This document shows positions 1 to 64,000 of a stretch of 64,000 nucleotides of DNA, piece by piece. Position 1 is the first letter of the stretch. The number at the start of each line of letters is the position of its first letter. The position numbers were made by a program, and so were the translations under genes. The notes under the pieces are model-generated. The model did no database searches, had not been told where the DNA came from, and saw nothing but the letters and a program-made list of their open reading frames with translations. The DNA comes from Knoellia koreensis (GTDB lineage Bacteria; Actinomycetota; Actinomycetes; Actinomycetales; Dermatophilaceae). The stretch covers positions 1,046,976 through 1,110,975 of the forward strand of contig NZ_JABEPQ010000001.1 of NCBI RefSeq assembly GCF_013041615.1. Reading direction: 5' to 3'.

Positions 1-460
1 GCTCGACCCAGCCGAAGACCGCGAACAGACGCAGAACGTCCCAGTTCACAACCGCCGCATCCTGCCTGTGATCCGGTCGTTGCCCACTATGAACTGATCG
101 GTCGGCCTCGGAAACGACGCTGGCCGCGGACCGCACCGGCAGCACCCCGGCCAGGACCGCGTCACGCACGGGCGCGTTCGCGGGCTTGGCGAACGCCTGA
201 GCGACCTCGACGACCGGGCGGGCGCCACCCGCGCGGGTCGACGGTGCGTGCTCGAGCACCCACTGTGTCAGGGTCAGTGCCGCCGCACCGTCGGTGGTTT
301 CCCGCTCGATGGCCTCGGCAACGACGACCGCCTTGGCCGCCTCGCACGCGGCGCCGAGGGCATCGACCTCCTCCAGCAGCAGCCCGAGACCGCCACCGCT
401 CGGGGTCCGCCACACCGCCGTCTCGATCCCGGCCAGGGCAGCCCGGGAGCCGCGATGCAC
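1..460 (-). pseudogene. Truncated DUF222 (13E12 repeat) protein, N-terminal part
   Basis: The minus strand has an open frame, running off the left edge, that carries the typical N-terminus of DUF222/13E12-repeat proteins. It contains EEVDALGAACEAAKAVVVAE, then TLTQWVLEHAPS, then PVRDAVLAGVLPVRSA. These proteins usually have a C-terminal HNH nuclease and occur in many copies in Micrococcales genomes. After about residue 113 (SVVSEADR) the family pattern stops and about 35 unrelated residues follow to the edge, which suggests a junction or a decayed copy. I place the start at a GTG at 460, but no ribosome-binding site is close. An ATG at 494 with GGAGG inside its first codons lies in another frame, so an N-terminal frameshift is also possible. 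Whether the gene is functional cannot be decided from this window. Confidence 0.55.
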
Positions 461-722
461 TCGCGTCGCTGCTCGATGCTCAGCCCTTCCTCCATGCCGA
501 CAAGACTAGACGCGACCACCGACAGCCACCCGACACCAAGGATCGTCGGGTTGCTTTGCGACACAACAGATCCCACACGCACACAACCCAAACAGACGCA
601 ACCCCCGGAGCCGCCCCCTGTGGACAAACGCCGACCACGACGGCACCTGTGGACCAGGCACCCGACGCGGGCACGCGGCATACCTGGGCCTTGGTGTCAG
701 CGCGGGGCGACACAATGGCGCC
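461..722. other. Intergenic region
   Basis: I see no gene here. A copy of TGTGGACAA (reverse of the actinobacterial DnaA-box sequence) lies near 619 and a copy of the GTATGCCGCG motif, in reverse orientation, near 675. Confidence 0.5.
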
Positions 723-1055
723 ATGGCCTATGACGCGGAGCTGGCGGAGCGGGTGCGCGCGCTCGTGCGGGACGAACTCGACGTGACCGAGCGGAAGATG
801 TTCGGCGGGCTGGCGTTCCTCGTGGGCGGGAACATGTCGGTCACCGTGAGCGGGCGCGGCGGGCTCATGGTGCGTCTGAACCCGGACGACGCCCAGGCGC
901 GGCTCGATGGCGACGTCGTGGTGCCGTTCGAGATGCGCGGGCGGCCGATGAAGGGCTGGCTGCGCGTGCGTGAGCCCGGGTATGCCGCGGACGACGCCTT
1001 GCGCGACTGGGTCGAGCGCAGCCTCGAGTTCGCGCGGAGCCTGCCGCACCACTGA
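723..1055 (+). CDS. TfoX N-terminal domain protein
   Basis: A 110-residue protein that is essentially a single TfoX_N domain. MFGGLAFLVGGNMSV near residues 25-40 and the MKGWLRV strand near residue 80 are the recognisable parts of the family. In gammaproteobacteria TfoX/Sxy controls competence, but the short actinobacterial proteins with only this domain have no established role, so regulation of DNA uptake here is speculation. No Shine-Dalgarno is visible; CACAAT six bases before the ATG may be the -10 of a leaderless transcript. The gene stands alone, with intergenic DNA on both sides. Confidence 0.8.
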   Translation: MAYDAELAERVRALVRDELDVTERKMFGGLAFLVGGNMSVTVSGRGGLMVRLNPDDAQARLDGDVVVPFEMRGRPMKGWLRVREPGYAADDALRDWVERSLEFARSLPHH

Positions 1056-1176
1056 GGCGCTTCAGAAGGGATCGACCTTCCTGCTTCAGCGCCACCGACC
1101 CGCCCGCACATCGTCCAAGGAGGCGCTGCGGGATGCCAGGGGCGCAGCAGAGCGCGCTCCTGACATCCCGCAAAGG

Positions 1177-2076
1177 TCAGTGGGTGACGAGTCTTGCCTT
1201 GGCCGTCTTGACCTGGAGCGGTTCAGGGGTGCCCTGGATGACAACGACGTCGGGGATGTCGATCCACTGGCCGCCGTTGACCCGGAACTGGCCGCCGTAG
1301 GTGACGTCGGCGCGGACCTGGAAGGTGCCGGCCTTCGGGTACTCCTTGGTGACGTCGCCCTCGGGGTAGGGGCCGCCGAGCGACTCGGTCGGGCCGCTGG
1401 AGCTGCCGTCGCCGTAGATGTAGTTGACCGACTTGAGGACTGGGCGGATCTCGACGTTGAAACCGGCCACAGTCGCGGGGTCGGGCTTGTCGACCTCGTC
1501 CGGTTCGAAGCCAGCTTCGGGCCAGACCACCTGGAAATAGGTGGGCAGGGTCACCAGCGTGACGTTGCCCTTGGGCTGGATCTGCACGGTCGGCACCGCG
1601 AACTTCGTGTCATGGAATGCCGCCAGGATCAGTTCCATGGTTAGGGTTGGGCTTGCCCCTGGGGCGAACTGAGGGAAGCACGTGATCCCGTACTGCTCCC
1701 AGCCGCCTTGCGGCTTGCCAGCCGCATCAACCTCGCGCCGATAGAGCTTGACGCTGGGACCTAGCCCCTGCTCCGGGGTGTTGTTGGCGCAGAAGGCGGC
1801 TGCGCTCGGGCAGAAGGCATCGGCGTTGGTAGACCCAGGCTCCTCATTGGGGCAATTGGCCACCGCCGTGTACTCGTACTGAATCGGCGCCTTCTTAGCC
1901 TTGGCCACCATTGCTGATGCCTTGAGGTCCTTCAGTTCTTGCGCGGTGAACACCTTGATGCGGACACCGTCGCCCGTCCCGTCACCGCCAATGTCCGCCG
2001 CTGCCCCCGACGCAATCCCCACGAGTGCTACGACGAAAGCGCATCCAACCGCTACTGCATGCCGTAGAGACGCCAT
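1177..2076 (-). CDS. Secreted protein with PKD-like segment, partner of DUF6318 lipoprotein (copy 1)
   Basis: About 299 residues with an N-terminal signal peptide (hydrophobic stretch near residues 8-27, cut after an Ala-rich site). The middle has cysteines near FCPSAAAFCANN and GITCFPQF. The C-terminal part has IQPKGNVTLVTLPTYF, a YGDGSSSGPT stretch reminiscent of PKD domains, and ends in KARLVTH. I choose the ATG at 2076 with GGGGG about nine bases upstream; this overlaps the end of the lipoprotein gene by about 25 bases, so the two are translationally linked. A clear paralogue with the same neighbour lies at 47200-48129. The function is unknown; export and probable cell-surface location are inferred. 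Confidence 0.75.
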   Translation of the reverse strand: MASLRHAVAVGCAFVVALVGIASGAAADIGGDGTGDGVRIKVFTAQELKDLKASAMVAKAKKAPIQYEYTAVANCPNEEPGSTNADAFCPSAAAFCANNTPEQGLGPSVKLYRREVDAAGKPQGGWEQYGITCFPQFAPGASPTLTMELILAAFHDTKFAVPTVQIQPKGNVTLVTLPTYFQVVWPEAGFEPDEVDKPDPATVAGFNVEIRPVLKSVNYIYGDGSSSGPTESLGGPYPEGDVTKEYPKAGTFQVRADVTYGGQFRVNGGQWIDIPDVVVIQGTPEPLQVKTAKARLVTH

Positions 2077-2645
2077 GATGCCCCCATCCACTGCACCCCA
2101 ACGGTGCGAGCGAGCTTCTTCGCAGGATCGGTGAGCACTACCTTGCCTGCCTTGTCGACGACGTTGACCTTGTGTTGGTCCATGTACAGCCGGACCAGTT
2201 GAACGCCATCGGCGTTCTGGCTGAGGGGCGTCACCCTCGTCACCGTCACAGGGTTGGAGTCGTACTTCTGTCCGTCGCGTTCGAGCTCCGCGCTCGTTTT
2301 GTTGAAGTTCTTACATGCGATGCACTCAGGATCACTCAACAGAGGAAGCAGTTTTGAGTTGGGCTGAGTCCACGCCTCGTTCACTTGCTCCATGTAGTAC
2401 TCGACGAAGGCTGCGGCCCCCTCGGGGGTGTGCTTCTGCGCCTCGGGCGGAAGCTTGGCCGGGTCCAGCGTCGCCGTGCCCGACGTGGTCGTGGTGCTCG
2501 ACGGAGTGCTCGTGGACGTCGTGCTGGTGCTCGACGACGAGCTCGTCGATGTGGTCGGCGGGTCATCGCCGCCCCCGTTGCAGGCACCCAGGCCGAGCGC
2601 GAGCACCCCAGCCGCCACCGCGGCATACCAACGCCGTGCGAACAC
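2052..2645 (-). CDS. DUF6318 family lipoprotein (copy 1)
   Basis: A 197-residue lipoprotein. The signal peptide ends in LGLGAC, a lipobox with the modified cysteine at about residue 22. A Ser/Thr-rich linker (residues 30-60) follows, then a folded domain starting near PPEAQKHTPEGAAAFVEYYM and containing a CIAC pair, as in the DUF6318 family of Actinobacteria (family name from recall, not search). The GTG start at 2645 is preceded by GAGAGGGGAG. The gene overlaps the secreted protein gene downstream, and the same two-gene order recurs at 48129-48731. The domain resembles NTF2-like lipoproteins in general form; no substrate is known. Confidence 0.75.
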   Translation of the reverse strand: MFARRWYAAVAAGVLALGLGACNGGGDDPPTTSTSSSSSTSTTSTSTPSSTTTTSGTATLDPAKLPPEAQKHTPEGAAAFVEYYMEQVNEAWTQPNSKLLPLLSDPECIACKNFNKTSAELERDGQKYDSNPVTVTRVTPLSQNADGVQLVRLYMDQHKVNVVDKAGKVVLTDPAKKLARTVGVQWMGASWRLYGMQ

Positions 2646-2806
2646 TGAACGACTCCCCTCTCGGCACGCACGAACGCGCCGATCTGGCCGCGAGTCTACG
2701 CAAATCGCCCCAATGGGCCACCCCGTTGTCCACAGGCGCAGTCGGCGCCACGACCCTGCGGCCGCGAATAACCCGACGCCCGAGGGGTCCGCTGAGCCGC
2801 TCCGGG

Positions 2807-4986
2807 TCAGCGGGCCGGTTCGAGCGCGGCGCTCCCCTCTGCCTCGTCCGCATCCCCAACGACGCCGTCACCCTCCTCACCCGCCAACGGCCGCGCGTCG
2901 AGCTCGGCGTCGCGGCGGGCGAGGGCGCTGGGCCACCACATGCGGCCACGGACGTCGAGGTTGAGCGCAGTCACGAGCACCGACCGCACCACCAGGGTGT
3001 CGAGCAGCACGCCGAGCGCGACTGCCAGTCCGATCTCGGCGAACGTCACGACCGGCAGCGTCCCCAGCACCGCGAACGTGCCAGCCAGGACCAGCCCAGC
3101 CGACGTGATCACGCCACCCGTCGCCGACAGATCCACCAGCGCGCCACGCCGGGTGCCGATCTCCTTGGCCTCCTCGTGGACACGCGTCATGAGGAAGATG
3201 TTGTAGTCGATGCCGAGGGCGACGAGGAAGACGAAGACGAACAACGGCAGCGACGAGTCCGCCCCGGCGAACCCGAGCACGTGCCGGAAGATCAATGCCG
3301 ACAACCCCATTGCCGCGCCGTACGACAACAGCACGGTCCCGATGAGGATCAGCGGCGCGGTGATCGCGCGCAGCAGCAACACCAGGATGAGCAGCACCAC
3401 GGCGAGGATCAGCGGGATGATGCGCACGTTGTCGTCGGCCGAGGCCCGCAACGTGTCCGCGCGCGTCGCGGTGTCGCCACCGGCGATGGCGTCGGCGCCG
3501 GGAACGTCGGCGATGGTGGACCGAATGCGGTCAACCGTGGCGGTCGCGGCATCGGAGTCCGGCGCGTCCGCGAGGGTGGCCTGGATGATCGACCGCCCGC
3601 CCTTCGTCACCGGATCACCAACTGCCGCAACGCCTTTCACACCGGCCACGGCCGTCTTCACCGCACCAGCCGCATCGGCGTTGGCCAACACCAGCACCGG
3701 CGAGCCCGACCCTGCCGGGAAGTGCTTCGCCACGATCTGCTCCCCCACAACCGACTCGGGCTCACCGTAGTAGGAGTCGGCGTTGGACAGCCCGGTGGCG
3801 TTGAGCTGCAGGACGCCGAGCGTGGCCACCGCCAGCAGCACGGACGTCACGATCCACGTGCGCCGCGGGGCGCGGGCGATGCGGCGCCCGATCCGCGCCC
3901 AGAACCCGTCGCGCGTGTGGTCGACCGACCCGAACGTCGGCCGCGCCGGCCAGAAGATCCACCGACCACACACGACCAACAGCGCGGGCAGCAGCGTCAG
4001 CATCACCAGCAGCCCCACCGCGATGCCGATCGCCGCAACCGGCCCGAGCCCCTTGGTGGAGTTCATGGTCGCGACGAGCAGGCAGAGCATCCCGGCGATC
4101 ACCGTCGCGCCGGACGCGAGGATCGCCGGCCCGGCGCGGTGCAGCGCGAACGCCATGGCCTCGTGCCGGTCCTCGTGCCGCCGCAGCTCCTCTCGGTAGC
4201 GCGCGACCAGCAGGAGGGCATAGTCGGTCCCCGCGCCGAACACGATCACGGTGAGGATGCCCGAGCTCTGCGCGTTGACGGTGAGGGTGTCGTCCTTGGC
4301 GAGGAAGTAGATGACGGCCTGCGCGACGAAAAGCGCTGTGCCAGCAGAGATCACGGGGATGAGCCACAGCACCGGACTGCGGTACGTCAGGAGAAGGATG
4401 ACGATGACGACGGCCATCGCGGAGTAGAGCAGCTTGCCGTCGATGCCGGAGAACGCCTCGGAGGAGTCCGCGGCATACCCGACGGGTCCGGTGACGTGCA
4501 TCGAGAGTCCGGCAGGGCGCACGTCCGCGATCCCGCGGACGTCACCGACGATGTCACCGAGGGCGTCCCACCCACCCTCGCCCGGGTCGACGGGGGGACG
4601 ATGACCTGCAACGCCTTGCCGTCCTGCGATGGGATCGGCCCGACGGTCTTGCTCTTGACCGGCGCGAGGGCGTCGAACTTCACGACCTGCGCGGCGACGG
4701 CCTCCAGGTCCTGCGGCGTGACGCCGGCCGGGCGTTCGTAGACGATGACGGCGGGGAACTCGTTCTTGCTCTGGAACGCCTCGATCTGCCGGACCACCTG
4801 GGTCGACTGGGCATCCGTGGGCAGCCACGCGACCGCCTCGTTGTTGAGCACCCCCTGCAGCTTGCCCGCCGGGTTGAACGCGGCCGCCAGCACGACGAGC
4901 CAGAACCCCACGACGAACCACTTCGTCACCTTGCCGCTCGGGAACCAGGCGAACCGCCCCACGTCACCCATGCGCGTCTGAGCCAT
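2807..4986 (-). pseudogene. MMPL family (RND) transporter, frameshifted
   Basis: This encodes a MmpL/YdfJ-like membrane transporter of about 726 residues, interrupted by a frameshift. The first part (start ATG 4986) reads FAWFPSGKVTKWFVVGFWLV and continues normally to SQDGKALQVIVP. The homologous reading then resumes in another frame with GEGGWDALGDIVGDV and continues through two blocks of transmembrane helices to the end. The shift falls at a run of six G on the plus strand (4592-4597), so gain or loss of a base in the homopolymer explains it. It may be a real mutation or a sequencing error; both halves look otherwise intact, with no further stops. MMPL proteins export lipids, siderophores or drugs using the proton gradient. 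Confidence 0.8.
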
Positions 4987-5198
4987 CTCGCCAAGCCTCC
5001 CGATCGTCGCGTCGCACCCCCTGCCTGGCGCCGTCCGAGATCGACGCTAGGGCCCGGATGACGGGGCGGGCAATGGGATATCGCCAAGTTGGGTCAGCGT
5101 TCAGGGGCGGTTCAGGGGTGACCCTGAGTGCGTGGTGGCGTGACAGCCGTCGGTATGCCGCGTGGCTGGCCTTCGCCGTGGAGTCGTGGGCGATCGCA
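4987..5198. other. Intergenic region upstream of the MMPL gene
   Basis: I see no convincing gene. One GTATGCCGCG copy lies near 5155. Confidence 0.45.
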
Positions 5199-5534
5199 TC
5201 ACCGTTGGCGAGTCGCTCGCGCCGTTTCAGACTCGCAGGTCACGGCGACAACATGGATGGCCCGGGGTGAGCGGTCCGCAAGGCGACCAGCAATCGTCAG
5301 CGTGTCACCCTCGACCAACGGTTCTGTGAGCGAGCTCCAGAATTGTGGAAAGAACAGCAGCCTCACGATTCCGACCCGGGAATCTGCCTCCACGACCATC
5401 CACGGGTCGCCTCGAGCCGTCAGCCGGGGACGGAGGCGCACCACGGTGACGGTGTCACGGATCCGCGCGAATGATGCGTCCGGGGCCCAGCGATCTCGAC
5501 GGCGAAGCGGCCGTCCCAGCCCAACATCATCCAT
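5199..5534 (-). CDS. Small orphan protein with OB-fold-like pattern
   Basis: A possible 111-residue protein. Its second half, RVGIVRLLFFPQFW followed by VEGDTLTIAGRLA and AIHVVAVTCE, follows the strand pattern of OB-fold nucleic-acid-binding domains such as those in DNA polymerase III alpha subunits. The coding case rests on this pattern and on the lack of any better frame on the other strand. The N-terminus is Arg-rich and less convincing, so the true start may be further in. It could be a fragment of a larger gene lost by rearrangement. It lies divergent from the DUF6308 gene. Confidence 0.4.
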   Translation of the reverse strand: MDDVGLGRPLRRRDRWAPDASFARIRDTVTVVRLRPRLTARGDPWMVVEADSRVGIVRLLFFPQFWSSLTEPLVEGDTLTIAGRLADRSPRAIHVVAVTCESETARATRQR

Positions 5535-5582
5535 GCGACCGTTCTACCCATCGCGACTGACACTCACCGTTAGAGTCGACGC

Positions 5583-6197
5583 ATGCCTTGGACCCTGCCA
5601 CCGAGACTTGCAACCCAGGATGACACTGGCGCCGTCACCGCCTTGCGGCAGTACTTCGGCCTTACCGGTCAGGAACCGTTCACCGGCGCCAGTTTCGAAC
5701 GACTCGGCGGTGGCGGCGACCGTCCCGAGGTCCGCGACCAGCTCACACCCGAGGATCTGGTCGCGGTCACGATGCTGTCCGTCGACGTGGATCCGCGTGC
5801 AGCTCTCGCGATCCTCGGACCACTTCGCGGAGACATCTCCGCCCTACTGGGCAAACTGCCCACCGGGCTTGACCTGGTGGACGTCGAAGGCTCCTCCATC
5901 ACGCCAGAGTGGCCCGCGTGGAAACTGTGGTCGAGGCTGCACGACCTTCCCAACGTCGGTTTCGTGACAGCGAGCAAGTTGTTGGCACGAAAGCGACCTC
6001 GCCTCATCCCTGTCTACGACACCGTCGTCCGTGAGCGGGTCGGCCGACCCGATGACTTTTGGATGTCTCTCCATGGGGCTCTTCAGGAGAACGACCACGC
6101 GCTTCACCGTCGCCTCCTGTCGATCCGAGACGAGGCGGGCGTGGGCGCCGACATTTCCGCGCTCAGGGTGTTCGACATCGTCGCCTGGATGCCCTGA
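5583..6197 (+). CDS. DUF6308 family protein
   Basis: A 204-residue protein matching the DUF6308 pattern as I recall it. It has a conserved helical core with WKLWSRLHDLPNVGFVTASK near residues 117-137, followed by LLARKRPRLIPVYDTVV. No catalytic motif is obvious; the helix-turn region GVGFVTASKLLARKRP type resembles a helix-hairpin-helix-like DNA-contact element, which is only a suggestion. The start is fixed by TAGAGT (5571-5576) six bases before the ATG with no Shine-Dalgarno, a leaderless arrangement seen repeatedly in this window. The gene is monocistronic. Confidence 0.7.
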   Translation: MPWTLPPRLATQDDTGAVTALRQYFGLTGQEPFTGASFERLGGGGDRPEVRDQLTPEDLVAVTMLSVDVDPRAALAILGPLRGDISALLGKLPTGLDLVDVEGSSITPEWPAWKLWSRLHDLPNVGFVTASKLLARKRPRLIPVYDTVVRERVGRPDDFWMSLHGALQENDHALHRRLLSIRDEAGVGADISALRVFDIVAWMP

Positions 6198-6359
6198 CCA
6201 CCCATCCGGCCTCTCGGTCGAGTCAGCCGAACGGGTTGATTCCGCACCTTCGTGAGGATTTCGCCCACGGCCGCTGACGGAAGTCCGGCAGTGTGACCTC
6301 GCAGGTAGACCACGCGGGGAGCACCACTGGAACTCGACGACACGATCCGACTCACGACC

Positions 6360-7379
6360 GTGCCCGACCACACACAGTGTCGGTGCGGGGAAACGATGGT
6401 GGCCGGCGAGCGCGCCGGCTTCGACTCCCGCTCCGGACGGTCGATCTGCTTGTGGTGCCTGGCCGACCTGAAGGCCGGACGCACTCCCCCTCGCCGGCGC
6501 GCGACTCAGGGACCCTCAATGCACACGCTGACGGCACCGCGAACGCCAGTGCCGATGGGTTCGCCGCCCGCTCGCCTAGCGGGCCACGCCACCCGGCGTC
6601 GCGCACGACGGCCACGGTCAGGACCACGGACCAGCGTGACGCTCCTGATCGTGGCAGCGGTCCTGGCGGCCACGGCATACATCGACAACGCCGTCCTGGG
6701 CCACGACGCCATCCCCCGTGCGCTCGGGCTCCGTCACCTGCCCGGCGTGAACACCGGCGGTGGCATTGCGGGAGTGGGGAGCAAGACCTCGGACTATGCG
6801 TTCCTCGCGACCAAGGCCAACGGCGACCCAGTGGCGTTCAGCAGGTGCGACACCATTCACATCGTCGTGAACAGCACGCACGCCGTCCCGGACGCCGACC
6901 GGATGCTGCGCGAGGCGTTGGACCGAGTGAGCGAAGCGAGCGGCCTGAAGTTCGTGGTGGACGGCGCCAGCGATGAACTGCCGAGCTCCGTTCGAGCCTC
7001 CACCAGCTCCCCCGTCGCAAGCTGGAGGAACCGGCCGGCGCTGGTGGCGTGGCTGTCGCCGCGAGAGGACAACCGGCTCGGTCCGAAGGCGATCGGACTC
7101 GGCGGCCCCATCGAAACTGGTTCCTACGTCGACGCCAACCGCCACTACGGGACGGGCACGGTGTCGCTCGACGGGCCAGCACTGCAGCGGATGATGCATG
7201 AGCCGAACGGCTGGGCCAGAGCGCGGGCCGTGGTGATGCACGAGCTCAGCCACATGATCGGACTCGCCCACTTCGACTCATCTGCGGAAGTCATGGCCCC
7301 TGAGAGCTCACACGTCACGGAGTTTGGCGCTGGCGACCGCGAGGGACTTCGACTCCTGGGCGGAGGCCCCTGCTACTGA
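6360..7379 (+). CDS. Zinc-ribbon, transmembrane and matrixin-like metallopeptidase fusion
   Basis: A 339-residue protein in three parts. Residues 1-40 contain CRCG and, about 20 residues later, CLWC, which together look like a small zinc ribbon. A basic Pro-rich linker leads to one transmembrane helix near residues 93-113 (VTLLIVAAVLAATAYI). The remaining part, outside the membrane by the positive-inside rule, ends in a metzincin site HELSHMIGLAHFD at about residues 294-306, with three zinc-ligand histidines and catalytic Glu, followed by a likely Met-turn in EVMAPE. The fold is matrixin-like; the substrate is unknown. A cytoplasmic zinc ribbon on a matrixin is unusual and may sense or tether. 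The start ATG at 6360 is chosen because it keeps the ribbon. Confidence 0.72.
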   Translation: MPDHTQCRCGETMVAGERAGFDSRSGRSICLWCLADLKAGRTPPRRRATQGPSMHTLTAPRTPVPMGSPPARLAGHATRRRARRPRSGPRTSVTLLIVAAVLAATAYIDNAVLGHDAIPRALGLRHLPGVNTGGGIAGVGSKTSDYAFLATKANGDPVAFSRCDTIHIVVNSTHAVPDADRMLREALDRVSEASGLKFVVDGASDELPSSVRASTSSPVASWRNRPALVAWLSPREDNRLGPKAIGLGGPIETGSYVDANRHYGTGTVSLDGPALQRMMHEPNGWARARAVVMHELSHMIGLAHFDSSAEVMAPESSHVTEFGAGDREGLRLLGGGPCY

Positions 7380-7380
7380 C

Positions 7381-8484
7381 CTACGCCGTCACGCGATTCT
7401 TCATCAGGAGCTCATCGACCTCGACCGCAGCGACCAAGCGAGCGATGTCTGGCTCAGCTACCAATTCGATGGGCATCAGCGTTTTGGCCGCTCCCTTCAG
7501 TCGGAACACGACCTCGTCGGCGGCGTCCATGAGCACGCTTGTCGCGTCAGCCTCCTTCCACCTCACACCGGACAACGCCTGACGGGTCAGGTGACAGGCG
7601 AGGACTGGCTCGACGACCGGCTTTCCGTACGCGTCCGCGCGAGGGATCCGGATCGCGACGGCTCGCAGCCCCAGCAGGCGGGGCGCGACGGCAAGCGCCT
7701 CCTTGACGGTGACGAGGACATACCCCGCAACCATGGTGCGGTAGAGCTCTGACTGCTCCGTCTTGGACATTCGCCGCAAAGAGAGGTTTCCGGCCTGGGT
7801 GGTCGTGGGGTACCGATCCGGAAGAACGTCGACGTCGGGCACGAGCACCACGACACTGGCTGTTCCCTTCTCCACCGCCACTACCGCAGCGGCCGCATCG
7901 TTGTCCTCGTATGCCGCGGCGAGGTCTTCGCGTACGACCTCAGGGTCGTTGTCGGTAAGGCGCGCCCACCTCCTGTCGAGGTCGGCTTGGCGATTGGCCT
8001 GAAGCTGCGCGAGTCTCGCCTGGTTGTCGGCCAGCTCTCGCTGGGTGGCGGCTTCGGCTGCTGTCTTGGCCTGACGGCGAGCCTTGAAGTTCCAGAAGGC
8101 GACACCTGCGAGGGCACCCTTCATGTGTCGCCTGCGTATCGCGCCGGTGTCCACCGGTGACTCGGGCTGCGCAAGAGGTCGCGTCGCTGGCGCGAACTCG
8201 ACCCGGTGCAGGTCCAGAACCTGACGAATGGCTGCCGACAGTTCCTGCGCCTGAGCCGCTTTGGCCTGCGCGAGTGTCTGTCCGGCTGTGCGCGCGCCGA
8301 TCAGTCTGCCACGACCGCCACCCGCGAGGGATTGGTAGAAGCCAACCGGGCCGACGCCGGTTGAGATGCCCGGCGACCCGGCACCGATGTGGACGCGAGC
8401 CACCCGCGGGCCAACGCTGGTCCGGATTCCACGAGATGAAGCCCGGACCCGCACGCCCGGAGCTACTCGAATAGAGAAGCCCAC
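7381..8484 (-). CDS. DUF4236 domain protein
   Basis: I choose the GTG at 8484, preceded by AAAGGGAG eight bases upstream; the longer open frame has an implausible Cys/Arg-rich N-terminus. The protein then has about 367 residues and begins with a DUF4236 domain (GFSIRVAPGVRVRASSRG, then VGPRVARVHIGAGSPGIS), a beta-rich repeat domain of unknown function. A helical region rich in Ala, Gln and Arg follows near residues 130-180, probably a coiled coil, then a mixed alpha/beta C-terminal domain of about 180 residues that I do not recognise. It lies tail-to-tail with the metallopeptidase gene, one base apart. Confidence 0.75.
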   Translation of the reverse strand: MGFSIRVAPGVRVRASSRGIRTSVGPRVARVHIGAGSPGISTGVGPVGFYQSLAGGGRGRLIGARTAGQTLAQAKAAQAQELSAAIRQVLDLHRVEFAPATRPLAQPESPVDTGAIRRRHMKGALAGVAFWNFKARRQAKTAAEAATQRELADNQARLAQLQANRQADLDRRWARLTDNDPEVVREDLAAAYEDNDAAAAVVAVEKGTASVVVLVPDVDVLPDRYPTTTQAGNLSLRRMSKTEQSELYRTMVAGYVLVTVKEALAVAPRLLGLRAVAIRIPRADAYGKPVVEPVLACHLTRQALSGVRWKEADATSVLMDAADEVVFRLKGAAKTLMPIELVAEPDIARLVAAVEVDELLMKNRVTA

Positions 8485-8530
8485 GCCCAGCTCCCTTTGT
8501 TCATGACCGCCGGGTGCACACGCACAACGA

Positions 8531-9235
8531 TCACTCGCAGGCCACGCCGTCTCCGTCGCGGTCGAGGTGCCGCCCGTAGCCAGGATCGCCGACGCGCAAC
8601 GGCGTAACGCCCGCTGCCCGCGCAGCATCGCAGTTCCGGTAGTAGGCGCTGCTCGCTGCCGAGTCGACCAGCGGGAGAGGGTCAGCCGCTGCGGGCCTGC
8701 TTGTCACCGTCTTGACAGACTTCACGGTCTTGACCGCCTTGACCGTCTTGACGGACGTAACGGTAGTGGCTGGCAGGGTCTCAGTGGTGGTGACCGGAGG
8801 TGCCGTAACTGTCGAGGTCACGGAAGTGGTGACCGTCGACGTGGCTTTCGGAGCCGATTTTTCCGAGGTGAGTGCGACGGGCTGGGCGTTGCCGGTGTCA
8901 CCGGCCGCTCCGATGCCCACACCGAGCATGAACGCGAGCAACCCGACAGCCGATCCGACCAGCCAAGTGGCCTTGACCCGCTTGGTCTTCGACCCGTAGA
9001 GGCCGGCAGGCGCCTCGATCGGCACGCCGTACTCGTTGACCCAGAACCGCCAGCCGGCTGGCGGGGCCGGCCAGGACGCGTCCGGTTTCCAGCCCGGGTC
9101 GGGCATCCAGTTGTCGGGAGCCTGCGGCCAAGTGGGTGGTGACTGAAAACGCATGCTGCTACTCGCCATCCGTGCGGGGATCGGGTCTGCCCCAGTGTGC
9201 GGCGACGCTGACTTGACGTCTGGCGAATCGTCCAC
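8531..9235 (-). CDS. Membrane protein with C-terminal excalibur calcium-binding domain
   Basis: Up to 234 residues. The N-terminal region is Trp/Pro-rich and cytoplasmic-looking (PPTWPQAPDNWMPDPGW). A single membrane helix lies near residues 90-112. A long Thr/Val/Ser-rich extracellular linker with repeated TVKTVK-type units leads to an excalibur domain: YYRNCDAARAAGVTPLRVGD, ending DRDGDGVACE. This domain has paired cysteines and a DxDxDG calcium loop like that of calmodulin. The start is uncertain: ATGs at 9235, 9169 and 9154 are all possible and none has a clear ribosome-binding site. A surface role needing calcium is inferred only from the domain. Confidence 0.78.
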   Translation of the reverse strand: MDDSPDVKSASPHTGADPIPARMASSSMRFQSPPTWPQAPDNWMPDPGWKPDASWPAPPAGWRFWVNEYGVPIEAPAGLYGSKTKRVKATWLVGSAVGLLAFMLGVGIGAAGDTGNAQPVALTSEKSAPKATSTVTTSVTSTVTAPPVTTTETLPATTVTSVKTVKAVKTVKSVKTVTSRPAAADPLPLVDSAASSAYYRNCDAARAAGVTPLRVGDPGYGRHLDRDGDGVACE

Positions 9236-9371
9236 AACTACCCGAACGAACTAGTCCAAAACCACCACGTGGCACTCCAGTACCAGAAGTGTTCAGCCGC
9301 CACACGAAGCCGGTCGACAAGGACGGTCGAGAGGCTCCGGGCGGGCGCTGTCAGCAGCGCGGCAACGGGCT

Positions 9372-9719
9372 CTAGACCCGTCGCGGCGCTTTGCCCTTGC
9401 TCGTCGCGACCGGGTGCTTCAGTGCCGACTTCTCGATCTTCGCCAAGGCCTCCGGCCCCAGATCGACCCCACACTGCTCGGCCAGCCCCACGAGGTAGAC
9501 CAGCACATCCGCGAGCTCCTCACTCACCCGCGTGTGCAGCGGCTCCTCAGCGATCAGCTCCTTGGCTCGATCTGCCGGCAGCCACTGCAGCAGCTCGGCG
9601 AGCTCCCCCACCTCACCAACCAGCGCGAGCATCACCGACTTGGGGTCCTGGAACTGCTCCCAGTCCCGCTCCTCCCGGAACGCCTTCGCCGCCACTCGGA
9701 TCGCCTCGAGATCAGACAC
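9372..9719 (-). CDS. MazG-like nucleotide pyrophosphohydrolase
   Basis: About 115 residues, a single MazG-like (RS21-C6 type) domain. The signature EVGELAELLQWLP is followed by EELADVLVYLVGLAEQCGVD, which gives the paired ExxE...ExxD metal-binding residues of all-alpha NTP pyrophosphatases. Members of this type hydrolyse dCTP analogues or other non-canonical nucleotides. I choose the GTG at 9719 (SDLEAIR...) because CATACT stands seven bases before it, a leaderless arrangement; a longer reading from 9749 adds ten poorly supported residues. That -10 lies within a copy of the GTATGCCGCG motif. The gene borders the nuclease-helicase region. Confidence 0.82.
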   Translation of the reverse strand: MSDLEAIRVAAKAFREERDWEQFQDPKSVMLALVGEVGELAELLQWLPADRAKELIAEEPLHTRVSEELADVLVYLVGLAEQCGVDLGPEALAKIEKSALKHPVATSKGKAPRRV

Positions 9720-9860
9720 GACGGCGAGTATGCCGCGTCGTCCAGACATGCACTCCCCCGCCCGTTAGAGTCGCTCACGTAATTGCGGCCCGACGGGCTT
9801 CCGCGTCAGGACAAGCCCCCACCCGCACGGATCACTTCGTGCTGCCTGGGGTTCTGACTC

Positions 9861-11750
9861 GTGACGCTCTACCGGACGTCGGTCGCCGGTTTCTCCGTAC
9901 TGGAGCACCACTTGGCCGACCATCTCGCCGAGCAGCTCGCAATTCGCATGGGCCAGACCGCCTCCACGTCGGAGCGACGATCGTGGGAGCGCAGTCTCCC
10001 TGCCTTGGCCGCAGACCTCCGGGCGGCTGGGCTGGATGACGTGGAGATGCTCGTCGAGTACCAGCTCCCGCTCACGAGCAAGCGCGCCGACGTCGTCCTC
10101 GCGGGCGAGCACCCGCAGACCGGCGGCCCGTCCTACCTCGTCGTCGAGCTCAAACAGTGGAGTCACGCCGAGCGATTCGAGGACAGCGACACCCTCGTCC
10201 GCATCGAGCAGTACGGTCAGAGGCCGGTGACCCACCCTGCCCTCCAGGTTCGCGACTACTGCGACTACCTCGTCGGCTTCACCGCCGTGCTCGCCGACGA
10301 CCCACGGTCGGTCGCCGGCGCGGCATACCTCCACAACGCCACTGACGACGGCGTGAGCGACCTCTTCGCACTCCCTGGCGACGACCACGGCCGCGTGTTC
10401 ACCGGACAACGCCGTGGCGAGTTCCAGGACTACCTCCGGTCGCGGTTCAAGCCGGGTGCAAGCGGAGCCAGGTATGCCGACCGGCTGGCTACCAGCCGCA
10501 TCGCACCTTCGCGGCAGCTTCTTTCGGTGGCTGCTGAGGAAGTCCGCCAGCGTGAGATGTTCGTGCTACTCGATGAGCAACGCGATGCCTACAACTACGT
10601 GCTGCACGCCGTGGAGCGCGCTCGTCGGGCCAACACCAAGACGGCGGTGATCGTGTCGGGCGGCCCGGGCAGCGGGAAGAGCGTCATCGCGCTCTCTCTG
10701 CTTGGCGAGCTGTCCCGCCAGGGCCGAACGGTGTTGCACGCCACCGGATCCCGCTCGTTCACGCAGACGCTCCGTAAGGTCGCAGGTGCTCGCGCGCCCC
10801 AGGTCCGGAAGATGTTCCAGTACTTCAACTCGTTCATCGCCGCCGCCCCCAACGATCTGGATGCGCTGATCCTCGATGAGGCGCACCGCATTCGGGAGAC
10901 CTCAGCGTCTCGGTGGACGCGGGCCGAGCACCGCACTGGCAAGCCCCAGGTCGAGGAGCTGCTGGCCGCGGCGCGGGTGCCCGTCTTCCTGCTGGATGAG
11001 TTCCAAGTGGTGCGACCCGGCGAGCAGGGCACCGTCGAGGACATCGAGAAGCACGCGGCCAACAACGGGATCCACGTCGAGAAGATCAACCTGGACGCGC
11101 AGTTTCGGGCGGGCGGCTCTGAGGAGTACATCCAGTGGGTCCGACGACTGCTCGGGTTGAGCACCGAGGGATCCCTTCAGTGGCAAGGGGATCCGCGCTT
11201 CGACGTGCAGGTGGTCGACTCACCAGAGGAGATGGAGGCGGTCCTGCGCGGCCGTCTCGAGCAGGGTTACTCTGGGCGAATCGCGGCGGGCTACTGCTGG
11301 CCGTGGAGCGACCCGCGTCCTGACGGCACGCTGGTGCCCGACGTACGCATCGGTACCTGGGCTCGGCCATGGAATCTCAAGGGCGACCGGTCTATCGGCG
11401 GCGCTCCCGCGGCCGCACTGTGGGCGACTGACCCAGCCGGTTTCGGCCAGGTGGGCTGCGTCTACACCGCTCAAGGCTTCGAGTACGACTACGCCGGCGT
11501 CATCCTCGGGCCCGACCTCGTCTGGCGCAAGGACCGATGGGTGACGGTGCGGGCAGCGAACAAGGACCCCGACTTCCGCAATCGCACGAAGGTGAGCGAC
11601 CTCGACTTCGACCGCCTGGTCCGCAATGTCTACAAGGTGCTCCTGACCCGCGGCGTACGCGGCGTCGTGATCATGTCCACTGATGCCGAGACGCAAGACC
11701 GCCTCCGTCGTCTCACACTTTCCGCCGCGCGGGCATTCGCTCTTCCCTAA
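9861..11750 (+). CDS. DUF2075-type helicase with N-terminal nuclease-like domain
   Basis: A 629-residue protein. Near residues 75-98, ADVVLAG and, about 20 residues on, VVELKQW give the D...ExK spacing of a PD-(D/E)XK nuclease. A P-loop GGPGSGKS follows near residue 265 and a Walker B LILDEAHRIRE near residue 337, with motif-III-like FLLDEFQVVRPGEQG and a C-terminal YTAQGFEYDYAGVI, as in DUF2075 (Schlafen-like) helicases. It is probably a DNA or RNA helicase-nuclease, a class often found with defence systems. It uses a GTG start. The downstream HNH gene begins ten bases after its stop, which argues for joint function. The nuclease assignment rests on motif spacing only. Confidence 0.8.
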   Translation: MTLYRTSVAGFSVLEHHLADHLAEQLAIRMGQTASTSERRSWERSLPALAADLRAAGLDDVEMLVEYQLPLTSKRADVVLAGEHPQTGGPSYLVVELKQWSHAERFEDSDTLVRIEQYGQRPVTHPALQVRDYCDYLVGFTAVLADDPRSVAGAAYLHNATDDGVSDLFALPGDDHGRVFTGQRRGEFQDYLRSRFKPGASGARYADRLATSRIAPSRQLLSVAAEEVRQREMFVLLDEQRDAYNYVLHAVERARRANTKTAVIVSGGPGSGKSVIALSLLGELSRQGRTVLHATGSRSFTQTLRKVAGARAPQVRKMFQYFNSFIAAAPNDLDALILDEAHRIRETSASRWTRAEHRTGKPQVEELLAAARVPVFLLDEFQVVRPGEQGTVEDIEKHAANNGIHVEKINLDAQFRAGGSEEYIQWVRRLLGLSTEGSLQWQGDPRFDVQVVDSPEEMEAVLRGRLEQGYSGRIAAGYCWPWSDPRPDGTLVPDVRIGTWARPWNLKGDRSIGGAPAAALWATDPAGFGQVGCVYTAQGFEYDYAGVILGPDLVWRKDRWVTVRAANKDPDFRNRTKVSDLDFDRLVRNVYKVLLTRGVRGVVIMSTDAETQDRLRRLTLSAARAFALP

Positions 11751-11759
11751 GCTCCTCCC

Positions 11760-12659
11760 ATGGCACGGGACGCGCTCGACGACGAGAGACTCAGACGCGA
11801 GGTGATCGCGGCCGCTGTCCAGCGCCGCGCCGACGAGCTTGGCGGCTACCTGCCGTGGACCGAGCTCACTGACTTTCCCCTCCCCGACGGCACGACGGTC
11901 CGGCTCGTCGATCCGGGCCGCGGCGGCATCTGGAACCCCAGGGACCTCGTCGCAACTTTGAGCATCCTCACCTCGCCCGACGGGCCGTATGCCGACCGTG
12001 AGAGCGACGGATTCCTCACGTACAGCTACCAATCTGGCCCTGAGGGCGGCAAGAACCTCAAGCTCCGCGCGGCGATGGAGCACCGCCTCCCGGTGATGCG
12101 GTTCGACAAGATCGCCAAGGCCACCTACCAGCTCATCTACCCGGTCTTCGTCATCGGCGACAACCCGATCACTCGCGAGTTCACCCTCGCACTCGATGAG
12201 CAGCTTCGCCTCGTCCCCGGTGGCTCCCAACCCCTGTCGCCCATCGAGAAGGCGTATGCGGCTCGGCTGGTTCGCCAGCGCGTCCACCAGCCCGCGTTCC
12301 GCGCACGCGTGATGCTGGCCTACGAGGGGACATGCTGCGTCTGCACGCTCAAGCACCCAGAGCTGCTCGACGCCGCACATATCACCGAGGACGGTGCCGA
12401 AGGCGGTGATCCGGTGGTCACCAACGGCCTGAGTCTGTGCAAGATCCACCACGCGGCATACGACCGGCTCTTGCTCGGCATCACGCCGGACTACGAGGTG
12501 CGCATCAACCGACGCCTGCTCGACGAGATCGATGGACCCATGCTCAGGCACGGTCTCCAGGAGATGCACCGTCGACCGCTCACCCTTCCGCGACACCAGA
12601 CGGACCGACCAGACCCACAGCGGCTGGAGACGCGCTTCGAGCGCTTCGCCGCGGTATGA
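11760..12659 (+). CDS. HNH endonuclease (restriction-type)
   Basis: A 299-residue protein with a C-terminal HNH domain. The motif CCVC (near residue 195), LLDAAHI (about 201-207), then NGLSLCKIHHAAYD (about 223-236) gives the His and the two zinc CxxC pairs seen in phage- and restriction-type HNH enzymes. The N-terminal 180 residues (GGYLPWTELTDF..., NPRDLVATLSIL) form a separate domain, likely for target recognition, of the kind fused to HNH in modification-dependent enzymes; I do not identify it firmly. TAAGCT, overlapping the helicase stop codon and six bases before the ATG, may be a leaderless promoter inside the operon, so the nuclease could be made both with and without the helicase. 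Confidence 0.82.
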   Translation: MARDALDDERLRREVIAAAVQRRADELGGYLPWTELTDFPLPDGTTVRLVDPGRGGIWNPRDLVATLSILTSPDGPYADRESDGFLTYSYQSGPEGGKNLKLRAAMEHRLPVMRFDKIAKATYQLIYPVFVIGDNPITREFTLALDEQLRLVPGGSQPLSPIEKAYAARLVRQRVHQPAFRARVMLAYEGTCCVCTLKHPELLDAAHITEDGAEGGDPVVTNGLSLCKIHHAAYDRLLLGITPDYEVRINRRLLDEIDGPMLRHGLQEMHRRPLTLPRHQTDRPDPQRLETRFERFAAV

Positions 12660-12944
12660 CATCCACGCAGGGACGATCAAGAAGGCGCTACAAGGTCAGG
12701 TTTTCCCTGCAGGCCTGCTTGCAGGCTGCGTCCTTCTGTAGCGAGCCACGTAACGTCGACATCTAGCGCTCCCAGAGGAGCCACCGCGCGCCGCACCGGT
12801 GGAGCACCGATCAGCCCCGTCACTCAGTGCCAAAGCATTCGTCCGCGGCGGCAGAATTGTACGAAACCTAACGCGACGGCCCATGTGCGGCGATAGCGTC
12901 TTCATGTCACATCGGCACCACAGACATCACACAGGGGACTCCTC
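12660..12944. other. Intergenic region
   Basis: No gene seen. It contains a palindrome around GCAGGCCTGC near 12713 and AT-richer DNA near 12850-12880 that may hold the promoter of the next gene. Confidence 0.4.
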
Positions 12945-14459
12945 ATGGCCGAACAGCCCTGGCACGAAGCGCGCCTCATCCCAACGTCAGGCATCAACGG
13001 CGCAGAGGAACAGGAGCGGCGCGCAACATCGGCACTTCTCGCGGTCATGGCCGCTGTGAGGGAGTTCGGCCGAGCCGTCGTCAAGCCTCTGGGCGCGCCC
13101 GCGGGGACACTCGAGTCGTACATCGAGGTGCCGTTCGAGCTGGGGGACAAACGGCTCTATCCCGACGGACTCATCCGCGTCAGCCGCGGCGCCAAATCCT
13201 GGACCGCCCTTGTCGAGGTCAAGACCGGTTCGAACGAACTCGCAACCGAGCAGTTGGAGAACTACCTCGATATCGCTCGCGAGCAAGGCTTCGACGCTGT
13301 CGTTACCATCAGCAACGAGATTCCACCCATGGCAGGACAGCACCCGACGAAGGTCGACAAGCGGAAGCTCCGGAAGGTCGCCCTCCATCATCTCGCCTGG
13401 TCGGAGGTCCTTGCCGAGGCGGTCATGCAGAAGGAGTTCCGCGGCGTCGCTGATCCTGACCAGGCATGGATATTGGGTGAGCTCATCCGATATCTGGAGC
13501 ATTCGCGCTCCGGTGCCCTCGAGTTCGATGACATGGGCGACTCCTGGACCAGCGTGCGTGATGCCGTCTCGACGGCGACGCTTCGGCCTACCGACAAGGG
13601 CATCGCGACAGTCGTCGCGCGATTTGATGCCTTGTTGCGGTTCGCGAGTCTCGGCCTAGGACGCAGGCTGGGTACCGAGGTCGTCCCGGTGCTGTCTCGA
13701 AAGGAACTGAACGAGCCGGCACTCCGCGCCCAGGCGCTCACCCAGCAACTGTGCTCGAGCGGTCAGCTGACTGGCGCGATCCGCATTCCAGACACCGTCG
13801 GACACCTGGTGGTCACTGCCGACCTGCGTTCTGGCCAGGTCACCTGCCATGTCGATCTCGACGCACCACGGGAGGGGCGGCCAACGACACGCGTGAACTG
13901 GCTTGTGCGCCAACTGAAGAACGCGCCTGAGGCCGCGCGCGTGGAGTGCTTCACCGCGCACTCGCGCGGCTCGAGTGCTGCCGAGCTCCTACGCACTGTG
14001 CGCGAGAACCCCGCCGCCCTAGTGACCGATCCCTCTAGGGAGATTCGGTCTTTCAGGGTCGCCACCTCCGCACCATTAGGCACCAAGCGCGGTCGCGGCC
14101 GCGGCACGTTCATCGACTCAGTCCTGGCATCGGTGGACTCGTTCTACGCGGACGTACTCGGAGACCTCAAGGCCTGGTCCGCCGCTCCCCCGAAGCTACG
14201 CCCGACCAGCCCTGATGCAGTAGAGGGGCTCGAGCACACCATGCCAGCAAGCCTGGTATCGACGGACTACTCCTCCCAGGACGGACCGACACAACCTGAT
14301 GTCGGCGAGGCGAGTCCGCAGGTTTCGACCACAACTGACGACCCTCCAAGGGTCGAGGTCGACGGCGAGCCTGCCGATGCCCGCGCGCTCGACCACACGA
14401 CTGAGCAACACCCGACCTGGGGTGTCCGCGCGGCGAAAGTGACTGTCGAGAGCAAGTGA
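12945..14459 (+). CDS. PD-(D/E)XK-like nuclease-fold protein of unknown function
   Basis: A 504-residue protein I cannot name. Residues about 65-100 read RLYPDGLIRV then TALVEVKTGSNEL, the D...ExK layout of a restriction-endonuclease-like fold, followed by a helical segment and AVVTISNEIPP. The central 250 residues have no motif I know. The last 90 residues are acidic, Pro/Ser/Thr-rich and probably disordered. Similar proteins are sometimes labelled stress-response proteins, which says little. Its DNA is less GC-extreme than the neighbours and carries no GTATGCCGCG copies. Its place after the helicase/HNH pair suggests membership in the same accessory island, though it has its own upstream region of 285 bases. 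Confidence 0.7.
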   Translation: MAEQPWHEARLIPTSGINGAEEQERRATSALLAVMAAVREFGRAVVKPLGAPAGTLESYIEVPFELGDKRLYPDGLIRVSRGAKSWTALVEVKTGSNELATEQLENYLDIAREQGFDAVVTISNEIPPMAGQHPTKVDKRKLRKVALHHLAWSEVLAEAVMQKEFRGVADPDQAWILGELIRYLEHSRSGALEFDDMGDSWTSVRDAVSTATLRPTDKGIATVVARFDALLRFASLGLGRRLGTEVVPVLSRKELNEPALRAQALTQQLCSSGQLTGAIRIPDTVGHLVVTADLRSGQVTCHVDLDAPREGRPTTRVNWLVRQLKNAPEAARVECFTAHSRGSSAAELLRTVRENPAALVTDPSREIRSFRVATSAPLGTKRGRGRGTFIDSVLASVDSFYADVLGDLKAWSAAPPKLRPTSPDAVEGLEHTMPASLVSTDYSSQDGPTQPDVGEASPQVSTTTDDPPRVEVDGEPADARALDHTTEQHPTWGVRAAKVTVESK

Positions 14460-14493
14460 ACGCCGCGTAGCGCCACGCCCGCGGCGGAAAGAC

Positions 14494-14820
14494 GTGCTCC
14501 CTCGGTCGCGCGATCACACCCAGCTGCCCGAGAATCCTGTCAGCATTGGCTACGTGCCTGATGACGCGATGTTCGAGTATGTCGCCTGGTTTCGCGATGG
14601 CTCCTTGCCGCCAGACGATCAAGACTGCGAGTGGTCCGGCGTCATCTACATCCGGGCGGGCACGCTGGCGGCTGCGCGAAAGTGGGGCGATCACTTGGCT
14701 AAGACCTGTCTGGACACATTCATCGGGTCGAAGGCTGAGCCGTTCCTAGACGAAGTTCCCCCGGGCAACCCCGTTGCAGATGATGGTGAGGAGCTCACGG
14801 CTGGTCAGATTGGGTCGTAG
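14494..14820 (+). CDS. Small hypothetical protein
   Basis: A 108-residue protein beginning at GTG 14494, with GGAAAG placed as a ribosome-binding site just upstream. The core FEYVAWFRDGSLPPDDQDCEW then GVIYIRAGTLAAARKWGDHL reads like a real soluble alpha/beta domain, but I do not recognise the family. No membrane segment or catalytic motif is visible. It follows the PD-(D/E)XK-like gene by 34 bases and may be co-transcribed with it. Confidence 0.55.
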   Translation: MLPRSRDHTQLPENPVSIGYVPDDAMFEYVAWFRDGSLPPDDQDCEWSGVIYIRAGTLAAARKWGDHLAKTCLDTFIGSKAEPFLDEVPPGNPVADDGEELTAGQIGS

Positions 14821-14866
14821 CCCTTCTGCGGCGGAAAGACTTACGACCCGCGGCATGGGCGGGTGT

Positions 14867-15236
14867 TCAGTCTGACTCGAAGTAGCGACTGACGTCGTAG
14901 TTGGCGATCGTCCCGGCGAGGTCTCGCGGACTGCGACCCGATCCATTGAGCACATTCGGGTCCGCGCCGCTATCCAGCAACAACTGGATCGCGTCGCCCC
15001 GCCCCTTCGACTCGAAGACGGCCACCCATAAAGGTGTTCCCGTAAGCGTTCCGTGCATCGATGTTCGCTCCGGCGCGCAATAGCTCTCGCATCGCTTCGA
15101 GCTCGTGCTGCTGAGCCGCTACGTGCAACGCCGTGAAGCCTCGACGGTCGACCGAATCAACGTCTTCACCTCGAGCCAAGGCCTCGCGGAGGCCTGCCAT
15201 GTCACGGCTGATCACCAGAGCTGCGAGGTCCATCAT
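14867..15236 (-). pseudogene. Ankyrin-repeat protein gene, frameshifted
   Basis: Three ankyrin repeats are spread over two frames. From ATG 15236 the frame reads GFTALHVAAQQHELEAMREL then GANIDARNAYGNT. Continuing in that frame gives nonsense, but in the next frame the repeat resumes as TPLWVAVFESKGRGDAIQLL and LLLDSGADPNVLNGSGRSP. The break falls near 15030-15037 and is explained by two missing C or one extra base. Restored, the protein would have about 122 residues, a compact ankyrin module for protein binding. It may be a true pseudogene or a sequencing slip. Confidence 0.72.
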
Positions 15237-15471
15237 GCGAGTCTGTCAGCTCAGCCCGCCGATAAGACACCGGAGATCCGCAGCATGCGTACGCGCGCGC
15301 CCGGCACGCGGCGGTATGACGCGGTGATGACACAAGCCAGTCGGCTCAGGCCAGAGGGGCAGATCCGGACCGTGTGCCAACAGTGGGTACATCCTGAATG
15401 ACGAGAGCGCCGTTCAACTTTCTCGCTACCCTCGAGGCTAGGAAGCAGTTGTGAGACAGGACGGCTAAGCG
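15237..15471. other. Intergenic region
   Basis: No gene or strong hairpin seen. It holds the divergent promoters of the ankyrin and PH-domain genes. Confidence 0.4.
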
Positions 15472-16515
15472 ATGACTCAGTTCAGCGAAAAGTGGAAGCC
15501 CGAGAAGGGCGAGAAGCGCCTCGAGACTGCACGGAAGGCACTACTGCCCGGCGAGGACGTCTGGTTCCTAGGGGCATGCAACAACTTGCGTCCAATGGCG
15601 AATGAGATCGCAGTGACGCCGCTTCGAGTGCTCGCCCTGAGCGGGCCAGATATCAAGTTCCAAGCACGCCACGACGAAGTCGCGAGTGTCTGTACGAACG
15701 GGAAGAAGGAAACTCTCGAGGTCACCTGCAACGACGGTCGGTCGATGTTGTTCAAGATGGTTCCTAGGGCAGATCACGCCGCGCTCGAGCACTACATCAG
15801 CTACGGGCGCGCGACCCCGCCGCCTCAGACCCTGCTCGACGAGTTTGCAGCCGCCCGTAGCGCGGAAGCGGAGGGGCTTGCACGGGTTTCCGCCGCGGCC
15901 GAGGGCAATTGGCCTCACACTCGGGTCAAGGGCAAGTTGTCTCGTAAGGCGAGTGAAGCAATCCTGCGGCAGTGCCATGGCGCTGAACAGCCATGGCTAA
16001 TCCTCACTTCGTCGGGCGGGGCGGGCACGCTCGTGGCATTCGACGACCGTCTGGCCATCATCAAGACTGGTGGCATGACGAGCCTGATGGCTGGCTCGCT
16101 GGGTGGCGAACGTGCTGCGACCTTCCATTTTGTAGACATCACGGGGATCGAGTACAACTCCGGCTTCGTAACCGGTGTCCTGGAAGTGCTTACGCCCAGC
16201 TACTCCGGAGGCGCGAACAAGGACTTCTGGCGTGGCTCAAACAGATCGCGTAATGCCGACAGCAACGACCCCTGGACCCTGAGCAACTGCTTGCCCTTGC
16301 CCAAGTCGGAATACAACGCGGCCATTGCTGACGTTCAAGAGCTGAAGGCGCGAATTGGCAGGGTCAAGCAGCCGACAATTCAAGTGCCCGCGCCTCAGCC
16401 CCCAGCCTCGGAGGGACTCGCGGACCAACTACAGAAGTTGGCTGCGCTCCGTGATTCCGGGGTCCTATCTGATGAGGAATTCAGTTCGGCGAAAGCCCGT
16501 CTGCTTTCGCAGTAG
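15472..16515 (+). CDS. Bacterial PH-like domain protein with C-terminal SHOCT domain
   Basis: A 347-residue soluble protein. Two bacterial pleckstrin-homology-like (YokE type) regions can be seen: residues about 25-110 (ETARKALLPGEDVWFLGACN, VTPLRVLAL) and about 155-250 (LILTSSGGAGTLVAFDDRLA, HFVDITGIEYNSGF). Asn/Ser-rich sequence follows, then the last 35 residues form a SHOCT motif (LQKLAALRDSGVLSDEEF...AKARLL), a short oligomerisation or processing module. Such proteins commonly sit at membranes or in stress responses; no specific role is known. No GTATGCCGCG copies lie in this gene. It converges on nrdJ with a shared terminator. Confidence 0.78.
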   Translation: MTQFSEKWKPEKGEKRLETARKALLPGEDVWFLGACNNLRPMANEIAVTPLRVLALSGPDIKFQARHDEVASVCTNGKKETLEVTCNDGRSMLFKMVPRADHAALEHYISYGRATPPPQTLLDEFAAARSAEAEGLARVSAAAEGNWPHTRVKGKLSRKASEAILRQCHGAEQPWLILTSSGGAGTLVAFDDRLAIIKTGGMTSLMAGSLGGERAATFHFVDITGIEYNSGFVTGVLEVLTPSYSGGANKDFWRGSNRSRNADSNDPWTLSNCLPLPKSEYNAAIADVQELKARIGRVKQPTIQVPAPQPPASEGLADQLQKLAALRDSGVLSDEEFSSAKARLLSQ

Positions 16516-16546
16516 AAGGGCACGTGCGCCGGCACCCAGACTACGG

Positions 16547-16582
16547 AGCGGGGCCCCAAGCCATATCGGTCGGGGCCCCGCT
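16547..16582. terminator. Bidirectional terminator hairpin between PH/SHOCT gene and nrdJ
   Basis: Perfect 11-base arms AGCGGGGCCCC and GGGGCCCCGCT with a 14-base loop lie between two convergent genes. Confidence 0.7.
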
Positions 16583-16593
16583 TCCGCCGTCCG

Positions 16594-19530
16594 TCAGCTG
16601 CAGCCGCTGGTGCTGCCGCAGCCTTCGCAGACGTAGCAGCTGCCGGCGGGCCGCATCTTCGTGCCGCAGGTCATGCACATCGGCGCATCAGCCGACTTGC
16701 CTTGGAACTTCTCGAGCAGCTCCGCGCTCGAGTGCACCTCGACGTCGACCTCACGGGCCGAGGCGGCTCCGGCACCGGACTTCACGGCGTCCGCGTCGAG
16801 CTCCTTGCCCTCGACCGCGGCCTCACCGGAGGCCTTGCCGGACTCCGCGGCCTTGGACACCGGCGCCGACTGCGACAGGGTCTCCAGCTCGGCCTCGCTC
16901 GACTCGTCGTCGTCGGACGCGGCATACGAGCCGGTCTCGAGCTGACGCGCGCGCTCCTCGGCGGTGTGGATGCCCATGAACGAACGGGTGTCGAAGTCGA
17001 GGTAGTCCAGCGCCAGCCGGCGGAACACGTAGTCCATGAGGGACTGCGCCATCCGCACGTCCGGGTCGTCCGTCATGCCGGCCGGCTCGAACCGCAGGTT
17101 GGTGAACTTCTCGACGAAGGTCTCCAGCGGCACGCCGTACTGCAGGCCCACCGACACCGCGATCGAGAAGGCGTCCATCACGCCGGCCAAGGTCGAGCCC
17201 TGCTTGCCGAACTTGAGGAACACCTCACCCAGCTCGCCGTTGTCGTACGTGCCAGCCGTCAGGTAACCCTCGGCGCCACCGACCGCGAACGACGTGGTCT
17301 GCGACGTGCGGCGCTTGGGCAGCCGGCGCCGCACCGGGCGGTACTCGACGACCTTCTCCACCACCGGCTCGGCCGCCACCGCGGCCCCAGCAGCCTTGTC
17401 CTTGGCGGCCGAGCCACCGTCGGACAGCGGCTGGCCGACCTTGCAGTTGTCGCGGTAGACCGCAATCGCCTTGAGGCCGAGCTTCCAGCCCTGCATGTGG
17501 ACGTCCTCGATCTCCTCGACCGTGGCCGTCTCCGGCAGGTTGACCGTCTTGGAGATCGCGCCGGACAGGAACGGCTGCACCGCCGCCATCATCCGCACGT
17601 GGCCCATCGGCGAGATCGCCCGCGCACCCATCGCGGTGTCGAACACCTCGTAGTGCTCCGGCTTCAGCCCGGGCGCGTCGATGACGTGACCCTTGTCGGC
17701 GATGTACTCGACGATCGCCTCGATGGTCTCGCCGGTGTAGCCCAGCTTCTTCAGCGCCCGCGGGATGGTGAGGTTGACGATCTGCATCGACCCGCCACCG
17801 ACGAGCTTCTTGAACTTCACCAGCGAGAAGTCGGGCTCGATGCCGGTGGTGTCGCAGTCCATCATGAAGCCGATGGTCCCGGTCGGGGCCAGCACCGACG
17901 CCTGGGCGTTGCGGTAGCCGTTCTTCTCACCGAGCTTGACCACGTCGTCCCACGCCTTGGTGGCCGCGCGGTGGATGCCGGCGTCCATCGTGTCGAGCGT
18001 GCGGATCGCGTCGTTGGCGGCCTGGTGCTTGCGCATCACGCGCTTGTGCGCGTCCGCGTTCCGGGCGTACCCGGCATACGGCCCCACGACACCCGCGATC
18101 TCGGCGGAGCGCTTGTAGGCGGCACCGGTGAGCAGCGAGGTGATCGCCGCGGCGAGCGAGCGCCCACCCTCGGAGTCGTAGCCGTGACCGGTCGCCATGA
18201 GCAGCGCGCCGAGGTTGGCGTAGCCGATGCCCAGCTGGCGGTAGTCGACGGTGGTCTTGCCGATCGCCTCGGTGGGGAAGTCGGCGAAGCAGATCGAGAT
18301 GTCCATCGCGGTGATGACCAGCTCAGCGACCTTCTGGAACGTGACCGCGTCGAACGTGTCGTCGTCCTTGAGGAACTTCAGCAGGTTCAGCGACGCCAGG
18401 TTGCACGAGGAGTTGTCGAGCGACATGTACTCCGAGCACGGGTTCGACGCGGTGATCCGACCCGTCTCGGGGTTGGTGTGCCAGTCGTTGATCGTGTCGT
18501 CGTACTGCAGGCCCGGGTCCGCGCACTCCCACGCCGCCTTGGCGATCTTGGTGAACAGCTCGCGGGCGTCGACCTCCTCGATGACCTCACCCGTACCACG
18601 CGCCCGCAGCCCGAAGGTGGTGCCCTCGTCGACCGCACGCATGAACTCGTCGCTCACGCGCACCGAGTTGTTGGCGTTCTGGTACTGCACCGAGGTGATG
18701 TCCTTGCCGCCCAAGTCCATGTCGAACCCGGCGTCACGCAGCGCGCGGATCTTGTCCTCCTCGCGCGCCTTGGTCTCGACGAACTCCTCGATGTCGGGGT
18801 GGTCGACGTCGAGCACGACCATCTTGGCCGCACGACGCGTCGCGCCACCGGACTTGATCGTCCCCGCCGACGCGTCCGCGCCGCGCATGAACGACACCGG
18901 CCCGGAGGCCGTGCCACCGGAGGACAGCAGCTCCTTGCTCGAGCGGATGCGCGACAGGTTGAGACCCGCGCCCGAGCCGCCCTTGAAGATGAAGCCCTCC
19001 TCCTTGTACCAGTTGAGGATCGAGTCCATCGAGTCGTCGACCGACAGGATGAAGCAGGCCGAAACCTGCTGCGGCGACTTGGTGCCGACGTTGAACCAAA
19101 CCGGCGAGTTGAAGCTGAACACCTGGTGCAGCAGGGCGTAGGTCAGCTCGTGCTCGAAGATCTCGGCGTCCTCGGCGGTGGCGAAGTAGCCGTGGTCCTT
19201 GCCGGCCTTGGTGTAGGTCAGCACGACGCGGTCGATCAGCTGGCGCAGCCCCTGCTCGCGCGCTTCGGTGCCGAGGGCACCACGGAAGTACTTCGTCGTC
19301 ACGATGGTCGAGGCGTTGACCGACCAGAAGTCGGGGAACTCCACGCCGCGCTGCTCGAAGATCGTCTCGCCCGTCTTCCAGTTCTGCTGGACGACGTCAC
19401 GCTTCTCCCAGGTCACCTCGTCATAGGGGTGCACCCCCGGCGTGGTGTAGATCCGCTCGATCTTCACCCCGCGCCCGGACTTGGCGTTGCTCTTGCGGGC
19501 ACCTGCACGTGCTCCTGCGGTTTCGGTCAT
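16594..19530 (-). CDS. nrdJ: Vitamin B12-dependent (class II) ribonucleotide reductase
   Basis: A 978-residue adenosylcobalamin-dependent reductase that makes deoxyribonucleotides from ribonucleotides without oxygen. Visible family features: SACFILSVDDSMDSI near residue 160 (first redox cysteine), NPCSEYMSLDNSSCNL near 362 (thiyl-radical cysteine and neighbours), PTGTIGFMMDCDTTGIEPDF near 550, and a C-terminal zinc-finger-like CMTCGTKM...CYVCEGCG that feeds reducing equivalents. I choose ATG 19530 with AGGGAGG upstream; a 63-residue longer reading lacks family sequence. It lies 121 bases after nrdR in the same direction, as in Streptomyces, so NrdR boxes upstream of nrdR should control both. 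Use of this class implies cobalamin supply. Confidence 0.96.
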   Translation of the reverse strand: MTETAGARAGARKSNAKSGRGVKIERIYTTPGVHPYDEVTWEKRDVVQQNWKTGETIFEQRGVEFPDFWSVNASTIVTTKYFRGALGTEAREQGLRQLIDRVVLTYTKAGKDHGYFATAEDAEIFEHELTYALLHQVFSFNSPVWFNVGTKSPQQVSACFILSVDDSMDSILNWYKEEGFIFKGGSGAGLNLSRIRSSKELLSSGGTASGPVSFMRGADASAGTIKSGGATRRAAKMVVLDVDHPDIEEFVETKAREEDKIRALRDAGFDMDLGGKDITSVQYQNANNSVRVSDEFMRAVDEGTTFGLRARGTGEVIEEVDARELFTKIAKAAWECADPGLQYDDTINDWHTNPETGRITASNPCSEYMSLDNSSCNLASLNLLKFLKDDDTFDAVTFQKVAELVITAMDISICFADFPTEAIGKTTVDYRQLGIGYANLGALLMATGHGYDSEGGRSLAAAITSLLTGAAYKRSAEIAGVVGPYAGYARNADAHKRVMRKHQAANDAIRTLDTMDAGIHRAATKAWDDVVKLGEKNGYRNAQASVLAPTGTIGFMMDCDTTGIEPDFSLVKFKKLVGGGSMQIVNLTIPRALKKLGYTGETIEAIVEYIADKGHVIDAPGLKPEHYEVFDTAMGARAISPMGHVRMMAAVQPFLSGAISKTVNLPETATVEEIEDVHMQGWKLGLKAIAVYRDNCKVGQPLSDGGSAAKDKAAGAAVAAEPVVEKVVEYRPVRRRLPKRRTSQTTSFAVGGAEGYLTAGTYDNGELGEVFLKFGKQGSTLAGVMDAFSIAVSVGLQYGVPLETFVEKFTNLRFEPAGMTDDPDVRMAQSLMDYVFRRLALDYLDFDTRSFMGIHTAEERARQLETGSYAASDDDESSEAELETLSQSAPVSKAAESGKASGEAAVEGKELDADAVKSGAGAASAREVDVEVHSSAELLEKFQGKSADAPMCMTCGTKMRPAGSCYVCEGCGSTSGCS

Positions 19531-19651
19531 CTCGGTGGGCCTCCCTGGTCCCCTGGTGGTGCTGGTTGGCGTGACTAGCAATGGTTTCAGTGGGGTCTGA
19601 CACTCACGTGCCAGTGGTTCCCGGCGATGGTTCGGGCGGTATGCCGCGGGC

Positions 19652-20173
19652 TCACCCCGGCGGCATACCGGCCCGGGTCTTGGGGTCGCCACCGGTGGTG
19701 GCGACGTCGGGCTCCTCACCCGTGGCGTCGCGTTCGGCGCGCAGCAAGGTGATGGCGGCCTCGAAGTCCTCGAGGCTGTCGAAGGCCTGGTAGACCGACG
19801 CGAACCGCAGGTAGGCGACCTCGTCGAGCTCGCGCAGCGGGCCGAGCACGGCCAGGCCCACCTCGTGGGCCTCGACCTCGGCCTGTCCCTGCTGGCGGAT
19901 GCACTCCTCCACCCGCTGGGCCAGCAGCGCGAGGTCGTCCCCGCTGACCGGCCGGCCCTGGCAGGCCTTGCGCACCCCGGCGAGCACCTTGACCCGGCTG
20001 AACGGCTCGCTCACGCCGGAGCGCTTGGTAACCGTCAGGCTCGCGGTCTCGACGGTCGTGAACCGCCGCCCGCACTCCGGGCACTGCCGGCGCCGGCGGA
20101 TCGAGCTGCCGTCGTCGGTGGTGCGCGAGTCCATCACGCGCGAGTCGGTGTGCCGACAGAACGGACAGTGCAT
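19652..20173 (-). CDS. nrdR: Transcriptional repressor NrdR
   Basis: A 173-residue regulator of ribonucleotide reductase genes. The zinc ribbon [17 protein letters not shown], with [10 protein letters not shown] at residues 34-43, is followed by the ATP-cone domain ([20 protein letters not shown]), which senses ATP/dATP. A 30-residue Gly/Pro tail is extra to the usual 150-residue length. GGAAGGAG precedes the ATG. Two NrdR boxes about 110-150 bases upstream suggest autoregulation together with nrdJ. Confidence 0.96.
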
Positions 20174-20279
20174 GTGCGGCTCCTTCCCTGCGCCCCGCCG
20201 GGCCCCTTCCGAGTGACCGGGTGGGGACGACGATGTGGACTTCCTGTGGGTATCTCGTGGACAACCGGCCTTGGCCTGT

Positions 20280-20326
20280 GCACTACATGTGGACGAACTA
20301 CAGCCGTGTAACCACTAGATGTAGGG
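20280..20326. promoter_or_regulatory. Tandem NrdR boxes upstream of nrdR-nrdJ
   Basis: CACTACATGTGG (20281-20292) and CCACTAGATGTAG (20312-20324) fit the NrdR consensus CwAtATaTwG with flanking aC. Their matching cytosines are 32 bases apart, about three helical turns, as expected for paired NrdR sites. Confidence 0.7.
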
Positions 20327-20462
20327 ATATCTTGACTCACTGTGACGCGCGACGCAAGCCGTTCCGGGAAAGAGTGCATCGCCGCAGGTCAGAGGCCCGA
20401 CACGCACCCCCACGACACGCCGAAAACGGTGCTGGTGTGACTGGTGTGACTCCAGAGGCACC

Positions 20463-20504
20463 CCAGATGTGGGTCTCGCGGCGTCACCCCTCCCCCACAT
20501 CTGG
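20463..20504. terminator. Terminator-like hairpin after GAF-ANTAR gene
   Basis: Arms CCAGATGTGGG and CCCACATCTGG, separated by 20 bases, lie just beyond the stop of the minus-strand gene ending at 20526. Confidence 0.55.
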
Positions 20505-20525
20505 TGCCACCCCTGGCCCACCGCG

Positions 20526-21245
20526 TCAGTTGTCCGGCGGCGGGTCGAAACCGCCGGTGGCGATGACGTTCTCGGCGAGCACGGAGACCTTGATGTTGCG
20601 GTTCTGGCTCTCCTTGGCCAGCAGCTCCCATGCTTCGTCGAGCAGCACCTGCCGGGTCGTCATCAGGATGCCGAGCGACACCCCGATCCGCCGGCTGGTG
20701 CGCAGCGCGGCCCGGAAGTTGACCAGCTCGTTCTGCGTCGACAGCGCACGCAGCGTCGAGGCGACGTTCGCCCCGAAGATCGCCAGCTGTGACGCATGGT
20801 CACCGGTGAAGGCGTCGCGGCGGGCGGCGTAGACGGTGAGCGCCCCGGTCTCCTTGGTGCCCAACGGCAGGACGTGGGCCAGGGCGCTGTGCGTGCCCAC
20901 CTCGTCGGCCGCCCGCGGCCCGAACCGGCGCCACCGCCGGTCCCTCGACAGGTCACCCGAGCGGAGCGTGTCGTGGTCGTGGATCGCGTCGAGGGTGGGG
21001 CCCTCGTGCTCCTCGAGCTGGATCGCGTGCAGTGCCTCGGGCACGTCGCTCGTCGCCGCCACGACGGTGCACCGGGTGCCACGCCTGGTGGTCACCGCGG
21101 CGTGGTCGGCCCCGACGACCTTGCGGGTGAGGTCGCAGACCAGGTCCATGACCTGCGTCTCCTGCTCGCCGTGCTCGTCAAGCATCTGAACGGCATCGGC
21201 GAAGTCATCGAGCAGCTGCCAGGTCTGGTCCAGGACGCGAGGCAT
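20526..21245 (-). CDS. GAF and ANTAR domain regulator
   Basis: A 239-residue protein. A GAF sensor domain covers about residues 20-165 (CTVVAATSDVPEALHAIQLE, EHEGPTLDAIHDH, GALTVYAARRDAF). An ANTAR RNA-binding domain covers about 180-232 (FRAALRTSRRIGVSLGILMT, QVLLDEAWELLAKESQNRN). ANTAR proteins bind paired hairpins in leader RNAs and prevent termination. The ligand of the GAF domain is unknown. No ANTAR target RNA is evident next to it, so its targets are probably elsewhere. It is transcribed alone on the minus strand, with a hairpin terminator after it. Confidence 0.88.
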   Translation of the reverse strand: MPRVLDQTWQLLDDFADAVQMLDEHGEQETQVMDLVCDLTRKVVGADHAAVTTRRGTRCTVVAATSDVPEALHAIQLEEHEGPTLDAIHDHDTLRSGDLSRDRRWRRFGPRAADEVGTHSALAHVLPLGTKETGALTVYAARRDAFTGDHASQLAIFGANVASTLRALSTQNELVNFRAALRTSRRIGVSLGILMTTRQVLLDEAWELLAKESQNRNIKVSVLAENVIATGGFDPPPDN

Positions 21246-21431
21246 CGGAGAGTCCGTTCATATCCGGGGCTGGAAGGCCGCGCTTTGACCGGTGGAGTGC
21301 CCATCCAGATTGAACCGCTTACACCGTTTCCTGTCGAGCGGTGCGCGGGCGCCCGGTCTCCGGCCACACGAAGACCCGGCCACGCGGCATACCGGTCACT
21401 GGGTGTCCGGAATGCCTGCCACGCTGGCCCC

Positions 21432-22031
21432 ATGACCGACGCCACCACCTGGGAGACCCACCCCGTCACGCCGGACCGGTTCGACGACTTCGTCGCGATC
21501 GTCAACCCCAACCGCCGCGCCAACACCTGCTGGTGCCTCTCGCACCGCCTGCGGGCCCAGGACATCCGCGCGCTCGGCGGCGACGGCGAGGACGCCCGCG
21601 AGGTCGCGGCGGAGAAGCTCTCCCACGGGACGCACCCGATGGGAGTGGTCACGTACGCCGATGGCGTGCCCGTTGGCTGGTGCTCGGTCAGCCCGCGCAC
21701 CGAGATCCCCAAGCTCGAGGCCTCGAAGCTCATCCGGCGCATCGACGACGTCCCGGTCTGGAGCATCATCTGCGTCGTGGTCCGGGGCGGTCACCGCCGC
21801 CGCGGCGTCACCGGTCACCTCCTGCAGGGAGCCGTGGAGTATGCCGCGAGCCAGGGGGCGCCCGCCGTCGAGGCCTACCCGGTCGACCCGGGTGAGAAGC
21901 GGATGGACCTCACCATGGCGTTCGTCGGCACGCGGGCGATGTTCGAGAAGGCCGGCTTCGAGGTGGTCGGCCAGACCGACGCGGTGGCCAGCAGGATGCC
22001 GCGCCTGGTCATGCGCCGCACGCTGGTCTAG
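21432..22031 (+). CDS. GNAT family N-acetyltransferase
   Basis: A 199-residue GNAT protein starting at ATG 21432; earlier in-frame sequence overlaps the divergent ANTAR gene and is not coding. The acetyl-CoA segment is IICVVVRGGHRRRGVTGHLL near residues 113-132, with the R/Q-x-x-G-x-G/A variant RRRGVTG. The early stretch NPNRRANTCWCLSHRL suggests the subfamily close to proteins that act on small molecules. The substrate is not predictable. Its 3' end lies 13 bases from the convergent sugar permease gene. Confidence 0.8.
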   Translation: MTDATTWETHPVTPDRFDDFVAIVNPNRRANTCWCLSHRLRAQDIRALGGDGEDAREVAAEKLSHGTHPMGVVTYADGVPVGWCSVSPRTEIPKLEASKLIRRIDDVPVWSIICVVVRGGHRRRGVTGHLLQGAVEYAASQGAPAVEAYPVDPGEKRMDLTMAFVGTRAMFEKAGFEVVGQTDAVASRMPRLVMRRTLV

Positions 22032-22044
22032 CTGTCGCCAGGAC

Positions 22045-22914
22045 CTAGCGCCGCTGGCGCTGGGCGAGCCGCGCCGCGAGCCACAGCGGGAGCGCGGCGG
22101 CCGCAGCGGTCAGCACGAGTAGCGCCACCGACAGGGTGCTCGCATACCCGAGCTCGCCGTACTCGAAGGCCCGCTCGTAGACGAGCAGCGGCGCAGTCAG
22201 CGTCGCGTTCCCCGGGCCACCGCCGGTGACGAGAAGCGCTGGCACGAAAGCGTTCTGGACCACCACGACGAGGTCGCGCACGGTCAGCAGCAGGAGGATC
22301 GGGGCCATCACCGGCAGGGTCAGCCTGGTCGTTGTGAACCACGGGCTCGCGCCCTCGACGGCCAGCGCGTCGTAGAGCGCGCCCGGCACTGTGCGACGCG
22401 CGGCCAGCGCCACCACGAACGCCTCCCCCACCTGGAATGCGAGCACCAGCACCAGCCCCCAGCGAGCTCCCCACGGCTCGGTGAGGAACCCGGGCACTGG
22501 CGCACCAACGGCGCGCAGGGCCGCCGGCAGCGGCCCGTAGAGGGGGTTGAGGATCCACAGCCACAGCAGTGCCCAGGCCGCTTCGGGGACCACCGAGGGC
22601 AGGTATGCCGCGGTGCGACCGATGGCGCCCGCGGCACCTCCCTGCCGGGCGAGCAGGAGGGCCGCTCCGACCGCGAGGGCGATCCGGATGGGCACGGCAA
22701 TCGCGGCGACGACCCCGGTCACGCCGACCGACCGCCAGAACTGCCCGTCGCCCGCGAGGCGGGCCCAGTTGTCGGTGCCGCTCCACCGCGGCGCCTCGAA
22801 GCCGTAGTAGTCGGTGAACGCCAGGTAGGCCGCAAGCCCCAGCGGCAGCAGCACGACGAGGAACGCGCCGAGCAGGAACGGCAGGCCGAGCCACCCGGCT
22901 CGCGCGCCCCTCAC
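22045..22914 (-). CDS. Sugar ABC transporter permease, MalF/UgpA type
   Basis: About 289 residues with six predicted membrane helices and the permease signature EGASPWFTTTRLTLPVMAP (EAA loop) near residue 195, which docks on the ATPase. It begins at GTG 22914, whose last bases overlap the TGA of the ATPase gene (GTGA), so the two are translationally coupled. It is the last gene of a four-gene importer of the CUT1 (oligosaccharide or glycerol-phosphate) type. The substrate cannot be told from the sequence. Confidence 0.86.
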   Translation of the reverse strand: MRGARAGWLGLPFLLGAFLVVLLPLGLAAYLAFTDYYGFEAPRWSGTDNWARLAGDGQFWRSVGVTGVVAAIAVPIRIALAVGAALLLARQGGAAGAIGRTAAYLPSVVPEAAWALLWLWILNPLYGPLPAALRAVGAPVPGFLTEPWGARWGLVLVLAFQVGEAFVVALAARRTVPGALYDALAVEGASPWFTTTRLTLPVMAPILLLLTVRDLVVVVQNAFVPALLVTGGGPGNATLTAPLLVYERAFEYGELGYASTLSVALLVLTAAAAALPLWLAARLAQRQRR

Positions 22915-23936
22915 AGCCGCTCTCCTGTGTCCCGGTCGAAGCGGTGCTCGTCCCCTGCGTCCCACACCGCGCGCAGCTGGTCGCCGACACTCGGGCGCGA
23001 CGTCCCGGTGACACGTGCGAGCAGCACCCCGCCTGCGTGGCGCACCCGCACGACCGCGTCCTCGCCCGCCGACTCGACCGACTCGACCACACCGGCCAGC
23101 CCGGACAGCCCGGGCTCCACCTGGTCGACGTCGCCAGCAGCGTTGTCCCGCAACCGAACTCGTTCGGGCCGCACCCCACGGGTGGGCCCGTCGCCGGTGA
23201 GCAGGTTCATCGGCAGCGGTCCGACGAACCGGGCGACGAAGCTCGTGGCCGGTTCGGCAAAAACCCGCTCCGGGGTGTCCACCTGCACGACCCGCCCAGC
23301 CTGCATGACCGCGAGCCGATCACCGATCGCCATAGCCTCCGCCTGGTCGTGCGTGACGTGGACCATCGTCGCCCCCGTGCGCCGCTGGAGATCCCTCACC
23401 TCACCGCGCATGCGCAGCCGCAGGTCGGCGTCGAGCGACGAGAGTGGCTCATCGAGCAGGCACACCTTCGGCGCGCGGATCACCGCTCGGGCCAACGCAA
23501 CCCGCTGCCGCTCGCCCCCTGACAGCTGCGAAGGCAGCCGATCCAACAGCTCCCCGATCCCGAGGCTCTCGGCCACCTCGGCCACCCGTTCGCGGGTCTG
23601 CGACCGGCCCCGGCCACGCGCCCGCTCCCCCAGGCCGATGTTGCCGGCGACGCTGAGGTGCGGGTAGAGCGCCGCGTCCTGGAAGACCATCGCCACGCCT
23701 CGTCGCCCCGGGGCAAGTGCCGTGACGTCGACGTCGCCCACCATGACCGATCCCGCGTCGAGTGTCTCCAGCCCCGCGATGGCCCGCAGCAGGGTGGATT
23801 TGCCGGACCCCGACGGGCCCACGACGGTCAGCAGCTCCCCCGCACGGGCCTCCACCGTGACGTCGTCGAGGGCGTGCACCGGCTCGCCCCGCCGCGCCCG
23901 GTAGGACTTCTGAGCGCCCGTGACCCGCACCGTCAT
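22911..23936 (-). CDS. Sugar ABC transporter ATP-binding protein, MalK/UgpC type
   Basis: A 341-residue ATPase. Walker A GPSGSGKST (residues 40-48), Q-loop VFQDAALYPHLSV, signature LSGGERQRVALARA (from 138), Walker B VCLLDEP (about 158-164) and H-loop VTHDQAEAMA are all present. The C-terminal 110 residues form the regulatory MOP/TOBE-like domain of MalK proteins (VRPERVRLRD, DAVVRVRHAGGVLLARV). It overlaps its neighbours by four bases on each side (ATGA with the binding-protein gene, GTGA with the permease gene). Having a dedicated ATPase rather than a shared MsiK is notable, since many actinobacterial sugar operons lack one. Confidence 0.93.
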   Translation of the reverse strand: MTVRVTGAQKSYRARRGEPVHALDDVTVEARAGELLTVVGPSGSGKSTLLRAIAGLETLDAGSVMVGDVDVTALAPGRRGVAMVFQDAALYPHLSVAGNIGLGERARGRGRSQTRERVAEVAESLGIGELLDRLPSQLSGGERQRVALARAVIRAPKVCLLDEPLSSLDADLRLRMRGEVRDLQRRTGATMVHVTHDQAEAMAIGDRLAVMQAGRVVQVDTPERVFAEPATSFVARFVGPLPMNLLTGDGPTRGVRPERVRLRDNAAGDVDQVEPGLSGLAGVVESVESAGEDAVVRVRHAGGVLLARVTGTSRPSVGDQLRAVWDAGDEHRFDRDTGERL

Positions 23937-25219
23937 CGTTGCTGGAGAAGGGGATCCGCCTGCGCGCGGATCGCCTTGAGAGTCTCGTCGAGGGGCACAC
24001 CGTCGAGGAAGGTGCGGGTCAGCTCGGTCTCGATGACGTCCTCGATCTCGGGCCAGGCCGGCACCACCGGGGTGTGCTGGAGGTTCGGGATGTTGTCGAG
24101 GAAGACCTGCGACGACTTCGGCTCCTTCGCCGTCGTCAGGAAGGCCGGCGACTCGGCCACGGAGGTGAGCGACGGGACGGTCCGCCCACCCAGGGCGGTG
24201 ATGGTCGAACCCTGCTGCCCCACGGCATACGCGATGAACCTCGCGGCGGCCGCCTTGTTCTGCGAGCCCTTGGCGATGCAGTAGGCGTCCGAGTGCAGGA
24301 TCGCCGCGGGCTGCTTCATGCCCGGCATCGGCGCGACGTCGAAGGACAGACCGGCCTGCTCGCGCAGCGCCGGCACCTCGACCCGCGAGCTCATGAACAT
24401 CGCCAGCTTGCCCGTCATGAACTGCTCGAGCAGCCCCTGCGCGGCCTGGGACTCCTTGTCCGGCGACACCTCACGCGCGAGACCTGCCATGCGCTGCAAC
24501 GCTTCTCGCGCGGCCGGCTCGTCCAGGGTGAGGCGGGTCGGCGACTCGAGGTCGTCGACCACCCGTCCGCCGTTGCCCCAGATCACCGGCGCCATCCGCG
24601 TGATCGTCGGCTCGATCCCGAGCCCCTTCACGCCACCCCTCGTCAGGGCCCGCGCGGCAGCGACGAGCTCGTCGAACGTCCAGTCCGACGTCGGCGGCGC
24701 GACACCGGCCTTCGCGAAGAGCTCGGTGTTCCAGTAGACGACCATCGAGGAGATGTTCTGCGGCATGCACTGGAGCGCGCCGTCGTAGGTGAACGCCGCG
24801 CGCGGCTCCTCGTAGTAGTCGTCGAGCCTCACACCGGCCTCCTCCACGACCGGTCCGACCGGCTCGATCGCGCCCCGCAGGACGAAGGGCGAGAACTCGC
24901 GGTAGTTGAGCAGGAACACGTCCGGCGGCGTGCCCGCCGCGAAGGCCGTGGAGAGCCGGGCGAGGTGGTCCTTGCGACCCAGCGGCACCAGCTCGACTGG
25001 TCCCCCTCCCTGCTTGCCGTATGCCGCGGTGAGACTTTCGTAGACCGCCTTCTCCTCGGGCTCTGCCTTGAGCTGGAAGGTGATTCGCGCGCGCGGGTCA
25101 CCGCCCGCCGGCTCCCCAGACCCCGGGCCGCGCGACTCCCCCGACGAGCACGCCGCCACCAGCGCGGTCGCCGCCACGACCACTGCGGCCGACAGCGCGC
25201 GCCACCGTCGCCCGGTCAC
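23933..25219 (-). CDS. Extracellular sugar-binding lipoprotein (ABC transporter)
   Basis: About 428 residues, family 1 solute-binding protein. The lipobox is LVAAC near residue 22 after a Val/Ala-rich signal helix. Further on are PPDVFLLNYREFSPFV, QCMPQNISSMVVYWNTELFA, GVKGLGIEP and a C-terminal PAWPEIEDVIETELTRTFLD, all typical of sugar-binding proteins. The GTG start at 25219 has GGAGGG seven bases upstream and overlaps the stop of the upstream permease gene. It captures substrate outside the membrane for the two permeases. The ligand is unknown. Confidence 0.9.
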   Translation of the reverse strand: MTGRRWRALSAAVVVAATALVAACSSGESRGPGSGEPAGGDPRARITFQLKAEPEEKAVYESLTAAYGKQGGGPVELVPLGRKDHLARLSTAFAAGTPPDVFLLNYREFSPFVLRGAIEPVGPVVEEAGVRLDDYYEEPRAAFTYDGALQCMPQNISSMVVYWNTELFAKAGVAPPTSDWTFDELVAAARALTRGGVKGLGIEPTITRMAPVIWGNGGRVVDDLESPTRLTLDEPAAREALQRMAGLAREVSPDKESQAAQGLLEQFMTGKLAMFMSSRVEVPALREQAGLSFDVAPMPGMKQPAAILHSDAYCIAKGSQNKAAAARFIAYAVGQQGSTITALGGRTVPSLTSVAESPAFLTTAKEPKSSQVFLDNIPNLQHTPVVPAWPEIEDVIETELTRTFLDGVPLDETLKAIRAQADPLLQQR

Positions 25220-26127
25220 GAACGACCCTCCGCAGCGCTGAAGAACGCCCGTTGCGCCACAAGGAACGCCAGCACGGCGGGCGCGGTGGCGATGACGGCT
25301 CCGGTGAGGAAGATCGGGTACAGGGCAGCCTCCATCTCGGACAGCCCGCGCAGCCCCAGCGCCAGCGGCCACCGCTGCGGTGACGCGACCAGGGTGAGCG
25401 GGTCCATGAACGTGGACCAGTAGTGGACGAACGCGAGCGCCGCGACGGCGCCCACCGCGGGACGCGCGAGGGGCAACGCCACCCGCCTCCACACGGCATA
25501 GGGGCTCAGGCCCTCGAGCTCGGCCGCCTCGAGGACGGACCGCGGCACCTGGGCGAAGGCGAGCGCGAAGAGCAGGACGTAGAACGGGGTCGTGCCCGCG
25601 AGCGAGAGCACGGCCACGCTGAGGGTGCGGTCGGTCAGCCCGAGCTCGCGGAGCACGACCACGCGCGGCACCCAGAGCGCAGCCGCAGGCACGAACGCCA
25701 TCAGCAGCGCGACGCCCACGAGCAGACGCCGCATCCGACCGCGCGCGGTGACGATCGCGAAGCCCGCCAGCGACGCCACGACGACGGTGACGGGCACCGC
25801 CACGAGGGCCACGAGCGCGGAGTTGAGCAGCAGCCGGCCCCACGGGAGGAAGGCGCCGACGTCGCGGTAGTTCGACCACGACGGCGGGTCGGGCCACAGG
25901 GCCAGCCCGTCCGGCGGTGGTTGCAGCGGGCGCTGGAGCGACCCCAGCACCATGACCGCCAGCGGCGCCCCGAAGAGCAGCACCACCGCCAGCCAGGCAC
26001 CACGACGCGCGGCGCGACGCCCGAGGGCGCCGCGCCGCGCACCGGCGACGTGGGTGGTCAGGAGAGCCCGATCAGCCCATGTCCGCCAGTGACGTGGTCC
26101 AGACGCTGCGGCCGTACGTCGCGGCAT
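25216..26127 (-). CDS. Sugar ABC transporter permease, MalG type
   Basis: Permease with six membrane helices. The first is WLAVVLLFGAPLAVMVLGSL and the EAA loop is LEAAELEGLSPYAVWRRVAL. It is the first gene of the four-gene importer. The start is unclear. Between the stop of the upstream beta-propeller gene (26072) and the first helix there is no in-frame ATG, GTG or TTG, only a CTG at 26061. I list the in-frame ATG at 26127, which overlaps the upstream gene by 56 bases; a GTG inside the first helix is also possible. A small deletion at the gene junction could have removed the native start. Confidence 0.75.
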   Translation of the reverse strand: MPRRTAAASGPRHWRTWADRALLTTHVAGARRGALGRRAARRGAWLAVVLLFGAPLAVMVLGSLQRPLQPPPDGLALWPDPPSWSNYRDVGAFLPWGRLLLNSALVALVAVPVTVVVASLAGFAIVTARGRMRRLLVGVALLMAFVPAAALWVPRVVVLRELGLTDRTLSVAVLSLAGTTPFYVLLFALAFAQVPRSVLEAAELEGLSPYAVWRRVALPLARPAVGAVAALAFVHYWSTFMDPLTLVASPQRWPLALGLRGLSEMEAALYPIFLTGAVIATAPAVLAFLVAQRAFFSAAEGRS

Positions 26128-28435
26128 ACAGCGTCTGTGAGCCGGCCGGCAGGTCGATGTCGTTGATCGGCACCAACGGCAGGTTGGCCCCGACCTTGAT
26201 CCACGTCCTGCCCAGGTTGGTGGTGCGGTAGACACCCACGTCGGTGGCGACGAACAGCCAGTTCGCCTTGGTGGGGTGCCGGATGACGTCGTTGACCGGC
26301 GCCTGCGGGAGCCGCCGGCCGACGATGTCGGTCCAGGTGCGGCCGCCGTCGCTCGTCATGACGAGGTGGGCGTAGCTCTCACCCGATCGCCAGCCGGAGA
26401 AGGTGGCCCAGGCGACCTTCGGGTTGTCGGGGTCGACGGTGACGCGGGTGACCCAGCGACCGGGGAAGGTCGGGCTGGACAGCTTCTCCCAGGTGACCTC
26501 GGCGGCCGGTGCCATCGCGTTGCGGCTCACCCAGACCAGGCCGCTGTCGGTGCCGGCGTAGACGAGGTTGGGGTCGGCCTTGGTGGTGCCGATCGCCGTG
26601 ATCGTGCCGAAGCCCGGGGCGCGCGGCTCGGTGCCCTCGGTGAGGTCCGGGCTGATCCGCTCCCACCGGCGCTGGCCCGGGTCGGTGTTCATCCGGCTCA
26701 CGTACTCGCTGCCACCGAACACGATCCGGGTGTCGGCCGCGAACTCCAATGGCGCCACCCAGTTCTTGCGCGCCCCGGGGATTCCCATCCAGAACGAGCT
26801 GGTGCCGACGAACCCGTAGCAGCCACCGTTCTGGTAGCACCCGTAGTACTTGTCCTGGTTGTTCGGGTCGATGCGGTTCATCATCCCGTCGCCGCCGACG
26901 AAGTTGTACCAGGGACCCGTGGTCGCGCCGGTGCTGCTCCACGACTTGAGCGAACCGTTGTCCTGGGCGCCGGCGTTGACCCGCTTGCCGTCCTGGTGGC
27001 TCACGTCCATCGCGTAGAACTGCGTGATCGGCAGGTTCGGCGTCTTGAACCAGGCGCCGCGAACCGCGCCGTTCGTGCTGGAGCGGTAGAAGCCGCCGTC
27101 GTTGCCGAGGTAGACCTGACCGGGCACCTTCGGGTCCCACGCCATGCCGTGCTGGTCGGCGTGCACCGAGTTCGACGTCGTCCACGTGGCTCCGCCGTCC
27201 TTGCTCTCGGCGAGGCTGACGCCGGCGACGAAGACGTGCTGCGCGTCGGCCGGGTCCACGTAGACCCGTCCGAACCACCACGCGAACCCGCCGCTGATGC
27301 TCTGGAGGGTGCCGCCACTGGTGGCGCCGACCGCGGTCCACGTGGCACCTGCGTCGCTGCTGGTGAAGAAGCCGTTGAAGTTGCCACGGGCCGTGCTGGA
27401 GATGAGGTAGGCCCGGTTCGGGTCGGTGTCGCTGAAGGCCACGCCCATCTTGCCGACGAGGTTGTCCGGCGTCCGGAGGGCCGGGTCGGCCTCGCTCTGC
27501 GGCAGCGGCGCCTTCTGCACGTTGGTCCACGTGCGCCCGCCGTCGGTGGAGCGGTAGACGTAGGAGTGCGGCCCGTAGATGCGTGACTTCTCGTCACGGA
27601 TCTTGTCCCACGTGGTGGCCAGCATGATGTCCGGGTTGCTCTGGTTGACCTGGACGTCGACGGCTCCGGTGGAGGCGCTCTCGGGGACGATCACGCGCGT
27701 CCAGGAGGCTCCGCCGTCCTCGGTCATGAAGAGCCCACGCGTCGGCTTGGAGTCGTGCAGTGCTCCCTGCGCCGCGACGAAGACCCGCTTGTCGTCACGC
27801 GGGTCGACGACGATGTTGCCGATGGTGTCGCTGTCCCGCAGACCCATGTTGGTCCAGGTCGCGCCACCATCGGTGCTCTTGTAGACCCCGTCGCCGTAGT
27901 AGGCGGAGCCACCGCCGTGGTCGACCTCGCCCGTGCCGGCCCAGATCGCGCCCTGGCTGTCGACGGCCACCGAGCCCATCGACTGGGGGCGACCCGCAGG
28001 CCACGACGGGGCGAAGGTGCTGCCGGCGTCCGTGCTCTTCCACACGCCACCGGAGGCGGCGGCGATGTAGACGGTTCCCGAGACGCGTGAGTCGACGGCG
28101 ATGTCGCGGATTCGCCCGCCGATGTTGGCGGGGCCGAACTCCTGCCACACCTGGTCGGTCGCGGGGTCGCCCAGCGCGCTCTGGCTCATGGCCTCGGACT
28201 GGGCCAGCGCCTCGCGGACGGCGACGTCAGGAATGGTGCCGTCGGGGTTGGCCCGCTGCCGGAACATCCAGTCCTCGGCCCCGGCCGGGTTCTGGGTCAC
28301 CGCCCCGGCGGCGTTGGTGGTTGATCGTCGTTCGCGATCCTCACCGCGGGCGTCGGCCACCACGAGTGCGGCAGGTACGGCCAACGCGGAGGTGGCGAGG
28401 ATCGCGACGGCGGCTGACGTGCGAGTGCGGATCAC
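26072..28435 (-). CDS. Secreted Asp-box beta-propeller protein (sialidase/sortilin-like fold)
   Basis: A 787-residue exported protein with signal peptide (residues about 8-27, VAILATSALAVPAALVV). At least seven Asp-box motifs (S-x-D-x-G-x-T-W type) can be read, for example KSTDAGSTF, KSTDGGATW, MTEDGGASW, RSTDGGRTW, TSSDAGATW, ESKDGGATW and MTSDGGRTW. This is the hallmark of six- to ten-bladed propellers of the exo-sialidase, VPS10/sortilin and xyloglucanase type. Catalytic residues of true sialidases are not evident, so glycosidase activity is unproven. The GTG start at 28435 has GAAAGG upstream. Directly upstream of a sugar ABC operon, it may process or bind the imported glycan; this is inference from position. 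Confidence 0.85.
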   Translation of the reverse strand: MIRTRTSAAVAILATSALAVPAALVVADARGEDRERRSTTNAAGAVTQNPAGAEDWMFRQRANPDGTIPDVAVREALAQSEAMSQSALGDPATDQVWQEFGPANIGGRIRDIAVDSRVSGTVYIAAASGGVWKSTDAGSTFAPSWPAGRPQSMGSVAVDSQGAIWAGTGEVDHGGGSAYYGDGVYKSTDGGATWTNMGLRDSDTIGNIVVDPRDDKRVFVAAQGALHDSKPTRGLFMTEDGGASWTRVIVPESASTGAVDVQVNQSNPDIMLATTWDKIRDEKSRIYGPHSYVYRSTDGGRTWTNVQKAPLPQSEADPALRTPDNLVGKMGVAFSDTDPNRAYLISSTARGNFNGFFTSSDAGATWTAVGATSGGTLQSISGGFAWWFGRVYVDPADAQHVFVAGVSLAESKDGGATWTTSNSVHADQHGMAWDPKVPGQVYLGNDGGFYRSSTNGAVRGAWFKTPNLPITQFYAMDVSHQDGKRVNAGAQDNGSLKSWSSTGATTGPWYNFVGGDGMMNRIDPNNQDKYYGCYQNGGCYGFVGTSSFWMGIPGARKNWVAPLEFAADTRIVFGGSEYVSRMNTDPGQRRWERISPDLTEGTEPRAPGFGTITAIGTTKADPNLVYAGTDSGLVWVSRNAMAPAAEVTWEKLSSPTFPGRWVTRVTVDPDNPKVAWATFSGWRSGESYAHLVMTSDGGRTWTDIVGRRLPQAPVNDVIRHPTKANWLFVATDVGVYRTTNLGRTWIKVGANLPLVPINDIDLPAGSQTLYAATYGRSVWTTSLADMG

Positions 28436-28581
28436 CGTCGTGCCTTTCGTCGAGGGATTCGGTCACCCTACGAAGCCACGCCCGGGATACGGGCGGGTAG
28501 CCGGTTCAGGGTTTGGTAAAGGGGCGGGAGTCGACGCTGGTCAGCCGTGGTGCGACCCGCGTTGCTCCTAGGCTGACCGCC

Positions 28582-29046
28582 ATGAACCAGGCCACCCGCG
28601 CTGCCCGCTCCCGACACCTGGCGGTAGCGGTCGTACTCACGGGAGTCACGGCCGGCGGACTCGCTGGCTGCTCGGGTGACGAGGCGGGGTCCGGCTGCAC
28701 CGCGCCGGTGCCAGCCGACGCCGCGGCGCTGGCATCGCTGCCGCAAGGCCTCGACCTCAGCCGCCTCGGCACCGTGACCGAGGTCGTCGACCAACCCGGG
28801 TCGGTCGTCGCGCGCGGCGTCACGAAGGAGCCGCTCGAGCGCTCGACCGTCCTCATCCAGGACGCCCTCGTCGCCGCGGGATACGAACCGGGCGGCATGG
28901 ACAACGAGGGCTTCGAGGCCGAGGTCTTCTTCACCAAGGGCTCGTATGCCGCGGGGCAGGCCGTGCTGCGTCGAGGCACCTGTGAGGGGCAGTGGACGTT
29001 CGAGCTGACCACTGTCGACCCCGCCGCGGCGACGTCCAGTCGGTGA
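28582..29046 (+). CDS. Hypothetical lipoprotein
   Basis: A 154-residue lipoprotein starting at ATG 28582. The signal peptide ends in the lipobox LAGC at about residue 30, followed by a further cysteine (GSGCTAP). The mature part (LDLSRLGTVTEVV, STVLIQDALVAAGYEPGG, GQWTFELTTVD) looks like a small alpha/beta domain that I cannot assign. TAGGCT seven bases before the ATG, with no Shine-Dalgarno, indicates a leaderless transcript. It is divergent from the beta-propeller gene and may share its control region. Confidence 0.7.
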   Translation: MNQATRAARSRHLAVAVVLTGVTAGGLAGCSGDEAGSGCTAPVPADAAALASLPQGLDLSRLGTVTEVVDQPGSVVARGVTKEPLERSTVLIQDALVAAGYEPGGMDNEGFEAEVFFTKGSYAAGQAVLRRGTCEGQWTFELTTVDPAAATSSR

Positions 29047-29140
29047 ACCCGACGGCGGTGACTCGGGCGTTCGGTCACGATCCGGCCCGGCACCGGCCAA
29101 GCGGGCCCCGGGTGTCGGCTCCACCCGGCATACTCCCGCC

Positions 29141-31138
29141 ATGAGCTTGGGGGGTCGGCGGCGGCGCCGCGCGCTCGTGACCGCAGCCACGACGCTGGTC
29201 GCGGCCCTCGCGATCGCGCCCGCGGCACACGCCGAGCAGGGTCTGGGTGAGCGCGGCACGACGCGATATGTGGTGTCCGACAAGGGAACTCCCGTGAAGG
29301 TGACCCAGACGTTCACCGTCACCAACGAGCAACCGCCGACCGGTTCCCGCTACTTCTTCTGGACCGGCTACACCCTGTGGCTTCCCAACGGTGCGAGCGA
29401 CCTCAGGGCGACGTCGAACGGCTCGACGCTGCCGGTCAAGCGGATCCGGCTCAAGGACCTCGACTACGCCGACATCTCCTTCCCGTCGCCGCTGAACTAC
29501 GGGCGCAGCCGCACCGTCACGGTCACCTACACGATCCCGGGCGCCAAGCCACGCTCGTCCTCGCCCGGCCGGGTCGGCAAGGGGTATGCCGCGTTCGACG
29601 TCTACTCCCCCGGCGGCACTGGTCAGGCCACCATCGAGGTGGTTGCGCCGCGGTGGATGAACCTCGACCTCGGCATCCACAGCACCGACAAGACCGTCGG
29701 CGACACCCGCACCACGACCGCGACGGGCGGCGGCGACCTGGGCCTGTGGTCGATGGTGTCGCTGCGGGACCCGTCCCAGGTCGACGAACGCACGGTCACG
29801 GTGAAGGACAACGCCTTCGACGTCGTCGCGTTCCCGGGCGACACCGCCTGGTCGACCTACATCAGCGACCAGCTGCCCCAGCTCGTCCCCGCCCTCGAAC
29901 GCCTCACCGGCCAGGGCTGGCCGGGCCGGACGACCCGCATCACCGAGGACTTCAGCCGGCAGGTCTACGGCTGGGACGGCACGTACAAACAGGGCGCAAT
30001 CGAGGTGTCCGAGGCGACCGACCCGGCGATCCTCGCCCACGAGCTGGCGCACGCCTGGGCCAACAGCGACAACACCGGCGACCGCTGGCTCATCGAGGGC
30101 CTCGCCCAGGAGCTCGCCCGTCAGGCCGTGACCGCGACGAAGCAGAAGGACGAGGACCACCGGCGTGTGTCTCCGAGCGGCAAGGGCGCCTTCCCACTCG
30201 CCACCTGGCCGGACGGTGACGGGGTCGCAGGCGAGGCAGAGGACTACGGCTACCCCGCGTCGTATGCCGCCGTCCATGCGCTCGTCTCGGGCAGCAAGGC
30301 CGTGCCCGGACCCCAGCTGATGAAGGCGCTCACCAGCCGCGCCACCCTGTACGACGCCCCCGGCGAACGTCCCGTCGTCAACCATGCGACCACCTGGAAG
30401 CAGGCCTACGACCTGTTCGAGGTGCTCGGCGGCAACACCTCGACCAAGGCGCTCATGACCGACTGGGTCATCGCCCCGGCCGATGCCAAGCTGCTCACCG
30501 TCCGCGCCAAGACCCGCACCGCGTATGCCGCGGCGGAGCGGGTCGACGGGGACTGGCGCCTTCCGCGGGGCGTGCGGTCGGCGATGGCCGACTGGGACTT
30601 CTCGGCGGCGTCGCTGGAGATGGCACGAACGAAATCCGTTGCCGCTGCTGCCCTTTCGGCGCAACAGGCCGCAGCAAAGGCGCACATCGACACCAGAGCC
30701 GTCCAGGCGGCATACCAGTCGGCGGCAGACAGCGACGACTATGTGACGGTGCGGGCCCAGCTCGAGGGATTCAGCCGGGTCGCCACCGACTACGCCGCCC
30801 AGCGCAGCGACTGGGCCACGCGCAACCCGCTCGCCCGGATCGGCGGGGTGCTGGCCGACCCCGGCGCCGACCTGGCCCGGGCGCGGGCAGACCTCGCCGA
30901 CGGCAAACCGGGCGAAGCGGACAAGGCCCTGTCATCGGCGCAGCGCACGAGCACCTTGGCCACCGCCGTCGGGGCCGGTGCCGTGCTGTTGGCGCTGCTC
31001 ATCCTGCTCGGCGTCGTCGTTGCCCTGCGGCTGCGGCGGCGAAGGAGGATCCGACCGGTGACCACCAGGCGACCCGCCGGTGCGACCGCACCCGAACGCG
31101 AGCACGATGGTGCTCCATGGACACCGACCGCGTCCTGA
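29141..31138 (+). CDS. Membrane-anchored gluzincin-like metallopeptidase
   Basis: A 665-residue protein with a signal peptide (residues 10-31) and a C-terminal membrane helix near 605-630 (TLATAVGAGAVLLALLILLG) followed by an Arg-rich cytoplasmic tail. The catalytic site is ILAHELAHAW at about residue 298-307, with WLIEGLAQELA about 20 residues on: HExxH plus a downstream Glu, as in M1-like gluzincins. The N-terminal 230 residues are beta-rich, as in surface adhesion or transpeptidase-associated domains. A helical Ala-rich region precedes the anchor. It overlaps the next gene by 22 bases. The substrate is unknown; action outside the membrane is inferred from topology. Confidence 0.8.
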   Translation: MSLGGRRRRRALVTAATTLVAALAIAPAAHAEQGLGERGTTRYVVSDKGTPVKVTQTFTVTNEQPPTGSRYFFWTGYTLWLPNGASDLRATSNGSTLPVKRIRLKDLDYADISFPSPLNYGRSRTVTVTYTIPGAKPRSSSPGRVGKGYAAFDVYSPGGTGQATIEVVAPRWMNLDLGIHSTDKTVGDTRTTTATGGGDLGLWSMVSLRDPSQVDERTVTVKDNAFDVVAFPGDTAWSTYISDQLPQLVPALERLTGQGWPGRTTRITEDFSRQVYGWDGTYKQGAIEVSEATDPAILAHELAHAWANSDNTGDRWLIEGLAQELARQAVTATKQKDEDHRRVSPSGKGAFPLATWPDGDGVAGEAEDYGYPASYAAVHALVSGSKAVPGPQLMKALTSRATLYDAPGERPVVNHATTWKQAYDLFEVLGGNTSTKALMTDWVIAPADAKLLTVRAKTRTAYAAAERVDGDWRLPRGVRSAMADWDFSAASLEMARTKSVAAAALSAQQAAAKAHIDTRAVQAAYQSAADSDDYVTVRAQLEGFSRVATDYAAQRSDWATRNPLARIGGVLADPGADLARARADLADGKPGEADKALSSAQRTSTLATAVGAGAVLLALLILLGVVVALRLRRRRRIRPVTTRRPAGATAPEREHDGAPWTPTAS

Positions 31139-32214
31139 CCCAGCGGCTCGCGACCCAGCGGCTCTCGTCGGCACCCGTCGCGACCGCCGCCGACGCGGTG
31201 CGGCTCCTCGGGTGCGTGCAGAGCCAGGAGCGCGACCACGCGTTCTGGTCGCTGGGGATGCGGTCGCGGCGACGCACGTATACCGGTGTGCAGCGCGAGT
31301 TCGACCGTGGCGCCTTCGTGCGCACCCACATCCTGCGTCCCACATGGCACTTCGTCGTGCCGGCCGACCTGCGGTGGATCCTCGAGCTGACCTCGCCGCG
31401 GGTCCTCGCCGGCATGGGCGGGCGCCACCGGCAGCTTGGCCTCGACGACCCAAAGGTCCTGTCGGCCGGACTCGACCTCCTCGCAAAGGCGTTGCAGGGC
31501 AAGCAGTTTCACACTCGGCGTGAGCTCGGGCAGTACTTCGCCGACCACGGTTCGCCGATCACCGCCGGCGAACAGCTCGGCCACCTGATCATGGTCGCCG
31601 AGCTGAGGGCGCTGGTCTGTTCAGGGCCGATGCACGGCGTCCACCACACCTATGCACTGGTCGACGAGGTCATCACCCGGACCCCTCCGCTGGAGCGGGA
31701 CGCCGCACTGGTCGAGCTGGTCCGCCGGTTCTTCACCGGCCACGGCCCGGCCAGCGTGCGCGACTTCACCCGCTGGTCGTCCCTGACCGTGGCCGACACC
31801 AAGCACGCCCTGGCCTTTCTCGGCGACTCCCTCGAGCAGGTCGAGGTCGACGGGATCCCCCACTGGTACGACCCGCACGCGGTGCCGCGGCGCAGCTCGG
31901 CCGCGCCCGCGGCATACCTCCTGCCCACCTATGACGAGGTGACGCTGACCTATCCGCAGGTGCCGTTCCCGAGCGACCACCCGGAGCACCGCGCGTCCGA
32001 CCCGTTCTGGGCCACGGTCGTCGCGGGGACGCGCAGCATCGGGCGCTGGAAGCGCGAGGTCGGACCGACCAGCGTGACCGTCACCATCGACCTCGCCCCG
32101 GGCACGTCGGACGCCGACGCGCGGGCGGCGGACGGGGCTGCCGGGCGGCTCGCCGACTTCCTCGAGCGAGACCTGGAGGTCGTCCGTTCGGACGATGCCG
32201 GCGGAGGCCGCTGA
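31117..32214 (+). CDS. Winged-helix DNA-binding domain protein (AlkZ/YcaQ-like)
   Basis: A 365-residue protein of the winged-helix DUF1006/HTH_42 family. The N-terminal stretch AADAVRLLGCVQSQERDHAF and then FVRTHILRPTWHFVVPADLR are family landmarks; QSQ is the catalytic-loop signature QxQ of AlkZ-type DNA glycosylases. AlkZ unhooks interstrand crosslinks and removes alkylated bases. The actinobacterial branch is broad and only partly characterised, so glycosylase activity is likely but not certain. It starts inside the end of the metallopeptidase gene and probably shares its transcript. Confidence 0.8.
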   Translation: MDTDRVLTQRLATQRLSSAPVATAADAVRLLGCVQSQERDHAFWSLGMRSRRRTYTGVQREFDRGAFVRTHILRPTWHFVVPADLRWILELTSPRVLAGMGGRHRQLGLDDPKVLSAGLDLLAKALQGKQFHTRRELGQYFADHGSPITAGEQLGHLIMVAELRALVCSGPMHGVHHTYALVDEVITRTPPLERDAALVELVRRFFTGHGPASVRDFTRWSSLTVADTKHALAFLGDSLEQVEVDGIPHWYDPHAVPRRSSAAPAAYLLPTYDEVTLTYPQVPFPSDHPEHRASDPFWATVVAGTRSIGRWKREVGPTSVTVTIDLAPGTSDADARAADGAAGRLADFLERDLEVVRSDDAGGGR

Positions 32215-32388
32215 GCACGGGGCCGCGAATTACAGGCGGGTTCTTTTCGGCACAAATGCGACAGCGGCGGCCACGGTCGGGCAGGCTGTGCCACGGCTCA
32301 CGCCCGACTGCCCGACCCGACTCCCGACCGGCCACGCCGCACCGTGGTCCGCGCTCCGACTCGGGTTCCCCCCAACCCCCGGGACATC

Positions 32389-33465
32389 ATGCGACTCGTA
32401 CTGCGCCGCGCCGCCCAGCTGCTCACCCTCGCCCTGCTCACCACCGGCCTCACCGGTCTGGCCGCACCGTCCGCGAACGCCGCGACGATGGTGCGCGAGT
32501 GCAAGCTCACCGGCATCGGGTGCGTCTCCTTCAGCGGGTATGCCGGGAGGTCGGTGTGGGGCTACCCCGTCACCGCCCGCGGCAACAACTGCGTCAACTA
32601 CGTCGCCTATCGCCTGGCCAAGAACGGCGTCGCCCGGCAGAGCACGATGGGCAACGGTGGCAGCTGGGCCAGCAACGCCCGCAAGCGCGGCTTCCGCGTG
32701 GACCGGACCCCCGTGCCCGGCTCGATCGCGCAGTGGAACTACGGCAGCGCCTACGCCCCGGGCTATGGCCACGTGGGTTACGTCGAGGAGGTCACCTCCA
32801 GCTACATCGTGATCAGCGACTCCTCCTACGGCGGCGACTACACCTCGCGCTGGCGCGTCCCGCGCGGTGACCGCAACTGGCCCAGCAACTTCATCCACTT
32901 CAAGGACGTGGGCTACAAGCCGCCGCCGTCCGGCACCTTCGTCAAGGTGCGTGAGACCTCCGCGACCTACCGGCTGGCCGGCGCCGCACCGGTGCGCGTC
33001 TTCTCCACCGCCGGCCTCGGCACCATCCGGCCCATGCTCGTGTCCTCGACCTCGCTGGCCAGGCTGCCCAAGCGGGTCCCCGACGGCACGTTCCTACGCG
33101 GGTCGGTGCGAGGTGACGTCTACCGGGTCACCGGTGGTGCCCCCGTGGCGGTCGCGAGCTGGACCAGCATGGGCGGCCGGAAGCCGTACACCACCGTCGA
33201 CCAGACGGCCCTGGACCGCGCCGGTGGCACGGGTGACTACAGCCGCCTGCGCCGCTACCCGGCGGACGGAACCGTCCTGCAGGAGCGCACCTCGCGCGCC
33301 CTCTACGTGGTGCGGTCCGGCAAGGCGCTGCGCTTCACGACGTGGTCCCAGATCGGTGGCTGGCGGCGCAGCCAGGTCGTCGACCCGGCGGCCATCGCCC
33401 GCGCCGGCACGTCGGTGTTCTACGGCCACCTCGCCGGTCGCGGGACGTTGGCACCGGCCGCCTAG
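32389..33465 (+). CDS. Secreted CHAP-domain peptidoglycan hydrolase
   Basis: A 358-residue exported protein. The signal peptide covers residues 1-31 (LLTLALLTTGLTGLAAPSAN). The CHAP domain lies at about 45-185, with the catalytic cysteine in GNNCVNYVAY and the histidine in PGYGHVGYVEEV. The C-terminal 160 residues contain repeated units around YRLAGAAPVRV, YRVTGGAPVAV and YVVRSGKALRF, which look like cell-wall-binding repeats. CHAP enzymes cut peptidoglycan peptides or cross-bridges. I choose ATG 32389 over a longer reading because it puts the basic signal-peptide start first. The upstream 170 bases show no riboswitch I can identify with confidence. Confidence 0.85.
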   Translation: MRLVLRRAAQLLTLALLTTGLTGLAAPSANAATMVRECKLTGIGCVSFSGYAGRSVWGYPVTARGNNCVNYVAYRLAKNGVARQSTMGNGGSWASNARKRGFRVDRTPVPGSIAQWNYGSAYAPGYGHVGYVEEVTSSYIVISDSSYGGDYTSRWRVPRGDRNWPSNFIHFKDVGYKPPPSGTFVKVRETSATYRLAGAAPVRVFSTAGLGTIRPMLVSSTSLARLPKRVPDGTFLRGSVRGDVYRVTGGAPVAVASWTSMGGRKPYTTVDQTALDRAGGTGDYSRLRRYPADGTVLQERTSRALYVVRSGKALRFTTWSQIGGWRRSQVVDPAAIARAGTSVFYGHLAGRGTLAPAA

Positions 33466-33509
33466 AACGTCGGCGCGCTGGGCGCGCTGGGCGCGCTGGG
33501 CCGTGGGGT

Positions 33510-35333
33510 TCAGCGGACGACCACCCGGGCCTGGTCGTCGACCCGTCGCGTCCAGCCACGCCGGTCGAGGTGCTCGAGCAGCGGCACGGCTACCCGCCGG
33601 GTGGTGCCGAGCGCCTGGCGCGCCTGGCTGAGCGTGAACGGCTGCGGCAACGCGGCCAGCTCGCGCATCGCCCTCGCCGGGCCGTCGGGCAGCAGCACGA
33701 GGTCGGGGCCCAGGCGCACGAGCCGGCCGGCGCGCTCGGCGGCGGCGAGCGCCGCGTTGGACAAGCCGGCCGCCTCCAGGTCGGGTCGCTCGGGTGCCGC
33801 GAACGGCGAGTCGCGCAGCCGCTCCTCGATCGCGCGCAGCCCAGCCTCGGCCGGGCCCAGGTCGTTCGGTTGGTTGTCGGGGCGCACGACTCCGCGGTCG
33901 ATCGAGAGACCGGCCCGCTTCACGACGGCGGGCACCAGCGCTCGGTCGGGGAGGCCGATGGCGTCGGCCAGCGCATTCGGTTGCACACCGGACGCGAGTG
34001 GGTCGGCACGCAGGGTCGCCCGGACGTGGCTGAGCGCAGCGTCGGCCCACGCCGCGAGGGCACCCTCGGCCACCAGCCACTCCCCCATGACGTGTATGCC
34101 GCGTGGCGGACTTCCTTGCGGCACATGGCCTCCGAGCAGGATGAGGTCGCCGGCACGCATGGCACCCCGGCGGGTGACCTCGCGTGTCGGGTCGACCCGA
34201 CCGTCCAGCTTGGCGAGCTCGGCGGCACGGGTTGCCGCCGCACCGCGGCGCGTCAGCGCCGGTGGGTCGGCGTCGAGCACGAGCGCGCCCGCCAGGTCGC
34301 GGGTGCCGGGGTCGCGCACGATGAGACGGTCGCCCGCGACGACGGGCAGGGCGGTGGCCAGCGTGAGCCGCGCGTGGTCGGTACCCAGCGGGCGCAGCCG
34401 CGCCGGAACGGCCGCGGTGCCCACATGCACCACCACCTCGGTCGGCCAGTCACGAGCCCCGAGTCGCACGTCGAGCACCGTGGTGAACCGCCAGGCGCCC
34501 GGCGTGACGGCGACGTCGCCACGTCCCACCGAGTCGGCGGCGAGGCCCCGCAGGTTGGCGGCCACGCGGCATACCGGCGCGGCGTCGGTGACCGTCTGCC
34601 CGAGTGACTCGAGCCCACGCACGGCGACCCGCTGCCCGGCCACCTCGAGCTGGTCGCCGACGGCGAGCGCTCCCTCGGCGAGCGTGCCCGTGACGACCGT
34701 GCCGGCGCCCTTGATGGTGAAGGCCCGGTCGAGCCACCAGCGCACCCGACCCTCGGCGCGCGGGGGCGGCAGCGCCGCGAGCAGCCGCTCGAGAGCCGCC
34801 CTGAGCTCTTCGAGACCCGCGCCGGTGCGCGCCGAGACGGCCACGGCCTCGACGTCGCCCAGGCTCGTGGCGGCGATCCGCGCGCGGGCGTCCGCCAGGG
34901 CGGGCGCAGGGTCGGCCAGGTCGCTGCGGGTCACGACGAGCAGGCCGTGCCGCACGCCGAGGGCGTCGATGGCGGCGAGGTGCTCGCTCGACTGCTGGCG
35001 CCATCCCTCGTCGGCCGCGACGACCACCATGACCGCGGGCACCGGTCCGAGCCCGGCGAGCATGTTGCCGATGAACCGCTCGTGCCCCGGCACGTCGACG
35101 AACGACACCTGCTGCCCGTCCGGCAGCGTGGTCCACGCGTAGCCCAGGTCGATCGTCAGGCCGCGGCGGCGCTCCTCGTCCCAGCGGTCGGGCTCGATGC
35201 CGGTCAGAGCGCGGACCAGGGCTGACTTGCCATGGTCGACGTGACCGGCCGTGGCGACGACGTGGCTGGCCGCCGGCTGCCGAGGCGACGGTGACGTGTG
35301 CGAATTCCCTGTGGTGGAGCGGCTTTTCGACAT
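33510..35333 (-). CDS. selB: Selenocysteine-specific translation elongation factor SelB
   Basis: A 607-residue GTPase that delivers selenocysteyl-tRNA to UGA codons marked by a SECIS hairpin. G1 is GHVDHGKS (residues 30-37), G3 DVPGHERF, and G4 TRSD. EF-Tu-like domains II and III follow, and the C-terminal 250 residues are winged-helix SECIS-binding domains (FTLSQARQALGTTRRVAVPL near the end). The ATG at 35333 has GGAAGGAG eight bases upstream; open sequence before it runs into selC and is not coding. It lies 26 bases after the tRNA-Sec gene in the same direction and close to the formate dehydrogenase that needs it. Confidence 0.95.
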   Translation of the reverse strand: MSKSRSTTGNSHTSPSPRQPAASHVVATAGHVDHGKSALVRALTGIEPDRWDEERRRGLTIDLGYAWTTLPDGQQVSFVDVPGHERFIGNMLAGLGPVPAVMVVVAADEGWRQQSSEHLAAIDALGVRHGLLVVTRSDLADPAPALADARARIAATSLGDVEAVAVSARTGAGLEELRAALERLLAALPPPRAEGRVRWWLDRAFTIKGAGTVVTGTLAEGALAVGDQLEVAGQRVAVRGLESLGQTVTDAAPVCRVAANLRGLAADSVGRGDVAVTPGAWRFTTVLDVRLGARDWPTEVVVHVGTAAVPARLRPLGTDHARLTLATALPVVAGDRLIVRDPGTRDLAGALVLDADPPALTRRGAAATRAAELAKLDGRVDPTREVTRRGAMRAGDLILLGGHVPQGSPPRGIHVMGEWLVAEGALAAWADAALSHVRATLRADPLASGVQPNALADAIGLPDRALVPAVVKRAGLSIDRGVVRPDNQPNDLGPAEAGLRAIEERLRDSPFAAPERPDLEAAGLSNAALAAAERAGRLVRLGPDLVLLPDGPARAMRELAALPQPFTLSQARQALGTTRRVAVPLLEHLDRRGWTRRVDDQARVVVR

Positions 35334-35358
35334 CGGCGCTCCTTCCCGCGAAGACTGG

Positions 35359-35454
35359 TGGCGGAGGTGGACGGGAATCGAACCCGCCAGGCCGAGATAC
35401 TCGGCCTCACCGGTTTTGAAGACCGGGGGGACCACCAGGTGCCCAGACACCTCC
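35359..35454 (-). tRNA. selC: tRNA-Sec (anticodon TCA)
   Basis: 96 bases including encoded CCA. The 5' arm GGAGGTGTC pairs with the 3' end before GCCA; the anticodon loop in GGTCTTCAAAACC gives TCA; a long extra arm (GCCGAGTATCTCGGC) and T-arm GGTTCGATTCC follow. Length and long acceptor and extra arm fit selenocysteine tRNA, and selB lies next to it. Confidence 0.95.
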
Positions 35455-35519
35455 AAGCGCAACGCTATCCGGCCGGCACTGCCGCGGCGCCCCCGACCCC
35501 GCTCACCTACGCTCGAGGC

Positions 35520-35939
35520 ATGACCGAGGCCGCCGCCGAACCCACCAGCCGGGTCGACCTGGTGCTCGCCCGCGCCCGCGCAGACCTGCATCGCCTCACC
35601 CCGGCCGAGGCACTGGCCGCGGCGCGTGACGAGGGTGCGCTCCTCGTGGACACTCGGACCGCCGCGCAGCGTGGGCGTCAGGGTGAGCTGCCCGGCGCGC
35701 TGGTCATCGACCGCACCGTGCTCGAGTGGCGGCTCGACCCGAGCAGCCCGTGGCGCATCCCCGAGGCCATCGCCGGTCGACGGGTGGTCGTGCTGTGCCG
35801 CCAGGGTTTCAGCTCGTCGCTAGCGGCGGCGTCACTGCGCACTCTTGGCATCGACGCGACCGACGTCATCGGCGGGGTGGAGGCGTGGCTGGCCGACGGG
35901 CTGGCGACCCACGACGGACCGGCCGACCTGCGCGAGTAG
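35520..35939 (+). CDS. Rhodanese-like domain protein
   Basis: A 139-residue single-domain rhodanese. The active-site loop is CRQGFSSS near residue 91, with DTRTAAQRGRQGELPGA near 40-56 and VIGGVEAWLADG at the C-terminus. It carries sulfur, or conceivably selenium, as a persulfide on the cysteine. TACGCT six bases before the ATG and no Shine-Dalgarno mark a leaderless start. It is divergent from selC by 65 bases. Its position inside the Sec/formate dehydrogenase locus makes a role in selenium or sulfur supply for that enzyme possible, but such proteins are common elsewhere. Confidence 0.85.
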   Translation: MTEAAAEPTSRVDLVLARARADLHRLTPAEALAAARDEGALLVDTRTAAQRGRQGELPGALVIDRTVLEWRLDPSSPWRIPEAIAGRRVVVLCRQGFSSSLAAASLRTLGIDATDVIGGVEAWLADGLATHDGPADLRE

Positions 35940-36023
35940 CAGTTGGCCCTGCTGCCGTGGGCCCCGTGGCAGTGGGCCCGCCTTGCCGAACCGACGTCGG
36001 GCAAGCCCTAAGGGGTAGCTTGA

Positions 36024-36067
36024 AATGCGAACCTGGGTTGGCGAAATGCCCAACCCAGGTTCGCATT
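36024..36067. terminator. Bidirectional terminator between rhodanese gene and formate dehydrogenase operon
   Basis: Perfect 18-base arms (AATGCGAACCTGGGTTGG and its complement, 36024-36041 and 36050-36067) with an 8-base loop, flanked by a further partial AGGGGT/ACCCCT pairing, lie between convergent genes. Confidence 0.8.
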
Positions 36068-36155
36068 CCAGCTCACCCCTTGGAGTCTCTCGGCTGGCGG
36101 CACCGCCGCCGCACGCGACGGCTCGCTGAGTCCGGAGCCGCGGGAGCGGCCCGGG

Positions 36156-37247
36156 TCAGACCGTCGTGATCGAGTCGTCGGTGATGCCGGCCGCGCGACG
36201 CTCGGCGAGCCGGCGCTTCTGCGGCTCGATCGTGTACCGCGGGTCCTTGGCCGAGTGCAGCCCGGCCTCGAACACCCCGAACCGGGTCAGCGCCGACGCC
36301 GCCATGAGCGCCAGCCCCGACGCGACCGCTGCCGGGCGCCAGCGGCCCCCGACGAGCGTGCCGACGCCACCGGCGACCGCGAGCCGCTCGCTCCACTTGA
36401 GCATCGTGCCGGCCTTGCCGTGGTGCAGCGGCTCGGCCGCGACGGGGTCCATCCGCTGCTCCATCAACCGCATCGCGGTGACGTCACCGGCCACGCCCAG
36501 CAACGCCATCCGGCGGGCCGGGCCGGCCTCCTCCACCGGCGTCGTCACCATGCCGAGCCCGCCGGCCGCGAGGCTGGCGGAGCTGACGAAGACGAACGGC
36601 AGGTCCTTGTGCATGGCGTTCCACGTCGGCGTCGCCGTGTCGGCCAGCAGGACGGCGGTGTATGCCGCGAGCGGAGTCGCGAACGCGGCCGCCTCGAAGC
36701 CGGCCGGGCCCTCGACGGCGCGCAGCACCGGGCGCAGCTTCCCCAGGGGCAGCTTCTCCCCCGTCATCCGGTCGATCTCCGACGCCGCGGCCACACCGAT
36801 GCCCGCGCTGAACGCGCTGAGGATCCACGAGCCCACGCTCATCGGCGAGGTCACCTTGAAGGTGCGCAGCATGTTGTAGAACCGCTCGGGCCGACCGAGG
36901 TCCCGCACCAGGGCAGCGCCACCGACGGCAACCGCCGCCAGCGCACCGAGCCGGGCGTTGCGGCGCAGCTTCGGCCGGTTGCTCAGCTGGGCACCCGCAC
37001 CCAGGAGCCCGGAGCCACCGGCCAGTCCCCCAAGGAACAGGTAGGCCGCGACGTCCTCGCCCCACGGCGCCGGCTTGACCACCGGCCGCCCGTAGTACGA
37101 CGTCGGCTCGACGTCGGGCACCATGAGCATCTCGCGGTTGCCGTCACCGGTGCCGAACGGGCGCCGACGCCGGCCACCGCCACCACCACGCCGGCGTCGG
37201 CGCGGTGGCTCCGGCGGTCGCAGGCTGTCGTACTCGGAAGTGCTCAC
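36156..37247 (-). CDS. NrfD/PsrC-family membrane subunit of formate dehydrogenase
   Basis: About 363 residues: an Arg/Gly-rich cytoplasmic N-terminus, then eight or more membrane helices in the NrfD (polysulfide reductase C) pattern, with AYLFLGGLAGGSGLLGAGAQ near residue 68 and RPERFYNMLRTFKVTSPMSV near 118. The C-terminus (KDPRYTIEPQKRRL) is soluble. It passes electrons from the iron-sulfur subunit to menaquinone. The GTG start at 37247 overlaps the stop of the iron-sulfur subunit gene (GTGA). It is the third gene of the formate dehydrogenase operon and ends at a strong hairpin. Confidence 0.86.
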   Translation of the reverse strand: MSTSEYDSLRPPEPPRRRRRGGGGGRRRRPFGTGDGNREMLMVPDVEPTSYYGRPVVKPAPWGEDVAAYLFLGGLAGGSGLLGAGAQLSNRPKLRRNARLGALAAVAVGGAALVRDLGRPERFYNMLRTFKVTSPMSVGSWILSAFSAGIGVAAASEIDRMTGEKLPLGKLRPVLRAVEGPAGFEAAAFATPLAAYTAVLLADTATPTWNAMHKDLPFVFVSSASLAAGGLGMVTTPVEEAGPARRMALLGVAGDVTAMRLMEQRMDPVAAEPLHHGKAGTMLKWSERLAVAGGVGTLVGGRWRPAAVASGLALMAASALTRFGVFEAGLHSAKDPRYTIEPQKRRLAERRAAGITDDSITTV

Positions 37248-38278
37248 GCGCCCCGTCCTCCTCGTCCCAGGAACGCGACCGCGGCAGCGGCCACCATTCC
37301 CGCAGCGGCCATCGCGGCCCGCTTGTACATCGTCATCAGGTCGGCCGTGCAGACGCGCGGGTCCGGCGGCAGGCCGTAGACCTCGGGCTCGTCCAGCAGC
37401 AGGAACACCGAGCCGGTGCCACCCACGCCGTCGAGCTCGTTGGCGCCGTAGAGCCGCGCCTCGGTCATGCCCTGTGCGTGGAGCTGGGCCACCCGCGCCT
37501 TCGCCTCGGTCACCAGGTCCTCGTGGTCGCCGAACTTGATCGACGTCGTCGGGCAGGTCTTGGCGCACGCCGGCGTCTGGCCGTCGACCAGCCGGTCGTA
37601 GCACAGGGTGCACTTCTGGGCGACGCCCTTGTTGGGGATCGGTGGCTGCTCGCCCTTCTTCTGCCCCTCGCGCGTCGTCGGCGCGGCCGTGCCGTCGCTG
37701 CGACGCTCGACCACCCCGAACGGGCAGCCCGCAACGCACGTGCCGCACCCGTTGCACACGTCGTCCTGCACCACGACCGTGCCGAACTCGGTGCGGAACA
37801 GCGCACCCGTCGGGCACACGTCGAGGCACCCGGCATGGGTGCAGTGCTTGCACACGTCGCTCGCCATGAGCCACCGGAACTCGGGGGTGTCGGGCGGTGT
37901 CGTGTCGACACCACTGAGGTCGCCCCCACTCAGGTCCGTCACGCTCGTGGTGACGTCACGCTCGGAGCGCACCTGCGGCATACCCAGGCTCACGAGGACG
38001 CGACCGGACTCGCGCGCCTCCTCGATCCGCGCCCGGTCCTGCTCGACGAACGCGACGTGACGCCACGTGCTCGCCCCGAGCGACACGGTGTTGTCGTACG
38101 ACATGCCGGTCAGGTCGAGGTCGCCGTCACGCGGGTTGTGGTTCCACTCCTTGCACGCCACCTCGCAGGCCTTGCACCCGATGCAGATCGAGGTATCGGT
38201 GAAGAACCCCTTGCGCTCCTCGTGGGTGTGCCAGTGCGCGTCGGCAGTGGGGTCGGTCGGTCCGCTGAGCTGACCCAT
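37244..38278 (-). CDS. Formate dehydrogenase iron-sulfur subunit
   Basis: About 344 residues of the FdnH/HybA type. Four ferredoxin-like clusters are indicated by CIGCKACEVACKEWN, CKHCTHAGCLDVCPTGA, CNGCGTCVAGCPFGV and CTLCYDRLVDGQTPACAKTC. A C-terminal helix (AAMAAAGMVAAAAVAFLG) anchors it in the membrane. It links the molybdenum subunit to the NrfD subunit. I choose ATG 38278 because AGGAGG lies five bases before it; a TTG one codon earlier is also open. It carries no Tat signal. Confidence 0.92.
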   Translation of the reverse strand: MGQLSGPTDPTADAHWHTHEERKGFFTDTSICIGCKACEVACKEWNHNPRDGDLDLTGMSYDNTVSLGASTWRHVAFVEQDRARIEEARESGRVLVSLGMPQVRSERDVTTSVTDLSGGDLSGVDTTPPDTPEFRWLMASDVCKHCTHAGCLDVCPTGALFRTEFGTVVVQDDVCNGCGTCVAGCPFGVVERRSDGTAAPTTREGQKKGEQPPIPNKGVAQKCTLCYDRLVDGQTPACAKTCPTTSIKFGDHEDLVTEAKARVAQLHAQGMTEARLYGANELDGVGGTGSVFLLLDEPEVYGLPPDPRVCTADLMTMYKRAAMAAAGMVAAAAVAFLGRGGRGA

Positions 38279-38321
38279 CAACGCCTCCTGTCTTCGCTTC
38301 GGTCGACGGTATGCCGCGTGG

Positions 38322-41300
38322 TCACCATCGCGAGAACCCGTCCTCTCCCGAGACCTCGCCGTCGGGGCGCGGCGTCACGGTCTCGGCCTCAGGGTCGGTC
38401 ACCCGCGGCACGTTGTCGGTGTCCACGGTCGCGCCCGCCCGCCGCTGGTAGTCGGCGACGAGGTCGAGCAACGCCTGCCCGCGCGGCCGGCGACCCGCGA
38501 CGATGTCGCACGACCCGGCCTTGGACTCCTGGATCTGGGTGTTCGGGTCCAGGGCCACGCCGACGAGGTCGTTGGCTGCGTCACCGCTGACGACGGCATG
38601 GGTACCGACGCCCCAGTGGTAGGGCAGCCCGACCTGGTGCACGGCGCGCCCGTTGATGGTGAGGGTCTTGACCCGGTCGGTCACCAGCACCTTCGCCTCG
38701 ATCGCCGCGCGGGGCGAGATGATCGTCGCCCAGCCGTTGTTCTCGAGCCCGCGCTCGGCGGCCAGGGCCGGCGAGATCTCGCAGAACATCTCCGGCTGCA
38801 GCTCCGACAGGTACGGCAGCCACCGGCTCATGCCACCGGCCGTGTGGTGCTCGGTCAGCCGGTACGTCGTGAAGACGTAAGGGTAGACCTCGTCACCGCG
38901 GGTGCCAGCGCTCGGCGCGCCCAGGTTGTCCTCGCGCGCGAAGACCACCCTGGTCGGGCTCTGCTGCTGCGGGTAGAGGCTGTTGGCGACCGGCGACTCC
39001 CACGGCTCGTAGTGCGTCGGGAGCGGCCCGTCGACCAGGCCCTTGGGTGCGTAGAGCCAGCCCTTGCCGTCGGCCTGCATGATGAACGGGTCGTCGCCGG
39101 CGAGCGCCTCCGGACCACCGATGTTCGGGTCGGGCCGGGCGCCGGGCGCTCGGTCCTCGGGGAAGTCGGGCACGTCGTCGCCGACCCACTTGCCCTGGTC
39201 CTCGTCCCACCAGATGTACTTCTTGCGCTCGCTCCACGGCTTGCCGTCGGGGTCGGCCGAGGCGCGGTTGTACAGGATGCGCCGGTCAGCCGGCCACGCC
39301 CAGCCCCACTCGTGCTGGCTCGGGCTCGGCCCACCGCCGGGGACGCGCCGCGCCGCCTGGTTGACGCCGTCGGCATACACCCCGGTGTAGATCCAGCAGC
39401 CACCCGCGGTCGAGCCGTCGGTGGCCATCTGGCCGTAGAACGACAACGGTTTCCCGGCGTCGGGGCCACTGACGAACCGGCCGTTGATCTCGGCCAGCAC
39501 CGCCTCGGGATCGGGGTCGCCGTGCCCGTCGACGGGGTAGTCCCACGTCAGCTCGAGCAGTGGGCGGTCCCGCTCGTCCGTGGAGTCGGCAAGCTTGGCC
39601 CGGATGCGCTGGCCCAGCTTGAAGAAGAAGTCGAGCTCGCTCTGGGCCTCACCGGGAGGCGCCAGCGCCTTGTGCCGCCACTGGAGCAGCCGCTGGGTCT
39701 GGGTGAACGACCCGGCCTTCTCGACGTGGGTCGCCGCCGGCATGAAGAACACCTCGGTGTCGATGTCCTCCGTGCGCAGCTCGCCGGAGTCGATCTCCGG
39801 CCCTTCCTTCCACCAGGTCGCTGACTCGATGAGGCTGAGGTCGCGCACGACCAGCCACTTGAGGTGGGACATGGCGAGCCGCTGCTGCCGGCCGTTGGCC
39901 GAACCGACGGCGGGGTTCTGGCCAAGGACGAAGTAGCCCTCGACCTCGTCGGCCAGCATGCCCACGGTCGTCTGGTAGGTGCCGTGCGGACCGGACAGGC
40001 GCGGCAGGTAGTCGAAGCACCAGTCGTTGTCGGCGGTCGCGTGCTCGCCCCACCAGGCCTTCAGCAGGCTGATCGTGTAGGCGTCGGCATGGGTCCAGTA
40101 ACCCTTCTGCCGCTTGGAGGCGATGCCCTCGAGGTAGTCCTCGAACGAGTCGTGGACCCCGACCTTGGGCATCGGCAGGTACCCGGGCAGCAGGTTGAAC
40201 AGCGTCGGGATGTCGGTCGAGCCCTGGATGCTCGCGTGCCCGCGCAGCGCCATGATGCCGCTGCCGGGACGACCGACGTTGCCCAGCAACAGCTGCAGGA
40301 TCGCGGCCGAGCGGATGAACTGCGCGCCGAGCGTGTGCTGGGTCCACCCCGTGGCGTAGCCGAAGACCGTGGTCCGGTCGCGGCCGGAGTTCTGCGTGAT
40401 CGAGTCGGCGAGGTAGGTGAAGTCGTCCTCGCTGATGCCACACAGCTCCTGCACCATCTGCGGGGTGTAGCGGGCGTAGTGCCGCTTGAGCACCTGGAAC
40501 ACCGTGCGCGGGTCCTGCAGCGTCTCGTCGCGCAGCACCTCGGCGTGCTCGAGCGAGGGACCGCCGCTGCCGTGCTCGTCACCGGCAGCCCGGTCGGACT
40601 TGCTCGACCCGTGCTCACCGGCCTGACCGCTCGGCGAGCCGACTCCACCGTCGCCACCGGCCTCGGCGTAGGCCCACGACTGCAGGTCGTACTGCCCCGT
40701 CGCCGGGTCGAAGCCGGAGAACAGGCCGCCGAGCTCCTCGGTGTCGCGGAAGTCCTCACTCACCAGCGTCGCCGCGTTGGTGTAGGCGAGGACGTACTCC
40801 TTGAACCACAGGTCGTTGCTCAGCACGTGGTTGATGAGCGCGCCCAGCAGGACGACGTCAGAACCGGCGCGGATGGCGATGTGCCGGTCCGCGATGGCAC
40901 CGGTGCGGGTGAAGCGCGGGTCGACATGGATCACCCGGGCGCCACGCGCCTTGGCCTCCGACACCCACTGGAAACCGACGGGGTGCGCCTCGGCCATGTT
41001 GCCGCCCTGCAGCACGATGCAGTCGGCATTGGCCATGTCCTGCAACGACTGCGTCGCACCACCGCGACCGAACGATGCTCCCAAACTGGGAACGGTGGCG
41101 GAGTGTCAAATACGCGCCTGGTTCTCGATCTGGATTGCGCCGGCCGCCGTGAACAGCTTCTTGATGAGGTAGTTCTCCTCGTTGTCGAGGGTGGCTCCCC
41201 CGAGCGAGGCGATGCCCATCGTGCGGCGCAGCTTGCGGCCCTGGTCGTCGAGCTCCTGCCAGCCGTTGCGGCGGGACTCGATGAACCGGTCGGCGATCAT

Positions 41301-41672
41301 GTCGATCGCGGTGTCGAGGTCGAGGTGCTGCCAGTCCTTGGCCTTGGGGGCGCGGTAGAGCACCTGCTTCTGGCGACCCGGCGCGTTGACGAGCTGCTCG
41401 CTCGCAGATCCCTTGGGGCACAGGCGTCCTCGCGAGATCGGCGAGTTCGGGTCGCCCTCGATGTCAATGACCTTCTCGTCCTTGACGTAGACGAGCTGGC
41501 CGCACCCGACGGCGCAGTAGGGACAGATGCTCTGCACGACCCGGTCGGCGGTCGCGTTCCGCGGCCGGACCGCTCGGGTCGTCGGGGACGTGACGGCCGG
41601 GCCACGGCCCAAGCTGTCGCCGGAGCGCAACTGCCGAAGGACCGGCCACTCCAAAGGACTCAGACGCGCCAT
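38322..41672 (-). CDS. Formate dehydrogenase catalytic subunit, selenocysteine-containing
   Basis: A 1116-residue molybdopterin oxidoreductase read through an in-frame TGA at 41106-41108 (residue 189). Before the TGA comes the [4Fe-4S] segment CPYCAVGCGQ with RGRLCPKG, and the sequence runs ENQARI-Sec-HSATVPSLG. This matches the NQAR-Sec-H context of known Sec formate dehydrogenases, where Sec ligates Mo or W and the next His is catalytic. After it come FGRGGATQSLQDMANADCIV and GGNMAEAHPVGFQ, and the C-terminal molybdopterin-binding domain. It oxidises formate to CO2. The N-terminus has no twin-arginine motif, so the enzyme probably faces the cytoplasm. Gene order is catalytic, iron-sulfur, NrfD; selC and selB lie just downstream. 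Confidence 0.93.
41077..41093 (-). promoter_or_regulatory. Putative SECIS hairpin in the formate dehydrogenase mRNA
   Basis: Twelve bases after the UGA the mRNA can fold GUUCCCA-GUU-UGGGAGC: a short stem with a GU-containing apical loop and a U near its base, similar to the SelB-binding hairpin of E. coli fdnG/fdhF. No folding program was run. Confidence 0.6.
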
Positions 41673-41756
41673 GGCTCAACACTAGTCAGCGTTCGCCATC
41701 GCGCTAGCCGACCGGGGGTATGCCGCGTGGCGCGGCCGGGACGCCCGTGCGCCGGA

Positions 41757-42152
41757 TCAGCGGACGGCCGGGATCAGCAGGGTCTGGCCGGCGTGAACCT
41801 GGTCGCTTGCCAGGTCGTTGGCCAGCTGGATCTGCGCGACCGCGTCGGCCACCGGGACACCCGGCAGCTGGCTCGCCGCAACCTCGGACAGGGTCTGTCC
41901 CGGCTGCACCGTCGTCGAGTGGTCGATGGTCGTCGCCGACGCGCCGCCGGTGAACAGGGCCACCGCCAGCGCGACCGCTGCGGCCAGCACCGTCAGGGTG
42001 ATCGCGAGCCGGCCGGCCCGCGTCAGCCGGACGCTGCGGCGCGGCTCCACCACTGCGTCGCCGCAGGGCACGGAGGTGAGGTGCGCACGGGCCGGGCGAC
42101 CCGGCATACCTGCCTGGAGCGGGGCGACGTCCCACGCAACTGCTGCACTCAT
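41757..42152 (-). CDS. LysM-domain membrane protein divergent from lexA
   Basis: A 131-residue protein: a basic cytoplasmic N-terminus of about 55 residues, one membrane helix (LAITLTVLAAAVALAVALF, about 66-84), and an extracellular LysM domain (TTVQPGQTLSEVAASQ... ending HAGQTLLIPA) that binds peptidoglycan. GGAGG lies nine bases before ATG 42152. It shares a control region with lexA that contains several LexA boxes. In mycobacteria and corynebacteria the gene next to lexA encodes an SOS-induced division inhibitor or cell-wall hydrolase (ChiZ, DivS). This protein is probably the functional counterpart, restraining division during DNA damage; it has no hydrolase domain. Confidence 0.83.
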   Translation of the reverse strand: MSAAVAWDVAPLQAGMPGRPARAHLTSVPCGDAVVEPRRSVRLTRAGRLAITLTVLAAAVALAVALFTGGASATTIDHSTTVQPGQTLSEVAASQLPGVPVADAVAQIQLANDLASDQVHAGQTLLIPAVR

Positions 42153-42211
42153 CTCGTCCTCCATCGTCAGGGCCGTCGAACAGGTGTCCGACAACCGATC
42201 TGCCACAGTTG

Positions 42212-42273
42212 TAGCACGCGTGTTCGAACCAATCAAGACACGCGTCGAACACATGTTTGGCACCGGTGTTCGA
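42212..42273. promoter_or_regulatory. Cluster of LexA (SOS) boxes
   Basis: The actinobacterial box is TCGAAC-N4-GTTCGA. TCGAACACATGTTTGG at 42245-42260 is a near match. TAGCACGCGTGTTCGA at 42212-42227 and TGGCACCGGTGTTCGA at 42258-42273 each have a perfect right half and an imperfect left half. All lie between the divergent LysM and lexA genes. Confidence 0.75.
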
Positions 42274-42386
42274 AAGCCGTACGCTGTGTTCACACCAGGA
42301 AGCACATCAGAGGGCACCGACAACGCCTCTGGAGCGCCGCCTGACACCGCTTCCACCACGAGGCTGACCTGCAGAAACGAGGAGTC

Positions 42387-43115
42387 ATGAGCGAGGACGA
42401 GGACAACGTCACCGAGCTTCCGCTGCGCGACCGCGGCGACGGCCTGACCCTGCGCCAGTCCAAGGTCCTCGAGGTGATCCGCAACTCGGTGGACCGCCGC
42501 GGGTACCCGCCGAGCCTGCGCGAGATCGGCGAGGCGGTCGGCCTCACCTCCCCCAGCTCGGTCGCCCACCAGCTGTCGACGCTCGAGCGCAAGGGCTACC
42601 TGCGCCGCGACCCCAACCGGCCCCGCGCGATCGAGGTCGTCTCCCCCGACGACCCGGACGCACCCGGGTACCGCGGTGGCGCGAGCGCGCACGACGAGAC
42701 CGCCGAGTTCGACGAGACCGGCATGGGCGACGCCCGCCCCGAGGCCTCCTACGTCCCGGTGCTCGGCCGGATCGCCGCCGGTGTGCCGATCATGGCCGAG
42801 GAGTCCGTCGAGGAGGTCTTCCCGCTGCCCAAGTCGCTGGTCGGCGAGGGCTCGCTGTTCCTGCTCAAGGTCGTCGGGGACTCGATGGTCGAGGCCGCGA
42901 TCTGCGATGGCGACTGGGTCGTGGTCCGGCAGCAGCCGACGGCCGACAACGGCGACATCGTCGCGGCCATGCTCGACAACGAGGCCACCGTGAAGACGTT
43001 CAAGCGCAAGAACGGCAAGGTGTGGCTGCTGCCGCACAACCCCGACTTCGAGCCGATCGACGGCGACCACGCCACGATCCTCGGCAAGGTCACCGCGGTC
43101 CTGCGCCGCGTCTGA
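42387..43115 (+). CDS. lexA: SOS-response repressor LexA
   Basis: A 242-residue repressor. The winged-helix DNA-binding domain covers residues 20-85 ([38 protein letters not shown]). The self-cleavage site is Ala131-Gly132 in GRIAAGVPI. The catalytic dyad is Ser166 (GDSMVEA) and Lys203 (ATVKTFKR). On RecA activation it cuts itself and releases SOS genes, including its own and the divergent LysM gene. The ATG has AACGAGGAG upstream. A large perfect hairpin follows its stop. Confidence 0.97.
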
Positions 43116-43131
43116 CCCCACCTTTTCCATT

Positions 43132-43173
43132 CGTGTGGGTGAGCGTGCGCCAGGGCGCACGCTCACCCACACG
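43132..43173. terminator. Strong bidirectional hairpin after lexA
   Basis: Perfect 19-base arms (43132-43150 and 43155-43173) around a 4-base loop CAGG lie between lexA and the convergent DUF4259 gene. There is no T-run, as is common in high-GC actinobacterial terminators. Confidence 0.85.
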
Positions 43174-43193
43174 ACTGCGTGGAGGCCGGGCGG

Positions 43194-43610
43194 CTACTCG
43201 GCGCTGAGCGCGTCGAGGTAGTGCGTGAGCTTGGCCTCGTACTTGCGGGCGCCGTCGGACTCGGACCACAGCTCCCACAGCTCGTTGTCGTCCGAGCGCA
43301 GCGCGCGGCGCAGCGTCCGCGTGGCGAGCTCCTCCAGGTCCTCGTCGACCTCGACGGGCTCGTCGTCGGTCCACCGCGGGACGTTGCGCTCCCCCACCGC
43401 GCACTCCGGGTCGTCGCACACGGCCACGAGGACGGCGGCTGCGACCGCCTCCGACATCGCCGGTGCCTCGATGTACTCGCTCGACTCGACCACCTGGGTC
43501 ATGGTGCTGGCGAGCCGTGCGTGCCGGGCTCCGTCGTCGAGCTCCTCGAGTGAGTCGAGGAAGTCCAGGGCGTCGTCGTTCGAGAACGGCCCTGCGCCTG
43601 TCGCACCCAT
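43194..43610 (-). CDS. DUF4259 domain protein
   Basis: A 138-residue soluble protein. It opens with MGATGAGPFSNDDALDFLDS, the usual beginning of DUF4259 proteins (G-x-G-x-F-x-N-D-x-A-x-D-F). The rest is helical and acidic (VDEDLEELATRTLRRAL, LWSESDGARKYEAKL). ATG 43610 has GGAGGCAGGA directly before it, which rules out the longer reading. No biochemical function is known for the family. Confidence 0.8.
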   Translation of the reverse strand: MGATGAGPFSNDDALDFLDSLEELDDGARHARLASTMTQVVESSEYIEAPAMSEAVAAAVLVAVCDDPECAVGERNVPRWTDDEPVEVDEDLEELATRTLRRALRSDDNELWELWSESDGARKYEAKLTHYLDALSAE

Positions 43611-43681
43611 TCCTGCCTCCACATCCCGCGCCGATCCCCCGGCAGTTCGAGGGTGCCAAGGACACGCACCGCGTGCCAGAC

Positions 43682-44197
43682 CTACTCGTGAGGCAATCTC
43701 TGCCACCAGGCCGTGTCGACCCAGCGCCCGAGCTTGTGGCCCACCTCGCGCAGCACCCCGACCCGCTCGAACCCGAACGCCTCGTGCAGCCGTTCGCTCG
43801 CGGTGTTCGGCAGGGCGATCACGGCAAGCTGGGTGTGCACCGAAGACTCCGCGTCGAGCCGAGCCAGCAACGCGGCATACAGGTGCCGCGCGACGCCGCG
43901 CCCGCGGGCGCCGTCGGCGACGTAGACCGACACCTCGGTCGTGCCGGCATACGCCGGCCGCTCCCGGAAGGGGCCGGACCCGGCATAACCAACGACCCGG
44001 TCACCGTCGACGGCGACCAGGAGGTGACGTCCGGGTGCGCGGTCGGCGAGCTTCGAGCCGAGGTATGCCGCACCGCGCGGCTCGGTGTCGAACGTCGCCA
44101 CCGAGGTGCGCACCTGCTCGTCGTAGATGGCGGCCATCGCGGGGAGGTCGGTCTGCGTGGCGTCGCGGATGTCGATGGCGGGCGCGTCGGTGCTCAC
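43682..44197 (-). CDS. GNAT acetyltransferase, phosphinothricin acetyltransferase-like
   Basis: A 171-residue GNAT enzyme. IRDATQTDLPAMAAIYDEQV at the N-terminus, VSVYVADGARGRGVARHLYA (acetyl-CoA loop R-G-R-G-V-A) and GFERVGVLREVGHKLGRWVD near the C-terminus are the pattern of the Pat/MddA group. That group acetylates phosphinothricin, methionine sulfoximine or related amino acids; the natural substrate here is not known. The GTG at 44197 is preceded by TAGCAT seven bases upstream, a leaderless start. It is divergent from the methyltransferase gene by 18 bases. Confidence 0.85.
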   Translation of the reverse strand: MSTDAPAIDIRDATQTDLPAMAAIYDEQVRTSVATFDTEPRGAAYLGSKLADRAPGRHLLVAVDGDRVVGYAGSGPFRERPAYAGTTEVSVYVADGARGRGVARHLYAALLARLDAESSVHTQLAVIALPNTASERLHEAFGFERVGVLREVGHKLGRWVDTAWWQRLPHE

Positions 44198-44215
44198 ATC
44201 GGGGATGCTAGGACG

Positions 44216-44869
44216 ATGAGCAGCGAACCCGGTCATGGGCACGACCACCGCGGCAGCGACTCGGCTGGGGGTCCCGGCCATGGCGACGACCGGCAGGCCC
44301 GGTGGGACGAGCGGTATGCCGCGCACGACCACGTCTGGAGCGCCGAGCCCAACGCCGAGGTCGAGAGGATCGTCGGCGACTGGCCGCCCGGTCGCGCACT
44401 CGACCTCGGGGCCGGCGAGGGCCGGCACGCGGTCTGGCTCGCCGGCAAGGGGTGGCGGGTGACTGCCGTCGACTTCTCGGCCGTCGGGTTGGCCAAGGGC
44501 GAGAAGGAGGCGGTGTCGCGCGGGCTGTCGGTCGACTGGGTGGTGGCCGACGCGCGGTCGTGGCAGCCGGCGTCGGTGTCGGCCTACGACCTGGTGCTGG
44601 TGTCGTACCTGCACCTGCCGGAGAACGTGCTGGCGCGGACGCCGGGCTGGTTGGCGCCCGGAGGCGCGTTGGTCGTGGTCGGTCACGGGCTGCGCAACCT
44701 CACCGAAGGCGTTGGGGGGCCGTCTGATCCGACGCTGCTGCACTCGGTCGAGGGACTGCGCGATGCGGCGCAGGGACTCGACATCGAGCGGTGCGAGGAG
44801 TTCCTGCGACCGACCCCTGAGGGTGACGCGATCGACGTCGTCCTCGTGGCCCGGCGGCCACGAGGTTAG
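44216..44869 (+). CDS. Class I SAM-dependent methyltransferase
   Basis: A 217-residue methyltransferase. After a His/Gly/Asp-rich N-terminal tail (about 25 residues, possibly metal-binding), the Rossmann motifs are RALDLGAGEGRHAVWLAGKG (motif I, near residue 61), VTAVDFSAVGLAKG (motif II) and YDLVLVSYLHLPE (motif IV). The pattern is closest to TehB-like small-molecule methyltransferases. The tail GHGHDHRGSDSAGG is unusual. The gene's stop is six bases from the convergent sirtuin gene. Confidence 0.83.
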   Translation: MSSEPGHGHDHRGSDSAGGPGHGDDRQARWDERYAAHDHVWSAEPNAEVERIVGDWPPGRALDLGAGEGRHAVWLAGKGWRVTAVDFSAVGLAKGEKEAVSRGLSVDWVVADARSWQPASVSAYDLVLVSYLHLPENVLARTPGWLAPGGALVVVGHGLRNLTEGVGGPSDPTLLHSVEGLRDAAQGLDIERCEEFLRPTPEGDAIDVVLVARRPRG

Positions 44870-44875
44870 GCGTGG

Positions 44876-45736
44876 TCAGGCCCCGAGGACGTCGGCGAGC
44901 TCGGTGAGGGTGGTGCCGAGCGAGGCGTCGAGCTGGAGCGTGGCTTCGGCGTCACCGCGGGTGGGTCCGCGGGTGATGATGACGACCGGTATGCCGCGTG
45001 CGTGCGCCCTGCGCACGAACCGGTAGCCGCTCATGACCTTGAGGCTGGAGCCGAGGACGAGGAGTGCGCTGGCCTGCTCGGTCTGCTGAAAACAGTTCTC
45101 CACCAACGGTTTTGGCACGGACTCACCGAAGAACACGACCTCGGGCTTGAGGGTGTCGCGGTTGCAGACGAGGCACAGGGGGACGCGGAAGGACTCGACC
45201 TCGAGGGCGTTGAGGGCGATGTCACCGTCGGGGCGGATCTCGTCGGAGGTGACGGTGAAGTCGGGGTTGGCGTCGCGCATGCGGTCGTCGAGGTCCCACC
45301 GGCTGGTGCGGTCGCCGCAGGTCAGGCAGACGACCTTGGCGAGCGAGCCGTGGAGCTCGGTGACGTTGGTCGTGCCTGACGCCTGGTGGAGGCCGTCGAC
45401 GTTCTGCGTGATGACGCTGCCGACGAGGCCGGCCCGCTGGAGCCGGGTGACGGCCCGGTGGCCGGCGTTGGGCCCGGCGAGGTTGAACCGCTGCCACCCG
45501 ACGTAGCTGCGCGCCCAGTAGCGCTGCCGCGCCTCGCTCGAGCCGGTGAACTCGGAGTACTGCATGGGGGTGACGCGACGTTCACCGTCGGGGCCGCGGT
45601 AGTCGGGGATGCCGGACTCGGTGGAGATGCCGGCACCGCTGAGGACGAGAACGTTGCCCGCCGCGAGCACGTCGGCGACCGCGTCGACGGCACGGACGGA
45701 CGCCGACGCGGCATACCGGTTGTCGACAGCCACCAC
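44876..45736 (-). CDS. NAD-dependent protein deacetylase, sirtuin
   Basis: A 286-residue Sir2-family enzyme that removes acyl groups from lysine using NAD. Motifs: LSGAGISTESGIPDYRGPDG (about 33-52), TQNVDGLHQASG, the catalytic His in TELHGSL, and a zinc site of CLTC and CLVC pairs. The segment between the cysteine pairs (ANPDFTVTSDEIRPDGDIAL) is typical of the actinobacterial class. TACCCT six bases before the first GTG marks a leaderless start at 45736. A copy of the GTATGCCGCG motif lies within the first codons. Confidence 0.92.
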   Translation of the reverse strand: MVAVDNRYAASASVRAVDAVADVLAAGNVLVLSGAGISTESGIPDYRGPDGERRVTPMQYSEFTGSSEARQRYWARSYVGWQRFNLAGPNAGHRAVTRLQRAGLVGSVITQNVDGLHQASGTTNVTELHGSLAKVVCLTCGDRTSRWDLDDRMRDANPDFTVTSDEIRPDGDIALNALEVESFRVPLCLVCNRDTLKPEVVFFGESVPKPLVENCFQQTEQASALLVLGSSLKVMSGYRFVRRAHARGIPVVIITRGPTRGDAEATLQLDASLGTTLTELADVLGA

Positions 45737-45756
45737 GGCTCAAGGGTACGTGGCGG

Positions 45757-47001
45757 TCAGCGGCGACCCAGCAGGTACCGCTTGGCGGAGTCCTCGAGGA
45801 TGCGGTCGGCGACTGCCGCGTCGGCCACGTCCGGGTGGGGCGGGGCGAGCGGTGCGTCGATGGTGACCAGCTCGGGGACGTGGGCGCGGATGGCGGCATC
45901 GGCGACGAGGTAGCCGTGGCGTTCGAGGACGTGCTGCTCACCCGTGGTGAACGAGTCGAGGTCGGTGCGGATCGCGTTGATGCGCTCGGTGGTCTCGCGG
46001 GGGTAGTGACCCTCGACGAGCGCATCGAGTGCCCAGGTCGTGCCCGTGAGACGGCCCTGGGCGTAACCGGCGTGGAGCCAGCGGGACCGCACCGACTGGC
46101 CGCCACCGGTCGCGATGCCGAGGATGCGCAACAGACGACCGACGAGCGTGCGCTCGGTACGCGCGCGGAAGACTCCACCGCCGTCGCTCGCGAGGACGGT
46201 GCGGTGCGACTTCCAGACGGGCTCGAGCGCGAGGTTGTCGTAGATGCCGCCGTCGGTGAGCCGGATCGTGCGCAGGATCTGGTGGCGCTCCTCGTCGGAC
46301 TCGAGTCCCCGGTGGCCGCCCTTGAGGCCGATCTGGACTCCGTCGAGCACCATGGGTGCGAACCACGGTGGCAGCGCGCAGGACGCGGCCACGATGTCGG
46401 CCATGCGCAGCGAAGCCGGCGGCGCGGCATACCCCACCCGGTAGTCGCCGATGCGGCCGTGGGGCCGGTGCGCTGTGGGGTCCTCGAAGACCCAGTTGAC
46501 GCCGTAGCCGATCTCGGTCGCGCCGGTGATGACAGCCGGTCCGGCAACGCTGTTGTCCCGCAACGGTTTTCCCCACCACTCGATCGCGTCTGCGAACTCG
46601 CCGGCAAGAGCTCGGACGGCGGCGTCGCGTGAGAGCCAGTGCCACGGCTTGAGCTTCGCGAGCAGCGCGGGGGTGCGGATGTTGCGGGCGGTGAGGGTGC
46701 CGAGGGGTCTGGCGACGTGCTCGTCGAAGCCACCGACCACGCCGCCACCGTCGGGGAAGTCCAGGCGCGGGTCGGCCATGAGGTTCGCGACGATGGAACC
46801 GCCGGACACCGCGCTGATCGTGGTCAGCTGCGCCAGGATGCCGAGCTCGTTGAGCCGGCGCAGGGCGCCGAGGTGGAACAGCGCTGCGCGGTAGCCGCCA
46901 CCGGACAGGCACAGGGCGATGCCCTGGCGGCGGGTGCCGGGCTCGGCGTCGAGGCCCTCGGTCTGGGCGCCGATCGCTGTCGCGCTGTCGTCGGTCTTCA
47001 T
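45757..47001 (-). CDS. Patatin-like phospholipase
   Basis: A 414-residue patatin-family protein. The oxyanion loop is CLSGGGYRAALFHLGAL (from residue 31), the nucleophile Ser66 lies in ISAVSGGSI, and the catalytic Asp in LTDGGIYDNLALEP, giving the Ser-Asp dyad of lipid acyl hydrolases. The nucleophile elbow is A-x-S-x-G rather than the classic G-x-S-x-G, as in some bacterial members. I choose ATG 47001; the longer reading runs back through a palindromic repeat and is not coding. No signal peptide is seen, so it is probably cytoplasmic or injected rather than exported by Sec. Confidence 0.87.
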   Translation of the reverse strand: MKTDDSATAIGAQTEGLDAEPGTRRQGIALCLSGGGYRAALFHLGALRRLNELGILAQLTTISAVSGGSIVANLMADPRLDFPDGGGVVGGFDEHVARPLGTLTARNIRTPALLAKLKPWHWLSRDAAVRALAGEFADAIEWWGKPLRDNSVAGPAVITGATEIGYGVNWVFEDPTAHRPHGRIGDYRVGYAAPPASLRMADIVAASCALPPWFAPMVLDGVQIGLKGGHRGLESDEERHQILRTIRLTDGGIYDNLALEPVWKSHRTVLASDGGGVFRARTERTLVGRLLRILGIATGGGQSVRSRWLHAGYAQGRLTGTTWALDALVEGHYPRETTERINAIRTDLDSFTTGEQHVLERHGYLVADAAIRAHVPELVTIDAPLAPPHPDVADAAVADRILEDSAKRYLLGRR

Positions 47002-47057
47002 CGCTGACGATGAAAGCAGAGGGCGCGGACAACCGCCCGGCGGGCGCAGGTCAGCGA

Positions 47058-47186
47058 CTTCGGGCCACTCAGGCTCGACCCGGGGCCCGGCGCCAGCCCT
47101 GTGTGGCCCGAAGTGTCGGGGCGCCACCAACCTCGGGCCACTGAGGCTCGATCCGGCTGCCCGCACCAGGCCTGCGTGGCCCGAAG
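47058..47186. repeat. Two tandem copies of a palindromic element
   Basis: Unit 1 (47058-47113) starts CTTCGGGCCAC and ends GTGGCCCGAAG; unit 2 (about 47132-47186) starts CTCGGGCCAC and ends the same way. Both contain AGGCTCGA near the left arm. Each can fold into a long hairpin, and together they lie between patatin and the next minus-strand gene. Confidence 0.75.
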
Positions 47187-47199
47187 AGCCGCGGCCGCC

Positions 47200-48129
47200 T
47201 CAGTGGGTGACGAGGCGGGCGCGGGCTTCCTTGACGACGAGCGTGGTGACCGGTTCGTCCTGGAGGTCGGCGACGGCGTCGATGTCCTGCCAGTCGCCGC
47301 CGTTGGCCCGGTACTGGGCTGTGAGCTTGGCGTCGACCGTGACCTGGGCGCCCTTGCTGGTGGCCTGGTAGGTGTGACGGATCCCGCCGTCCGGGTAGAC
47401 GCCGCCGGCATCACTGGTGGGGCCGCTGCTCTGCCCGTCGCCGTAGTGGAAGTCGTACGACTGCGCCATGATCCGGAACTCGACGTTCCACGACAGCAGC
47501 TTGACCGGCTTGCTGGTCTCCCCCGGCTCGAGACCGGCGTCGCCCGGCCAGGTGGCGCGGTAGTAGGTCGGCAGGTTGACGAGGGTCACGTTGCCCACGG
47601 GCTGGATGGACACGGTCGGCTTGGAGAACGGCAGCCGCTTGAACGCGGTCTGGATCTGAGCCAGCGTCGGCACCTGCGGGACGGGGACGCCCGGCGGCAC
47701 CTGGTCGGGGCCGCACATCTCCCGGACCAGCGTCCAGCCGCCATTGGGCTGGCCCTTGGGACGCGACTCGAGCCTCAGCAGATTTTCCTGCGACCGAGGA
47801 TCCGAGGTCGGGTAGCGGTACCGGCACGCCGTCTGTCCATACGAGCAGTTCGTTGCCTCCCCACCCGCCTTGTCCGAAATGCGGGTCGGCGCACACGCGA
47901 GCACCACGCGGTACTCGTTGGGATCCAACTTCACGGGCTCTGCCGAATCGGAACCTTTGTCATTGGCCCTCGGCGGAGGATCGGCCTTGCATGCGCCTGC
48001 ACCCGCCGCATCATCCTTGATGATTGCCGTAACGGTTCCTTGTCCGCAGGCGGCGTGCGCTGTTTCACTGACGAGGACCAACGAGCTTGCCGCCAAGGCC
48101 GCACCAAGGAAGACACGCAGAACACGCAT
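47200..48129 (-). CDS. Secreted protein with PKD-like segment, partner of DUF6318 lipoprotein (copy 2)
   Basis: A 309-residue exported protein, paralogue of the gene at 1177-2076. The signal peptide is residues 1-25 (VFLGAALAASSLVLV). Shared blocks are IQPVGNVTLVNLPTYYRATW, then GLEPGE, YGDGQSSGPT, a Y-x-A repeat and the same C-terminal RARLVTH. The cysteines differ in the N-terminal half (ACGQG, VLACAPTR, NCSYGQTACRYRY, EMCGP). ATG 48129 overlaps the lipoprotein stop codon (TGATG), so the two are translated together. The function is unknown; the repeated pairing with a DUF6318 lipoprotein suggests a surface complex. Confidence 0.78.
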   Translation of the reverse strand: MRVLRVFLGAALAASSLVLVSETAHAACGQGTVTAIIKDDAAGAGACKADPPPRANDKGSDSAEPVKLDPNEYRVVLACAPTRISDKAGGEATNCSYGQTACRYRYPTSDPRSQENLLRLESRPKGQPNGGWTLVREMCGPDQVPPGVPVPQVPTLAQIQTAFKRLPFSKPTVSIQPVGNVTLVNLPTYYRATWPGDAGLEPGETSKPVKLLSWNVEFRIMAQSYDFHYGDGQSSGPTSDAGGVYPDGGIRHTYQATSKGAQVTVDAKLTAQYRANGGDWQDIDAVADLQDEPVTTLVVKEARARLVTH

Positions 48130-48731
48130 CAGGCTGCCTCGAATCCGACAACTCGCCAGGTGGTCTTGTCCCAAGCCACCGATGTCGCCCATGTGAAGAC
48201 TCCCGGCTTCGTAGTCTCAACAACTTCGTCGGCCTCGTTGACATACCGGACCGCGAGTTCCTTGCCGGCAACGTTGACCACGACTCGGTCGGCGCCGCCT
48301 TCTCGCACAGCAACCAGGGCTACTTGGATCGGGGACCTGTCGGTGTGTTCACCGCGAGTCGCGCGCTTCTTGATCGCCCGCGGCACTGCCGTGCATTCTT
48401 CGCACGCAGGGGAAGCGAGAGACTCGAGGAGCCTGACGTCACCGGAGGCCAGCGAGTCACCTACCTGCTCCCAGTAGAACTTCGCAAAGGCTTGGGCGCC
48501 GGCTTCGGTCTTTTGGGTGGCCTCGGGCGGCAGGCTGGCGGGGTCGATCGTCGGGGCAGTCGTGGTCGACGGGCTCGTCGTCGTGGTCGTGCTACTGGTC
48601 GCTGACGACGTCGAGCTGCCCGAGGTCGTCGTGGTTGGTGGGTCGGCGCCATCGCCGTTGCAGGCCGTCAGGCCCACGACAGCCGCCACGACCGCCCCCA
48701 CCGCCAGTGGTCGCTTGGTCCACGTCCTCAT
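48129..48731 (-). CDS. DUF6318 family lipoprotein (copy 2)
   Basis: A 200-residue lipoprotein, paralogue of the gene at 2052-2645. The lipobox is GLTAC with the cysteine near residue 24. A Thr/Ser-rich linker leads to IDPASLPPEATQKTEAGAQA and then FYWEQVGDSLASGDVRLLES, followed by the CEEC pair that matches CIAC in copy 1. ATG 48731 has GAGGAGGGG upstream. The C-terminal TTWRVVGFEA corresponds to ASWRLYGM in copy 1. It is cotranslated with the secreted protein gene. Confidence 0.8.
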   Translation of the reverse strand: MRTWTKRPLAVGAVVAAVVGLTACNGDGADPPTTTTSGSSTSSATSSTTTTTSPSTTTAPTIDPASLPPEATQKTEAGAQAFAKFYWEQVGDSLASGDVRLLESLASPACEECTAVPRAIKKRATRGEHTDRSPIQVALVAVREGGADRVVVNVAGKELAVRYVNEADEVVETTKPGVFTWATSVAWDKTTWRVVGFEAA

Positions 48732-48877
48732 CAGCTGCCCCTCCTCGAGGACCGACCCTGCGGCGGTCCCGCGTTGCCACCGAATATTACGGATTGCCTG
48801 CATTTGGTCCACCCGTCATCCACAGGGCGCCCGAGGCACCCACTCACCCACCCGGCATACCGATCCATCACCCTCCG

Positions 48878-48915
48878 TTGGCGAATCGCCAATCTCGATA
48901 ACGGTCAGTTATCCT
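48878..48915 (+). promoter_or_regulatory. lysR promoter with two palindromes
   Basis: TTGGCGAATCGCCAA (48878-48892) is a perfect palindrome. GATAAC-GGTCA-GTTATC (48897-48913) is a LysR-type T-N11-A site. Its right half overlaps TATCCT (48910-48915), the probable -10, which lies six bases before the ATG. This arrangement suggests leaderless transcription with autorepression. Confidence 0.7.
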
Positions 48916-48921
48916 GAGTGC

Positions 48922-49851
48922 ATGATCGACGCAGCAGGTCTCCGCGTGATGAAGGCGATCGCCGACGAGGGCAGCTTCACCGGCGCCGCCCTGGCCCTCG
49001 GCTACTCCCAGCCCGCCATCTCCCAGATGGTGCGCCGGCTCGAGCAGCGCACGGGCACCGTGCTCGTCGAACGGGTCGGGCGCAACGTCCGCCTCACCGA
49101 GGCCGGCCAGGTCCTGGCCCGCCACGCCGTCGCCGTCCTGTCCGCGCTCGACGCCGCCGAGGAAGAGGTCGCCGCCATCGCCGGGCTGCGCGCCGGGCGG
49201 GTCCGGCTGATGGCCTTCCCGTCCAGCTCGGCCACCCTCGTGCCGCGCGCGCTGGCCCTGGTGAAGGAGCGCTTCCCCGACGTGCAGGTCACCTTCACCG
49301 AGGCCGAGCCGCCCGAGTCACTCGCCGCGCTCAAGGCCGGCGAGTGCGACCTCGCCGTCGCCTTCGCCTACGAGGGCACCGACGTCGGCCGCGGCGAGGA
49401 GGACATGGACCTCTTCGTGCAGCACAAGCTGCTCGACGACGAGGTAAGGCTCGCCCTCCCCCACGACCACCCGCTCGCCGAGCAGGACGTCGTCGACCTG
49501 TCCACCCTCTCCGACGACAACTGGATCGCCGGCTGCCCCCGCTGTCGCGGCCACCTGCTCCAGCTCTGCTCGGAGGCAGGCTTCTCCCCCAACGTCGGGT
49601 TCGAGACCGAGGACTACGTGGCCGTGCTCGGTCTCGTCGCCGAGGGGCTGGGAGTCGCGCTCATCCCCGACCTCATCCTGCGCACCGCGCATCACCACGA
49701 CGTCGTCACCCGGCCGATCAAGCCCGCGTCCCGCCGCACCATCAGCGTCGTCACCACCACGGACCTGCAGCGGGTGCCCGCGGTCCAGGCCACCATCGAC
49801 GCGCTCGTCGAGGCGGCCAAGGCCAAGCCGCGCGTCCTTGCCAGCAACTGA
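48922..49851 (+). CDS. LysR family transcriptional regulator
   Basis: A 309-residue LysR regulator. The N-terminal winged helix covers residues 1-65 (GLRVMKAIADEGSFTGAALA, SQPAISQMVRRLEQRTGTVL), and the substrate-binding domain residues 90-300 (GRVRLMAFPSSSATLVPRAL, GECDLAVAF). A segment with CPRC and C (IAGCPRCRGHLLQLCSEAGF) is specific to one actinobacterial branch and could bind metal or sense redox state. The start ATG 48922 has no ribosome-binding site; see the promoter entry. It converges on comEC with three bases between stops. The inducer and targets are unknown. Confidence 0.9.
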   Translation: MIDAAGLRVMKAIADEGSFTGAALALGYSQPAISQMVRRLEQRTGTVLVERVGRNVRLTEAGQVLARHAVAVLSALDAAEEEVAAIAGLRAGRVRLMAFPSSSATLVPRALALVKERFPDVQVTFTEAEPPESLAALKAGECDLAVAFAYEGTDVGRGEEDMDLFVQHKLLDDEVRLALPHDHPLAEQDVVDLSTLSDDNWIAGCPRCRGHLLQLCSEAGFSPNVGFETEDYVAVLGLVAEGLGVALIPDLILRTAHHHDVVTRPIKPASRRTISVVTTTDLQRVPAVQATIDALVEAAKAKPRVLASN

Positions 49852-49854
49852 CCG

Positions 49855-52278
49855 TCACTTCCGCCGCCACGTCGCACCCACCTCCTCACCGGTCGCGACG
49901 ACGGCGATGTCGCCGCGCTGGTCGGTGCGCAGCACGGCATACCCGTTGCGGCCCAACACCTGCAGCGCTTTCGGTGACGGGTGACCGTAGTCGTTGTCCT
50001 TGCCCACGCTGATGACCGCCAGCGGTGCCGCCACCTCAGCCAACAGGTCCGGATCGAGGTTGCCCGAACCGTGGTGAGCCACCTTCACCACATCGAAATC
50101 CCTTGCGCGTGACGCCATTTCGGGATCCCGCCTCATCTCCAGCAGGATGGCGTGCGCGGCCTCCTTCTCCACGTCTCCGAACAACAGCAGGTCGACGGGT
50201 CCGGAGCGCACCGCGAGGACGACGCTGGCGTTGTTGGGCACGGACCCGCTCGACAGCCGCCGTGCCGGCCACCACACGTCGGCTTGCACGCCAGGCCAGC
50301 TGAGTCGGTCACCCGCCGCGATCGTCAGGAGCGGTATGCCGCGTGCGCGCGTCCAGCGTTGCACCTCCTGTACCTGGTACGGCGGGTCGGCGACCGGGGT
50401 GGTCATCACTTCCCGCACGTCGCGGCCGTTGAGGACGCCGGGCAGCCCGTCGACGTGGTCCGCGTGGAAGTGGGTGAGGACGAGCGTGTCGACCACGCGC
50501 ACGTCCAGCCGACGCAGGCAGGCGTTGACCAGTGCCGGGTCCGGGCCGGCGTCGACGACGACCGCGTGACCCGGAGCAGTGCGCAGCACCAGCGAATCCC
50601 CTTGTCCCACATCACAGGCGACGAACCGCCACCCGGGCGGTGGCCACGTCGCAGCCGATGTCGGAGCCGCTGCCGCAAGGACCAGGACAACCACAGCCAC
50701 CGCGGCGATCGGGTGCCACCGCACGAGGTGTGCCCACCGGCGTCCGGTGAGCACCGCGGCGACGGTGCCCGCCGCCAGCAGCACCGCCCCGAGCGCGCCG
50801 TCCGGCCATGGCAGGGTGCCGCCCGGCACGACGGCGCAGGTCCGAGCCACCCAGGCGATGCCCATCGTGGGCAGGGCTCCGACCCAGCAGAGCAGGGTCG
50901 CGCCGAAAGGCCACACGGGAGCCACCACCGCGGCCGCCACCCCCGTGACCGTCGCCGGAGCCACGAGTGGCGCGGCGAGGAGGTTCGCCACCACGCCGAT
51001 CACCGAGACCGAGCCCTGCAGCAAGACCACCACAGGGCCGCACATGGCCTGTGCCGCAATGGGAATCGCGATCACCGGACCGAACCGTCGCAGTCGAGAC
51101 GGCAGTCGACGGCCGATCGCGTCGCCCCAGCTGCGGGTGAACAACAGCAGTCCCAGCGTCGCCAACGTCGACAACGCGAACCCGAAGGACCGGCTCAGCC
51201 AAGGGTCGACGACCAGCAACACGATCACGGCCGCCGACAGCACCGGCAACCCAGCTGCCCGTCGCGAACGACTCAGACCGATCAGCCCTATCGCCCCCAT
51301 CGTCGCGGCTCGCACGACGCTGGGTTCGGGTCTGGCAAGCACGACGAAACCGGCGAGCACCGCGAGCGCGAGGACGGGGCGCCACCGACGCGGCAACCCG
51401 ATCAACGACGCGCCACCCAGCGCGAAGGCCAGGACCACCGCGACGTTCGAGCCCGACACCGCGCTGAGGTGGGTCATGCCCGTGACGAGCATGGCGTCGG
51501 TGAGGTCCTGCGGGGTCCGGCTGGTGTCGCCGATGACCAGCGCAGGCAGCAGCCCACGTGCGTCGGACGGCAGTGGCGATGCGGCCCGACGCAGGCCCGA
51601 GCGCAGGTGCTCGGCAGCTCGCGCCACGACGCCGGGTTGCGCGGTGGTCTGCGGTGACCCGATCGGACGGACCAGTGCCACGACGTCGTCCCCCGCGTCG
51701 GCGCTGACGAGCCGACCCCTCAGCTCCACCTGCTGGCGCCACCGCAGGTCGCGCCATTCCTCGCCTGCCATCACCAGCACCGGCGCGCTCACCCGCGTGC
51801 GGGCTCCCCGGGCCTCGACCTCGCGCACGGAGAACCGGAAGAAGACCGTGGCGCCGGCCACCCCGGAGGTGGCGCGCACCTGGGGGTCGGTGGCGACGGT
51901 GCCCCGCAGCACCACGATGGCCCGCGCCTGCGCGAGCTCGTCGAGCGGACCGGTGTCACGCACCGCGACGTGACCGGCAAGCGCAGCCAGGGCCACGGCC
52001 GAAGCCAGCAGTCCCAGCGACGTCGGAGCCACCCAGCCGCTGACCTGCCAGCGTTGGCGGAACACACGCGCCACGGCCAGACCGCCCACCGCTGTGCACC
52101 CGGCCAGGACGAGCACCGTCCGGAGCCCAGCGCCCAGTGCCGAGGCGACGCCGACCCAGGCGGCCAGGGCCGGGCAGAGCAGCCGGAGGTCCAGCCCCGG
52201 TCTGACCAGGACTTGGGGGCCGGAGGGTGCGACCCGTGCCACGTCGGGGCCCCCAACCTCCGACGCTGAGCCGGTCAC
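49855..52278 (-). CDS. comEC: ComEC/Rec2 DNA-internalisation channel
   Basis: An 807-residue competence protein. Residues about 20-230 hold the first helices and the OB-like domain, about 240-520 the Competence domain with many helices (MTHLSAVSGSNVAVVLAFAL), and the C-terminal 250 residues a metallo-beta-lactamase-fold nuclease domain (CDVGQGDSLVLRT, LTHFHADHVDGLPG, KVAHHGSGN). It moves single-stranded DNA across the membrane during transformation. GTG 52278 overlaps the end of comEA. All zinc-ligand motifs are present, so the domain looks active. Confidence 0.93.
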   Translation of the reverse strand: MTGSASEVGGPDVARVAPSGPQVLVRPGLDLRLLCPALAAWVGVASALGAGLRTVLVLAGCTAVGGLAVARVFRQRWQVSGWVAPTSLGLLASAVALAALAGHVAVRDTGPLDELAQARAIVVLRGTVATDPQVRATSGVAGATVFFRFSVREVEARGARTRVSAPVLVMAGEEWRDLRWRQQVELRGRLVSADAGDDVVALVRPIGSPQTTAQPGVVARAAEHLRSGLRRAASPLPSDARGLLPALVIGDTSRTPQDLTDAMLVTGMTHLSAVSGSNVAVVLAFALGGASLIGLPRRWRPVLALAVLAGFVVLARPEPSVVRAATMGAIGLIGLSRSRRAAGLPVLSAAVIVLLVVDPWLSRSFGFALSTLATLGLLLFTRSWGDAIGRRLPSRLRRFGPVIAIPIAAQAMCGPVVVLLQGSVSVIGVVANLLAAPLVAPATVTGVAAAVVAPVWPFGATLLCWVGALPTMGIAWVARTCAVVPGGTLPWPDGALGAVLLAAGTVAAVLTGRRWAHLVRWHPIAAVAVVVLVLAAAAPTSAATWPPPGWRFVACDVGQGDSLVLRTAPGHAVVVDAGPDPALVNACLRRLDVRVVDTLVLTHFHADHVDGLPGVLNGRDVREVMTTPVADPPYQVQEVQRWTRARGIPLLTIAAGDRLSWPGVQADVWWPARRLSSGSVPNNASVVLAVRSGPVDLLLFGDVEKEAAHAILLEMRRDPEMASRARDFDVVKVAHHGSGNLDPDLLAEVAAPLAVISVGKDNDYGHPSPKALQVLGRNGYAVLRTDQRGDIAVVATGEEVGATWRRK

Positions 52279-53399
52279 ACCGTCACCTTGGGCTGCAGCT
52301 GCGCGAAGATCTTCTCCCCGATTCCACTCACCTCGCCGAGCTCGTCGACGGTGGTGAACCGGCCGTGCTCGGTGCGCCAGTCGATGATGCGTTGGGCCAG
52401 GACGGGCCCGACACCGGGCAGCTCCTCGAGCTGGGCCGCTGTGGCCGTGTTGAGGTTGACCAGTCCTCCGGCCGCGCCCGCCGCTCCGGGGGTCGCGGGC
52501 GCTGCCCCAGCTCCCGCTCCGGCACCACCGATCCCGCCTGAGCCGGGGCCACTTGCACCCGACCCGTCGGCGCTCGCCACCACCTCGCCTTGCTTGGGCA
52601 CGCGCAGCTGCTCGCCGTCGACCAGCGGCCGCGCGAGGTTGATCGCGGACAGGTCTGCCCCCTTGCGCGCACCACCGGCCTTGGCGATGGCATCCGTCAC
52701 GCGCGATCCCGCAGGGAGGCGCACGACCCCTGGCCCCGCCACCTGCCCGACGACGTGGACCGTCACCGACCCCGACGCAACGGTCGGCGGCCCCCCACCC
52801 CCGGCACTTCCTGTGGTTGAGGAGGTGAACGTGGATCCACGCAACAGCGTGGCTCCGGACTTCGCCGGCGCGACCGGCTCTGGCGTGCTGGAGGCACGCG
52901 CCATCGCAACCCGCACCCCGAACACCGCCGCCGCGACGAGCAGCACCACGACCAGGCCGACCACCGCTGCCCTCGGCCCGGTGAGCCGCCCGCCGCGCAG
53001 GGACGCCGGCACCACGACCCACGCGGGCGACGGCGGCATCGGCCGCCGATGCCGTCCCGAGCGCTGGTCCGCGACACGCGGCGGGCTCTCGCCCGCCCCG
53101 TCGTGGTCCACCCCGCGTCGTGGACGCTTCGCTGAGGATGCGCGCGTGGTGCCAGCCTCCACGGCCGGGCCCGGCGACGCCGACGCCCCCGGCGGCGAGG
53201 CCAGCCACGACCGCTCGGGCTGCCAGAACACCGGCCCGTCAGCACCGTCAACTGCCGCAGCAGCCGTGCCGCCATCCCGTACCCGCGAGGCCGCCTGCAC
53301 CGACGCCGACTCGCCCACATCGCTCGAGCCCTGCGCACCCCGCTCCAACAGGGCACGCAGACGGGGCGACGGTTCGGGCGGGCGGCGACGAAACGGCAT
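52275..53399 (-). CDS. comEA: ComEA DNA-binding competence protein
   Basis: Up to 374 residues. A long disordered cytoplasmic N-terminus (about 130 residues) is followed by one membrane helix (AAVVGLVVVLLVAAAVFGV), an SLBB domain (VTVHVVGQVAGPGVVRLPAG), a Gly/Ala-rich linker and a C-terminal pair of helix-hairpin-helix motifs (LVNLNTATAAQLEELPGVGP) that bind double-stranded DNA. It hands DNA to ComEC. Start at ATG 53399 is tentative: the N-terminal tail is long, though such tails are common in Micrococcales. It forms an operon with comEC. Confidence 0.92.
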   Translation of the reverse strand: MPFRRRPPEPSPRLRALLERGAQGSSDVGESASVQAASRVRDGGTAAAAVDGADGPVFWQPERSWLASPPGASASPGPAVEAGTTRASSAKRPRRGVDHDGAGESPPRVADQRSGRHRRPMPPSPAWVVVPASLRGGRLTGPRAAVVGLVVVLLVAAAVFGVRVAMARASSTPEPVAPAKSGATLLRGSTFTSSTTGSAGGGGPPTVASGSVTVHVVGQVAGPGVVRLPAGSRVTDAIAKAGGARKGADLSAINLARPLVDGEQLRVPKQGEVVASADGSGASGPGSGGIGGAGAGAGAAPATPGAAGAAGGLVNLNTATAAQLEELPGVGPVLAQRIIDWRTEHGRFTTVDELGEVSGIGEKIFAQLQPKVTV

Positions 53400-53474
53400 A
53401 CCGGCACGCTAGGAAGCGAGCCCGTCACCCGACAGCGCCGTCACGCCCGCCTGTGGAAACGCGGGCGGCGAACG

Positions 53475-54113
53475 TCAGCCTGTGGACGAGTCCCGTCGCG
53501 CGGCGACCCACAGCTCGATGTTGCGGCGGTGCCGGTATACGACGACAAGCGCGACCACCACGCACCACACCCCGGCCGCCCGGTCGGCGAAACCGTCCGA
53601 TGCCACCGCACTCCACACGCCAGCGGCAAGCAGCACGAGGCTCGCCGCCACCGAGGCGCCCGCGACCCACCGCATCCGCCAGACCAGCAGCCCGAAGACC
53701 ACCACCATCGCCAGCCCGAACCACGGTGCCACCGCGAGGATCGCCCCCAGCGACGTCGCCACACCCTTGCCCCCGCGCCCGAGCAGGAATGGCGACCAGA
53801 TGTGCCCCAGCACCACCGCGAGCCCGACGACGAGCGCCACGATCGGCCCGAGGAAGTGCGCGGCGAGCACGACCGGCAGGTAGCCCTTGAGGACATCCAG
53901 GACGCCGACGACCACGCCCCACTTGGCGCCGAGGACGCGCCCGGCGTTGGTGGCACCGGGGTTTCCCGAACCAGAGTGTGCGAGGTCCTTGCCGAGGATG
54001 CGGGCGAGGATCGTCGCGGGGTTCACCGCGCCGAGGAGGAACGCGGCCACCGCCGCGACCGCCCCCTGGACGAGGCCGCCCACCGACCACTGCACCCCGG
54101 CCACGACCGTCAT
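53475..54113 (-). CDS. plsY: Glycerol-3-phosphate acyltransferase PlsY
   Basis: A 212-residue membrane enzyme that acylates glycerol 3-phosphate with acyl-phosphate in phospholipid synthesis. The three PlsY motifs are visible: SGSGNPGATNAGR (near residue 47), GHIWSPFLLGRGGKGVAT (about 103-120) and a late helix around VVYRHRRNIELW. Five membrane helices are predicted. Its ATG overlaps the degV stop (ATGA). It usually pairs with PlsX, which is not in this window. Confidence 0.92.
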   Translation of the reverse strand: MTVVAGVQWSVGGLVQGAVAAVAAFLLGAVNPATILARILGKDLAHSGSGNPGATNAGRVLGAKWGVVVGVLDVLKGYLPVVLAAHFLGPIVALVVGLAVVLGHIWSPFLLGRGGKGVATSLGAILAVAPWFGLAMVVVFGLLVWRMRWVAGASVAASLVLLAAGVWSAVASDGFADRAAGVWCVVVALVVVYRHRRNIELWVAARRDSSTG

Positions 54114-54982
54114 GACGCCGGCGACTCCGACGGCATCACGCGCGGCGACACCGCGACGGCCAGGGTGCCCGGCCCGACGTGTGCGCCGACAACGGCTCCC
54201 AGCTCCACGAGCGTCACTTCACCGGCGTCAGGGACCCGTTCGCGCAGCCGGGCCACGAGGTCCTCGGCCCGGCTCGCGGAGTCGAGGTGGTGGACGGCGA
54301 TGTCGGCCCCACCAGTGGCCCTGCCGGCCGCGTCGACGGCCAGCTCCTCCAGGCGCGCGATCGCCCGCGAGGACGTGCGCACCTTCTCCAGCGGACGGAT
54401 GTGGCCGTCGTCGAGCCCAAGAATCGGCTTGATCGCAAGAGCCGAACCGAGGAAGGCCGACGCCGACCCGATGCGTCCGCCGCGGCGCAGGTGCTCGAGG
54501 GTGTCGACGTAGAACACGACCGTCGAGTCCTCCGCTCGCCGGCGTGCCACCTCGGCCACCTCCTCGAGTGCCGCACCACCGGCTGCGGCCTGGGCTGCCG
54601 ACACGACGGCATACCCCATCGCCATGCCGAGCGACCGCGAGTCGACGACCTTCACGGGCACGGGTGACTGCTGCGCGGCCAGGTGGGCCGACTCGACGGT
54701 CGATGACATGTCGGCCGAGATGTGCACGGAGACAATGGAATCCGCTCCCTCGGCTGCCGCCTTCTCGTAGGCGTCGAGGAAGGCCTGCGGTGAGGGACGC
54801 GAGGTCGAGACCGGCTTGAACTTGCGCAGCGCCTCCGCCACTTCACCGGTGGTCACGTCGACGCCCTCGCTGAACTCCGTGCCCCCGATGATGACGTGCA
54901 GCGGCACGACCTGGATGCCGTGCGCGTCCACCACGGAGGCAGGCAGGTATGCCGTGGAGTCCGTGACAAGGGCGACGCTCAC
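54110..54982 (-). CDS. DegV family fatty-acid-binding protein
   Basis: About 290 residues, DegV fold. SVALVTDSTAYLPASVV at the N-terminus and TSRPSPQAFLDAYEKAAAEG near residue 70, with SADMSSTVESAHLAA and GGRIGSASAFLG, are family marks. DegV/FakB proteins carry fatty acids for phosphorylation by a FakA kinase; the plsY neighbour fits a role in phospholipid synthesis. I choose GTG 54982 because TAGCGT lies seven bases before it (leaderless) and because most DegV proteins begin with this sequence; the GTG at 54991 is also open. Confidence 0.88.
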   Translation of the reverse strand: MSVALVTDSTAYLPASVVDAHGIQVVPLHVIIGGTEFSEGVDVTTGEVAEALRKFKPVSTSRPSPQAFLDAYEKAAAEGADSIVSVHISADMSSTVESAHLAAQQSPVPVKVVDSRSLGMAMGYAVVSAAQAAAGGAALEEVAEVARRRAEDSTVVFYVDTLEHLRRGGRIGSASAFLGSALAIKPILGLDDGHIRPLEKVRTSSRAIARLEELAVDAAGRATGGADIAVHHLDSASRAEDLVARLRERVPDAGEVTLVELGAVVGAHVGPGTLAVAVSPRVMPSESPAS

Positions 54983-55031
54983 CTTGCGCACGCTACCGGG
55001 CTGGGCAGTGCATCACTCGACAATGCGCGCG

Positions 55032-57938
55032 TCAGGCGGGGACCACGTTGACCAGCTTGGGAGCCCGCACGATGACGGTGCGGATGCCGTTCTCGGTGGC
55101 GGCGACGACCTTGGGCAGCGCCAGCACCTGCTCGCGCAGCGCGTCCTCGGTGATGTCGGCCGGCACCTCGATGCGGTCGCGCACCTTGCCCTTGATCTGC
55201 ACGACGCAGGTGACCGTGTCCTCGACGAGCAGCTCGGGGTCGGCCACGGGGAACGGCACGTAGGTGATGGTCTCGTCGTGACCCAGCCGGCGCCACAGCT
55301 CCTCGGCGATGTGCGGCGCGACCGGCGACACCATCTGCACGATGGTCTCGGCGGCCTCGCGCGGCACCGCGTCGAGCTTGGTCAGGGCGTTGTTGAGCTC
55401 GATGAGGCGCGCGATCGCCGTGTTGAAGCCGAGGCTCGCGTAGTCGCGGGTGACCGCGTCGATGGTCCGGTGCATGATGCGCTTGGTCTCGTCGTCGAGC
55501 GGCTCGTCGACGACCCGCAGCTCGCCAGTCTCCTCGTCGATCACGTTGCGCCACAGGCGTTGCAGGAACCGCTGGGCTCCGACGACCGCCCGCGTCTCCC
55601 ACGGCTTGGACAGCTCGAGCGGCCCCATCGACATCTCGTAGACCCGCAGCGTGTCGGCGCCGTACGCCTCGTACATCTCGTCCGGGCTGACGACGTTCTT
55701 GAGCGACTTGCCGATCTTGCCGAACTCGCGCGTGACGGGCTGGTCGTTCCACGTGAACGACGGGTTCTGCGGGTCGCCACCGTCGGCCTCGGACACCTCG
55801 ACCACCTCGGCCGCCGGCACGGGCTGGCCGCGGTCGTCGCGGTAGGCATAGGCCTGGATGTAGCCCTGCGAGAAGTACTTGCGGAACGGCTCCTCGCTCG
55901 TCAGGTGGCCCAGGTCGAACAGCACCTTGTGCCAGAACCGCGCGTAGAGCAGGTGCAGCACGGCATGCTCGACACCACCGATGTAGAGGTCGACGCCACC
56001 GGGGTCGGTGACATCGGCCGGTGCGCCCTCCACGGGCGTCGCGTGCTTGCCCATCCAGTAGGCCTCGTTACCGGGCGCGACGAACGCCTCGTCGTTCTCC
56101 GGATCGAGGTATCGCAAGTAGTACCAACAGGATCCGGCCCAGTTGGGCATGGTGTTGGTCTCACGCCGGAACTTGCGCAGGCCCCTCCCGTCGCCCAGGT
56201 CCAGTTCGACCTCGACCCAGTCGGTCGCGCGCGACAACGGCGCCTCGGGGCTCGACGACGAGTCGTCCGGGTCGAACGTCTTGGGCGAGTAATCGGGCAC
56301 ATCGGGCAGCTCGACCGGCAGCATCGCCTCGGGCACCTTGTGGGCGACACCGTCCTCGTCGAAGACGATCGGGAACGGCTCGCCCCAGTAGCGCTGCCGG
56401 CTGAACAGCCAGTCGCGCAGCTTGTAGTTGACCGTCGCCTCGCCGTGCCCCTTGGCGACCAGCCAGTCGATGATCGCGGCCTTGGCCTCGTTCACCCCCA
56501 TGCCGTCGAGCGAGACCTCGTCGTTGGCGGAGTTGATGGCCGGCCCGTCACCGGTGAACGCCGTGGTCTCGTCGTGGCCCTCGCTCGGCTGGACGGTGCG
56601 CACGATCGGCAGCCCGAACTTCTCGGCATACTCCCAGTCGCGGGTGTCCTGCGCCGGCACCGCCATGATGGCGCCGGTGCCGTAGCCCATGAGCACGTAG
56701 TCGGCGACGAACACCGGGATCCGCTCGCCGTTGACGGGGTTGGTGGCGTAGGCACCGGTGAACACACCGGTCTTGTCCTTGCCCTCGGTCTGTCGCTCCA
56801 CGTCGCTCTTGCGCGAGGCCGCCAGCTGGTATGCCGCGACGGCCTCCTTCGGGGTCGCCGCGCCTCCCGTCCACGCAGGATTGACATCAGCGGGCCAGTC
56901 CCCTTGGGAGACAATGGATTCCAGCAGCGGGTGCTCGGGCGCGACGACCATGAAGGTGGCGCCGAACAGTGTGTCGGGCCGGGTCGTGAAGACCTCGATC
57001 GACGCGTCCTGTCCCACAACGGGGAACCGCACCCGCGCGCCCTGGCTGCGTCCGATCCAGTTGCGCTGCATGAGCTTGACCTTCTCGGGCCAGTCCACGC
57101 GGTCGAGGTCGTCGGCCAGCCGGTCGGCGTACGCGGTGATGCGCATCATCCACTGGCGCAGGTTGGTCTTGAAGACCGGGAAGTTGCCACGCTCGGACCG
57201 CCCGTCGCTGGTGACCTCCTCGTTGGACAGCACCGTCCCGAGTCCGGGCGCCCAGTTGACCGGCGCCTGCGAGGTGTAGGCCAGCCGGTACCCGTCGAGC
57301 ACCTCGGCCTGCTCGGCCGGCGACAGCGAAGCCCACGCACGGCCGTTCGGCGTCGGCCGCTCCCCCGCCTCGAACTGCGCGACCAGCTCGCTGATCGGCC
57401 GCGCCTTGCCCCGACCGCCGTCCTCGCGCACCGCGTCGACGTCGTACCACGCGTCCCAGATCTGCTCGAAGATCCACTGGGTCCACTTGTAGTACTTGGG
57501 GTCGATGGTCTCGATCGAGCGCCGGTCGTCGTGCGCCAGCCCCAGCCGCCGCAGCTGGCGCTTCATGACGACGATGTTCTCCTCGGTCGTCTTGCGCGGG
57601 TGCTGGCCGGTCTGCACGGCATACTGCTCCGCCGGCAGCCCGAACGCGTCGTAGCCCAGGCAGTGCAGGACGTTCTTGCCGGTCATCCGGTGGTAGCGCG
57701 CGAACACGTCGGTCGCGATGTAGCCCAGCGGGTGGCCGATGTGCAGCCCCGCCCCGGACGGGTAGGGGAACATGTCGAGGACCAGCAGCTTCTCGCGGTC
57801 GCCGACCTTCTCCGGCTCGGCCCACGGGCCGGCGGGGTTGGGCGCGTGGAACGTGCCCTGCTCCTCCCACCGGTCCTGCCAGGTGGTCTCGATCGTGTCG
57901 GCCAGCTCGGCGGTGTACCGGTACGGCGTCTCGCTCAT
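55032..57938 (-). CDS. leuS: Leucyl-tRNA synthetase
   Basis: A 968-residue class I synthetase that charges tRNA-Leu. HIGH is HIGHPLGY (residues 66-73). The KMSKS-type loop reads [11 protein letters not shown], a GKxGKS variant seen in actinobacterial LeuRS. The editing domain lies at about 260-440 ([20 protein letters not shown]). Its length is normal for actinobacteria, which carry an insertion. The gene is preceded by a leader with three leucine codons and a terminator-like hairpin, suggesting control by leucine-tRNA charging. Confidence 0.97.
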
Positions 57939-58000
57939 GTCGTCCTCGTCGTCTCGTCAGGTCGGGCTGTCGCTGCGCCAACTGCGTCCACTCACAACGA

Positions 58001-58022
58001 AGCCCCTCGCGCAGGAGGGGCT
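58001..58022 (-). terminator. leuS leader attenuator hairpin
   Basis: Perfect 8-base stem AGCCCCTC/GAGGGGCT with loop CTGCGC, followed on the minus strand by TTCGTTGT, lies between the leader peptide and leuS. A competing hairpin (GCCGCG-GA-CGACG with CGTCG-A-CGCGGC, 58024-58058) directly precedes it. Confidence 0.65.
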
Positions 58023-58058
58023 GGCCGCGTCGACGTCCGTTCGGTTCGTCGTCCGCGG

Positions 58059-58085
58059 CTAGGTAAGGAGCAGGGACCGTGCCAC
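58059..58085 (-). CDS. leuS leader peptide with three consecutive leucine codons
   Basis: A nine-codon frame GTG GCA CGG TCC CTG CTC CTT ACC TAG encodes MARSLLLT. Three different leucine codons stand together, including CTT, which is rare in this genome. TAACCT lies six bases before the GTG, so the RNA would be leaderless, beginning at or near the start codon. The frame is followed by two mutually adjacent hairpins and then leuS. A ribosome stalled at the leucine codons when charged tRNA-Leu is scarce would alter which hairpin forms. This is the classical attenuation layout; function is inferred. Confidence 0.7.
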   Translation of the reverse strand: MARSLLLT

Positions 58086-58094
58086 GAGAACAGG

Positions 58095-58715
58095 TTAGCG
58101 CAGCAGCCCGAGCACGATCAGCACCTGTCCGACGTGGTAGGTCACCATCACGGCGAGGGTGCCGAACCGCAGCGGCCGCACGAACCGGTTCCAGGCCAGC
58201 ACCGTGTCGCTCACCATGAAGACGGTCGCTCCCAGCGCCACCAATGGTCGTCCCGTCGCCCAGGCCGCGACGACCATGACCCCGATGACCGCCATGTATG
58301 CCGCGCACGCACCTCCCAGCCCCGGCCCACCTTCGCGTGCGGCGGCGGGAACGATGCGCCGACCGGCGGTCGCGGCGGCAACCGCGACGAGCGCGGCACC
58401 GGCGAGCGTGAGCCAGCCGGCCGGCATACCCGCACCGACGAAGGCGACCACGTAGGCGAGGTGGGCGAGCAGGAACGCGCCCAGCCCGACGACGAAGCGC
58501 GGCTCGGCCTCAGAGAGGAGCGCGATGTCGCCGACGAGGCTCAGCGCCAGCGCCGCGAGCAGGGCCCAGCCGCCGCCCATCGACCAGGCCGCGACGAGCA
58601 GGGCTGCGAGGACCAGGGGCTTGAGGACGGTCTCGGTGCGCTTGGCGCCCACGGCGGCCGCCCACCAGTCGAGAGGTGCGGCCAGGGCCACGCTGAGCCA
58701 CGCGAGCGTCGTCAC
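58095..58715 (-). CDS. YhhN family membrane protein (lysoplasmalogenase-like)
   Basis: A 206-residue protein with about eight membrane helices. SLVGDIALLSEAEPRFVVGL near residue 60 and MVSDTVLAWNRFV near 165 hold the paired acidic residues of the TMEM86/YhhN family. Eukaryotic TMEM86B hydrolyses lysoplasmalogen. Bacterial members may act on vinyl-ether or other lysolipids. It is upstream of leuS in the same direction and its 3' end contains the -35 region of the leader promoter. Confidence 0.82.
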   Translation of the reverse strand: MTTLAWLSVALAAPLDWWAAAVGAKRTETVLKPLVLAALLVAAWSMGGGWALLAALALSLVGDIALLSEAEPRFVVGLGAFLLAHLAYVVAFVGAGMPAGWLTLAGAALVAVAAATAGRRIVPAAAREGGPGLGGACAAYMAVIGVMVVAAWATGRPLVALGATVFMVSDTVLAWNRFVRPLRFGTLAVMVTYHVGQVLIVLGLLR

Positions 58716-58736
58716 GCGGCTCAGCGTGCCAGAGGG

Positions 58737-59216
58737 TCAGTGGTGGTACTGGTGCATCACCGCGTGACCCTTGCCACGCGCGATGAGCCAGCGGTTCACC
58801 GGCACCGTGACGACGAACGCGACGGCCAGCGCGACCACCAGCGAACCCCAGAAGATGCCCGACGACAGACCGGCGTCCATCGCGCCCGGGATGACCAGCA
58901 TGAGGGCGTTGTCGACGAGCTCCATGACGGCGATCGAGACGGTGTCGGACGCGAACGCCACCGGCAGCGCCGCCGCGAAGGTCAGGCCCGCGCGCATCAC
59001 CGGGCGCATGGCCAGGCTGTAGCCGAAGACGAACGCCAGCGCGATCGACAGGACGACGGTGGCGAGGTTGTGCCAGCCGAGCGCCGTGCCGATGGCCAAG
59101 CCGAGCACCTCGCCGATGGAGCACCCGAGGAGGCAGTGGAGCGTGGCGCTGACGGCCTGGCTCCAGAGAGTGGCCTGTGGTGCGCCGTGGGTCCGGTGGT
59201 GGTTGTGTTCGCTCAT
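58737..59216 (-). CDS. DUF4396 domain membrane protein with His-rich N-terminus
   Basis: A 159-residue protein. It starts MSEHNHHRTHG, a His cluster able to bind metal, and has about four membrane helices: LHCLLGCSIGEVLGLAIGTA, ATVVLSIALAFVFGYSLAM, MELVDNALMLVIPGAMDAG and IFWGSLVVALAVAFVVTVPV. The pattern GxxxGE and ELVDN matches DUF4396. The start ATG 59216 lies just below a CsoR-like operator, and the C-terminus again ends in His residues. Copper handling is a reasonable hypothesis from operator plus histidines. No experimental function is known to me. Confidence 0.78.
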   Translation of the reverse strand: MSEHNHHRTHGAPQATLWSQAVSATLHCLLGCSIGEVLGLAIGTALGWHNLATVVLSIALAFVFGYSLAMRPVMRAGLTFAAALPVAFASDTVSIAVMELVDNALMLVIPGAMDAGLSSGIFWGSLVVALAVAFVVTVPVNRWLIARGKGHAVMHQYHH

Positions 59217-59229
59217 GATGCGGCCAACC

Positions 59230-59246
59230 ATACCCCCCATGGGTAT
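59230..59246 (-). promoter_or_regulatory. CsoR-like copper operator
   Basis: ATACCC-CCCAT-GGGTAT is an inverted repeat of the type bound by CsoR-family copper sensors. It overlaps TATACC on the minus strand, a possible -10, just upstream of the DUF4396 gene. Confidence 0.65.
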
Positions 59247-59326
59247 ATTTCGCGATCTCTGACATTTCTGGGTCCGACGCGGAAACCCGGTGGGCAGGAC
59301 CCGTGACGACTCGTAGTCTCGCGCCC

Positions 59327-60013
59327 ATGAGCTCACCGGACCCCGCGGCCACCCCCGAAAGCCTGCCCATCTCGACCCCGGAGGACCTGCGCCGCGTCGT
59401 CGACGCCGTCATGGCCGGGTTCGCCCAGGTGCCGGACAACGCGTGGGACCACGCGGCATACCGCCTCGACTGGGACTGTCGTGACACGGCGGCGCACCTC
59501 ATGGACGACTTCGCGTTCTACGCGCTCAACCTCGCGAGCCGGGTGCAGCACACCGACACCTACGCCCCGTTTCTCGAACCGCCGCCGTGGCGTCCGGGCA
59601 GCCCGCCGCAGAACTTCTGGCCCGACCCGGACCTCGGCACGGCCGGGATCGTCCGCGGCGTCGATGCGACTGGTGGGTTGCTCGTGGCCGTCACTGCCAC
59701 CGCTCCCCGAGGCCACCTCGGCTTCCACCCGCGCGGCAACGGGGACGCCTCCGGGTTCGCCGCGATGGGCATCGTCGAGGCCGCCGCCCACGCGTGGGAC
59801 GTGTTGATGGCACAGGGAATCGAGTTCCGCATCGACGACGACATCTGTGAGCGGGTGCTGGCGCGGCTCTTCCCCTGGTCGCGGGCGACTGACGACCCGT
59901 GGCAGGAGTTCCTGCGCGTCACGGGTCGCACCGAGGAGACGCGCGACCAGCCGTGGACGTGGGACTCCTCCGTCCGCGACACCTACTCCGTCGGAGCCCT
60001 CCGCCCGTCCTAG
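59327..60013 (+). CDS. Maleylpyruvate isomerase / DinB-like mycothiol-dependent fold protein
   Basis: A 228-residue protein of the four-helix DinB/MDMPI group. WDCRDTAAHLMDDFAFYALN near residue 49 carries a histidine of the metal-binding triad, and IVEAAAHAWDVLMAQG near 148 carries two more. Members use mycothiol or bind metal; the specific reaction cannot be inferred. TAGTCT seven bases before ATG 59327, without a Shine-Dalgarno, indicates a leaderless transcript. Confidence 0.75.
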   Translation: MSSPDPAATPESLPISTPEDLRRVVDAVMAGFAQVPDNAWDHAAYRLDWDCRDTAAHLMDDFAFYALNLASRVQHTDTYAPFLEPPPWRPGSPPQNFWPDPDLGTAGIVRGVDATGGLLVAVTATAPRGHLGFHPRGNGDASGFAAMGIVEAAAHAWDVLMAQGIEFRIDDDICERVLARLFPWSRATDDPWQEFLRVTGRTEETRDQPWTWDSSVRDTYSVGALRPS

Positions 60014-60052
60014 GTTTGGGGGCCAAAGGGTGCGTCATCGCGCACTTCTGCG

Positions 60053-60180
<128 letters not shown>

Positions 60181-60246
60181 GTATCGGGTGTCCCGGTGGG
60201 GACTGCGGAAGTTTACCCACGCCCCGCCCGCCCCACCAAATCGCGG

Positions 60247-60906
60247 TCAGGCGTGGGCGTTCCACGCCCCGATCTGCCAGCCGAGACGACCACGGACGAG
60301 CTCGGCCCAGTGGCAGTTGCCCATCGTCGCGAGCGTCTTCGTCGCCGCCAACGGGTCCAGCCCGAACAGCTCGGCCAGCGCCGCCCGCGACGACACCCCG
60401 TGCGCCACGATCACCACGCACTCGTCCTCGCCGATGCTGTCGAGCACCTCGCGCAACGCCTCACCCGCGCGCACCCCGACAGCCTTCAACGTCTCACCGT
60501 CGACGCCCCGCGCGATGTCCTCCTCGTCCATCTGGGCGAGCTCCGCGGCATACCTCTCACGCACCTGGGTGGTGTTCAGGCCCTGCCACTGGCCGACGTG
60601 GATCTCGCGCCACCGCTCGTCCAGCTCGACGTCGTCCACGCCGGCCGCGGCCGCGATCTCCCGCGCCGTCACGGCCGCGCGCGCCAGGTCCGAGGCGATG
60701 ACCCGCGAGGGACGGTATGCCGCGAGCGCGACACCCGCGGCCCGCGCCTGCTCCAGCCCGCGCTCCGAAAGCGGGGTGTCCAGCTGGCCCTGCCAGACGC
60801 CACCGGCGTTGTGCTCGGTCTCACCGTGGCGGACGATCACCACCCGCGGCCCGGACGGGCGCGCGGCAGGCGCCGACTGGACGGCGACGTCGGACTCGCC
60901 GCTCAC
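60247..60906 (-). CDS. Histidine phosphatase (phosphoglycerate mutase-like)
   Basis: A 219-residue histidine phosphatase. The catalytic motif VIVRHGETEHN lies near residue 27-37, with QLDTPLSERGLEQARAAG after it and the second histidine in VIVAHGVSSRAAL. Known actinobacterial members in this position act as glucosyl-3-phosphoglycerate phosphatase (GpgP), but acid phosphatase or broad activity is equally possible. GTG 60906 overlaps the rsfS stop (GTGA), so it ends the nadD-rsfS operon. Confidence 0.86.
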   Translation of the reverse strand: MSGESDVAVQSAPAARPSGPRVVIVRHGETEHNAGGVWQGQLDTPLSERGLEQARAAGVALAAYRPSRVIASDLARAAVTAREIAAAAGVDDVELDERWREIHVGQWQGLNTTQVRERYAAELAQMDEEDIARGVDGETLKAVGVRAGEALREVLDSIGEDECVVIVAHGVSSRAALAELFGLDPLAATKTLATMGNCHWAELVRGRLGWQIGAWNAHA

Positions 60907-61277
60907 GCCTCCCGCCGCTTCGGCACGCCCAGCTCGATCTCGGGGCAGTCCTTCCAGAGCCGCTCGAGCTCGTAGAACTCGCGCTCCTCGTCGTGCTGCA
61001 CGTGCACGACGATGTCGCCGAAGTCGAGCAGCACCCAACGTCCGTCGCGCTCCCCCTCACGGCGGATCGGCTTGGCGCCGGCCTCGCGCAGCTTGTCCTC
61101 GACCTCGTCGACGACGGAGGCGACTTGGCGCTCGCTGGCGGCGGACACGATGACGAAGACGTCGGTCAGTGCCAGCTGTTCGCTGACGTCGATCCCGACG
61201 ATGGTGGTGGCGAGCTTGTCGTCAGCGGCCTTGGCCGCGATGGTCGCGAGCTCGAGGGCACGTTCGGTGGCGGGCAC
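60903..61277 (-). CDS. rsfS: Ribosome silencing factor RsfS
   Basis: A 124-residue protein that binds ribosomal protein L14 and blocks subunit joining when nutrients are scarce. ALTDVFVIVSAASERQVASV and WVLLDFGDIVVHVQHDEERE, with EFYELERLW, are the conserved blocks. I choose GTG 61277 with TAGGAG four bases upstream rather than a longer frame. It follows nadD by seven bases, the usual arrangement. Confidence 0.94.
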   Translation of the reverse strand: MPATERALELATIAAKAADDKLATTIVGIDVSEQLALTDVFVIVSAASERQVASVVDEVEDKLREAGAKPIRREGERDGRWVLLDFGDIVVHVQHDEEREFYELERLWKDCPEIELGVPKRREA

Positions 61278-61284
61278 TGGTCTC

Positions 61285-61893
61285 CTACGTTCGCGCCGTG
61301 CCCGCGGGTCGCGGGTCACCGGCATACAGGCGGTACTTGTTGATGTACTGGACGACGCCGTCGGGCACGAGGTACCAGACGGGCTCGGAACGCTCCACGC
61401 GGGCGCGGCAGTCGGTGGAGCTGATCGCCATGGCCGGCACCTCCTGGAGCGTGACGCGGTCGGCGGGCAGTCCCGACTCCGACAACTCGTACCCCGGCCG
61501 GGTCACTCCGACGAAGTGCGCGAGCTCGAACAGCTCGTCGGCGTCCTTCCACGACAGGATCTGCGCCAGCGCGTCGGCGCCGGTGATGAAGAACAGCTCC
61601 GCGTCCGGGCGCTCTTGGCGCAGGTCGCGCAGGGTGTCGATCGTGTAGGTCGGGCCCGGCCGGTCGATGTCGACCCGGCTGACCGTGAACCGCGGGTTCG
61701 AGGCGGTCGCGATGACCGTCATGAGGTAGCGGTGCTCGGCCGGGCTGACCTCCTTGTCGGACTTCTGCCACGGCTGGCCCGTGGGCACGAAGACGACCTC
61801 GTCGAGGCCGAACCGGGTCTGCACCTCCGACGCGGCCACGAGGTGGCCATGGTGGATGGGGTCGAACGTCCCACCCATCACCCCGAGGCGCAT
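61285..61893 (-). CDS. nadD: Nicotinate-nucleotide adenylyltransferase NadD
   Basis: A 202-residue nucleotidyltransferase that makes deamido-NAD from nicotinate mononucleotide and [18 protein letters not shown] (residues 7-21) carries the T/HxGH motif, and [12 protein letters not shown] near residue 165 the ISxT/SxxR motif. ATG 61893 lies two bases after the stop of the small membrane protein gene; there is no room for a distant ribosome-binding site, so translation is likely coupled. Confidence 0.95.
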
Positions 61894-61895
61894 GG

Positions 61896-62102
61896 TCAGT
61901 GCGAACCGCCCGTGGAGCCCTCGTCGTCGTGCGACAGGTGGACGCCGGCCTGCTTCTGCGCCACGCCGCGGAAGGCCCACAGGACCCCGAGCAGGACGAG
62001 GAAGCAGACCATCGCGAGCGCACCGAAGGCGTACGGGCTCATCGGCAGCTCGCGGGCGTTCTCCTCGGCGGCGGCGAAGACGTTGGACAGTGACGACGAC
62101 AT
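61896..62102 (-). CDS. Small single-pass membrane protein upstream of nadD
   Basis: A 68-residue protein with one membrane helix ([20 protein letters not shown]) and a short acidic, His-containing tail. Proteins of this form often precede nadD in Micrococcales, but I know of no function. TACGCT seven bases before ATG 62102 and the lack of a Shine-Dalgarno mark a leaderless start and the probable promoter of the nadD-rsfS-phosphatase operon. The region 14 residues upstream is open but unsupported. Confidence 0.75.
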
Positions 62103-62160
62103 GGGGGTCAGCGTACCCGCCCGGCCCCCCTCGTCCCCGCGGGACACCGGTCAAGCGTCG

Positions 62161-62227
62161 TTGTCCACCAATGTTGTGCACAGGGGTGTGCACAACCTGC
62201 GGCTTGTGCGCCATTTCGTGTGGACAA
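62161..62227. promoter_or_regulatory. Cluster of DnaA-box-like sequences
   Basis: TTGTCCACC (62161), TTGTGCACA (62174), TGTGCACAA (62187) and TGTGGACAA (62219, exact reverse of TTGTCCACA) lie within 67 bases. The middle two form a perfect 9-4-9 inverted repeat. Confidence 0.5.
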
Positions 62228-62397
62228 CGATGTGGGAAAACGGTGGACGAAAAAAGGTTGGCGAAACCTATTGCCGCACAACGGATCTGGGCATTAGAAA
62301 TCTCACACGCACTTCAGCAGGGAAGCCGCGAAGGGGAAACCCGGACCGGCAGCCAGGCCGAAGAGCAGGTCAACCGGATAACGGTGGACCGCCTCGA

Positions 62398-62868
62398 CCG
62401 GGTCTCCCGGACGAGGTCCCAGGACCTTCGGGTGCTGGGTCCGTGGGCGACGCCACGGAGGAACTCCGGACCCGCTGACCAGATCGCAACGACCCGAACG
62501 CGCCGGCTTGCCGGAGCGCCCGGGACGCCACCGTCGCAGTGGTCATGCTCCGGCTTGCCGGACGTGAGCGGTCGACCGGAGCAGGGACTTTGCCGCTCGT
62601 CGGCCCAGAATCTGCACCAACTCGTGGGACGTGCACCGCTTCGGCGAGGCACGACCCGCACCGTGAGCGGATCGACCACCTCGGTGGCCGGACCACTTAC
62701 ATCGCGAGGGACCGCAGCCACCTCGGTGGCAGCGCGAACTCGCACCCGTGAGGGACGGCAGGTCGCTTCGGCGGCCGGCCAGAACTCACACCGCGCAGGA
62801 CCGGTCCACCTCGGTGGACAGGACCTACGCACCGAGGGCCCCTCGAACTCATACTTCGAGGGGCCCTC
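62398..62868 (+). ncRNA. Candidate structured RNA: periodic array of tetraloop hairpins ending in a terminator
   Basis: In this gene-free stretch of about 830 bases, short perfect hairpins recur with centres near 62404, 62450, 62508, 62555, 62598, 62641, 62681, 62723, 62768, 62811 and 62851, mostly 40-47 bases apart. Stems differ but stay paired: CCGG-CTTG-CCGG (twice), CGC-TTCG-GCG (twice), CCAC-CTCG-GTGG (three times), GCCG-CTCGT-CGGC, CCGTGG-GCGACG-CCACGG. UUCG and CUUG are known stable tetraloops only when read from the plus strand. The last hairpin has 13-base arms (62834-62846, 62856-62868) followed by ACCTTTG, a terminator. A weak promoter TTGCCG-18-TAGAAA lies at 62271-62300. Linkers share GAACTC and GCACCG words. 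Expression and function are not known. Confidence 0.55.
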
Positions 62869-62934
62869 ACCTTTGTGCCCCGCGTGGGCCCGGATGCGCC
62901 GGCCGCGCAAGCCCCGCGCCGTACGCTGGACCCC

Positions 62935-63939
62935 ATGCCCGCCGAGATGCCCGTCGAGCTCAGCATCGTCATCCCCGTCTACAACGAGGAGGACGTCCTG
63001 CCCCTCCTGGCCGACCGGCTGCGCCCGGTCGCCGAGGGGCTCGACGCGGCATACGAGGTCATCACCGTCGACGACGGCTCCACCGACCTGTCCCCCGTCG
63101 TCCTGCAACGACTGCGCCGTGACTGGCCGCAGCTGCGGGTCGTGCGGCTGCGCGCCAACGCCGGCCACCAGGCGGCCATCTCGGCAGGGCTGGCTACCGC
63201 GCGCGGCGACTACGTCGTCACCCTCGACGCCGACCTGCAGGACCCGCCCGAGGTGATCGCGCCGATGCTCACCGCCGCCCGCGAGCAGGGGGTGGACGTC
63301 GTCTACGGCGTCCGCGGTGACCGCTCGACGGACACGGCGTTCAAACGGCTGAGCGCGCGGGCGTTCTACCGCGTCATCCGCACCCTGTCGGGCACGCACG
63401 CCCAGGTCGACGCCGGCGACTACCGGCTCATGTCGCGCGCGACGGTCGACGCCATCAACGCCCTGCCGGAGCAGCACCGGGTGCTGCGGTTCGTCGTGCC
63501 CGCACTGGGATTCCCGTCGGCCTCCGTGACGTACCGGCGCGACGAGCGGGCCGCGGGGACGTCCAAGTACCCACTCGCCAAGATGATCCGGCTGTCGCTC
63601 GACAGCGTCACCGGGTTCTCGACGGCGCCGCTGCGGTTCGCCACGTGGCTCGGGCTGCTCGGCGGTGTGGCGGCGTTCGGGCTGCTGCTCTACGCCCTCG
63701 TCGCGATGGCGCTCGGGCACACCCTGCCTGGCTGGACCTCGACCGTGGTGGCGGTCGCCGGCGTGGGCGCGGTGCAGCTGCTGTGTGTTGGGATCCTCGG
63801 CGAGTACGTCGGGCGCATGTACACGCACCTGCAGGCGCGGCCGACCTACTTCATCGCCTACGACTCCCTGACCGGCACCGGGCCGGGTGCCGTCAGCGGC
63901 GCGGACGAGCCTGCGCGAACAGAGTCACGCCGGGCATAG
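62935..63939 (+). CDS. Family 2 glycosyltransferase, DPM1/GtrB-like
   Basis: A 334-residue membrane glycosyltransferase. The GT-A domain has ELSIVIPVYNEEDVLPLLAD, the nucleotide-binding EVITVDDGSTDLS and the metal-binding DADLQDPPE near residue 98. Two C-terminal helices (FATWLGLLGGVAAFGLLLYA and VAVAGVGAVQLLCVGILGEY) anchor it. Such enzymes transfer a sugar from a nucleotide donor to a polyprenyl phosphate. ATG 62935 is preceded by TACGCT seven bases upstream, a leaderless start whose sequence is nearly the same as that of the gene at 62102. The 3' end overlaps a convergent gene by 47 bases. Confidence 0.92.
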   Translation: MPAEMPVELSIVIPVYNEEDVLPLLADRLRPVAEGLDAAYEVITVDDGSTDLSPVVLQRLRRDWPQLRVVRLRANAGHQAAISAGLATARGDYVVTLDADLQDPPEVIAPMLTAAREQGVDVVYGVRGDRSTDTAFKRLSARAFYRVIRTLSGTHAQVDAGDYRLMSRATVDAINALPEQHRVLRFVVPALGFPSASVTYRRDERAAGTSKYPLAKMIRLSLDSVTGFSTAPLRFATWLGLLGGVAAFGLLLYALVAMALGHTLPGWTSTVVAVAGVGAVQLLCVGILGEYVGRMYTHLQARPTYFIAYDSLTGTGPGAVSGADEPARTESRRA

Positions 63940-64000
63940 CCTTCACCGGCAGGTAGCGCTCCACCGTCACGATCGCCTTCAGGCCAGCGTTGACGATCGG
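63893..64000 (-). CDS. C-terminal end of a protein running off the window
   Basis: The minus strand has an open frame from the right edge to a TGA at 63893-63895. It encodes 35 residues: IVNAGLKAIVTVERYLPVKA then PGVTLFAQARPRR. The composition and pattern are those of a real C-terminal beta-strand region, possibly of a class I methyltransferase, but too little is present to name it. It overlaps the 3' end of the glycosyltransferase gene. Confidence 0.55.
   Translation of the reverse strand, partial: PIVNAGLKAIVTVERYLPVKAMPGVTLFAQARPRR

What the first reader, a model, noticed from the sequence alone, without database searches (positions are those of the whole stretch)
675..63060. A 10-mer, GTATGCCGCG, is repeated about every 1.7 kb in both orientations
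I counted about 37 exact copies, and about 60 of the shorter GTATGCC core. At roughly 70% GC, the 10-mer should occur less than once in 64 kb on both strands. It is not a codon effect, since it sits in all frames (Tyr-Ala, Ala-Tyr, Gly-Ile-Pro and others) and between genes. Density, short length and balanced orientation resemble the DNA uptake sequences of Neisseria and Haemophilus, and comEA/comEC lie in the same window. Alternatives are a chromosome-architecture signal, a Chi-like site or a nucleoid-protein site. An uptake sequence in Actinobacteria would, to my knowledge, be new.
Basis: partly seen in the sequence, partly recalled or inferred. Interest (0 to 1): 0.85.

Follow-up and report, generated by a model that had tools for sequence, protein, structure and literature searches.

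The report
DNA-uptake-like motif in soil actinobacteria
A short DNA word scattered about 1,800 times over a soil bacterium's chromosome, with other words apparently playing the same part in some of its cousins, looks like a "take up my own kind of DNA" label of the sort best known from two Gram-negative families; whether it really steers DNA uptake still has to be tested at the bench.

Summary
GTATGCCGCG occurs 37 times in the window (0.16 expected) and 1,777 times in the 4.28 Mb genome (888/889 by strand; reversed control 14). The core is GTATGCCG with a C/T-G tail. The host is Pedococcus-like (Dermatophilaceae). The motif is enriched in 95 of 186 family genomes; none of 362 sampled genomes from other families of the order exceeds 22 copies.

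It has the marks of a DNA uptake sequence. Strands are locally balanced. It overrides codon choice: 163 of 291 TAT codons lie in it. It is conserved at synonymous sites. The two largest motif-free intervals in 360 kb carry integrases. Inverted pairs form hairpins. Several motif-poor genomes carry other, near-balanced words: CGGATGCCG, CGTACGGCG, CCCCTTCGCC.

Genes for ComEA, ComEC and Tad-like pili are present; type IVa PilT is nearly absent from the family. But ComEA and ComEC also occur in motif-poor genomes, so they do not discriminate; 19 of 52 chosen genomes show none of the four words; no receptor was found. Uptake was not tested. Best reading: an independently evolved uptake-specificity signal with dialects (about 0.72).

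The parts
674..683 (-). GTATGCCGCG
980..989 (+). GTATGCCGCG
2619..2628 (-). GTATGCCGCG
4469..4478 (-). GTATGCCGCG
5153..5162 (+). GTATGCCGCG
6673..6680 (-). core GTATGCCG
7909..7918 (+). GTATGCCGCG
9728..9737 (+). GTATGCCGCG
10319..10328 (-). GTATGCCGCG
10472..10479 (+). core GTATGCCG
11987..11994 (+). core GTATGCCG
12452..12461 (-). GTATGCCGCG
16918..16927 (-). GTATGCCGCG
18072..18079 (-). core GTATGCCG
19639..19668 (.). inverted pair: GTATGCCGCG on + (19639-19648) and core on - (19661-19668); folds as a G+C-rich hairpin; second arm overlaps the 3' end of a called gene (19652-20134 -)
21383..21392 (-). GTATGCCGCG
21839..21848 (+). GTATGCCGCG
22603..22612 (+). GTATGCCGCG
24223..24230 (-). core GTATGCCG
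25019..25028 (+). GTATGCCGCG
26120..26129 (-). GTATGCCGCG
28944..28953 (+). GTATGCCGCG
29126..29133 (-). core GTATGCCG
29584..29593 (+). GTATGCCGCG
30262..30269 (+). core GTATGCCG
30523..30532 (+). GTATGCCGCG
30708..30715 (-). core GTATGCCG
31908..31917 (-). GTATGCCGCG
32538..32545 (+). core GTATGCCG
34094..34103 (+). GTATGCCGCG
34565..34574 (-). GTATGCCGCG
36660..36669 (+). GTATGCCGCG
37976..37983 (-). core GTATGCCG
38309..38318 (+). GTATGCCGCG
39371..39378 (-). core GTATGCCG
41718..41727 (+). GTATGCCGCG
42102..42109 (-). core GTATGCCG
43871..43880 (-). GTATGCCGCG
43945..43952 (-). core GTATGCCG
44063..44070 (+). core GTATGCCG
44314..44323 (+). GTATGCCGCG
44989..44998 (+). GTATGCCGCG
45707..45716 (-). 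GTATGCCGCG
46423..46432 (-). GTATGCCGCG
48853..48860 (-). core GTATGCCG
49935..49942 (-). core GTATGCCG (inside comEC)
50334..50343 (+). GTATGCCGCG (inside comEC)
53394..53401 (-). core GTATGCCG overlapping the ATG of the longest comEA frame
54607..54614 (-). core GTATGCCG
54947..54954 (+). core GTATGCCG
56624..56631 (-). core GTATGCCG
56829..56838 (+). GTATGCCGCG
57617..57624 (-). core GTATGCCG
58296..58305 (+). GTATGCCGCG
58422..58429 (-). core GTATGCCG
59452..59461 (-). GTATGCCGCG
60544..60553 (-). GTATGCCGCG
60715..60724 (+). GTATGCCGCG
61320..61327 (-). core GTATGCCG
63045..63054 (-). GTATGCCGCG
52275..53399 (-). comEA (SLBB + helix-hairpin-helix; TIGR00426 over its cut-off, TIGR01259 below it): presumed DNA receptor of the uptake machine; start codon uncertain
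49855..52242 (-). comEC (PF03772 + beta-lactamase fold; ComEC_Rec2 match just below its cut-off): presumed DNA channel; 5' end from own gene caller, the open frame runs to 53208

Best explanation
GTATGCCG(C/T)G is the local dialect of a DNA-uptake-sequence-like self-recognition signal. A surface DNA receptor (unidentified; perhaps a Tad/Flp minor pilin or ComEA) prefers DNA carrying the motif; ComEA/ComEC bring it in and recombination installs it. Preferred uptake of motif-bearing alleles then multiplies and maintains copies throughout the recombining chromosome, in both orientations, while integrated foreign elements lack them. Inverted pairs may have been co-opted as terminator-like hairpins. 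When the receptor's preference changes, the genome is re-populated by a new word, which gives the dialects of related genera. Shown here: abundance, balance, codon override, conservation, absence from two islands, hairpin-forming pairs, other words in relatives, presence of comEA/comEC and Tad-like genes. Inferred: the receptor, the uptake preference, natural competence in this organism, termination by the hairpins, and that the other words serve the same function.
For: Genome-wide 1,777 copies with equal strands, control 14. Sharp core: 433 copies of GTATGCCG in 464 kb, against 1-61 for each of its 24 single-base neighbours. Locally balanced: 179/163 over 360 kb, although genes there run mostly one way and an rRNA operon lies on the + strand. 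163 of 291 TAT codons lie in the motif. In five congeners (mean protein identity 74-76% of the compared pairs), motif TAT codons are kept 39 of 59 times against 11 of 41 for other TAT, and motif GCA 17 of 23 against 44 of 233; counted per site, p = 0.006 and 0.004. The two largest motif-free gaps in 360 kb (10.9 kb each; 0.011 gaps that long expected) carry a tyrosine integrase and a serine recombinase; the third holds an rRNA operon. Eleven convergent pairs (GTATGCCG...CGGCATAC within 60 bp), none inside a single called gene; all 8 that I folded form hairpins; 30 of 86 intergenic sites lie within 60 bp after a stop, 16% expected. Relatives carry other words: CGTACGGCG 2,116 in G094 but 37 in congener G095, which has 1,209 GTATGCCGCG (9, 51); CGGATGCCG 2,294 in G178; CCCCTTCGCC 1,293 and 1,229 in G101 and G103. 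comEA/comEC in the window; Tad-like loci. M. luteus transformation needs tad genes and comEA/comEC (PMC4322843 and PMC8467076, passages, 48, 63).
Against: No uptake data. ComEC matches in 180 of 186 and ComEA-type matches in 179 of 186 family genomes, motif-poor ones included; conversely two fairly complete but fragmented motif-bearing genomes, G139 (143 copies) and G168 (182), gave neither. 19 of 52 chosen genomes show none of the four words by the rule. No receptor gene co-varies cleanly: the third Tad type is in 27 of 28 motif-bearing and 9 of 15 motif-poor genomes by my reading, only partial in motif-rich G002 and G110 and not seen in G103; in G178, which has its own word, none of the three own-genome small pilin-like proteins found a BLAST match in the fetched locus. 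If the pairs were terminators, gaps between convergent genes should be rich in sites, but they have fewer (5 in 8.1 kb, 0.62 per kb, against 1.30 tandem and 1.36 divergent). Most coding copies sit in two frames. CGTACGGCG is partly palindromic, lies mostly in favoured codons and is not sharp (GTACGGCG 61, neighbours up to 43), so some of its excess may be compositional; the reversed control is not codon-matched. CCCCTTCGCC shares no core with GTATGCCG.
Confidence: 0.72

Rival explanations
1. Chi-like recombination site or replication-oriented segregation signal (KOPS/FRS type) recognised by a RecBCD/AdnAB-like enzyme or FtsK.
For: Short, non-palindromic, genome-wide, taxon-specific; absence from islands would also fit Chi.
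Against: Orientation is balanced in every 40-kb bin over 360 kb (179/163) although an rRNA operon lies on the + strand and most genes there run one way. Hairpin-forming pairs and different words within one genus are not expected. That known Chi and KOPS sites are orientation-biased is recalled knowledge; origin and terminus were not mapped.
Confidence: 0.08
2. HIP1-like iterated word spread by a methyltransferase- or repair-linked mutational or conversion bias, with no role in uptake.
For: Extreme iteration in both coding and intergenic DNA and lineage-specific gain and loss would fit; HIP1 has been linked to DNA methyltransferases (PMC4390886, start of abstract in the listing). No methylation data were available here.
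Against: HIP1 is a palindrome and GTATGCCG is not. Very sharp core with a graded tail, hairpin-forming pairs, and several different words in relatives.
Confidence: 0.1
3. Binding site of a nucleoid or regulatory protein spread over the chromosome.
For: A bound protein would explain conservation at synonymous sites.
Against: Random-like spacing (CV 1.06), coding density (0.89 per kb) nearly as high as intergenic (1.10), divergent gaps (1.36 per kb) no richer than tandem ones (1.30); nearly the whole set of sites differs between congeners.
Confidence: 0.07
4. By-product of codon usage and composition in a 70% GC genome.
For: 279 of 342 coding copies lie in two frames.
Against: It uses the rare codon TAT against the genome's preference (TAT 291, TAC 2158; before GCC 180 against 127); intergenic density is as high as coding; none of 362 sampled other-family genomes of the order exceeds 22 copies.
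Confidence: 0.02

Closest known systems
DUS of Neisseriaceae (e.g. GCCGTCTGAA, receptor ComP)
   Same: Short non-palindromic word, hundreds to thousands of copies, inverted repeats with a second role as terminators, dialects by clade (PMC3630211, PMC6370729 and PMC12616744, passages).
   Different: Different sequence, phylum and cell envelope. Type IVa PilT is over cut-off in only 2 of 186 family genomes. One candidate word (CCCCTTCGCC) shares no core. Uptake not shown.
USS of Pasteurellaceae (AAGTGCGGT, ACAAGCGGT)
   Same: Same kind of genomic over-representation, with a graded flank after the core.
   Different: No strong A+T-rich flank here (highest A+T 0.43 at -10, background 0.30); the 8-base core has no GCGG on either strand, although the complement of the 10-mer does contain it; uptake not shown.
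Natural transformation of Micrococcus luteus
   Same: Actinobacterium; ComEA/ComEC plus Tad/Flp pili (PMC4322843 and PMC8467076, passages).
   Different: No uptake word is mentioned: 'uptake sequence' occurs 0 times in both texts and 'DUS' 0 times in PMC8467076.
HIP1 of cyanobacteria
   Same: Extreme genome-wide iteration of an 8-mer.
   Different: HIP1 is palindromic and tied to methyltransferases (PMC4390886, start of abstract); this word is not palindromic.

Membership tests
DNA uptake sequence (functional class) | Hundreds to thousands of copies of one short word, far above expectation | tested here: met
   1,777 copies, control 14; 95 of 186 family genomes
DNA uptake sequence (functional class) | Both orientations, no replication skew | tested here: met
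   888/889; 179/163 over 360 kb, all nine bins balanced. Origin and terminus were not mapped
DNA uptake sequence (functional class) | Inverted pairs serving as terminator-like hairpins | tested here: inconclusive
   11 convergent pairs within 60 bp among 433 sites, none inside a single called gene; 8 of 8 folded form hairpins, most without a T run. Sites are enriched just after stops but sparse between convergent genes. Termination not measured
DNA uptake sequence (functional class) | Lacking in integrated foreign DNA | tested here: met
   Two largest gaps of 360 kb carry integrases; one genome sampled
DNA uptake sequence (functional class) | Clade-specific dialects | tested here: met
   Tail variants of the core; other words CGGATGCCG, CGTACGGCG, CCCCTTCGCC (51, 57-59, 65), whose common function is inferred
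DNA uptake sequence (functional class) | Motif-bearing DNA is preferentially taken up or transforms better | not testable with these tools
   Needs a bench assay
DNA uptake sequence (functional class) | Competence machinery present | tested here: met
   comEA, comEC, a phosphoribosyltransferase that I label ComFC-like, Tad-like loci read by eye; also in motif-poor genomes. DprA not searched
Neisseriaceae DUS | The DUS word or one of its dialects (CTG core) | tested here: not met
   GTATGCCG has no CTG on either strand; CTG core as quoted in PMC12616744
Neisseriaceae DUS | ComP minor pilin of a type IVa pilus | tested here: inconclusive
   PilT over cut-off in 2 of 186 and not in own genome; ComP itself not searched
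Pasteurellaceae USS | GCGG core and A+T-rich flanks | tested here: not met
   The 8-base core lacks GCGG on either strand (the complement of the 10-mer's variable tail gives one); no strong A+T flank
Chi / KOPS | Orientation bias relative to replication | tested here: not met
   origin not mapped, direction inferred from an rRNA operon and gene strands
HIP1 | Palindromic word | tested here: not met
   GTATGCCG is not its own reverse complement

The most novel reading that the evidence does not exclude
A further, independently evolved DNA-uptake specificity, in high-GC Gram-positive bacteria and served by Tad/Flp pili and ComEA/ComEC rather than type IVa pili. It would have at least three exchangeable words, one switched wholesale between species of a single genus (GTATGCCGCG and CGTACGGCG in g33) and one unrelated in sequence (CCCCTTCGCC in g27 and g36).
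Probability: 0.5. Interest if true: 0.92.

Novelty: new variant of a known kind. Interest (0 to 1): 0.86.

Why it matters
Uptake selectivity through a dense genomic word is, to my knowledge, established only in Neisseriaceae and Pasteurellaceae (a methylation-based preference in Campylobacter is also recalled). A Gram-positive, Tad-pilus-based counterpart would show that uptake specificity evolves repeatedly, would predict natural competence in many untested environmental actinobacteria, and would give a practical handle: adding the word to DNA might make these organisms easier to transform in the laboratory. Different words in congeners would allow receptor and word co-evolution to be studied directly.

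Tried and rejected
Codon effect: rejected for GTATGCCG. Oriented signals (Chi, KOPS): no local skew. Presence or absence of ComEC and ComEA as the cause of patchiness: rejected, both nearly universal. Type IVa pilus (PilT) as the uptake machine: rejected for most of the family. Tad ATPase types as discriminator: type A in 43 of 43 (in G104 as two pieces); a third type gave only a suggestive association, sorted by eye from E-values with two partial matches counted as present. The Fisher test wrongly counted G025 as motif-poor; one search repeats it by the rule. CGATGCGG in G093: not sharp, 3 of 69 intergenic, left open. GTACGCCG excess in Nocardioides and other high-GC genomes: probably codon-driven, not pursued. 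Phycicoccus k-mers: pooled orthologous regions, so repeats are confounded. G051's copies belong to a longer dispersed repeat.

Literature: ten searches listed no paper on an uptake sequence in Actinobacteria that I could recognise from titles and abstract starts, and none holding GTATGCCGCG, GTATGCCGTG or their complements as whole words. The library lacks most subscription journals and all bioRxiv preprints. Papers were seen as passages (PMC4322843, PMC6370729, PMC12616744, PMC8467076, PMC3630211) or listings only (the rest).
Full report
OBSERVATION. The 10-mer GTATGCCGCG occurs exactly 37 times in the window (0.16 expected from shuffles). The genome in which the window lies has 888 forward and 889 reverse copies, against 6 and 8 for the pattern read backwards. 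The window is somewhat denser (0.58 per kb) than the genome (0.41 per kb), so it is a sample of a chromosome-wide feature.

HOST AND DISTRIBUTION. ComEC of the window is nearest to Pedococcus and Phycicoccus (Dermatophilaceae) ComEC, 65-67% identical over the best segment. All 11 genomes of the genus are enriched (198-1,777 copies). In the family, 95 of 186 genomes have at least 100 copies and at least four times the control, 16 more have at least 30 and four times, and 75 fall below both limits. Among 396 genomes drawn from the order, none of the 362 from other families exceeds 22 copies. Named 20-kb loci agree: Pedococcus loci (L009-L012) hold 7-16 copies of GTATGCCG, while Phycicoccus loci of 73-77% GC hold none.

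ANATOMY. I sampled 464 kb of the genome (18 adjoining stretches, two others and the window). The core GTATGCCG occurs 433 times; each of its 24 single-base neighbours occurs 1-61 times. The two bases after the core prefer C/T and G (GTATGCCGCG 189, GTATGCCGTG 84); weaker signals further out largely follow codon periodicity. Strands are balanced in every 40-kb bin of 360 kb. Spacing is close to random (CV 1.06; 53 spacings under 200 bp where 74 are expected), and counts per 5 kb are slightly under-dispersed (0.82). Coding density is 0.89 and intergenic 1.10 per kb. Genes came from a simple codon-based caller that I wrote, so gene-based numbers are approximate.

NOT CODON USAGE. The genome avoids TAT (291 TAT, 2,158 TAC), yet before GCC it uses TAT 180 times and TAC 127 times; 163 of all 291 TAT codons lie inside GTATGCCG. 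There is a small excess on the sense strand (194 against 148, p = 0.015).

MAINTENANCE. I compared window genes with orthologues in five congeners (mean protein identity 74-76% among pairs above 55%). Motif TAT codons stay TAT in 39 of 59 comparisons against 11 of 41 for other TAT; motif GCA codons stay in 17 of 23 against 44 of 233. One site can count up to five times there. Per distinct site the means are 0.63 against 0.21 (17 and 13 sites, p = 0.006) and 0.55 against 0.17 (7 and 80 sites, p = 0.004). The word is therefore kept beyond what its codons would be.

FOREIGN DNA. The two largest motif-free intervals in 360 kb, 10,896 and 10,853 bp, where 0.011 gaps that long are expected, carry a tyrosine integrase with a helix-turn-helix gene and a serine recombinase with a helix-turn-helix gene. 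The next interval (7.0 kb) contains a 16S-23S-5S rRNA operon. The fourth (6.3 kb, 64% GC) is not explained. Regions of low GC have fewer motifs (2.0 per 5 kb below 66% GC, 6 bins; 5.6 at 70-72%, 36 bins), although the word is A+T-richer than the genome.

HAIRPINS. Of 16 core pairs within 60 bp, 11 are convergent (GTATGCCG...CGGCATAC) and none of these lies inside a single called gene; of the 5 in the opposite arrangement 3 do. The window's pair (19639-19668) overlaps the 3' end of a called gene. The 8 that I folded form G+C-rich hairpins, mostly without a T run. Of 86 intergenic sites, 30 lie within 60 bp downstream of a stop, where 16% are expected (p = 1e-5). Against a general terminator role, gaps between convergent genes have fewer sites (5 in 8.1 kb) than tandem or divergent ones.

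DIALECTS. In 100-kb samples of four other motif-rich genomes the same core returns with different edges (G118 GGTATGCCGT, G089 GTATGCCGTG, G113 CGTATGCCGCG, G164 both tails). Samples of 40-120 kb from 17 motif-poor genomes and 100 kb of G063 showed other words in some. Counted genome-wide: CGTACGGCG 2,116 in G094 (control 73), 855 in G098 and 559 in G100, 641-644 in G012, G025 and G099; CGGATGCCG 2,294 in G178 (control 144) and 1,011 in G046 (control 80); CCCCTTCGCC 1,293 and 1,229 in G101 and G103, 429 and 611 in G063 and G066 (controls 15-18). All are near strand balance (least so G063, 235/194). The control is the word read backwards and is not codon-matched. G094, G095 and G096 share a genus: G095 has 1,209 GTATGCCGCG and 37 CGTACGGCG, G094 has 1 and 2,116, and G096 has 234 and 196 (control 81 for the latter). 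By one rule (at least 100 copies and four times control), 33 of 52 genomes that I chose from 43 genera carry at least one of the four words: 30 exactly one and 3 two (G040 and G098 only just, G046 clearly). The other 19 carry none; G024 and G160 miss narrowly on CGTACGGCG. Motif-poor samples of G153, G048, G032, G021 and G184 gave no comparably strong word, so such words are not a routine by-product of these genomes. G051's copies turned out to be a longer dispersed repeat.

MACHINERY. comEA and comEC lie side by side in the window. ComEC matches occur in 180 of 186 family genomes; matches to the ComEA helix-hairpin-helix model in 179, with 97 genomes over its cut-off. Of the misses, 4 of 6 and 5 of 7 are under 90% complete; the other two in both lists, G139 and G168, are fragmented but motif-bearing. 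The own genome has four TadA-like ATPases; the three places that I read have neighbours looking like Tad and Flp proteins, by my reading of the sequences and, for one of them, BLAST between genomes, without a family scan. PilT is over its cut-off in only 2 of 186 genomes (G096, G180; fragments in G182) and not in the own genome. M. luteus, another actinobacterium, needs two tad clusters (PMC4322843, passages) and comEA/comEC (PMC8467076, passages) for transformation, so a Tad/ComE uptake route is plausible. No gene was found that tracks the word: the third Tad type occurs in 27 of 28 motif-bearing and 9 of 15 motif-poor genomes of the 43 examined (p = 0.005, sorted by eye), partial in G002 and G110 and not seen in G103; the small pilin-like proteins beside it found no match in the fetched locus of G178, which has its own word.

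INTERPRETATION. The marks described for DUS and USS in the passages that I read (hundreds to thousands of copies, inverted repeats doubling as terminators, clade-specific dialects; PMC12616744 and PMC3630211) are largely present here in a family of Actinobacteria with unrelated words. Oriented signals are contradicted by the strand balance, a palindrome-based HIP1 model by the word itself, and composition by the TAT test. The missing piece is function: nothing here shows that these bacteria take up DNA, still less that they prefer the word. I put about 0.72 on an uptake-specificity signal. Filing it as Neisseriaceae DUS or Pasteurellaceae USS is excluded by sequence; it may work like them.

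PRINT. My searches listed no paper that I could recognise as reporting an actinobacterial uptake sequence or this word; the library is incomplete.

Noticed in passing
L116-L120 (G063): REP-like repeat around TGCCCGGGCA with GGGCAGTTGCGCAACT beside it: TGCCCGGGCA counted 28 times (a palindrome counted on both strands) in 100 kb.
   Followed up: no
L198-L200, L164 (G051): A longer dispersed repeat, about 25 bases (consensus near AGGCCGTATGCCGCTGGGCTCGCTC), contains the GTATGCCG core; 21 copies in 80 kb, 11 intergenic.
   Followed up: partly
L218-L220, L159 (G178): Besides GGATGCCG, words such as TTGTTCCAGA and TGCCAGTCCG recur 14-15 times in 80 kb and look like parts of a longer repeat.
   Followed up: no
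L206-L208, L160 (G093): CGATGCGG is over-represented (69 against 13.5) but not sharp; a possible further word.
   Followed up: partly
own genome sample L091-L110 and window; also L215-L217 (G106): CTCCCCCG is over-represented (77 against 22; 25 against 3.9).
   Followed up: no
L097:9549-20000 and L100:12831 to L101:2083: Two apparent integrated elements with recombinases in the own genome, free of the motif.
   Followed up: partly
L091:6959-7603 and 8751-9395: Two 214-aa frames 1.8 kb apart whose first 50 residues are nearly identical, the first without a Pfam match, in a motif-free 6.3-kb stretch of 64% GC.
   Followed up: no
L089 (G096), L090 (G180): The only two family genomes with PilT over cut-off (fragments also in G182), so type IVa pili look sporadic in the family.
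   Followed up: no
window 53394-53401: A motif copy overlaps the ATG of the longest comEA frame.
   Followed up: no
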